From positions 1 to 30,628 of IMG/VR virus record IMGVR_UViG_3300020083_000047: 30,628 nt of DNA; one strand, written 5' to 3'. Below the pieces are notes generated by a model. It was not told the DNA's origin. It saw only the letters and a program-made list of their open reading frames with translations, and made no database searches. The DNA is from a virus. Position numbers and translations under genes: made by a program. Shown one piece after another: positions 1 to 30,628 of this stretch. How positions within the stretch are numbered: the stretch's first letter is position 1; each line of letters begins with the position of its first letter.

Positions 1-1024
1 CGGTTGACATCTGGCAAAGGAGTTCAAGCCCCATACTTCCTACCCTTGCCATCAATTCCTCCTCCCATTTATCCCCATATCTTTTCCTTGTCAGTTCCTT
101 TATGGCGCTTTCCTGTTTTTCTGTGATAGAGCCTCGAAATACTGGCTTTGTGGCTTCGGAAGCCACTTTATCGGGTTCAGCCCCATTCGCCCCGTTTTGG
201 GGCTGTTTTGGCGGTAAAACAGGCTGTTTTTCGCCCTCTGCCATCCCGTTTCCCCAATCTTGGGCTGGGATGTCCAAGGCGTCGTCTATCCCCTCCCGAT
301 ATTCCCTCGAGGTCTCATCAGCCTGTATGGCTCGCTGAAGCTCTATTGACAGGGGCAAAAGTTTAGCAAGTTGGATAAGAACTGTTTTTAGGCACATTGC
401 ATCTGGTTCTTTTGCCCAAGGAGAGCTTGAATAAAATTGATTGGTTTTTTGGTCAAATGTTTTACTATGTTTGCGTCCGTGTTCCATACAATCTTCTTTT
501 GACATAAACATAAATGGTTTAGCGCCACCTTGCACTTCTGCTATTACATAATACCCAAGCACTTCACCCCTATCTATTATTGCTGGTTTGTGTCTTAATT
601 TCGCCTGTGTGCCATACTCAAATTCAAATTCATCATTTTTACGGACAATTCCCCAAGCGAGATTAACTGATTTTTCGTGCCGATAAAATAATTCGGCTAA
701 TCCCTTATAACCACAGATAAATTGTGCATCCAAACGATTAAATTTGTTATTCCAAAAGGGTAGAATATATGCTCTACCCGCAAGCGGTTCAAGCCCCATT
801 TGCGCAGAAACTAATAACGCCCCTATAAAAGAAGCAGGGCTGGTTTTGGTAAGTTCTGGATTTTGCCTAATACAAGTAAGTGCTATTCTTACTAATCGTT
901 CTGGTCGCATATGTAAAGGAAGCGCCTTTTTAAATTCCTTTGCGGCTTTTTCTATTAGTTGTTGTAAAGTTTGCAAATCGTTATTTTTTTTTACTATCTC
1001 TTTTGTTTGCGCTAAATTAGGCAT
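1..1024 (-). CDS. recT: RecT-family single-strand annealing protein (3' end beyond window)
   Basis: Binds single-stranded DNA and anneals complementary strands in phage recombination. The frame is open from ATG at 1024 for 341 codons to the window edge. Residues 1-235 follow the RecT layout: a helical start, then SFIGALLVSAQMGLEP (65-80), AYILPF (85-90), CGYKGLAELFYR (104-115) and GYYVIAE (157-163). A proline- and glutamine-rich linker (about 245-295) leads to a TEKQ helical tail that continues off the edge. The start is fixed by AAAGGAG at 1030-1036, five bases upstream. This Shine-Dalgarno lies inside the last codons of the upstream GIY-YIG gene. The partner exonuclease YqaJ is two genes upstream, as in many exo/annealase pairs. 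Family call is firm; the C-terminus is not visible. Confidence 0.9.
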   Translation of the reverse strand, partial: MPNLAQTKEIVKKNNDLQTLQQLIEKAAKEFKKALPLHMRPERLVRIALTCIRQNPELTKTSPASFIGALLVSAQMGLEPLAGRAYILPFWNNKFNRLDAQFICGYKGLAELFYRHEKSVNLAWGIVRKNDEFEFEYGTQAKLRHKPAIIDRGEVLGYYVIAEVQGGAKPFMFMSKEDCMEHGRKHSKTFDQKTNQFYSSSPWAKEPDAMCLKTVLIQLAKLLPLSIELQRAIQADETSREYREGIDDALDIPAQDWGNGMAEGEKQPVLPPKQPQNGANGAEPDKVASEATKPVFRGSITEKQESAIKELTRKRYGDKWEEELMARVGSMGLELLCQMST

Positions 1025-1026
1025 TT

Positions 1027-1629
1027 TTACTCCTTTCGTTCCCAATGATAATTGCCTGCTGTTTTTCTTTTTCCTTTTAATACTCCTAAAATAACCGTAG
1101 GATGTCTGTTAATTTTTTTAGCTGCTTCCTTTATTGTAGCAAATTCTTCTTTTGTTTCTATACAAATAACAGGACATTTTCTTCTCGCTCTGTTATAAAA
1201 AGGAATTTTGCTCCAGAATTTTTTTAATGATGCGCCTCTTTTTATTTTAGTTTCTAATGATTGTTTTTGATTTGTTAAATTTTTAGCAATTTTTCTTTTT
1301 GTTGTTTTGGAACGATGCTTGCCTTTCCAATAAGCAATTCTATTATTGCCTCCTTTCGTCGCATTATAGCCGTTATTATAACTATTGAATTTTTGAATAT
1401 ATTGGATTTCTTTTTCGTTTAATTGTTCTATTTTGCAGTTTTCTATAAAAATGAATTCAAAATTATTTATTCCATATTTTTTAATTGCTGGATAAAGTCT
1501 ATTATATATTTTATGTTTGTTAAAAATGGCATTTTTTCTATGTTGTTTTATTCTCTTATCAAAATCCGTTGTTTGCCCAACATAAATTTTATGATTGATT
1601 TTATTTTTTATAATATATATTCCTATCAT
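1027..1629 (-). CDS. GIY-YIG homing endonuclease with NUMOD3 and NUMOD1 modules
   Basis: Predicted free-standing homing endonuclease. The GIY-YIG core shows GIY at residues 3-5, YVG at 16-18, the catalytic-type Arg26 in KRIKQH, and Glu72/Glu74 as metal-ligand candidates. It is followed by a NUMOD3-like DNA-binding stretch (WKGKHRSKTTKRKI, 101-114) and a NUMOD1-like C-terminus (VICIETKEEF to YHWE, 154-197), a usual order for this class. It is very AT-rich: 1441-1500 has 11 G/C in 60 bases, against 27 in 60 at 2701-2760 in yqaJ. The start has no good ribosome site, the nearest GGAG being about 14 bases upstream. It separates recT from its usual partner, which points to insertion. An inactive remnant is unlikely because the motifs are intact. 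Confidence 0.88.
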   Translation of the reverse strand: MIGIYIIKNKINHKIYVGQTTDFDKRIKQHRKNAIFNKHKIYNRLYPAIKKYGINNFEFIFIENCKIEQLNEKEIQYIQKFNSYNNGYNATKGGNNRIAYWKGKHRSKTTKRKIAKNLTNQKQSLETKIKRGASLKKFWSKIPFYNRARRKCPVICIETKEEFATIKEAAKKINRHPTVILGVLKGKRKTAGNYHWERKE

Positions 1630-1632
1630 TTA

Positions 1633-2130
1633 TTATTTTGCTTCTCCAAATTCAAATCTTGCACTTTTTGCAAAGTCAATTTTTTCCTTCATATTATCGT
1701 ATATAAATTGAAATTGTGGATATTCGTTAATAAAATCTTTATGTATATAAAAAATAGAATTGTTTATTATTGTAAAAAGGCTTTTATAAATATAAATCTT
1801 TTCTTTATTTTTCCTACATTCATAAATCTCTGGAGAAACTGATGGCATACCAATAAAAATTATTAAAGGTCTTCCAGTCATCTCTACTAATTGTTTTATT
1901 TTTTCTTCTTCTTTATTTGTAGGATAAATAGGTTTTATTTCTCCGAAACATTTATATTGAGGGAACCAAAAATCGGGCAAATATCTTTGTTTGTTTTTTA
2001 ATTCAAAACCTTCATATTCATATATATAATCAATTCCACATTCATCAAAATAGACCGCCCATCTTGCCTCTGTTCTTGAACGGAAGAAATAACCATTATA
2101 TTTTGTTGGTATAATTTTTATATTTTCCAT
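1633..2130 (-). CDS. PD-(D/E)XK nuclease-like protein
   Basis: Probably a small nuclease of the PD-(D/E)XK fold. The visible pattern is FFRSRTEARWAVYFDECGI (15-33, Glu21), RYLPDFWFP (49-57, Asp53) and GEIKP (63-67, Glu64 and Lys66), matching the E...PD...ExK arrangement of a family widespread in phages and bacteria. Substrate is unknown. At 165 aa it has an ordinary N-terminal core and an AT-rich, Ile/Tyr/Lys-rich C-terminal half without recognisable motifs. It starts one base after the yqaJ stop, has no clear Shine-Dalgarno, and ends three bases before the GIY-YIG start. It shares that gene's low G+C, so the two may have arrived together. It could instead be a structure-specific nuclease serving recombination; the sequence cannot decide. 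Confidence 0.6.
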   Translation of the reverse strand: MENIKIIPTKYNGYFFRSRTEARWAVYFDECGIDYIYEYEGFELKNKQRYLPDFWFPQYKCFGEIKPIYPTNKEEEKIKQLVEMTGRPLIIFIGMPSVSPEIYECRKNKEKIYIYKSLFTIINNSIFYIHKDFINEYPQFQFIYDNMKEKIDFAKSARFEFGEAK

Positions 2131-2131
2131 T

Positions 2132-3007
2132 TCATTTATTCTTGCTTACCCTTAATACTCTCGTCTCTTTCTTTATCAGATACTTCTCATATATGCCATC
2201 GGCTTTCAGGGCATCGTAGTTCAATTTTGATACCGCCTGCGATTGCCATTTTACAATATACTCGCTCGTCTTTATCCCAAGGTTATCCCTGATTACCTCT
2301 TTAAGCTTCGCCTCAAGCGCGTTTTTCTGGGTCTCGAGCTCGCTGATATCGGCTTTCGTCTTTTGCAAGGTCGCTATGCAATCGTTCATCTCCTCCACTG
2401 CCTGTATCTGCTCATCTGATTTCGGGTGCAGGGCGAGAAGCATATCGTTATCGTCCCCCGTCGCGGCTGGCGGGGTTTTGTCCAAGACCATATCCCAGAA
2501 CCTGACCGCGGCTTCCCTCATCTTGGCGAACAATTCTTGGTCGGCTTGGATTTCCTTATACCTGAACTTGTTTCCACCTATGAGAACCGCGACATACCCC
2601 TTCTGCCTGCCCGTCACCATAAGTTGCCAAGACACCTGAAGGACATATTCGATTGGGATTTCCTCATCCTTCCATTCCTTTTCTTTCCAAGCGGAGGCGT
2701 TCTTGCATTCAAGAAGCATATCGGTTCCCTCTATAAGCCTGTCCACCTGACAAGCCATATATGGATAGTCCTTATCAACATAGCGCTTGGGGGCTTTCCT
2801 TATCTTCATCCCAGTCGCCTTGGCGAACTTCTTGGCAATAAAATCCTCGAGCTCACTACCGAGCTGGACATACTCCTTATCGGACAAGTCCTCTGGCTCT
2901 ATGTTTCCCGTCTTCTCCGCCCATAATGAGAGGGGCGTATGCCACCGGCTCAAGCCCATCACTGCCGCTATCTCCGAACTGCCTATGAAATTGCTTCTCT
3001 CTTTCAT
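2132..3007 (-). CDS. yqaJ: YqaJ-family viral recombinase (5'-3' exonuclease)
   Basis: Phage alkaline-exonuclease-like protein that would resect double-stranded ends and hand single strands to RecT. Diagnostic features are FIGSSEIAAVMGLSRW (7-22), ELEDFIAKKF (52-61), CQVDRL with Asp89, LECKN with Glu100 and Lys102, and QVSWQLMVTG (124-133). This is the PD-(D/E)XK core of the YqaJ family. Residues about 200-250 are predicted coiled coil (EEMNDCIATLQKTKADISELE), a usual C-terminal feature. At 291 aa it is of ordinary family length. The ATG at 3007 overlaps the preceding small gene's stop region with no gap, and GGAG lies just upstream. Its G+C is normal for the phage, unlike the two genes downstream. 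Confidence 0.88.
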   Translation of the reverse strand: MKERSNFIGSSEIAAVMGLSRWHTPLSLWAEKTGNIEPEDLSDKEYVQLGSELEDFIAKKFAKATGMKIRKAPKRYVDKDYPYMACQVDRLIEGTDMLLECKNASAWKEKEWKDEEIPIEYVLQVSWQLMVTGRQKGYVAVLIGGNKFRYKEIQADQELFAKMREAAVRFWDMVLDKTPPAATGDDNDMLLALHPKSDEQIQAVEEMNDCIATLQKTKADISELETQKNALEAKLKEVIRDNLGIKTSEYIVKWQSQAVSKLNYDALKADGIYEKYLIKKETRVLRVSKNK

Positions 3008-3133
3008 TTAATCCTCCAACGCTTTTTTGATACCCGCGGTTATCGCCAGACGATAAACCCACAATCCACCCAAGGTAATCACACAAAACAAGCAATAAAA
3101 GAAAGTATCAAACGTGTCTCTTTTTATTCTCAT
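3008..3133 (-). CDS. Small membrane protein, 41 aa
   Basis: A short frame reads MRIKRDTFDTFFYCLF then CVITLGGLWVYRLAITAG and ends IKKALED. It has one hydrophobic helix (about residues 9-34), a positively charged N-terminus and a short charged tail, consistent with a single-pass inner-membrane protein with the N-terminus inside. A ribosome site (GGAG, eight bases upstream of the ATG at 3133) supports translation. It overlaps the upstream gene by 26 bases, and its stop codon abuts the yqaJ ATG. Function is unknown; small membrane proteins in such positions include holin-like and superinfection-related proteins, but nothing here selects one. Confidence 0.65.
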   Translation of the reverse strand: MRIKRDTFDTFFYCLFCVITLGGLWVYRLAITAGIKKALED

Positions 3134-3329
3134 TGTTTTTCTCCTTTTGCCTCATATATTCCCTCAACTGGGCATCAAAATAATCGGTAATAAACTGCTG
3201 GAAGGTTTTTGACATCATTTGGTAGGTCTTATTCTTTTGCAGTTTCAGGTAGGTTTCGGCAAGCCAATCCAGTTCCTCATCGCTTGCCTTTGCCTGCGCC
3301 CCGCATTTGGTGCTAATCAGCTCTATCAT
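3108..3329 (-). CDS. Hypothetical protein, 73 aa
   Basis: Unrecognised soluble protein, mostly helical and charged (DEELDWLAETYLKLQKNK, then FQQFITDYFDAQLREYM). The start is taken at ATG 3329 because GAAAGGAG lies eight bases upstream. A longer reading from a TTG at 3347 would place that Shine-Dalgarno inside the gene and is less likely. It is followed by the 41-aa membrane protein and yqaJ in the same operon, with translational overlap. A role near the recombination genes is only positional inference. Confidence 0.65.
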   Translation of the reverse strand: MIELISTKCGAQAKASDEELDWLAETYLKLQKNKTYQMMSKTFQQFITDYFDAQLREYMRQKEKNNENKKRHV

Positions 3330-3377
3330 ATCATTAACTCCTTTCAATTATCATTATAGACCTGCTATGGTGCGTAA

Positions 3378-3584
3378 TCAAAGCGATATTTTTAATTTAC
3401 AATATCCGTTGGTAAATTTTATTATTTTATCCGGCGTATTTTTATTTATTCTATCAATCCGCTTGCATATCTTTTCCATAATCCAGAATAGATTGCCCGT
3501 GGTCATATCCATTTTTTTCTTTTTCATATACCAATAGGCGACCTCGTATAAAGTTGTGTCCAGATAGCAATTCTTGTCTTTCAT
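3378..3584 (-). CDS. Hypothetical protein, 68 aa
   Basis: Unrecognised basic protein (MKDKNCYLDTTLYEVAYWYM start, many Lys). The ATG at 3584 follows a strong GGGGGAGGG ribosome site. It sits in the leftward early operon, with about 50 bases separating it from the next gene. No motif or membrane segment is visible. Confidence 0.6.
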   Translation of the reverse strand: MKDKNCYLDTTLYEVAYWYMKKKKMDMTTGNLFWIMEKICKRIDRINKNTPDKIIKFTNGYCKLKISL

Positions 3585-3600
3585 AAACCCTCCCCCAGCT

Positions 3601-3822
3601 TTAGTCCATCCTTATCAGTTTATCAAATGGAACGGCATAGCAAGGCACGGAGCCATTGGTATCCAGTAAGCATTTTACAATTTCAGAACTTTGTATATGA
3701 AATTTCATTCCCGCCAGATGCTTGGCTTTGGTGAATACTATCTCGTTCCATCCGCTGCACACCCGATACTTTGCAATCAAAACTACTTTATCCCTATATC
3801 TCGGAGCCCAGATTTCTATCAC
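3601..3822 (-). CDS. Hypothetical protein, 73 aa, GTG start
   Basis: Unrecognised, probably beta-rich small protein (DKVVLIAKYRVCSGWNEIVF, then MKFHIQSSEIVKCLL). GTG at 3822 is chosen because GGAG lies upstream with suitable spacing; there is no better ATG. It overlaps the end of the preceding gene by 29 bases, suggesting coupled translation. Confidence 0.58.
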   Translation of the reverse strand: MIEIWAPRYRDKVVLIAKYRVCSGWNEIVFTKAKHLAGMKFHIQSSEIVKCLLDTNGSVPCYAVPFDKLIRMD

Positions 3823-4051
3823 TTTCCCACTCCGCTTTTATGCTATAAACCCTGCACTCCATATCGTCTATCCAATCAATCAGATTTTGTATGTCTTTTC
3901 TAAATAATTCAAAATTACCAGGATAGTTAATACAATCAAGCACATCCCGCATATCGCAGTTCGCCTCTATGATAATCTTAATATCCAGAGGAGGTATGCC
4001 CACAGACCTATCGCCATTATTGCCTGCCTCAATTACAAGTTTTTCCATCAT
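3794..4051 (-). CDS. Hypothetical acidic protein, 85 aa
   Basis: Unrecognised acidic protein containing a GIPPLDIKIIIEANCD stretch and a helical DIQNLIDWIDDMECRVYSI region. Two adjacent ATG codons (4051, 4048) follow AAAGGGG; the first is used here. It overlaps the next gene in the operon by 29 bases. Confidence 0.6.
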   Translation of the reverse strand: MMEKLVIEAGNNGDRSVGIPPLDIKIIIEANCDMRDVLDCINYPGNFELFRKDIQNLIDWIDDMECRVYSIKAEWESDRNLGSEI

Positions 4052-4064
4052 CTTGCGCCCCTTT

Positions 4065-4214
4065 CTATGCCCAGACTATTATCCCTGCGCTAATAAACAA
4101 TCTAATCCATCTGATGCCCTGCGCGAACCAATCTTCCTTCTTCCAGTATGTCCGCAAGGAATAAATACTGTCGCAGAAGAGCCACATCCCTGCCATAAGC
4201 TGATACTTATTCAT
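4065..4214 (-). CDS. Small hydrophobic protein, 49 aa
   Basis: Starts MNKYQLMAGMWLFCD and ends with a hydrophobic helix (IRWIRLFISAGIIVWA). Two apolar segments flank a charged middle (RTYWKKEDWFAQG), suggesting a membrane-associated or hairpin membrane protein. GGGAGG upstream fixes the ATG at 4214, rather than an in-frame start further up. The start overlaps the stop of the SleB-like hydrolase gene by four bases (ATGA), a coupling often seen between lysis genes. That position makes a holin or lysis-partner role conceivable, but there is no family match. Confidence 0.58.
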   Translation of the reverse strand: MNKYQLMAGMWLFCDSIYSLRTYWKKEDWFAQGIRWIRLFISAGIIVWA

Positions 4215-4612
4215 CTTGCCTCCCTGTAAAATTTCAACCGCCCTATCTGGCATATAAACCTGACTTTATCCGACTTTGCCCAATAGGGCAGGACACTTAT
4301 ATCGTGGTATAGATTAGCCTCGCCTGCCCACGCCTGCTCCCAAGCCGTCTTTGCCGTGGCTATCTCGGCTTCTGTCCTCGCTTTCTGCTTCATACCTTTA
4401 TTCCAGCAGGAAAACTGCTTCGGTTGCAGGCATACCTGTTCGTATGTAAGCCCGCGCTCCTTCGCCCTTGTCTTGATTACGCTGGCTACCATAACCTGCG
4501 CCGCAAAAGATTCGCCCGATGCCTCGCGGGCTATTGTCTGGTAAACCGTATCGCTTGCAAAGCAAGCAGTTACGTTTAACATTATTATAGCGAGTAATAT
4601 CCATATACGCAT
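4211..4612 (-). CDS. SleB-like cell-wall hydrolase with signal peptide / possible lipobox
   Basis: Predicted peptidoglycan hydrolase of the SleB/CwlJ (Hydrolase_2) family, probably the phage lytic enzyme. From ATG 4612 (133 aa) it has a hydrophobic export signal (MRIWILLAIIMLNVTACFAS). The family core follows: AREASGESFAAQVMVASVI (28-46, catalytic-type Glu30), QFSCWNKG (66-73) and the C-terminal YHDISVLPYWAKS ... IGRLKFYR signature (102-130). VTAC matches a lipoprotein lipobox with Cys17; CFA-S is an alternative signal-peptidase I site. The start is supported by GGGGGT upstream and by the signal peptide. An in-frame ATG at 4735 would add 41 Pro/Gly-rich residues before the signal, so it was rejected. 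Its location in the leftward operon, not after the tail genes, is unusual for a lysin. Confidence 0.75.
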   Translation of the reverse strand: MRIWILLAIIMLNVTACFASDTVYQTIAREASGESFAAQVMVASVIKTRAKERGLTYEQVCLQPKQFSCWNKGMKQKARTEAEIATAKTAWEQAWAGEANLYHDISVLPYWAKSDKVRFICQIGRLKFYREAR

Positions 4613-4822
4613 CTTGACCCCCAATTTTGAGGCAGGTGCGGGGAAACTGGGGAGAAACCCCACCAAAGGATGTTCGGCGTTTGGAGCCTCTGCACCCACC
4701 CTGCCATATTTTAGTTTTATGCCGCCCCCAGTCATTGTTTATTCCTTATATCTGCGCAATCAAGCTGATATATACTGTCTTGCTGGCGCTGTCCATATAC
4801 GCCACAGGATTCCCAGTCTTGA

Positions 4823-5023
4823 TTATGTATATTGAATATATTTATTTTCCCTTATGTAGAAGATGGCTTGATTGGTTGATACGCCATATCTTCCGCTACG
4901 AACAAGCTCTTTAGCTTTATCTAAAGGAACTTGTCCCATATAAGTATCCTGCCAGACTTGAACGTTTGGAGTATTCAGTTCTTCTGGATTTTTATTTACT
5001 TGTATTACTGTCTTCTTTCTCAT
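4823..5023 (-). CDS. Hypothetical protein, 66 aa
   Basis: Unrecognised small protein (VQVWQDTYMGQVPLDKAKEL in the middle). The ATG at 5023 follows AAGGAGGGG. It overlaps the end of the preceding 87-aa gene by 32 bases. About 210 bases after its stop hold no supported gene before the hydrolase start; that gap has a short GGGG/CCCC hairpin near 4650-4665 but no obvious promoter. Confidence 0.58.
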   Translation of the reverse strand: MRKKTVIQVNKNPEELNTPNVQVWQDTYMGQVPLDKAKELVRSGRYGVSTNQAIFYIRENKYIQYT

Positions 5024-5255
5024 CTTTCCCCTCCTTGTTAGTGGTGATTTGGGTTTCAGTCAATTCTTTTTTAATTTTCTTTGACCTTTTCAATTCCTTT
5101 TCTAAAGCTTCAATATGAGCATTAACGCCGTATAAGGTGATTTCCTCTTCTACGCTACAACAAGAACAGCCGTGAGTTCTGCCAAAATATTTTTCTACTC
5201 CATAGATTGCCAGATTTTCCTTTTTATCCCTTATACTCATATAATATCCAGCCAT
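4992..5255 (-). CDS. Hypothetical protein with CSCC cluster, 87 aa
   Basis: Unrecognised protein with a cysteine cluster (GCSCCSVEEE, about residues 29-38) that could bind a metal, followed by a Lys/Glu-rich helical or coiled-coil tail. The ATG at 5255 follows GGGGAGGGG, a very strong ribosome site repeated before several genes in this operon. Next gene overlaps by 32 bases. Confidence 0.58.
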   Translation of the reverse strand: MAGYYMSIRDKKENLAIYGVEKYFGRTHGCSCCSVEEEITLYGVNAHIEALEKELKRSKKIKKELTETQITTNKEGKDEKEDSNTSK

Positions 5256-5288
5256 TCTAATCCCCTCCCCAGTTAGTGGTAAACAATA

Positions 5289-5462
5289 TTATTGTAATAA
5301 CGATTTATTCCTATTGCAATAAGCAAAACCGTTATCTTCCATTTCTTTTATTTTTTCGGTGTCCCTAATATAACAAACATTGATTACTTTATGCCATCCT
5401 TTGCCCTCTAATTTGATAAATTTCTTACTGTCATCTGTCCAGCCGCTTAACCTTATTCTCAT
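5289..5462 (-). CDS. Hypothetical protein, 57 aa
   Basis: Short frame MRIRLSGWTDDSKKFIKLEG ... WHKVINVCYIRD, ending NRNKSLLQ. It has a strong AAGGAGAGG ribosome site five bases before the ATG at 5462 and fills the gap between two better-sized genes, so it is likely real. Function unknown. Confidence 0.6.
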   Translation of the reverse strand: MRIRLSGWTDDSKKFIKLEGKGWHKVINVCYIRDTEKIKEMEDNGFAYCNRNKSLLQ

Positions 5463-5492
5463 CTTTTCCTCTCCTTGTTAATAGTGCTTGGG

Positions 5493-5648
5493 TTATTTAA
5501 TCGCATATAAATAATCTTCCATTTCAGAGACTTTTTTCCTTGCTATTCTTTTTACTTCTTTTGCTATTTCTTCTAAATCCCACTTCTTTGTTGCTAATAA
5601 CTTAACTGCAATCTCTTGTCTTAAATACCATTTACTATTGCTTTTCAT
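5493..5648 (-). CDS. Hypothetical protein, 51 aa
   Basis: Short helical basic protein (WYLRQEIAVKLLATKKWDLE, then EIAKEVKRIARKKVSEMEDY). GGGGAGGGG lies three bases before the ATG at 5648. The amphipathic helices could be nucleic-acid binding, but no family is recognised. Confidence 0.6.
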   Translation of the reverse strand: MKSNSKWYLRQEIAVKLLATKKWDLEEIAKEVKRIARKKVSEMEDYLYAIK

Positions 5649-5697
5649 CTTCCCCTCCCCAGTTTTGCCCTCTTGCGCCTTCAGGCATTGGCTTATG

Positions 5698-5961
5698 TTA
5701 AACTACTTTTATTTTATATCTACCTATGTTATGGTTTTTGCAGATGTAATAGGCATATCCGCCCCAGACGATTGGGTTATTGGTATGCTTCCTTTTTAAC
5801 ATTCTTGAATAAAGGAATTTTGGAAGCATATTCAACTCGGTCGCGATATCCTTTAAGTTGGCGAACCTTGCGCCGAATTTATAACCTTTGGTTTTTTCAA
5901 ATGCTCCTATGAAATCTTTTACTGTATTTTTCATTACTTTCTCCCCTTTTTTACTCCCCAT
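5698..5961 (-). CDS. First gene of the leftward operon; possible helix-turn-helix protein
   Basis: An 87-aa basic protein; ANLKDIATELNMLPKFLYSR resembles a helix-turn-helix with a recognition-type second helix, so a DNA-binding regulatory role is possible but unproven. It is the first gene downstream of the promoter at 5985-6013, with a leader of about 17 bases. Two starts are plausible: ATG 5961 (GGGGAG six bases upstream) and ATG 5934 (GGGGAG again upstream). The first is given because its ribosome site lies within the short predicted leader. Confidence 0.58.
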   Translation of the reverse strand: MGSKKGEKVMKNTVKDFIGAFEKTKGYKFGARFANLKDIATELNMLPKFLYSRMLKRKHTNNPIVWGGYAYYICKNHNIGRYKIKVV

Positions 5962-5984
5962 TTTTCTCTCCCCTAACTATATAA

Positions 5985-6013
5985 ATTATACATTAAATTT
6001 AGGATAGAGTCAA
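5985..6013 (-). promoter_or_regulatory. Leftward sigma70-type promoter
   Basis: Read on the minus strand: TTGACT (6013-6008), a 17-base spacer, then TATAAT (5990-5985). Transcription would begin near 5978 and run into the 87-aa gene at 5961. The match is 11 of 12 bases to the E. coli consensus with ideal spacing. It is the only strong promoter seen for the leftward operon. Confidence 0.78.
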
Positions 6014-6130
6014 GTGTTTTTTTGGTTATTTTTGGATGGATTTCGAGTTTTGGAAACTCCTGCTTTAGCCCTATTTTATCCTATATTAAGGTATATTATA
6101 TATATATGGTATATATGTTTCAGGTATAAA

Positions 6131-6160
6131 GTAAGTAGAGTAGAGTAAGTAAGTAGAGTA
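6131..6160 (+). repeat. 12-bp direct repeats, 18-bp period
   Basis: GTAAGTAGAGTA occurs at 6131-6142 and again at 6149-6160. A third AGAGTA unit lies between (6142-6147, sharing one base). This iteron-like array sits in a C-free tract 150 bases upstream of the terminase genes. It could be an operator, a terminase binding site or a replication element. Confidence 0.6.
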
Positions 6161-6221
6161 AGAAAGATATAATGATTTTAAGATTTTGTTTTTAAGGCAA
6201 AGCAAAGCAAATAAAAATCTC

Positions 6222-6251
6222 TTGTGTTTTACTAACTTTACTGGGTATAAT
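6222..6251 (+). promoter_or_regulatory. Candidate rightward promoter
   Basis: TATAAT at 6246-6251, preceded after 18 bases by a weak TTGTGT -35 (6222-6227). Transcription would start near 6258, about 48 bases before the first rightward gene. The -10 is perfect but the -35 matches only half the consensus, so it may need an activator or be chance in AT-rich DNA. Another TATAAT at 6168-6173 lacks a -35. Confidence 0.4.
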
Positions 6252-6305
6252 AATAATATAGGGCAAATAAATAAAGAAATACATATATAGAACTACAAAC
6301 AAACT

Positions 6306-6629
6306 ATGCCATTCCAAAAAGGACATCCCCCTATGGGGGGCAGACCAAAAAGAGCCGAGGCGCTCGAGATAAATCTCTTTCAGGCGATACGCTCTGTAAG
6401 GAAAAACAGGCAGGATAAAAAAGATATCATTGTCCATTTCATCAAGAGGTGTTATGAGAGCGACGAGATGCTCAAGGTGCTTATAAATAAACTTATTCCA
6501 AATACCGAGGAAAAAATATCGCTTACTGGGGATACTCCATCCAAAGTTTTAATCCAAATTATGAATACCTTTACGAACAAGGAGCAAAGTGCCAGCGATA
6601 GTAGAATTAAAGAGCTCAATAGTATTTGA
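6306..6629 (+). CDS. Candidate small terminase subunit
   Basis: 107-aa basic protein directly before, and overlapping, the large terminase gene, the usual place of the DNA-recognising small subunit. It begins MPFQKGHPPMGGRPKRAEA, a GGRPK N-terminus common in phage packaging proteins. A helical centre follows (DIIVHFIKRCYESDEMLKVL), then LIPNTEEKISLTGD, seen in several small-terminase-like proteins. No certain family match. The ATG at 6306 has no Shine-Dalgarno. ATG 6333 has AAGGA about ten bases upstream and is an alternative start, but would remove the conserved-looking N-terminus. It overlaps the next gene by 41 bases. Confidence 0.5.
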   Translation: MPFQKGHPPMGGRPKRAEALEINLFQAIRSVRKNRQDKKDIIVHFIKRCYESDEMLKVLINKLIPNTEEKISLTGDTPSKVLIQIMNTFTNKEQSASDSRIKELNSI

Positions 6630-7800
6630 GCTTAACAATATAGCCTGGGATAAAAAAAAGATAATAGTCAATCAAGGCGGCACCCGCTCGTCCAAGACAT
6701 ATTCCATAGCACAGTTATTTATCACAAAACTCCTCGAGACCACAGGCAAAATCCTTACCATAGCGAGAAAAACCTCTCCCTCGATGCACTCCTCCGTGAT
6801 GCGTGATTTCTTCACAATCCTCAAGAATATGGGTCTTTACGAGGACTGGCGGCACAACAAGTCAAACAACGAATATAATCTGCACGACAATCTGGTCGAG
6901 TTCATATCAATGGATATTGCGGAAAAGAAGAAAGGCACAAAGCGGGATTACCTTTGGCTAAATGAGGCGACCGAGTTCGATTACGAGGACTTCTTCCAGC
7001 TATCCATAAGGACTTCTGATAAGATTTTTATGGACTATAACCCCGCATACGAGTATCATTGGATTTACGATAAGGTTCTGACGCGGGAAGACGCCGTGCT
7101 GATAAAGTCGACTTATCTTGATAATCCATTTCTTGAGCAGAGCCTGAAAGAGGAAATTGAGCGCCTGAAAGATACTGATGAGAATTATTGGAAGATTTAC
7201 GGGCTTGGCGAGAAGGGGCAGACGAAGGCGATAGTGTTCGACAACTGGAGTTTGATAGATTGCTTCCCAGACGAGGAAAATCTGGACGAGGTTCTTTACG
7301 GGGTGGACTTCGGATACAATAACCCAAGTTCGCTAATCAAGATTGGGGTGAAGGACAGGGTCAATGTTTACATTCAGCAACTTCTCTACCAGAGATACCT
7401 GACAAACACGGATTTCATAGCACAGCTCAACCAGCTTATCCCAGAATACGAGAGGAACAAGAAGCTAATCAAGGCGGATAGCGCGGAGCCCGACAGGATA
7501 GAGGAAATCAAGAGGGCGGGGTTTTACATCGAGGGCTCAAAGAAGGGGAAGAATAGCGTCAAGGATGGGATAGATGTGGTGAAAAGAAAGAGATTGTTCA
7601 TTACCAAGGACAGTTCTGAACTCATAAAAGAGATACGCTCCTACAAGTGGAAAGAGGACAGGGATGGCAGGGTGCTGGATGAGCCCGTAAAATTCAATGA
7701 CCACGCCATATCAGCTATGAGATATGCGATTGAGGATTTGGAGGAGCAATCGGGAAGCGGCATAGCGATGGCGGATTGGGATTTCTTACAAAGGAGATAA
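6589..7800 (+). CDS. terL: Terminase large subunit (PBSX / Terminase_3 family)
   Basis: Packaging motor ATPase and nuclease that translocates phage DNA into the prohead and cuts it. The ATPase domain has the variant Walker A GGTRSSKT (30-37) and a Walker B ending YLWLNEA with catalytic Glu126. The C-terminal RNase H-like nuclease has acidic residues Asp240 (GVDFGYNNP), Asp297 (KADSAEPDR) and Asp371 (FNDHAISAMRYA). At 403 aa it is of typical length for the PBSX family. GTG 6589 is chosen because AAGGAG lies four bases upstream. The first codons overlap the end of the preceding gene. Portal follows directly, as in most siphoviruses. Confidence 0.93.
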   Translation: MPAIVELKSSIVFELNNIAWDKKKIIVNQGGTRSSKTYSIAQLFITKLLETTGKILTIARKTSPSMHSSVMRDFFTILKNMGLYEDWRHNKSNNEYNLHDNLVEFISMDIAEKKKGTKRDYLWLNEATEFDYEDFFQLSIRTSDKIFMDYNPAYEYHWIYDKVLTREDAVLIKSTYLDNPFLEQSLKEEIERLKDTDENYWKIYGLGEKGQTKAIVFDNWSLIDCFPDEENLDEVLYGVDFGYNNPSSLIKIGVKDRVNVYIQQLLYQRYLTNTDFIAQLNQLIPEYERNKKLIKADSAEPDRIEEIKRAGFYIEGSKKGKNSVKDGIDVVKRKRLFITKDSSELIKEIRSYKWKEDRDGRVLDEPVKFNDHAISAMRYAIEDLEEQSGSGIAMADWDFLQRR

Positions 7801-7801
7801 A

Positions 7802-9118
7802 ATGTTTGGATTAGAAGGCATATTCCCCAGTAAAATGGAGATAAGGGAATTAAGGAAGACGGTCGCGGAATTGCAGAACAATATCTCAATTCTTATCGGG
7901 GATGCCTATATCTCCACCATCTCAAAAGGAAATCCCTATCGCTCCTACCAGACCGCAATCAAGGCGCTTGCCGACAAATACGACGGCACGGCGGAGTGGG
8001 GAGTATTGCAGATAAGGAACATAATTGATATCCGTAGCGCATTCATAATCGGGCAAGGAATAAAGCTGATGTGTGATGACGAAAACTCAAGGGAATTAGA
8101 GTTCGTAGAGGAATTCATCAGGCATAATAACCTTGATGAGGAAATGCCACAGGAGTTGGCAAAGGAAGCCGAAGTAGATGGTAGGGCTTTGGTAAGAATA
8201 ATCCCTAATCTTGAAAAAAAGAATATAGATATGCGTTACATCTCCTACGCTACGAATGGTTACAAAGTAGAAAATGCTCCTGATGATTACCAGAAATATA
8301 TCTCGGCAAGATACAACAATAAAGGGGCAAGCGTAGTCCTTGAGGAAGATGAATTCATATACAAGAAATTTGCAGGAAGGATAGATAAAGTCAATGATAT
8401 TATGCCCAAGACCGCTATGGTATTGCGCCAATGTGAGGATTTAGATAAAGCACTTATGGATTGGCGAGATGGGAATAGGTTATTCGCCACTCCTACACCT
8501 TATTTCAAATGCACGGATAAGGCGGAAGTAGAAGCAACAATGGGGAAATTGAAGGATATGAATTGGAAAGTAGGGAAATTGCTTATAGGCACAGCCGATT
8601 TTAAGATGGTGGAAATAGGCGGTTCAGGTATGAATTCATTGAAAGAGGAGATAATCACGCTCGCCAAATTCATCTCTGGGGCGACTGGCGTCCCCGTCCA
8701 TTTCTTGGGATTGCCAGATTTGATGAGCAATAGGGCGGTAAGCACAGATTTATTTGAGTTTATCAACGCCTCCACAAACAAAGAAAGGCACATCTGGGAG
8801 GGGTTCTACGAGGAGCTGTTCGACAAGGTATTGACGATGGCTAATCTCAATTTCAAGAGGGGATACGAGACCGGAAAGGTAAAGGCGAATATCCTTTCGG
8901 TTACCGAGAGCCAAATCAGGCAACTGGCGGAGGTATGGTTGCCTTTGTATGCATCGGGCGTGGTGGATTTAGATTACATCCTCGGGAAAATTCCAGATGC
9001 CGACCCCGATGATATAAAGGCAGGACAAGAGGAAAGCGCCCTGAAAATGCTTGAGAGCGTAAAAAGACAGGAGCAGATGCCAGAGGAGGAATTAGCGGAA
9101 GAAGGAGCGCAAGTATGA
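7802..9118 (+). CDS. Portal protein (SPP1-like)
   Basis: Forms the dodecameric ring at the capsid vertex through which DNA passes. The 438-aa product follows terL by one base and has the portal layout: an N-terminal helical region, RNIIDIRSAFIIGQGIKL (near 65-82), GRALVRIIPN, and a crown region with SLKEEIITLAKFISGATGVP and SNRAVSTDLFEFINAS motifs typical of SPP1/gp6-type portals. The acidic C-terminus (EEELAEEGAQV) overlaps the next gene by four bases (ATGA). Ribosome site AAAGGAG precedes the ATG. Confidence 0.85.
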   Translation: MFGLEGIFPSKMEIRELRKTVAELQNNISILIGDAYISTISKGNPYRSYQTAIKALADKYDGTAEWGVLQIRNIIDIRSAFIIGQGIKLMCDDENSRELEFVEEFIRHNNLDEEMPQELAKEAEVDGRALVRIIPNLEKKNIDMRYISYATNGYKVENAPDDYQKYISARYNNKGASVVLEEDEFIYKKFAGRIDKVNDIMPKTAMVLRQCEDLDKALMDWRDGNRLFATPTPYFKCTDKAEVEATMGKLKDMNWKVGKLLIGTADFKMVEIGGSGMNSLKEEIITLAKFISGATGVPVHFLGLPDLMSNRAVSTDLFEFINASTNKERHIWEGFYEELFDKVLTMANLNFKRGYETGKVKANILSVTESQIRQLAEVWLPLYASGVVDLDYILGKIPDADPDDIKAGQEESALKMLESVKRQEQMPEEELAEEGAQV

Positions 9119-9756
9119 GAAAATATATCAGGGCAGAGGTCCAGAACTTGGCGAAGAATGAGGCGCTGGCTATGATACCTGTTGACACCCTTGAGAGGAT
9201 TAAGCGGACAGACAAGAAGCCAGAAATCAAGGTCTACGCTATCGCCCACGAAGGCACGGCTCACGCCTCTGAATTGGCGTTCGGGGCGAAACTGAAAAAG
9301 GCATTCAGTTATGTGAAGGATATGATTGTGAAGATAGGGGAGAAACTTGAATTGGGAACGCCCATATTCAATCGCCATATTGATACAAATGAAAATAGTG
9401 GAAGGGAGCAGATAGGCGAGGTGGTGGGAAAAACGATAAAATATATAGGCGATAAATTATCAGCGTTAGCGGCTATATATATTTATCCACCTTACAAGAA
9501 AATAGATTTAGATGTGGCGAGTTTTGAGGCGAATATAGAATATATTCCTAAATCAAAAGAGAAAGCCGAAGTTATAGATGTTGACGAAATAACAGGAATA
9601 GCATTAAGCAATTCTGCGATAGATGAACCCGCTTTCAAAGGAGCGACACTTTTAGGAGTAGTGCAGGCGTTCATACAGCCAGAAAGCGATGAGGATATAT
9701 TATTGGCGAAGGTAAAAGCAATAAGGAAAAGCATTAAATCACCTGCTAAAAAGTAG
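9115..9756 (+). CDS. Candidate capsid maturation protease
   Basis: 213-aa protein between portal and scaffold, the usual place of the prohead protease. TPIFNRHIDTN puts His88 and DVASFEANIEY puts Ser136; their 48-residue spacing resembles the His/Ser pair of HK97-type proteases (family S78, herpesvirus-assemblin fold). The C-terminal DEITGIALSNSAIDEPAFKG also resembles the 'sl.d.PA..GA' end of such domains. The N-terminal 80 residues (EGTAHASELAFGAKLKKAF) are not recognised. A third catalytic residue is not evident and the family match is by pattern only. It could instead be a non-catalytic head protein. Confidence 0.45.
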   Translation: MRKYIRAEVQNLAKNEALAMIPVDTLERIKRTDKKPEIKVYAIAHEGTAHASELAFGAKLKKAFSYVKDMIVKIGEKLELGTPIFNRHIDTNENSGREQIGEVVGKTIKYIGDKLSALAAIYIYPPYKKIDLDVASFEANIEYIPKSKEKAEVIDVDEITGIALSNSAIDEPAFKGATLLGVVQAFIQPESDEDILLAKVKAIRKSIKSPAKK

Positions 9757-9780
9757 GGGATAACCTCAAAGGAGGGGGCA

Positions 9781-10350
9781 ATGGATAAGGAAGCGATTAT
9801 CAAAGAATTGAAGGAAACGATAAGTGAGGCGGGATTGAAGGTAGGGGATATATTTAGTCCAGAGGATATTACGAATAGCGAACCCGCAAGGAAGGCGAAG
9901 CAAACGGAGTTTGAACACGCCAAAAGGGTTGAGAAGGTGCTGGGTGAGGAAAGGGAGAAGGTTATCTCGCTTACCAGGTCCATTGAGGAGAAGGAAAACA
10001 AGATTAAGTCCCTGAATGAGGTCGTCAGCAAGACGCAGGTGAAAACCCTGTTTGACACCGCAAAGGAAACAAGGAAACTGGATGACAAGGAGAAAGTCTA
10101 TATCGAGAAGCGGTTAGGAACCTTCAAGAGCGATAAAGATGGCGATGACCTGAAGAATGAATTCGAGAAATTCTTGGACAGCCAAGTGAATGATTATATT
10201 GAGACCGCCAAACTATTAGGGGTGGATATAAAGAAAGGCGATGGCGGGGATGATAAGGGCGATAAAGGAAAAGGCGCAGGCTCTGGGGATGGCAAAGGTG
10301 ACGGAGAGGACTTGACGAAACCCGAAAACAATGAGTTTATCCCTAAATAA
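9781..10350 (+). CDS. Scaffolding protein
   Basis: 189-aa, highly charged, mostly helical protein just before the decoration and capsid genes, as expected for a scaffold that directs prohead assembly and is then removed. A long coiled-coil stretch (about 40-85, EREKVISLTRSIEEKENKIK) is followed by a flexible Gly/Lys/Asp-rich tail (about 150-180, GDGGDDKGDKGKGAGSGDGK). AAAGGAGGGGGC precedes the ATG. About 107 bases after its stop hold no gene, only a short leader ending in AAGGAGG for the next gene. Confidence 0.72.
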   Translation: MDKEAIIKELKETISEAGLKVGDIFSPEDITNSEPARKAKQTEFEHAKRVEKVLGEEREKVISLTRSIEEKENKIKSLNEVVSKTQVKTLFDTAKETRKLDDKEKVYIEKRLGTFKSDKDGDDLKNEFEKFLDSQVNDYIETAKLLGVDIKKGDGGDDKGDKGKGAGSGDGKGDGEDLTKPENNEFIPK

Positions 10351-10457
10351 GGATAGAATTACAAGCGTAGGCTTGGGAATCCTGTTCCGATAACCTATAA
10401 GGGACAGAGTAAATCGCATAGGTAGGGAAATTATCAATCAAAACAAGGAGGAATGAA

Positions 10458-10820
10458 ATGGCTGAAACATTGCTAAAAATGAGAAGCGATAAGTTCGCCT
10501 CTATGGTAGTTACCACTCCTACTGCCGGTTACACCGCAGGGCAGATGGTAAAGGTAGAGGACACTGTCGGCGTTATCGCTGAAACTAAAGCGGCAACGAA
10601 AGACGCAGTATTGATTTACAAATGCGATAAAATCGTAGTGCCGAAGGTCGCAGGCACAGGAATAACTTTTGCGGCTGGTGATAAGGTCTATTACAAGGCG
10701 GCAAACGCGGCAGTTACGAATGTTGCCTCTGGCAATACGCTTTGTGGTAGGGCATTAGTTGCGGCAGGCGCATCCGCTACTTCCGTTGAAATTGACCTGA
10801 CTGGTAATATCGTAGCTTAA
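10458..10820 (+). CDS. Capsid decoration protein (DUF2190-like)
   Basis: 120-aa Ala/Val/Gly-rich beta protein directly before the major capsid gene. The repeating strand pattern (AGYTAGQMVKVEDTVGVIAE, then AAGDKVYYKAANAAVTNV and GRALVAAGASATSVEIDL) matches DUF2190-type capsid decoration or fibre proteins, which stabilise the expanded shell from outside. AAGGAGGAA gives strong translation, fitting an abundant product. Surface-exposed, it is one possible acceptor for the glycan cassette downstream (inference only). Confidence 0.72.
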   Translation: MAETLLKMRSDKFASMVVTTPTAGYTAGQMVKVEDTVGVIAETKAATKDAVLIYKCDKIVVPKVAGTGITFAAGDKVYYKAANAAVTNVASGNTLCGRALVAAGASATSVEIDLTGNIVA

Positions 10821-10838
10821 ACTCAAAAGGAGGATACA

Positions 10839-11831
10839 ATGAAAGGCAAGATTATTTCGGATTGGAGAAAGGTAGATTTCTCCGATGCCTCCTCAAGGGC
10901 TAAACTGGTCGGGGCATTACAGCATTTTATGACGATGCCTGACCGTGATGTGACCTTGAAAAAGGCAATGCAACATTTCGCAACAAAGGGAGATTTCCCG
11001 ACCGAGATTCTGCAGGTTCTGGAGAAGTTCCACGCAACACCTGATTATGATTTGGGGTATGAGGAGTTATTTGACATTCGTGATTTCTCTGGCACGAATG
11101 AGAGCGGTTTCAAAATCCTGAATGTGGAGAGCGGTTTGACATTCGCCAAGGTATTGCCAGGTGAGAAGGCTAAAGTTTACAAGATGTCGGGGACAGAGGT
11201 GTCTGTGAATTTTGACCTTTATGGCGGTGCTTTAGGCTGGTTCAGGACATTGATTGACGACCGTCAGTATTGGACACTTGAGGACAATGCTATCGCATTT
11301 CGCAATAAAGCATATTCTTCAAGGGCGTCAAATTTCTATGCTCTGATTGAGGCGGTTACTGGCAAAGATGTCGCTTGGCAGGCAGTGACCCCCGCATCCG
11401 TGGCGACCAGCAATGAGAATTACAATGCCATCAGAGATGTGAATACCATCAATGCCGCTTGTCTTGAAATCTTGACCGCCTTGAAGGACGCAGGTATCGG
11501 GGCGAATGCTAATAGCCAATTCGTGGTGTTAGCGCCTATCGCCTTGAAATCCCGTCTTGAGAGAGCCGCCAAGATGTTACAGCAACCCGTGGTTGGTTCA
11601 GGACAGCATTTAGCATTCAACATCAGGGTTATATATACCCTTATGTTAACAAGTTCATCTTATTACTATGTTATCCTTCCGAAGGCGAAAATGAAGGGTG
11701 GATACAGGATGGACTTGACCATATACGACCAGTTTGATATTCTTGCTTATGCGGACACTATGGCAGGCTGGATGCGTTATGGCGGTGCTATCGGAGATAC
11801 AGACCAAGTTCGTAAGTGCGCAACAGCGTAA
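10839..11831 (+). CDS. Major capsid protein
   Basis: 330-aa product in the canonical position after scaffold and decoration genes. It begins with a helical arm (RAKLVGALQHFMTMPDRDV), has a central LYGGALGWFRTLIDDRQYW and YSSRASNFYALIEAVTG region, and ends with an A-domain-like LTIYDQFDILAYADTMAGWM strand/helix. This is consistent with the HK97 fold, though the exact family is not identified. AAAAGGAGGATAC is a very strong ribosome site. The glycan cassette starts only 12 bases after its stop. Confidence 0.82.
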   Translation: MKGKIISDWRKVDFSDASSRAKLVGALQHFMTMPDRDVTLKKAMQHFATKGDFPTEILQVLEKFHATPDYDLGYEELFDIRDFSGTNESGFKILNVESGLTFAKVLPGEKAKVYKMSGTEVSVNFDLYGGALGWFRTLIDDRQYWTLEDNAIAFRNKAYSSRASNFYALIEAVTGKDVAWQAVTPASVATSNENYNAIRDVNTINAACLEILTALKDAGIGANANSQFVVLAPIALKSRLERAAKMLQQPVVGSGQHLAFNIRVIYTLMLTSSSYYYVILPKAKMKGGYRMDLTIYDQFDILAYADTMAGWMRYGGAIGDTDQVRKCATA

Positions 11832-11843
11832 AGTAGGACGGCA

Positions 11844-13439
11844 ATGGGGGGGAAGCATAACAATTCAATGCTATGCCGAACCCCCAATGCCAATGGGATT
11901 GCGGAAATCAAGGAGAACATCCCGAAGATTAACTTTACTCCAAAGCCGAATAAAAGGGTAAAGAGAGAGGCAAAAATGGGTGGCGCACTCACGATGTCGG
12001 ATGTAAAACCGATAGAACCTATCATACAGAAGGAAAAGAAGGTAAACTCCGTAACGATGAAGGATGTGCCTGAAAGGAGTTTATTACAGCAATACATTGA
12101 CAATCTGTATGACAATGACGGGAGGCTAAAGAAGGACAAGTTCCTCTATGAGCATTTTCCCGCTGGCATCTGGAGGAATAAGAGATGTTTCATCATAGGG
12201 GGCGGTCCATCTTTAAAGGGATTTGATTTCAGCCAATTAAAAGGCGAGTTAGTAATAACCGTCAACAGGGGATTTGAATACTTCCCCTCTGCGATAAATG
12301 TATGCCAAGACGCAAGAGTATTCGGATTTTACGAGAATAGGGAGTTCAAGGAAGGCGATGAGGCACGGAAGAAATTCTACGATTACAAAGGTTACAAGTC
12401 TTGGCTCAATGTTCAGGCTTTTCCTTTCCCAGAGGACATATACCAGATAGGCATAGTCCACCCAGCGGATTTCAACTACACAAACTATTCAGGCGGCATC
12501 CCACCCTACAACAATTCGGGACTAAACGCTTTATGCCTTGCGGTGTGCCTCGGGGCTAATCCCATTTACCTTCTCGGATTTGATTGCAAAGGAAAGGACG
12601 GGAGAACCGCCAATTTCCATTCTGGCTATCTGGATACCAACAAAGAGGAGATATATCTTGATTTCATAAGGGATTTCAATTATGTGTCTGGGCAGATAAA
12701 CGGCAAGACAAGGGTAGTCAACCTCAACCCCGATAGCGCTATAAAGTGCTTTGAGTTCGGGGAAATGAAGGATATACAGAAAATCAAAAGACCAATATTG
12801 GTGTCATTCTTTACCAAAGGCACGGGATACGAATTGGAGATAAAGAGGCTGGAGAGGTCGGCAATAAAGTTCGGGTTTGAATACGACTTTTATCCGCAGG
12901 AGAATTTGGGAAGTTGGAGGGCGAACATACACGACAGGATTAGGATACTGAAGCATTTCCTGAATAAACACCCTGACAGGGACATACTTTACATAGACGC
13001 TGATGGGGAAGTTCAGCAATACCCTGAATTGTTTGACAATTTTGAGGGGGATTTCGGGATAGTCAAGATAGACAGGAGCAAATACTGGGATAATTGGAAG
13101 GAGTGGCATCACGAAAGGGAGGAATACCTCGGTGGGACAATGTATCTCAAGAATAATCGTAATATTCGTAATCTATTAGACTTATGGGATAAACTGGATG
13201 CCCCGATGGAAACAAAGTTATCACAGCATACCTTGATAAATGCCATAAGGAAAATGGGGGATAAATTGAATATCCGTTTGCTACCCCTGACCTACTGCCA
13301 GATATTTGACACTATGGTTGACGAGGGGGAGCCGATAGTGGAGCATTTCCAGGCGAGCAGAAGGAGCATCCTGTATATCAAACTCAAGGAAGACGGCACG
13401 AAATACCTTGATTTTACAGGGGCGAACCTAAAAAAATGA
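11844..13439 (+). CDS. Two-domain glycosyltransferase-like fusion (DUF115/GT42-like plus GT-A)
   Basis: 531-aa protein with two apparent catalytic modules. Residues about 113-300 form a Rossmann-like domain opening CFIIGGGPSLKGFDFSQLKG (115-134), with SGLNALCLAVCLGANPIYLL (225-244) and GFDC...FHSGY. This pattern is shared by DUF115/MptE-like proteins and GT42 sialyltransferases. Residues about 317-531 look like a GT-A glycosyltransferase with RDILYIDADGEV (379-390) carrying an Asp-X-Asp metal motif. The first 100 residues are basic and unrecognised. The ATG at 11844 has a weak ribosome site; ATG at residue 45 has GAGAGAGG upstream and may be used. It overlaps the next gene by four bases. Donor and acceptor are unknown. 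Confidence 0.65.
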   Translation: MGGKHNNSMLCRTPNANGIAEIKENIPKINFTPKPNKRVKREAKMGGALTMSDVKPIEPIIQKEKKVNSVTMKDVPERSLLQQYIDNLYDNDGRLKKDKFLYEHFPAGIWRNKRCFIIGGGPSLKGFDFSQLKGELVITVNRGFEYFPSAINVCQDARVFGFYENREFKEGDEARKKFYDYKGYKSWLNVQAFPFPEDIYQIGIVHPADFNYTNYSGGIPPYNNSGLNALCLAVCLGANPIYLLGFDCKGKDGRTANFHSGYLDTNKEEIYLDFIRDFNYVSGQINGKTRVVNLNPDSAIKCFEFGEMKDIQKIKRPILVSFFTKGTGYELEIKRLERSAIKFGFEYDFYPQENLGSWRANIHDRIRILKHFLNKHPDRDILYIDADGEVQQYPELFDNFEGDFGIVKIDRSKYWDNWKEWHHEREEYLGGTMYLKNNRNIRNLLDLWDKLDAPMETKLSQHTLINAIRKMGDKLNIRLLPLTYCQIFDTMVDEGEPIVEHFQASRRSILYIKLKEDGTKYLDFTGANLKK

Positions 13440-14071
13440 TAGATATAATATTCGCAGAGTTCGGGGCGGCAAAGAGACAGCCAGATTTGGAGAACATAAG
13501 ATATTACTTTCCCAATGCCGAAATAAATGTATTTGATGAGAGTAACTGCGTGAATTACTTTGCGGACAGCCCTTTCTGGGGACATTATATGAACGACTAC
13601 CACAAGGTGGAGAAACTGCTTGAGAGCAAGGCTGACATAGCCATAGCATTTGATGCCGACATTAAAATAGTGGACAATAGGGTGAGAGTGTTAGAATTGC
13701 TCGCAAGGAAATTCGGGCTATGCCTGCCCGCCAATCCGAGGAAACTGGTAAAGGTGGATACAGAGATAGGGTCGCACAGTGACGGGATGCTTGATGAAAG
13801 CCTCGGTATGGGTTACGCCTTCAATATGACACCGATAGTATTCAACACGAAGCACTATGTGGCGAGGCAAACATTGGAGAAGTATTGCGAGATAATGATT
13901 GAAAATCCCGTGAGGGGTCCTCTGGCTATGTGGAGGGCGGCATATAGTATAGGCTTTTTTCCCTGCCTTCTGCCCCCGCAATGGTGTGTATGCAAAGAAG
14001 ACATCGGGATAGGGAATGAGATAATCTTACATATAGGGCATAAAGATGTTGCAAGATACTATGGAGTTTAA
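13436..14071 (+). CDS. GT-A-fold glycosyltransferase-like protein
   Basis: 211-aa protein with a nucleotide-sugar-transferase layout: a first strand MIDIIFAEFG, then WGHYMNDYHKVEKLLESKAD and IAIAFDADIKIVDNR, whose DAD (73-75) is the metal-binding DxD motif, and a C-terminal ILHIGHKDVARYYG. The later LGMGYAFNMTPIVFNTKHY stretch resembles the acceptor-side loop of small glycosyltransferases. It is coupled upstream by ATGA and overlaps the downstream methyltransferase by 26 bases. Sugar specificity cannot be read from the sequence. Confidence 0.65.
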   Translation: MIDIIFAEFGAAKRQPDLENIRYYFPNAEINVFDESNCVNYFADSPFWGHYMNDYHKVEKLLESKADIAIAFDADIKIVDNRVRVLELLARKFGLCLPANPRKLVKVDTEIGSHSDGMLDESLGMGYAFNMTPIVFNTKHYVARQTLEKYCEIMIENPVRGPLAMWRAAYSIGFFPCLLPPQWCVCKEDIGIGNEIILHIGHKDVARYYGV

Positions 14072-15071
14072 GGCTCTGGCGAAAGAGGATATATGGGGGG
14101 GTGGCTGGTATCAGCCCATAGTATTCCCTGACGGCTCTAAAACTAATTCCACTAAATACAATGATTTTTTTGAAAGGAATGATTTTGGAGAGAGGAAGTG
14201 GGATAATTACATCAAGCCCTATTTGCAGGGAAAATCATTCCTTGAGATAGGTTGCAATGCGGGGTTATTTTTGGTATTAGCGGAAAAGGCTGGATTTGAC
14301 AGGGTATTCGGATTAGAGAAAACGGAATACTTTTATGAACAATGCTTGTATGTATTGAAACAATTTGATAGCAAGGCGGTAATCTATAACGCAGATGCCT
14401 TGAAATTCGATTACGATAAGACAGGGGATATAGATACAATCCTTTTATCTAACGCCTTATACTGGATAGGATTTGATGATGAAGGAAAATATTGCGCTAA
14501 TTATGAGCAGAAAATAGACAAGTTCCTGCGCAAACTGGCTTTTTACGGAAAAAGGATAATTTTCATAGGCGAGAATGATTTGGATAGGATAGGCGGTAAC
14601 CTTGATATGACTTTGCCTTGGTTACAAAGGTATTTTGATATTAAAAGAGTGGAAGTATTAAATACAGGGCATAGAATATTAAACTTGATAGTTACAGATA
14701 CAAAGATTGAGCGACAGGAAATTGATATAGATAAATTAGTCAAGATAATTCAGAACAGAGGATATTACGCAAATGATTTCGTATACACTTTCTGTAATTT
14801 TATCAATGGTTACATCGCCTATACCGAATGGCTGAAACAATATCGTGATAGTAATGAATTAGGGAAGGGTAATATCCTGTTGCATTCATTGGCTATCAGG
14901 CAGTTAAACCTACTCAAATCAATTATGGATAATGGATTACAAAAGGATATAGAGATATTTAATGATAATGGCGAAATAGATATAGACGGCTGGCATAGAT
15001 TGTTAATTATGCAGGCATTGGGGCAGAAAACAATAAAATGCAGGAAAAATAAAGATGTCAAACTGGAATAA
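14046..15071 (+). CDS. SAM-dependent methyltransferase with C-terminal ParB-like DGxHRL motif
   Basis: 341-aa product. Residues about 60-200 are a class I methyltransferase: motif I FLEIGCNAGLF (65-75), an acidic strand end VFGLEKTEYF, and GDIDTILLSNALYWI. It is preceded by YQPIVFPDGSKTNSTKYNDF, close to sugar- or nucleoside-modifying methyltransferases. The C-terminus has IDIDGWHRLLIMQALGQKTI (311-330), the DGxHR signature of ParB/sulfiredoxin-like domains, which bind nucleotides in several contexts. The middle (about 205-300) is helical and unassigned. ATG 14046 is used although its ribosome site is weak. It probably methylates a glycan or a sugar intermediate, given its neighbours. Confidence 0.68.
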   Translation: MLQDTMEFKALAKEDIWGGGWYQPIVFPDGSKTNSTKYNDFFERNDFGERKWDNYIKPYLQGKSFLEIGCNAGLFLVLAEKAGFDRVFGLEKTEYFYEQCLYVLKQFDSKAVIYNADALKFDYDKTGDIDTILLSNALYWIGFDDEGKYCANYEQKIDKFLRKLAFYGKRIIFIGENDLDRIGGNLDMTLPWLQRYFDIKRVEVLNTGHRILNLIVTDTKIERQEIDIDKLVKIIQNRGYYANDFVYTFCNFINGYIAYTEWLKQYRDSNELGKGNILLHSLAIRQLNLLKSIMDNGLQKDIEIFNDNGEIDIDGWHRLLIMQALGQKTIKCRKNKDVKLE

Positions 15072-15645
15072 GCTCTGGGAAATCAGCAATTATTGGGACA
15101 AGATTATGGCTATCCCAGAATTGGAGGAAAGATACCACAAGGAATTCCTGAAAGATTTGGAGCAGTTCAAGATTGACTTGAGATGCCCTGCGGTGGATGT
15201 AGGGGCGGGGGCTTTTGGCGGGGTATTCAATTATATGGATTTTATAGGAGAGAAGATAATAGTTGACCCCTGCGCTACCGAATTCAAGGAAAAATACGGG
15301 AAGATAAAGGATGGCATAAGATTGATAGATGCCTTCTCTTACAATATACCATTATCCGATTTATCAATGAACAGCGTATTTTGCATTGAGACCCTTGACC
15401 ATTGCAACTCAAAAGAGGAATATACGCAATCTGTGCATGAGTTGATAAGGATACTGGCAAAGGGCGGGAGATTATATTTTATGTTGCCCTTGAGAAAGAT
15501 ACCGATTGATGGGCATTTCATTTCCCTTGAAACTATATCACTTGAGGAGATTATATCCCCATTCAGGAGGATTAAGGCTGATTACAGGATATTAAATGAC
15601 CATTTGTTTTTAACTGGAGTAAAGGGGGAGAGGCAAGGTGAATAA
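15055..15645 (+). CDS. Class I SAM-dependent methyltransferase
   Basis: 196-aa methyltransferase with motif I AVDVGAGAFGG (46-56), an acidic IIVDP strand, FCIETLDHCNSKEE, and ELIRILAKGGRLYFMLPL (post-motif typical of Methyltransf_11). The C-terminal IKADYRILNDHLFLTGVKG closes the fold. It overlaps its neighbours by 17 and 8 bases. Together with the previous gene this gives two different methyltransferases in the glycan cassette. Small-molecule or sugar substrates are more likely than DNA, because no DNA-target motif (NPPY/DPPY) is present. Confidence 0.75.
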   Translation: MSNWNKLWEISNYWDKIMAIPELEERYHKEFLKDLEQFKIDLRCPAVDVGAGAFGGVFNYMDFIGEKIIVDPCATEFKEKYGKIKDGIRLIDAFSYNIPLSDLSMNSVFCIETLDHCNSKEEYTQSVHELIRILAKGGRLYFMLPLRKIPIDGHFISLETISLEEIISPFRRIKADYRILNDHLFLTGVKGERQGE

Positions 15646-16225
15646 AAGGATAAATCTCCTACTGGCGCATCCCGATGACGAGGTGATATTCGGGTGGGCT
15701 GTATTGAAAGGGGCGAAAAGGATAATCTGTTGCTCCAACGATTTGAATAACCCCGAAAGGGCGTGGTGCAAGGACAGGAATAAGGCATTGCTGGAGATAG
15801 GAAATCTGGTGGGCGCAGAAGTGGTATGCCTTGATAATAACAGCGAATTTTACAGATTGCCTACAAGAAACGGGGATTTGAATTCCTTTGTGAATAATGT
15901 GATGAATGTGGTAAATATGATAGTTGGCGATTACCACGACAATCTGATATTTACCCATAACTCTTGGGGGGAATATGGGCATTTAGACCATATCCTTGTA
16001 AATCAGATAGCACATTTAACGAAATATGATTTGATAACTTCGGATATTACCCTTGATGCGGGATGGTTTGAGGTTGATAATAATTTAATCGGGAGAAAAA
16101 ACTTCATTTCTAATCATACCATAGATTTGGACTTCTACAACCGTTGCAAAAAGATATACGACAAATACGGGTGCTGGACCTGGAGCAAGGAGCCAGTTAA
16201 GGAGTGCAATTTATATGAGATTTAG
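15638..16225 (+). CDS. PIG-L / LmbE-family deacetylase
   Basis: Zinc-dependent de-N-acetylase family acting on N-acetyl sugars. It shows the signature LLLAHPDDE (HPDDE at 11-15) near the N-terminus and the second metal/catalytic set NSWGEYGHLDH (His115, Asp117, His118). The length (195 aa) is near the family norm. GTG 15638 is selected by GGGGGAGAGG upstream. A deacetylase beside glycosyltransferases implies the cassette's glycan or donor contains an N-acetylated sugar (inference). Family assignment is strong; substrate is unknown. Confidence 0.85.
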   Translation: MNKRINLLLAHPDDEVIFGWAVLKGAKRIICCSNDLNNPERAWCKDRNKALLEIGNLVGAEVVCLDNNSEFYRLPTRNGDLNSFVNNVMNVVNMIVGDYHDNLIFTHNSWGEYGHLDHILVNQIAHLTKYDLITSDITLDAGWFEVDNNLIGRKNFISNHTIDLDFYNRCKKIYDKYGCWTWSKEPVKECNLYEI

Positions 16226-16242
16226 AATATTTTGGAGGGTAT

Positions 16243-16929
16243 GTGAAGGTAATTAGCGCATTATACAATACCCCTGACAGGGATTATGCAATGCTTATGC
16301 TCAACCTTCAGGAGAGCGTGAAAAAGGTGGGGTATGATTTTGAGCAATATTTGCTTGAAAGAGACCCTATGATTAGGTTTGGCGGTAAGGATGATTACTT
16401 CGCCCCCTGCACCTTCAAGCCCTTCATCATAAAAAGGGCATTGCAGGAATTGAAGGAAGATGTATTATGGCTGGACAGTGATTGCCTTATTAAAGATAGG
16501 GTGAACGAGATATTTGATGATTGCGATGTGGCGGTGACCTTGAGGAGGTTTGACAGGACGCATTTGAGGGATATTTACGATGGATATATCAACGCGGGGG
16601 TAATGGCGTTCAGGTATAATCAAAGGAGTTTGAGCCTCATAGACAGGTGGATGGACCAACTGGCAGGGAGCCGTGCCGACCAAGATGCCTTCAATAAAGT
16701 GTTACTTGATTATTCTTTCCTTGATAAATTCGGGGAAATTATAGATATAGAGGGAACAAAAGTAAAGATACTGGACTGCGATACTTATAATTTCTTCTAT
16801 TTTGAGGACAAGGATAAGATAGACAAAGCTAAAATATACCATATAAAAGGACATTTAAGACCGCTATACTATGATATGATAGCGGAGAAAGTATTAGGAG
16901 GAGAGTATGTCATTAACAGTCGGCACTAA
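16243..16929 (+). CDS. GT-A glycosyltransferase-like protein
   Basis: 228-aa protein with DVLWLDSDCLIKDR (73-86; DSD metal motif at 78-80), YINAGVMAFRYNQRSLSL and SRADQDAFNKVLLDY. This combination is typical of the nucleotide-diphospho-sugar transferase (DUF268/Glyco_transf_8-like GT-A) group, with IYHIKGHLRPLY near the end as an acceptor-side His motif. GTG 16243 has GGAGGG five bases upstream. It overlaps the start of the connector gene by 23 bases, tying the cassette to the late structural transcript. Confidence 0.72.
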   Translation: MKVISALYNTPDRDYAMLMLNLQESVKKVGYDFEQYLLERDPMIRFGGKDDYFAPCTFKPFIIKRALQELKEDVLWLDSDCLIKDRVNEIFDDCDVAVTLRRFDRTHLRDIYDGYINAGVMAFRYNQRSLSLIDRWMDQLAGSRADQDAFNKVLLDYSFLDKFGEIIDIEGTKVKILDCDTYNFFYFEDKDKIDKAKIYHIKGHLRPLYYDMIAEKVLGGEYVINSRH

Positions 16930-17335
16930 CAGTTGGGTTACATTAGAGGAAGCGGAAGAATATATGTCTTCAAGGCTGGGGGCATATAAGTTCTGGTATA
17001 CTGGAGTTTTCAAAGAAGCCGCTTTGATTACAGCATATAATTTCCTGAATTCGGGGAAGTTTGAATTCCCTGCCGATATAAGCGTGAATATGAAGAATGC
17101 GCAATGCGAGATGGCGTTATTCCTATTACAGCATCTTGAGGATATGGATGCCAGAATTGGATTGCAGGCGCAAGGAGTTACTTCTGCAGGAGTGGTGCAG
17201 GAAGGATACGATTTGAATGCGGTAAATGATATTCCTATGCCGCCCACAGTTTACAGGTATATTTCAGTTTACAAGACGGAAACTGGATTTGAGAAATTGG
17301 ATGTTGAGAGGGATGATGACGATGATACAGTATAA
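16907..17335 (+). CDS. Head-tail connector / adaptor (DnaT-like domain type)
   Basis: 142-aa protein resembling the DnaT-like domain used as a head-completion adaptor by many siphophages. It begins SLTVGTNSWVTLEEAEEYMS (2-21), then KEAALITAYNFLNSGKF, a helix pair with CEMALFLLQHLEDMDA, and an acidic end (ERDDDDDTV). TTAGGAGGAGAG precedes the ATG. It sits between the glycan cassette and the MuF-type gene, returning to the normal head-tail order. Confidence 0.72.
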   Translation: MSLTVGTNSWVTLEEAEEYMSSRLGAYKFWYTGVFKEAALITAYNFLNSGKFEFPADISVNMKNAQCEMALFLLQHLEDMDARIGLQAQGVTSAGVVQEGYDLNAVNDIPMPPTVYRYISVYKTETGFEKLDVERDDDDDTV

Positions 17336-17347
17336 TGGAGGTGAGTG

Positions 17348-17515
17348 ATGCCAGAACCGAGTGAACAGGAATTAAAGGATAATGACAGGGATGGATTCAT
17401 AGGCAGGTGTATTCCTATGATGGCAGATGAAGACCCGAATAGACCACACGATGCCAATATAGCGGCTTGTTTCTCTATTTGGCGTAGGGCAAAGGAAGCA
17501 CAGGAGACAGAGTAA
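17348..17515 (+). CDS. Small phage protein with RC...AxC motif, 55 aa
   Basis: Short frame MPEPSEQELKDNDRDGFIG RC ... with PHDANIAACFSIWRR. The F-[IL]-x-R-C ... A-x-C-x-x-W pattern is a known small phage module often found as the C-terminal end of head or protease proteins; here it stands alone. GGAGGTG precedes the ATG. The stop overlaps the HNH gene start by one base (TAATG). Function of the module is not established. Confidence 0.62.
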   Translation: MPEPSEQELKDNDRDGFIGRCIPMMADEDPNRPHDANIAACFSIWRRAKEAQETE

Positions 17516-18207
17516 TGCCTTTTAAGAAAGGACATATAGTTTCTTTTGAAACACGAAAAAAGATAGGATTGGCTAATTCTATCGCTTTGAAAGGCAGAAA
17601 ATTGTCATTAGAAGTAAGATTAAAAATGTGCGGTCATATTCCTTGGAATAAGGGTAAAAAACTTCCCGATTTTTCTGGGATAAATCATCCTATGTATGGT
17701 AAGAAACATTCTATTGAAACTAAAATAAGGATGAGTGCTAAATTAAAAGGACGCATACCTTGGAATAAGGGATTAAAAGGATGGCGTAAAGGACATTATG
17801 TATCTGAAGAAACAAAGCAAAAGATTAGGGAACGAAGATATTTAAGGAAACAAAGATTGGGTTATATTAACGCCCCTGAAATCAGGTATAAGTATGGTCT
17901 TGGGAATAGGAGTGGTAAATTATCAAGGAATTGGAAAGGTGGAAGAAGCAAAGCATATAAAAAAGGGTATCGGTCTGCTAAATATAAACAATGGCGCAGA
18001 GATGTTTTTATAAGGGATGAATTTACTTGTCAAGAATGTGGAATAAAACATACTTATATAACAGCTCATCATATTAAGCCATTTGCTTTCTATCCAGAAT
18101 TAAGATTTGATATAAATAATGGCATTACATTATGTGAAGATTGCCATTGTAAATTAGATAAATATAGAATGAGATTTAAGAAAAAGGAGAATAAAATTGT
18201 TCTCTGA
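17515..18207 (+). CDS. HNH homing endonuclease with NUMOD3 repeats
   Basis: 230-aa free-standing homing endonuclease. The N-terminal half carries at least three NUMOD3-like DNA-binding repeats (SFETRKKIGLAN, SIETKIRMSAKLKGR, SEETKQKIRERR) with a repeated IPWNKG. The C-terminus is an HNH nuclease: CQEC (172-175), AHHIKPF with the catalytic-type His pair (185-186), RFDINNGI and LCEDCH (207-211). It is AT-rich (16 G/C in 60 bases at 18061-18120, against 26 in 60 at 18721-18780). It splits the 55-aa gene from the MuF gene. The pattern points to recent gain within the head module. Confidence 0.88.
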   Translation: MPFKKGHIVSFETRKKIGLANSIALKGRKLSLEVRLKMCGHIPWNKGKKLPDFSGINHPMYGKKHSIETKIRMSAKLKGRIPWNKGLKGWRKGHYVSEETKQKIRERRYLRKQRLGYINAPEIRYKYGLGNRSGKLSRNWKGGRSKAYKKGYRSAKYKQWRRDVFIRDEFTCQECGIKHTYITAHHIKPFAFYPELRFDINNGITLCEDCHCKLDKYRMRFKKKENKIVL

Positions 18208-19135
18208 ATTGTATCCATTAGCAAAAGAAATGTATCTGCGGACACAGATTGACAATCTGGTGAAGGTATACCGTTCTGCGCAGATAAAATTGACTTCAGA
18301 ATTGAGAAAAATTGATTTGACCGATTTCCAAAGGCATAGGGCTCAAACATTATTGAGGGAAGTAGATGAAATTGTGGCAGTATTGAATAACGGGATTTAC
18401 AAATGGGCTAAAAACTCTATCCCTCAATCTTATGAGCGAGGGATAGATTTAGCCGCAGAAAGATTGAAAGCATTGGGAGTAACAAGGTTTGTAGCTTATG
18501 ATGCCCAAATCCATACCTCTGCGGTAAGTGTATTGGTTGACGATGTAACAACCGAATTATTGATTGCTAATGACAGTATGAAAAAGTTTTTCAACAGGGT
18601 GATTTTGCAGACACAGCAGACCCTTTTTCAGGATGCTGAAATATCAAAGATGATAGCGGAAGGGTTGATTGAGGGTCAGGCGAGGAGGACGGTATCGGAT
18701 GAGATATTGAAAGGATTGAGGGAGCAATTAGGCAATCAGCAATTCATAGTGATAAATGGCAGGAATTACCGCCCTGATAGTTATGCCTCATTGGTGGCAC
18801 GGACAAGGACGAGGGAGGCGAGTTCACAAGGAACGATAAATACATCATTGCGCTACGGGGTGGATTTGGTGCAATGGGATACCCATTCGGAGATATGCGA
18901 GTATTGTCAGCAATTCGCAGGAAGGGTGTATTCAATAAGCGGGATGGACAATGATTTCCCTGCATTGACGGAGAAACCCCCGCTTCATCCTAATTGCCGC
19001 TGTGTTATTGCCCCAATCACAAGAAGAAATCTGGAAAGCAGGGGATATTTGAATGAAATAATGAAATTGAGCAATGCCCCCAGCATAAAAGTTCCAAGTT
19101 TCAGCAGATTTGAGGAGGTGCTTTCGCAGTTATGA
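18197..19135 (+). CDS. Minor head protein, MuF / SPP1 gp7 type, TTG start
   Basis: 312-aa protein present in low copy in the head. The long helical N-terminus is followed by the MuF domain: ARTRTREASSQGTINTSLRY, VQWDTHSEICEYCQQFAG (CxxC), and PPLHPNCRCVIAPI near the end. TTG 18197 is taken as start because AAGGAG lies seven bases upstream and no ATG occurs earlier in frame. The first codons overlap the HNH gene by 11 bases, so the start region may have been reshaped by the HNH insertion. In SPP1-type phages this gene follows portal directly; here it is displaced by about 9 kb. Confidence 0.82.
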   Translation: MFSELYPLAKEMYLRTQIDNLVKVYRSAQIKLTSELRKIDLTDFQRHRAQTLLREVDEIVAVLNNGIYKWAKNSIPQSYERGIDLAAERLKALGVTRFVAYDAQIHTSAVSVLVDDVTTELLIANDSMKKFFNRVILQTQQTLFQDAEISKMIAEGLIEGQARRTVSDEILKGLREQLGNQQFIVINGRNYRPDSYASLVARTRTREASSQGTINTSLRYGVDLVQWDTHSEICEYCQQFAGRVYSISGMDNDFPALTEKPPLHPNCRCVIAPITRRNLESRGYLNEIMKLSNAPSIKVPSFSRFEEVLSQL

Positions 19136-19425
19136 TGAATGTATATTTTAGAGATGATGTTTCGGTGAGGAGAATAGTATACGGCACTTGGGGAGGGGTG
19201 GCATCCGATATTACCACTGTATACAAGGGCAGGTTCGTATTTGAGACTAAAATGGTAAGGAATGTGCAGGGGGAAATGGTGGTATCTTCGGCTTATGTAA
19301 TGCTCCCGATTATGGCATTAGAGCATAAAGATAAGATAATTTACGATAGCAAGGAATATTCTATTCTTGGGATAGAGAAGAAAAAGGATTTCAGCGAGAG
19401 GTATTTGCTTGTTAATTTAGCATAA
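19132..19425 (+). CDS. Head-closure / stopper-like protein
   Basis: 97-aa beta-rich protein (VSVRRIVYGTWGGVASDITT, then YKGRFVFETKMV and YDSKEYSILGIEKKKDFSER). Size, position and the C-terminal YSILGIEKKKDFSERYLLV resemble phage head-closure (stopper) proteins that sit between adaptor and tail. It overlaps both neighbours by one to four bases. The assignment rests on order and shape. Confidence 0.6.
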   Translation: MMNVYFRDDVSVRRIVYGTWGGVASDITTVYKGRFVFETKMVRNVQGEMVVSSAYVMLPIMALEHKDKIIYDSKEYSILGIEKKKDFSERYLLVNLA

Positions 19426-19883
19426 TGGATATCAAATTTGACTTTAGCGATTTTTATAAGAAATTCAATGAAATAGTGAAAAACGTCATCCCTGATTTGA
19501 TAGCGAAGGGATTGGGAGTGGCTATGCTTGATTTGAAAAATGATTGTTTTAATGAAGTGCCTACCGTTCCATTAAAGGAGGGATGGTTAAGAGGGTCAGG
19601 GAGCATATTCGTCCAGAACAAACTTATAGAAACGACAGAAAATATGCCGACATCCAAAGCCGGATTTGCCAACAGGGATTATTCAGAGGGGATAAGTATG
19701 GGTAGTTTTGTGGGTGTGATAGGATTCAATACCCCCTATGCGGCAAGAATGCACGAAGGAATAGGCTTGCATTTCACAGAACCCAGCTCGGGGGCAAAAT
19801 ATCTTGAGAGCAAATTGCACAGGAAAAAAGATGTATACATAGCCGATATCGCTGATACTATCAGAAAGGGCGGGAATGCTTAA
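19425..19883 (+). CDS. HK97 gp10-like tail-completion protein
   Basis: 152-aa protein with the HK97 gp10 / neck layout: an amphipathic N-terminal helix (FDFSDFYKKFNEIVKNVIPD), WLRGSGSIFVQN, then GFNTPYAARMHEGIGLHFTE and SGAKYLESKLHRKKD. The YAxxxHEG and KYLE motifs are typical of this family, which closes the head-tail interface. It overlaps the next gene by eight bases. Confidence 0.72.
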   Translation: MDIKFDFSDFYKKFNEIVKNVIPDLIAKGLGVAMLDLKNDCFNEVPTVPLKEGWLRGSGSIFVQNKLIETTENMPTSKAGFANRDYSEGISMGSFVGVIGFNTPYAARMHEGIGLHFTEPSSGAKYLESKLHRKKDVYIADIADTIRKGGNA

Positions 19884-20274
19884 AGAGATAGTGAAATACA
19901 TTGAAAATGAACTTACTGGATATGTGATAGGGGAAGATTTGTTCGCTGGTTTTGTCCCTTCCACTATCATTGGGGATTATATTGTGGTAATTGAGACAGG
20001 CGGCAGGACAGAACCTTCGCTGAAGGATTATGTAGAAAAGACTATTCAGATATTGGCGGTGGCAAAAGATTACCAAATCGCAAGAGATATGGCTTATGAA
20101 GCATACGATTTACTGCATTCAAGTGCAGGGATAGACCTTCCTGTTGTCGTTGCGGGAAAGGAGTATAGGGTAAACACGATATCGGCAATTTCTGCGCCAC
20201 AAAGTTTAGGACAGGATAGCAAAGGGCGTTTTATAATATCAACAAACTATGTGCTTAAAGCACAGAACAAGTAA
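19876..20274 (+). CDS. Tail-terminator-like protein
   Basis: 132-aa protein before the tail-tube gene. IGDYIVVIETGGRTEPSLKD, QILAVAKDYQIARDMAYEAYD, and YRVNTISAISAPQSLGQDSK match the pattern of the tail-terminator / minor capsid group (ETGG, regular helix, then P-LG-D). These cap the tail tube at the neck. The tail-tube gene begins 12 bases downstream. Confidence 0.6.
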   Translation: MLKEIVKYIENELTGYVIGEDLFAGFVPSTIIGDYIVVIETGGRTEPSLKDYVEKTIQILAVAKDYQIARDMAYEAYDLLHSSAGIDLPVVVAGKEYRVNTISAISAPQSLGQDSKGRFIISTNYVLKAQNK

Positions 20275-20285
20275 AGGAGGAGTAA

Positions 20286-20768
20286 ATGGGCAGTCCGATT
20301 AGGGATTTGGGTCCGTGCGAAGTAACCTTTGATGGTGTCAGCCTTGGGGCTACCTTGGGTGGTGTCATATTCAGGCACACCGAGGAAAGCAGACCCGTAA
20401 GGGAAGACCAGCAGGGGGTTACCAGCGTTGATGAATTGAAGGTGGGGGCGACTTGTGAGATTGAGGTTCCGCTCACAAGGTCAAGTTTAGGTCAATTGTC
20501 AAAGGTTATCGGCAATTCAACCTATACTGGCACAAAACTTGAGGTTGGTGTCGTGGTTGGGGAGAGCTTGCTTGACCACGCAAAAGTGTTAATCATCAAA
20601 CCTATCATTGATAGCGTGGTTTCTGCGGATGAAAGCACCTGGCTTACGGTTTACAAGGCATATCCGAGGGCTGACCTTGAATTGACCTATAATTACGAGA
20701 ATCAGAGGGTATACAAGGTTATATTCAAGGCATTTCCAGACGGAACGAAATTCTGGAAGATAGGTTAA
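20286..20768 (+). CDS. Major tail (tube) protein
   Basis: 160-aa beta-rich protein in the tube position. EVTFDGVSLGATLGGVIFRH, TSVDELKVGATCEIEVPLTR and YNYENQRVYKVIFKAFPDG are typical of siphovirus tube subunits, where alternating strands build the hexameric ring. AAAGGAGGAG precedes the ATG. About 54 bases separate it from the next gene. Confidence 0.72.
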   Translation: MGSPIRDLGPCEVTFDGVSLGATLGGVIFRHTEESRPVREDQQGVTSVDELKVGATCEIEVPLTRSSLGQLSKVIGNSTYTGTKLEVGVVVGESLLDHAKVLIIKPIIDSVVSADESTWLTVYKAYPRADLELTYNYENQRVYKVIFKAFPDGTKFWKIG

Positions 20769-20822
20769 TGGTTAATCAATTACCTGCGGGATGCAGGAGA
20801 AACCTTATAAGGGGGGATTGGT

Positions 20823-21218
20823 ATGAAAATTAAACTTCGTGATTTGTTCGGGGCAAGGGATATATTCAAGAAGATATTTAACGAACCTATGAATGTGAAA
20901 TTGTCTTATAGGTTGAGTAAAATATCTAACAAAATCAATTCTGAACTGATGGCTATCGAGAAACAGAGGATAGCCCTGGTTGAGAAGTATGCTGATTTTC
21001 AGACAGAGGAAGAAAAGAAAAAGAGGGCTCCGAAAGAGGTGAAGGAAAAACTCGAGGATTTTATCAAAGAGTTTGATACCTTGCTTGAAACCGAAGAAGA
21101 AATTGACATTCAGCCAATTCCGTCTGATTTATTGTTTGCGAGCGACATAAAATTGTCAAGCAATGAATTAGACATCATCAAAAACTTTATACAGGAGGAA
21201 AAGGATGAAAAAGTTTAA
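20823..21218 (+). CDS. Phage tail-region protein (DUF1617-like)
   Basis: 131-aa, Lys/Glu-rich helical protein. It starts MKIKLRDLFGARDIFKKIFN with KLSYRLSKISNKINSEL following, and has a charged middle and a IPSDLLFASDIKLSSNEL end. This resembles small DUF1617-type phage proteins of unknown function located near tail chaperone genes. AAGGGGGGAT is upstream. It overlaps the chaperone start by 14 bases. Confidence 0.5.
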   Translation: MKIKLRDLFGARDIFKKIFNEPMNVKLSYRLSKISNKINSELMAIEKQRIALVEKYADFQTEEEKKKRAPKEVKEKLEDFIKEFDTLLETEEEIDIQPIPSDLLFASDIKLSSNELDIIKNFIQEEKDEKV

Positions 21219-21489
21219 TGTAGATGAACAAACCCAATTGGCTGAACCTATTGAGATAATCCTTGAAGGGAAAGTATACACGCTGGGCAAAATCACGGTG
21301 GAGTTGATGGATAGGGTTGTTGCTCTGGGGAAAGACAAGGATAACCTTGATACCCCTGTCAAGCAACTTGCCTTATTGCTTGGAACAGAAATAAAAGAAA
21401 TAAGGGATATTGACATCCGAAAGATAGGCAAGACCCTTGAGTATATTACAAACACAATTAAGGAAGGAATTGAAGCAAAAAACCCCTAA
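21205..21489 (+). CDS. Tail assembly chaperone, short form (G-like)
   Basis: 94-aa product, beta-strand start (KKFNVDEQTQLAEPIEIILE) and a helical end (IDIRKIGKTLEYITNTIK). Position between tail tube and tape measure and the frameshift signal at its 3' end identify it as the short tail assembly chaperone, which would bind the tape measure during tail assembly. GGAGG precedes the ATG. Most ribosomes would terminate at the TAA at 21487-21489. Confidence 0.75.
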   Translation: MKKFNVDEQTQLAEPIEIILEGKVYTLGKITVELMDRVVALGKDKDNLDTPVKQLALLLGTEIKEIRDIDIRKIGKTLEYITNTIKEGIEAKNP

Positions 21490-21788
21490 AGGGCAGGAGC
21501 GATATTTATGTTGTTATCGTTTCTGCCTTTGCGGGACAATTCACCTACAGGGAATTGCTTAATCTTGACATCAGGGATTTGACATTCTGGTTCAAGGAAG
21601 CGCAGAAAGAGTTGGTGAAAAGGCAACTGAAGGCAATACAGGCATCAAGATTAGCGATGGCTAACAACGATGAGTTCCAAAGAGCGAATTCAGAATTGGA
21701 AAGGCAACTGATGGAATTGAACATAGGGAAAAAAGACATAATACAGGAAAACTGGAAGGATTTAAGGATATTGGGGAAAAGGAAATGA
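21205..21788 (+). CDS. Tail assembly chaperone, frameshifted long form (G-T-like), 194 aa
   Basis: A -1 slip at A AAA AAC (21477-21483) continues translation past the TAA: after residue 93 the frame reads PLKGRSDIYVVIVSAFAG ... ELLNLDIRDLTFWFKEAQ and ends at 21788 (101 extra residues). The added half has the helical TFWFKEAQKELVKRQL character of lambda gpT-like domains. It has no convincing independent start: the only candidate is a TTG at 21555 lacking a ribosome site. The extension being open back through the slippery site is strong support. The fusion is the form expected to bridge tape measure and tube subunits. Confidence 0.78.
21477..21483 (+). promoter_or_regulatory. Programmed -1 ribosomal frameshift site (A AAA AAC)
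   Basis: In the zero frame the codons GCA-AAA-AAC form the canonical slippery heptamer A AAA AAC four bases before the stop. After slipping, the new frame is open for 101 codons. A very small CCC/GGG hairpin (21483-21493) lies just after it; no strong stimulatory structure was recognised by eye. Confidence 0.78.
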
Positions 21789-21800
21789 TAGGAGTATTCT

Positions 21801-23411
21801 ATGGCTTTTGATGCGGGAAGTATCGTCGCAAAAATAACTCTTGATAAAACCGATTTTGATAAAGGTGTCAAGACCATAAGGAATAATGTCGCTGAATTGG
21901 GTCAATCTATGGTAAAAATGGGGCAAGATATAAGGATGGTGGGCAGACAGATTTCCCAAGTAGGGACGGCACTTTCCTTTATCGGTGCGGGGATTATAAC
22001 CCCTTTGGTTGTCGCCTTCAAGAGTGCGGAAAAGTATTCCAATAGCGTCAGGCAGGAAATGGAAAGGCTGACTAATGTCGGGATACAATTAAGGGTTTCC
22101 ATTGCGGAGGCATTAACCCCAGTAATGCACAAATTAAGCAATATACTCGGTGACTTATTGAATAGATGGCAGGCACTATCCCCAGTAGTAAGGGAAAACA
22201 TAGTGAGGATTGTTTTTATGACAGGAGCATACACATTATTGGGAGGGATATTCCTGTCATTGACTGGCAAAATAATCGCATTGGTGGGGGTAATATGGAA
22301 ACTTGTAGGGGCATTTGCGGCATTGGTTGCCGTGAATTTGCCACTCGCATTGACATATCTGGCAATCATAGGGATAGTGACAGCGATGTGGAAATGGAAA
22401 GAGGTAGCGGATGTGGTATTGAATGTATTTGAGGCATTGGCATATTCTTTGGGTGCAATTTTAAGCTGGATAAAAGCGAGCCTTTGGGGATTGCTCTCTA
22501 TTTTTTATGAAGTATTCGGAACAATAACGGAATGGATTTCCAGACTCCCTATCCCATTCAAAGGAACACTTGGGGAAATGGCAAAAAATTGGAAGGAAAT
22601 GGGAGACAAATTCCAACTGTATGCCGATAGGAATATGACTAATGTCGGTCTCTCCTTCAAAAGGGTCGGCAAGATAATCAAGGGGGAGCAGAACGATTGG
22701 GCGAATGGTTTTAACAACCTGAAAAATAATATATCAGAATTTCAGGGTTTATTTGATAAATTGGGAGGAAAAGAGGTTTCCATTCCGAACAAGATTTTTG
22801 AGGCGCATAAGAGTTTCGCAGAAGGCTGGAGGGATAGCCTTGATTCAGTGATTGATGATTTAGGGGATTGGGGGAAGACAGCAGGAAATATAGTCCAGCA
22901 GGTATCAAATCAAATGCAAAGTTCGTTGAGCAATTTCTTTCAGGGGTTTTTGAGAGGGGAAATAAGGAGTGCGAAACAGTTATTTGTGGAATGGGGCAAT
23001 TTTGTCCTGAAGATTATATCGGATGTGATAGCCCAATTCCTTACAGCGCAAATAATTACTGGACTTAAATCTATCTTCGGCATTGGTGGAATCGGTGGAG
23101 GCGGTGGAGCAGGGACTGCGGTATCGGCATTTGCAGGGGTAAGATTACCTGGGGTTGGCGGTGGATTTCAGGAAGGAACTGAAAAAGTCCCCTATACTGG
23201 CTTATATAAATTGCACGAAGGGGAAAAGGTAACCCCTAAATATGATGTAGGAAAATCAGAAAATATACCTCTTACCATTTATAACCTTATCACCCCAGAG
23301 GCGATAGCATCGGCTATGGCGGGTAAGGAAGGGGAGAATGTGATAGTGAATGTAATCAATGTTAATTCATTGCGTAATGGGATAGTAAGGAGAGAGGTGA
23401 AAAGGCGATGA
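21801..23411 (+). CDS. Tape measure protein
   Basis: 536-aa protein after the chaperone genes that sets tail length; by the usual 0.15 nm per residue it predicts a tail of about 80 nm. An N-terminal helical part (MAFDAGSIVAKITLDKTDFD; NVAELGQSMVKMGQDIRMVG) is followed by long apolar helices at about 135-200 (VFMTGAYTLLGGIFLSLTGK; VGAFAALVAVNLPLALTYLA) that may insert in the host membrane, then a Gly-rich linker (GIGGIGGGGGAGTAV) and a KLHEGEKVTP motif common near tape-measure C-termini. Fairly short for a siphovirus. It overlaps the next gene by four bases. Confidence 0.83.
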   Translation: MAFDAGSIVAKITLDKTDFDKGVKTIRNNVAELGQSMVKMGQDIRMVGRQISQVGTALSFIGAGIITPLVVAFKSAEKYSNSVRQEMERLTNVGIQLRVSIAEALTPVMHKLSNILGDLLNRWQALSPVVRENIVRIVFMTGAYTLLGGIFLSLTGKIIALVGVIWKLVGAFAALVAVNLPLALTYLAIIGIVTAMWKWKEVADVVLNVFEALAYSLGAILSWIKASLWGLLSIFYEVFGTITEWISRLPIPFKGTLGEMAKNWKEMGDKFQLYADRNMTNVGLSFKRVGKIIKGEQNDWANGFNNLKNNISEFQGLFDKLGGKEVSIPNKIFEAHKSFAEGWRDSLDSVIDDLGDWGKTAGNIVQQVSNQMQSSLSNFFQGFLRGEIRSAKQLFVEWGNFVLKIISDVIAQFLTAQIITGLKSIFGIGGIGGGGGAGTAVSAFAGVRLPGVGGGFQEGTEKVPYTGLYKLHEGEKVTPKYDVGKSENIPLTIYNLITPEAIASAMAGKEGENVIVNVINVNSLRNGIVRREVKRR

Positions 23412-23737
23412 GCGATTTCGCACTGTCAAGGGAGAGCATAGAGGAATTACTGGATTATACGGTATTGATTTCGGAATTTGAGAATGGGGCAGAGCAAAGG
23501 AGGCTTAAAAGGACAAACAAGGTAATTGGGTTCAGGATTAAGACCCCTGTCTTGACAAAAGAGCAGATGCAGGAATACAGGGATTTCTTCATATCAAAAT
23601 ACGGCAGTTACAATTCTTTCACCTTTACAAGCCCTTTTGATGATGTGGAATACAATGTCAGGTATGTGCCTAATAGTTTCAAGATTACTTTTTCAAGCGG
23701 GATATATTTCTGCGAATTTGAATTTAAGGTAGTATAA
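23408..23737 (+). CDS. Minor tail protein (distal tail, gpM / DUF2460-like)
   Basis: 109-aa beta-rich protein. RLKRTNKVIGFRIKTPVLTK and YRDFFISKYGSYNSFTFTSP, followed by EYNVRYVPNSFKITFSSG, match small distal-tail proteins with a 'F.spfdd..y.VR' pattern. It opens the tail-tip block after the tape measure and overlaps genes on both sides by one to four bases. Confidence 0.6.
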   Translation: MSDFALSRESIEELLDYTVLISEFENGAEQRRLKRTNKVIGFRIKTPVLTKEQMQEYRDFFISKYGSYNSFTFTSPFDDVEYNVRYVPNSFKITFSSGIYFCEFEFKVV

Positions 23738-24354
23738 TGATAACCCCAGATAGCGGTAAAAATCTATTCAAGGAATTAAACAAGCAAGTCAATCAGCCTA
23801 TATATCTTTATAAGGTATTTGATTATGACGGGATAGGTGGAGATTTATTGTTCGCTGAATGGGATACTGATATTGTTTTTGATAGTGTAACATATCCTAA
23901 ATTTCCTGTAACCCACGACTCCATAAGCGAAAACAATCAGGGACAGATAGACGCAGTAAAGGTTAGGTTAAGCAATGTGAGCAGGTTGATACAGAGTTAC
24001 CTTGAGGAGTTTGATTTCAGGGCGAAGAAGGTAATGATAAGGCTGGTATTCAAGGACAGATTGGCTTATCCAGACGAAAAACTTGATTTCTATTATTTCA
24101 TTGATACTTATAGCGCAAGTCAGGATGTGGTTGAATTCATATTGCTACCGAAAACAGATATTTTGAGCGTAACATTGCCCACAAGAAATTACTCAAGGAA
24201 TTATTGTGGATGGAAATTTAAGTCAACGGAATGCGGATATGCAGGAGCAATCACTACCTGTAATAAGACAAAACAGAAATGCAAGGAATTGGATAATTTC
24301 CAGAGATTTGGAGGATTTCCAAGTATTCCCAGCAGAAAGATAGCGGTGATATAA
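23737..24354 (+). CDS. Minor tail protein L-like, Cys4 cluster domain
   Basis: 205-aa protein resembling lambda gpL, a tail-tip protein whose C-terminal domain binds an iron-sulphur cluster. Four cysteines are spaced as expected: Cys157 (NYCGWKF), Cys166 (TECGYAG), Cys175 (TTCNKT) and Cys182 (QKCKELDNF), ending QRFGGFPSIP. The N-terminal region (LFAEWDTDIVFDSVTYPKFP; ENNQGQIDAVKVRLSNVS) is a beta domain. Coupled to both neighbours. Cluster binding is inferred from the family. Confidence 0.8.
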   Translation: MITPDSGKNLFKELNKQVNQPIYLYKVFDYDGIGGDLLFAEWDTDIVFDSVTYPKFPVTHDSISENNQGQIDAVKVRLSNVSRLIQSYLEEFDFRAKKVMIRLVFKDRLAYPDEKLDFYYFIDTYSASQDVVEFILLPKTDILSVTLPTRNYSRNYCGWKFKSTECGYAGAITTCNKTKQKCKELDNFQRFGGFPSIPSRKIAVI

Positions 24355-24764
24355 TGGAAATATCAATGATTATGAAATATGTCGGCATCCCCTACAAGCA
24401 TCAGGGAAGGGATATGAATGGGCTTGATTGCTGGGGATTGATTAAATTAGTATACAAAGAGAACCTTGGTATTGAGATTTGGGATATAAATGCCGATTAT
24501 TCAGAGGATTGGTGCTGGGAGGGAAAGGATTATTTCATAGAGAATTATCAAAAGCAATGGGAAAGGGTGAAAAATCCAAGCATATTTGATGTGGTATTGA
24601 TAAATAATGGCAGGGGGACAAGCAATCACGCAGGAGTTATGCTTGGGAACAATATGTTCATCCATTGCGTGAAGGCGGGCGTGGTAATAAGCAAAATAAC
24701 CGATAAGATGTGGAAGGATAAAATAACGGGCATTTTCAGGTTCAAAGCGCCTTTGAAAGAGTAG
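24354..24764 (+). CDS. NlpC/P60 tail-tip peptidase (K-like)
   Basis: 136-aa cysteine peptidase domain: Cys26 in NGLDCWGL, His92 in TSNHAGVMLG and a polar third residue position around His104 (FIHC). It matches the NlpC/P60 part of lambda gpK; the JAB-like domain is not present in this short protein. In the tail tip it would cut or bind peptidoglycan at entry or act in assembly. Follows the L-like gene with a one-base overlap, preceding the J-like gene by one base. Confidence 0.83.
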   Translation: MEISMIMKYVGIPYKHQGRDMNGLDCWGLIKLVYKENLGIEIWDINADYSEDWCWEGKDYFIENYQKQWERVKNPSIFDVVLINNGRGTSNHAGVMLGNNMFIHCVKAGVVISKITDKMWKDKITGIFRFKAPLKE

Positions 24765-24765
24765 A

Positions 24766-27700
24766 ATGATAGAGATAAAATACTATCCGATAAGATTTGA
24801 GAAGAAAGATGCAAAGGTATTCAATTACGAATACAACAGGGATATTTCCCTAAAGGAATACCTTGATAGGACTGGAATTGATTATATGGATTTTGATATA
24901 ATCATAGACGGCAAGCCTTCCGACAATCTCAATCAAAGGCTGGATAATCAATCTGAAATAATCATCACCCCCAAAATAGAGTGGGCGGCTGTGGTTGCTT
25001 GGTGGGCTGGTTTGACCTTGTTCGGTAAAATAATAGCGGTCGTTACCGTAGCATTAACGCTTTATTCTATATTTCAGGCGGTAACAGCCTCGGTGAGAAA
25101 GCCGTCATTCGGCTCATTTAGTTTGGGGGGTATTGATGGCGGGCTTGACCAAGGTTCACCTACCTACGGATGGGAAGGGCAGAGGACTATTCAGGAAGTA
25201 GGAGTGCCTGTAAAAGTGATATACGGGGAGCATAAGGTTGGCGGAAACATAATCAATCAATATGTGTCCACGGATGGGGATAAGCAATACCTGAATATGC
25301 TCATAGGGGTAAGTGAGGGCGAAATTGAAAGTGTAACCGACATAAAACTGAATGACAATTCTATCGCCAATTACACGGGAGTAGAGATAAGCATAAGATA
25401 TGGGACAAATAATCAAGCGATGATTTCAAACTTCGAAGATTTGCATAACCTCTATTCAATAGGAGCAAATCTTACCAAGGATAATCCCTATGTATACACC
25501 ACTATTGATAATGATGTGGAGGCATTTGAGATTTATTTCACACTGCCCGCTGGATTATTCCAAGTCAATAGCAACGGGGCGGTGGCGAGTTGGAGTGTCG
25601 TTTATCTGGTTGAATACAGGGTTAGCGGAGTTGGCGGTTACATAAGTTTGGGCTCTACCACAATCTCTGGATTGACAAGGACAACAATCAGGAGGGTGTT
25701 CAGAAAAGAGGGGCTTTCTCCTGCAAGATATGATATTAGAATAACAAGGACATCTGAAAACAGTTCTTTAGACCCCCAAAGGACAGGTGATTTGACTCTG
25801 GTGAGCATAGATGAAATTAAGACTGATGATTTGATATATCCCAATACCGCCCTGTTAGGCATAAAGGCATTGGCTACAGACCAATTAAGCGGCTCTACCC
25901 CAAATGTAACATATATAGTGAAGGGCAGAAAGGTATCAATGCCAAAGGTAAAGACTTCTCCTACGGGGAGTGATGTAGATTGGGAGGATTACTATTGGGA
26001 TAGTGAGGATGAGGAATTCAAATTATTGGCAGATGATACTTCTTTATATTGGGATGGAACAACCTATGTGGAAAAGTGGGGAGCAAATCCTATATGGTGT
26101 ATGAAGGATTTACTATTGAATCATAGATACGGTCTTGGGGAATACATAGATGAAACGCATATTGATAATGATGAATTGCTGGAAATGGCTAAATACTGCG
26201 AGGAAAAGATAAGCGATGGCAATGGAGGATACGAAAAAAGGTTCAGGCTGGATTTGGTTATAGACTCCTCATCAAAAGCCCCAGATGTGCTGTCGCAGAT
26301 AACAGCCACATTCAGGTCATTCGCATTTTATTCCCAAAATGGTTTCTCTTTCAGGATAGACAAAGCGGATATTCCAGTTCAGACATTCGGGGTAGGGAAT
26401 ATACTGGAGAATAATTTTACCCAAAATTGGAAATCAAAAAATGAAATCTATAATGTCGTGGAAGTGCAATATATGGACAAGGATTTGGATTATCAGGATG
26501 AAACTGTCGCAATAATAGATGAGGTAGCCCTTGCAGATGGCGACCCAATAAGGAAAACCCAGTTAAGATTGTTCGTTACGAGACAATCCTATGCCATAAG
26601 GGAAGGGAGATATGCCCTGTGGCTGGCGAAATACATTGACAGAACAATCCAATTCAATGTTGGGATAGACGGGATTGCCTGCCAAGTCGGGGATATAATC
26701 AATGTAAGCCACGATATTCCTCAATGGGGGTTTTCTGGAAGGGTGAAATCTGGTTGTTCTTCTACTAATATCAAACTTGACAGAATAGTGGAAATAGAAG
26801 AAGGGAAATCCTACAAATTGATGGTAAGGTTCAATAACAATACCATTGAGGAAAGGGTTGTAACCGATGCGGTCGGCAATTATACGGAGGTAAATGTATC
26901 TACGCCATTCAGCCAAGTTCCCCAAGATTACGATGTATATTCATTCGGAGAGACCAATAAGGTGGTCAAGCCTTTCAGGGTTGTGAGCATATCAAGGGAA
27001 GAAAAAGGCGAGGCGAGTATAACCGCCATAGAATACAATGAGAGCGTGTATGATGATACCGATATAGTAATCCCCACGAACAATTATTCGGCATTGAGCA
27101 GGGAGATACCCAATGTGGTGGGGTTAAATCTCACAGAAAGCCTTGTTAAACTTGGGGATGGGACAATAGAGACCACTATTGATGTATGGTTCACTAAACC
27201 CAATATGGCGAGTTATTATGTAGGGCAATATGTGAAAGCGCAAATATATTTGAGCGATGATGATGGGGTGAGTTGGCAATACAGGGGTGAGACATCAGGC
27301 GAGTATTTCAAGATTATAGGCGGGATAGTGGATTTGAAGGAATACAAGGTGGCTGTTGTAAGTATAGGGAACCTTGATAAACAGAATTCAATATCAGATT
27401 CCCCACAACAGACTATAACCGTTGCAGGAAAAACTACGCCCCCAGAGGATGTATCTTCTTTCCTTGTAAATCAAGATAGGGATAGATTGGCTTTCGGATG
27501 GACTCCTGTTTCTGATATTGATATATGGGGATATGAGATAAGGAGAGGCGATAGTTGGCTGGGCGGTGAGGTTGTAACATTCACAGTAGGGAATAATTAT
27601 CTGACAACCGATGTCAGATTAGGGATTGACCAGAGTTATTGGATTAAAGCCATTGATACCTCTCTTAATTACTCCGCCAATGCGACAGAGGCGGTAGTAA

Positions 27701-28395
27701 CAGTCCAGAATGTACCTTACAAAAATATAATCACAGAATATTCCGAACAGACCGCTTGGGCTGGGGATAAGGTAAACACCGAGAAAGAAGGAGATAACCT
27801 TGTATTATCGGAAGGAGAAATATCTGGAACCTATACCACCCCAGAGAGAGACATCGGATTTATAGCGACATTTTCAATGTCTATTGAGGTCATCATTTCT
27901 ATAAATGAAAATCTGCGGTTCAACAGTTCAGCCACAAGAAAATTCAATGATAGTTCAACACTTCGCTGGACAGGTGAAGATATAGCGGGTGATGTGCAAT
28001 TTGAGATACGGACTTCCGAGGACGATATTACTTGGTCGGATTGGGTTACATTTCAGAAAGGCGATTATATCTGCCGATATTTCCAGTTGAGAATGACATT
28101 GAACAGGGAAGATGTGGATATAGATGTTATATGCTCCCAATTTAACTATACCGCTGATTTGCCAGATATAAATGAATTCGGGAGCGATGAGGTGACGGTG
28201 GCGGCAGACGGGAAGGAAATCGTATTTGAGAAAATATTTCATCAAGAGCCGAATGCCCATATAGAAATCAGGACAGGCGATGGGATATACAGCAAATTCA
28301 CGGCAAAAGACACTACTGGTTTCACGGTAAAATTATATGATGCGGCAGGGGTGGCGAAAACAGGCGAATTTGACTGGCACGCCTATGGTGTATAG
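24766..28395 (+). CDS. J-like tail-tip / host-specificity protein with I-like N-terminus, 1209 aa
   Basis: Large central tail-tip protein. The first 70 residues look like a beta-grasp domain (MIEIKYYPIRFEKKDAKVFN ... IIITPKIEW) followed by an apolar segment at about 73-106 (WAAVVAWWAGLTLFGKIIAV), features of lambda gpI, here joined to J. Then come the J-type hub (QEVGVPVKVIYGEHKVGGNI; MLIGVSEGEIESVTDIKLND; VWCMKDLL-like YTR) and an FNIII-type domain at about 890-985 (TPPEDVSSFLVNQDRDRLAF). The C-terminus (KIFHQEPNAHIEIRTGDG ... FDWHAYGV) resembles the H-type tail-fibre end. Receptor contact is likely in that end. ATG 24766 follows a four-base gap. Confidence 0.78.
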   Translation: MIEIKYYPIRFEKKDAKVFNYEYNRDISLKEYLDRTGIDYMDFDIIIDGKPSDNLNQRLDNQSEIIITPKIEWAAVVAWWAGLTLFGKIIAVVTVALTLYSIFQAVTASVRKPSFGSFSLGGIDGGLDQGSPTYGWEGQRTIQEVGVPVKVIYGEHKVGGNIINQYVSTDGDKQYLNMLIGVSEGEIESVTDIKLNDNSIANYTGVEISIRYGTNNQAMISNFEDLHNLYSIGANLTKDNPYVYTTIDNDVEAFEIYFTLPAGLFQVNSNGAVASWSVVYLVEYRVSGVGGYISLGSTTISGLTRTTIRRVFRKEGLSPARYDIRITRTSENSSLDPQRTGDLTLVSIDEIKTDDLIYPNTALLGIKALATDQLSGSTPNVTYIVKGRKVSMPKVKTSPTGSDVDWEDYYWDSEDEEFKLLADDTSLYWDGTTYVEKWGANPIWCMKDLLLNHRYGLGEYIDETHIDNDELLEMAKYCEEKISDGNGGYEKRFRLDLVIDSSSKAPDVLSQITATFRSFAFYSQNGFSFRIDKADIPVQTFGVGNILENNFTQNWKSKNEIYNVVEVQYMDKDLDYQDETVAIIDEVALADGDPIRKTQLRLFVTRQSYAIREGRYALWLAKYIDRTIQFNVGIDGIACQVGDIINVSHDIPQWGFSGRVKSGCSSTNIKLDRIVEIEEGKSYKLMVRFNNNTIEERVVTDAVGNYTEVNVSTPFSQVPQDYDVYSFGETNKVVKPFRVVSISREEKGEASITAIEYNESVYDDTDIVIPTNNYSALSREIPNVVGLNLTESLVKLGDGTIETTIDVWFTKPNMASYYVGQYVKAQIYLSDDDGVSWQYRGETSGEYFKIIGGIVDLKEYKVAVVSIGNLDKQNSISDSPQQTITVAGKTTPPEDVSSFLVNQDRDRLAFGWTPVSDIDIWGYEIRRGDSWLGGEVVTFTVGNNYLTTDVRLGIDQSYWIKAIDTSLNYSANATEAVVTVQNVPYKNIITEYSEQTAWAGDKVNTEKEGDNLVLSEGEISGTYTTPERDIGFIATFSMSIEVIISINENLRFNSSATRKFNDSSTLRWTGEDIAGDVQFEIRTSEDDITWSDWVTFQKGDYICRYFQLRMTLNREDVDIDVICSQFNYTADLPDINEFGSDEVTVAADGKEIVFEKIFHQEPNAHIEIRTGDGIYSKFTAKDTTGFTVKLYDAAGVAKTGEFDWHAYGV

Positions 28396-28404
28396 GAGGG
28401 ATGA

Positions 28405-28623
28405 ATGGCAAAAGAACTGGTATCAAACAAGATTATACTGGAGTTGGTTAATGATGAGTTTGACAGGGGCTTGATTTTGTATAAGATAAAGATAGACGGG
28501 GTATTGGACAATAAACAAAAGAGCCTTTCAATCAACAATATGGGTTTTTCTTTGATAAATCTTGCGGAGATAATATCAATAATCATAGAGAAGACTAAAG
28601 AACAGGAGGGTATCGGTGATTGA
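28405..28623 (+). CDS. Hypothetical protein, 72 aa
   Basis: Unrecognised small protein between the J-like and adhesin genes (KIILELVNDEFDRGLILYKI; GFSLINLAEIISIIIEKT). TAGGAGGGA precedes the ATG. Overlaps the next gene by eight bases. A role as tail-fibre chaperone is possible from position only. Confidence 0.6.
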   Translation: MAKELVSNKIILELVNDEFDRGLILYKIKIDGVLDNKQKSLSINNMGFSLINLAEIISIIIEKTKEQEGIGD

Positions 28624-28942
28624 TTTTATCAGCAAACTATTGTCAAGAGATAACAAAAAGGAAAAGCCCGTATGCGCTCTATGCGGTAAAAAGATTGAGG
28701 ATACCGCTTATATGGCAGTCAGGGGAGCGATTATCATTGATGACAAAATACCCAAACAACCCACTATTTTTACCTGCCCCGAACAGGCATTCAACTATGC
28801 ACAGGGATATTTCTGCCATTCAGTATGCTGGATAAACGAATTGAAAAGAAAGGGAATTCCCCTTTATGATATGGATAAGGTTTATGAGGAATATAACAAG
28901 AAACTAAAGAGAGGTGATAGAGATGGCTTGGGTAAAAACTAA
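28616..28942 (+). CDS. Zinc-knuckle-like protein, 108 aa, GTG start
   Basis: CALC at 20-23 (KPVCALCGKKI), Cys54 (FTCPEQ) and FCHSVC at 66-71 suggest a Cys-rich metal-binding fold. The rest is helical (YDMDKVYEEYNKKLKRGD). GTG 28616 has GGAGGG upstream. Lies among tail-fibre genes. It overlaps the adhesin start by 20 bases. No family recognised. Confidence 0.58.
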   Translation: MIDFISKLLSRDNKKEKPVCALCGKKIEDTAYMAVRGAIIIDDKIPKQPTIFTCPEQAFNYAQGYFCHSVCWINELKRKGIPLYDMDKVYEEYNKKLKRGDRDGLGKN

Positions 28943-30107
28943 TCCTGCTAATGACGAGTTGCTGATAAATTTTCCTGCCCAATGCAGGGCAAATTGGGAT
29001 GCCATTGAATTAGGCACGGATAACGCTTTACAGGTTACAAACGCAAAGGTGGCTGATAGCGCAGGAATTGTGGATACCAAACTCGCTCAAATAGTTACAC
29101 CGAGTAAAGTTTCAGGTGCGGCATTGTGTTTGCTTGGGAGCATACCTGGCGGGGCGGGATTAGTGCCTGTGGCAAACATCCCCAATCTGTCAACCGACAA
29201 ATTGACTTCTGGAACATTGCCAATAGTAAGGGGCGGAACAGGCTCGGGGACACAGAATTTCGTGGATTTGACGGAAGGTCAATCGGTGGGCGGGATAAAG
29301 ACATTTACATCAATCCCAATTTTGCCAGCTTCTGACCCCACTACGGATAATCAGGCGGCAAGGAAAGCGTATGTAGATATAAATAATAAGACAGAAAAAA
29401 CCGTTTTGGTTGATGATGATATATTCGTGATTGAAGATAGCCAAGCAAGTTATGCAAAGAAAAAGGTGAAGAAAAGTAATATAATTGGAGGAACTATCGG
29501 AAATAAACAATTATTCACTTCCTCTGGTATTTTCACTGCTCCTGCTGGAGTAACCAATGTTTTTCTTTCAATGGCAGGTGGTGGCGGGGGAGGAGCAGGA
29601 AGCACTGCTGGTGGAAATGCTGGAGGAGGAGGTGGAGGCGCTGCTTGGATAATAAGAACCGCTTATCCTGTTACACCAAGTGGTAATTATACCGTAACAG
29701 TTGGCGCTGCTGGTTCAGGAGGTGCTAAATTTGGAAATGGCACTGCTGGTGGCAATAGTATTTTTGATTCTTCTCCTACAACTAATGGAGGGGGAGCAGC
29801 TAATGGTGGGACAGGTGGAACAGGAGCTTCAGGGGTTAATGGTTCGCCTACTGGAGGTAGTGGTGCTCCGAGTTATGGGGGTGGAAGGATTGTTACAGCA
29901 GGGATAAATGGGGCAAATGGCAGTAATGGAAGTTGGGGCGGTGCTGGCGCAGGGAATGCTTATGGGAAAGGCGGAAACGGAGCAGTCACTACTACTCCTG
30001 CAACAGCAGGAACTGGTCGTGGTGCAGGTGGTGGTGGAGGTAGTAGCGCCACTGGTGCTGAACCTGGAGCCGCTGGTTCGCAGGGTTTTGTATTGGTAGA
30101 ATGGTAA
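28923..30107 (+). CDS. Glycine-rich tail fibre / adhesin
   Basis: 394-aa candidate receptor-binding protein. The N-terminal 170 residues resemble tail-fibre shafts (LSTDKLTSGTLPIVRGGTGS; EGQSVGGIKTFTSIPILP; NQAARKAYVD). Residues about 215-394 are Gly-rich (AGGGGGGAGSTAGGNAGGGG; GGGRIVTAGINGANGSNGSW), like the polyglycine-sandwich adhesins of some phages, and end QGFVLVEW. ATG 28923 has GAGAGG eight bases upstream; a GTG at 28914 would place it inside the Shine-Dalgarno and was rejected. Codon use shifts to GGT/GGA/GCT/ACT after about 29500, suggesting domain exchange. Confidence 0.72.
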   Translation: MAWVKTNPANDELLINFPAQCRANWDAIELGTDNALQVTNAKVADSAGIVDTKLAQIVTPSKVSGAALCLLGSIPGGAGLVPVANIPNLSTDKLTSGTLPIVRGGTGSGTQNFVDLTEGQSVGGIKTFTSIPILPASDPTTDNQAARKAYVDINNKTEKTVLVDDDIFVIEDSQASYAKKKVKKSNIIGGTIGNKQLFTSSGIFTAPAGVTNVFLSMAGGGGGGAGSTAGGNAGGGGGGAAWIIRTAYPVTPSGNYTVTVGAAGSGGAKFGNGTAGGNSIFDSSPTTNGGGAANGGTGGTGASGVNGSPTGGSGAPSYGGGRIVTAGINGANGSNGSWGGAGAGNAYGKGGNGAVTTTPATAGTGRGAGGGGGSSATGAEPGAAGSQGFVLVEW

Positions 30108-30119
30108 AAGGAGAAAATT

Positions 30120-30317
30120 ATGGCAAATTATTGTGTTATAAATAATAATGATAAAATAGTAGATAATAGAATAGTTTGGGATGGGATTTCTTCTTGGACT
30201 CCGCCTGCTAATCATACAGCAATAAAATCTGATATAGGGCAGATAGGGGATAAATACCAGAATAGCAAATTTTACTATTGGAATGAAGAAACCCAAAAAT
30301 GGATAGAAAGAACTTAA
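30120..30317 (+). CDS. Hypothetical protein, 65 aa, tail-fibre associated
   Basis: Small Asn/Asp-rich protein (MANYCVINNNDKIVDNRIVW; WNEETQKWIERT). AAAAGGAG precedes the ATG, 12 bases after the adhesin. Short proteins with 'Y.v..n..I.v.W.g' are common beside tail fibres, as accessory or assembly factors. The AT-rich composition matches the adhesin C-terminal end. Confidence 0.55.
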   Translation: MANYCVINNNDKIVDNRIVWDGISSWTPPANHTAIKSDIGQIGDKYQNSKFYYWNEETQKWIERT

Positions 30318-30365
30318 CTTGTGGACGAATTCAAGAATGCAATAAATTACTAAAGGATGGCTAAA

Positions 30366-30628
30366 ATGGATAAAGCAAAAGAACAAGATAATTTTCTTGA
30401 AAACATTTCAAAGTTGCCAGAATTTTTTGCTCCAAAATACCATACGCATAAAGAAATTGATATAATTGACCTTGATAGGATGCGCTGGAAAGGGAAATGG
30501 GTAAAAGATACAGATTATAAAGTTAATGATGTAGTATCCTATCAAAATGCTCTTTATATCTGTATGACGGATAATAAGGGGGAGAAACCTACTTCCGATT
30601 TTTGGGAAAAATTGATAAGCATAATATC
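30366..30628 (+). CDS. Tail-fibre-associated protein with carbohydrate-binding-module-like stretch (3' end beyond window)
   Basis: Open frame from ATG 30366 to the edge (87 codons visible). RWKGKWVKDTDYKVNDVVS followed by YQNALYICMTDN and PTSDFWEKL has the W...Y...GD-V-Y...Y pattern of chitin-binding type-3-like carbohydrate-binding modules, common in phage tail spikes. AAAGG lies about nine bases upstream; an in-frame ATG at 30357 is too close to it. The role beyond glycan binding cannot be judged. Confidence 0.6.
   Translation, partial: MDKAKEQDNFLENISKLPEFFAPKYHTHKEIDIIDLDRMRWKGKWVKDTDYKVNDVVSYQNALYICMTDNKGEKPTSDFWEKLISII

Follow-up and report, generated by a model that had tools for sequence, protein, structure and literature searches.

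The window, by which we mean the whole 30,628-nucleotide stretch of viral DNA analysed here, represents an unusually strong case of a known phenomenon, the elimination of restriction sites from a phage genome. Eight independent palindromic words (CTAG, GATC, GGCC, GTAC, CATG, CTNAG, ACGT, and CCGG), picked after inspection of all palindromes, are found at no more than about 0.1 of expectation, where the expectations lie between 39 and 130 copies. Very probably, this loss reflects selection by several Type II restriction systems in a phage lineage that infects the Omnitrophota; both restriction as the cause and the systems involved are what we infer from the pattern. Removing Type II sites is a well-established way of countering restriction, and roughly one in ten genomes of prokaryotic viruses is reported to have eliminated at least one site (Rusinov et al. 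2018, PMC6286503). The phenomenon is thus already known, and what is unusual is the number of words that are affected and the turnover of the missing set between relatives.

The window is a fragment of a tailed bacterial virus and encompasses a large part of an uncultured phage genome. Its G+C content is 41.1%, rather than the value of about 38% given in the preliminary description. The features that are referred to below are as follows:

1..30628: source record IMGVR_UViG_3300020083_000047 (IMG/VR), the whole window
2..1045, minus strand: RecT-like recombinase (Pfam PF03837, E 2e-43)
2132..3007, minus strand: YqaJ-like exonuclease (Pfam PF09588)
6589..7800, plus strand: terminase large subunit (Pfam PF04466 and PF17288)
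10839..11831, plus strand: probable major capsid protein, judged by its place in the structural module and by how well it is conserved in relatives
11844..16929, plus strand: block of sugar-transferase, methyltransferase, and PIG-L-like genes (Pfam and PHROG matches)
15436..15439: the sole CATG, inside a methyltransferase-like gene
24766..28395, plus strand: lambda J-like central tail protein (phrog_31, E 3e-159)
27712..27715: the sole GTAC, inside the J-like tail gene

The PHROG family that the capsid candidate matches has no known function. The sugar-transferase, methyltransferase, and PIG-L deacetylase-like block lies between the capsid and neck genes, and possibly serves in virion decoration. 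Further genes encode a cell-wall hydrolase, a minor capsid protein, a tape measure protein, and two homing-endonuclease-like proteins. No DNA methylase or base-modification gene and no integrase was found among the scanned proteins of the window, which is part of a genome. By analogy with the greater frequency of site elimination in non-temperate phages (PMC6286503), the virus may itself be non-temperate. The same sequence is found in two further contigs: 3300020074_000123 (L077 and L015) is 100% identical to window positions 9789-30628 and extends 2.7 kb beyond the right end, and 3300020109_002195 (L188) is identical across positions 1-4882 and extends 2.6 kb beyond the left end. The loss of sites therefore cannot be put down to a fault in the assembly of a single record.

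CTAG, GATC, and GGCC do not occur once in the 30,628 bases, and GTAC occurs a single time. The order-1 Markov expectations for these four words are 81, 128, 102, and 43, respectively, and the order-0 expectations are 109, 109, 52, and 109. The preliminary description, which had been made by reading through the sequence, reported all four to be completely absent and proposed a comparison with a Markov model; the comparison bears out the depletion, with 0-1 copies observed against 43-128 expected, and absence is complete for three of the four. The list of lost words was also too short, as it overlooked CATG (1 observed against 130 expected under the order-1 model), CTNAG (0/93), and ACGT (4/39), and cited CCGG (5/70) as a word that is present. 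The occurrences it mentioned of TCGA at 307, GCGC at 522, AGCT at 1120, and CCGG at 3431 are all in place, yet three of these four words are depleted (TCGA 21/85, AGCT 34/105, and CCGG as above), with only GCGC at a normal level (58/51). The statement that there is no general loss of palindromes thus needs correcting, since most of the G+C-containing palindromes are lowered to some degree. TCGA, GANTC, AGCT, CGCG, GCWGC, GGWCC, and CCWGG (11/50) are reduced to 0.14-0.40 of expectation, TGCA is mildly low, and AATT, ATAT, and TATA are close to or over expectation. GGSCC and CCSGG, with no copies each, were considered as extra specificities but dropped because all of their instances include GGCC or CCGG; nested words are counted once in the tally of eliminated words, which gives eight for the window.

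The flanking bases appear to matter for TCGA and GCGC. TCGA is observed 4 times against 44 expected between A/T flanks, 8 against 41 between mixed flanks, and 8 against 9.4 between G/C flanks, and with CTCGAG at 6/3.7 the word is not avoided in this last context. GCGC is found at its normal level except between G/C flanks (0/9). Such flank dependence may mean that the true targets are longer than four bases or that some contexts are protected.

The loss of words is independent of both protein sequence and codon usage. When synonymous codons were permuted gene by gene (45 genes), which preserves the proteins and the codon usage of every gene, the observed and expected counts were 1/75 for GTAC, 0/86 for GATC, 1/52 for CATG, 0/53 for GGCC, 4/43 for ACGT, 5/40 for CCGG, 0/30 for CTAG, and 0/65 for CTNAG. 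The corresponding z values, for the four-base words and CTNAG, run from -6 to -12, and no shuffle approached the observed counts. The depletion is also specific to palindromic words, including interrupted palindromes, of the kind recognized by orthodox Type II systems. All of the four-base words were screened, and those that are not palindromic stood at about 0.65 of expectation or higher; CTCTTC (2/20), which is asymmetric and six bases long, departs from this specificity.

Loss is found in every module of the window. For a hard-word set comprising CTAG, GATC, GGCC, GTAC, CATG, CTNAG, CCSGG, and GGSCC (the last two partly nested), the observed and expected counts per module are 0/68, 0/83, 1/79, 0/58, 0/28, 1/50, and 0/21, or 2 in sum against about 387, while five control words stand at 0.82-1.06 of expectation per module. 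The two homing-endonuclease-like genes, of the GIY-YIG and HNH types, were considered as possible carriers of sites that had escaped the purge; they contain no hard words, where the expectations of 2 and 6 are low. The moderately avoided words are at 0.31-0.45 of expectation in positions 1-11831 (the early, terminase, and capsid part) and at 0.10-0.20 in positions 11844-28395 (the sugar-gene and tail part), as if these two sets of modules had different restriction histories.

Relatives of the phage retain the sites that the window lacks. L016 and L078, both of them contigs from a single further sample, share about 71% DNA identity with the window, and their proteins are 78% (J) and 93% (capsid) identical to its own. 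Between them, 184 of their sites for the eight words align with the window (44 GATC, 38 CCGG, 29 CTNAG, 29 ACGT, 23 GTAC, 12 CTAG, 5 CATG, and 4 GGCC), and none of these is intact there, compared with 24.6% of their ordinary four-base words. This comparison is not outgroup-polarised; seven more distant relatives also have the words. Codon by codon, the amino acid is unchanged at 35 of 54 lost sites in J and at 16 of 24 in the capsid gene, in a tally that includes TCGA and one site that is kept. Relative to kin that retain them, the sites have been removed largely by synonymous change. The purge may touch the protein sequences too, because the codons for the dipeptide Trp-Pro always contain GGCC: this dipeptide is absent from the window, where 4.7 are expected, and from seven other GGCC-poor loci (0 against 12.4 pooled, some loci being near-duplicates). 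As Trp-Pro is under expectation in other loci as well, the signal is only suggestive.

The missing set is common to close sisters and different in relatives at about 71% DNA identity. The sister contigs L189 and L190, in which the YqaJ-like exonuclease is 87% and 80% identical to that of the window, respectively, with figures of 80% and 74% over its gene, lack the same words, either all or part of the set. L189, with avoidance as in the window, encodes a Vsr-family mismatch endonuclease (L189:416-757) beside a dCMP deaminase gene. Contig 3300035698_004947 (L063/L087), from a more distantly related uncultured phage, resembles the window in its colinear genes, in a 65%-identical capsid protein, and in the number of eliminated words, which is seven to eight if nested words enter only once. 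Its set is a different one: CGCG, GCGC, CASTG, CCWGG, and GCWGC are eliminated, along with ACGT, GTAC, and in part CTAG, whereas GATC, GGCC, and CCGG are retained.

Among the known phages measured here, a small and hand-picked set, GGCC is completely or nearly lost in Bacillus phi29, GATC and GGCC are completely or nearly lost in Staphylococcus phage K (50 kb), and GATC is nearly lost in T7 (6/149). By the same tally, phi29 has five eliminated word classes, phage K four, and T7, KHP30, and Nostoc N1 two each, against the eight of the window, from which phi29, phage K, and T7 differ also in their genes and hosts; there are none in 47 of 110 loci. The description of the window as unusual rests on these reference phages and the relatives rather than on a survey. 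Site elimination is almost confined to orthodox Type II systems, and the dsDNA phages in which it has been described are like the window in that palindromic sites fall below one tenth of expectation and asymmetric words are hardly lost (PMC6286503). The window, which does not appear among the cases of that study, differs from them in its eight independent words within 30 kb and in a set that shifts between relatives. Moreover, the host restriction-modification (R-M) systems are known for the phages of that study, whereas the host of the window is predicted to phylum only.

Homology of its genes indicates that the phage lineage most likely infects the Omnitrophota, an uncultured phylum. When the J profile was scanned over genome contigs, taking one genome per species, 15 loci matched, of which 9 are from Omnitrophota, and 2 of these lie on the complete Ca. 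Velamenicoccus archaeovorus chromosome; the remainder are labelled Dehalococcoidales, Halanaerobiales, Ruminococcaceae, or merely 'bacterium'. Relatives of J are found in 17 of 384 Omnitrophota genomes and matches to the capsid protein in only 2, and the terminase, queried against the one-genome-per-species contigs, returned no relative. In one Omnitrophota genome, G140, contig 79 (44.9 kb) shares its gene order with the window over the region that starts at the gene following the terminase and extends to J, in circularly permuted form; together with the J matches, this contig supports the phylum as host. The J and colinear relatives are only 41-61% identical to the window and thus point to a host phylum, not a species. 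Several Omnitrophota contigs (G001:C1:1880665, G002:C34:154309, G006:C22:26708, G113:C7:24030, and G210:C42:7211) encode N6/N4 methylases of about 435-455 residues at a distance of roughly 15-20 kb from J genes, and relatives of the window phage may carry a methylase of their own. A literature search found no account of Omnitrophota viruses or R-M systems.

Candidate restriction enzymes for three of the missing words are present in the phylum, if specificities are predicted from family names. Of the 384 genomes, 6 have an endonuclease of the DpnII (GATC) family, 13 one of the MjaI (CTAG) family, and 3 one of the HaeIII (GGCC) family. One DpnII locus is an intact operon with a D12 methylase, and the N6/N4 methylase neighbour of one MjaI endonuclease was confirmed. 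Only G243 has both DpnII-like and MjaI matches; in 80 kb of this genome (L226 and L227), which encodes the MjaI-type endonuclease and gives a weak DpnII match, CTAG stands at 9/189 and TCGA at 13/235. No Omnitrophota genome was found to carry systems for all eight words. The idea that the missing words could help to identify the host is accordingly upheld only in part: the phylum was reached through gene homology and not through the words, and no single genome with the whole set was found, but endonuclease families for three of the specificities are found there.

Just beyond the window, the purge is less complete. A tail-fibre gene begins at position 30357 and runs past the window end into many 'SNFFG' repeats (L015:15864-18528). 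This repetitive right extension contains four CATG and one each of CTAG, GATC, GGCC, and CTNAG, which amount to most of the CATG in the contig and its only copies of the other four words. It is perhaps a recently acquired host-range segment for which the purge is still pending.

In the process that we favor, selection by restriction, hosts within the range of the phage would possess several orthodox Type II restriction systems, and unmethylated incoming phage DNA would be cut at each unprotected site, so that site-poor genomes would survive more often. Mutations, mostly synonymous, would gradually have removed nearly all copies of the eight words and, by the same process, part of TCGA, GANTC, AGCT, CGCG, and GCWGC. 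The preliminary description had already suggested selection by several R-M systems, and a depletion that is palindrome-specific, survives the codon shuffle, is largely synonymous, and varies in its set between relatives agrees with it. A variant of this explanation, in which a phage of wide host range underwent a cumulative purge in hosts carrying one to three systems in turn, is quite possible, if somewhat short of an even chance. It would suit the rarity of the three endonuclease families and the joint presence of DpnII-like and MjaI matches in G243 alone. In plasmids, six-base targets are avoided more strongly as the host range widens, although the four-base palindromes show no such link (PMC10359461), and the even elimination across modules would fit one steady pressure equally well.

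Causes other than restriction are all improbable. A host-driven mutational or compositional bias, in which the phage copies the oligonucleotide signature of its host, draws on the fact that CTAG is at 0.05-0.36 of expectation in every Omnitrophota stretch sampled, with CTNAG, GTAC, and TCGA low in some. The same stretches, however, have GGCC at 0.80-1.43, CCGG at 1.07-1.98, and GATC and CATG at 0.45-1.27, which argues against an effect of composition, as do the sites retained in L078 despite its 93%-identical capsid protein; nor would composition leave GCGC normal with GGCC at zero, and we regard this bias as very unlikely. Slightly less likely still is some other palindrome-linked cause, such as Vsr-type mismatch repair, DNA or RNA structure, or the avoidance of CRISPR target motifs. 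Vsr-family enzymes act on CTAG-like mismatches in known systems, and one is encoded by the sister contig L189, but such repair would raise CCWGG and affects one word family; as CCWGG is low in the window, it was rejected. A structural cause would not spare GCGC and AATT, and PAMs are not palindromes as a class. Least credible of all is an artefact of assembly or of a restriction-enzyme library. Although all of the sequences are metagenome assemblies, the genes are open and intact over 30 kb, identical sequence was assembled in further records, and the sites were lost by base substitutions, mostly synonymous, that digestion cannot make.

The window is a clear example from nature of a single virus exposed to many restriction specificities, and its relatives allow the turnover of the set to be measured. 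It also links a group of uncultured phages with the Omnitrophota and suggests that missing-word sets could be matched to R-M genes for the prediction of hosts. More tentatively, and with rather more doubt than confidence, this group may replace the entire set of missing sites from one fairly close relative to another. If so, each genome would preserve, in the words that it lacks, the R-M repertoire of the hosts it has recently used, and these words could be read as a fossil record of host range.
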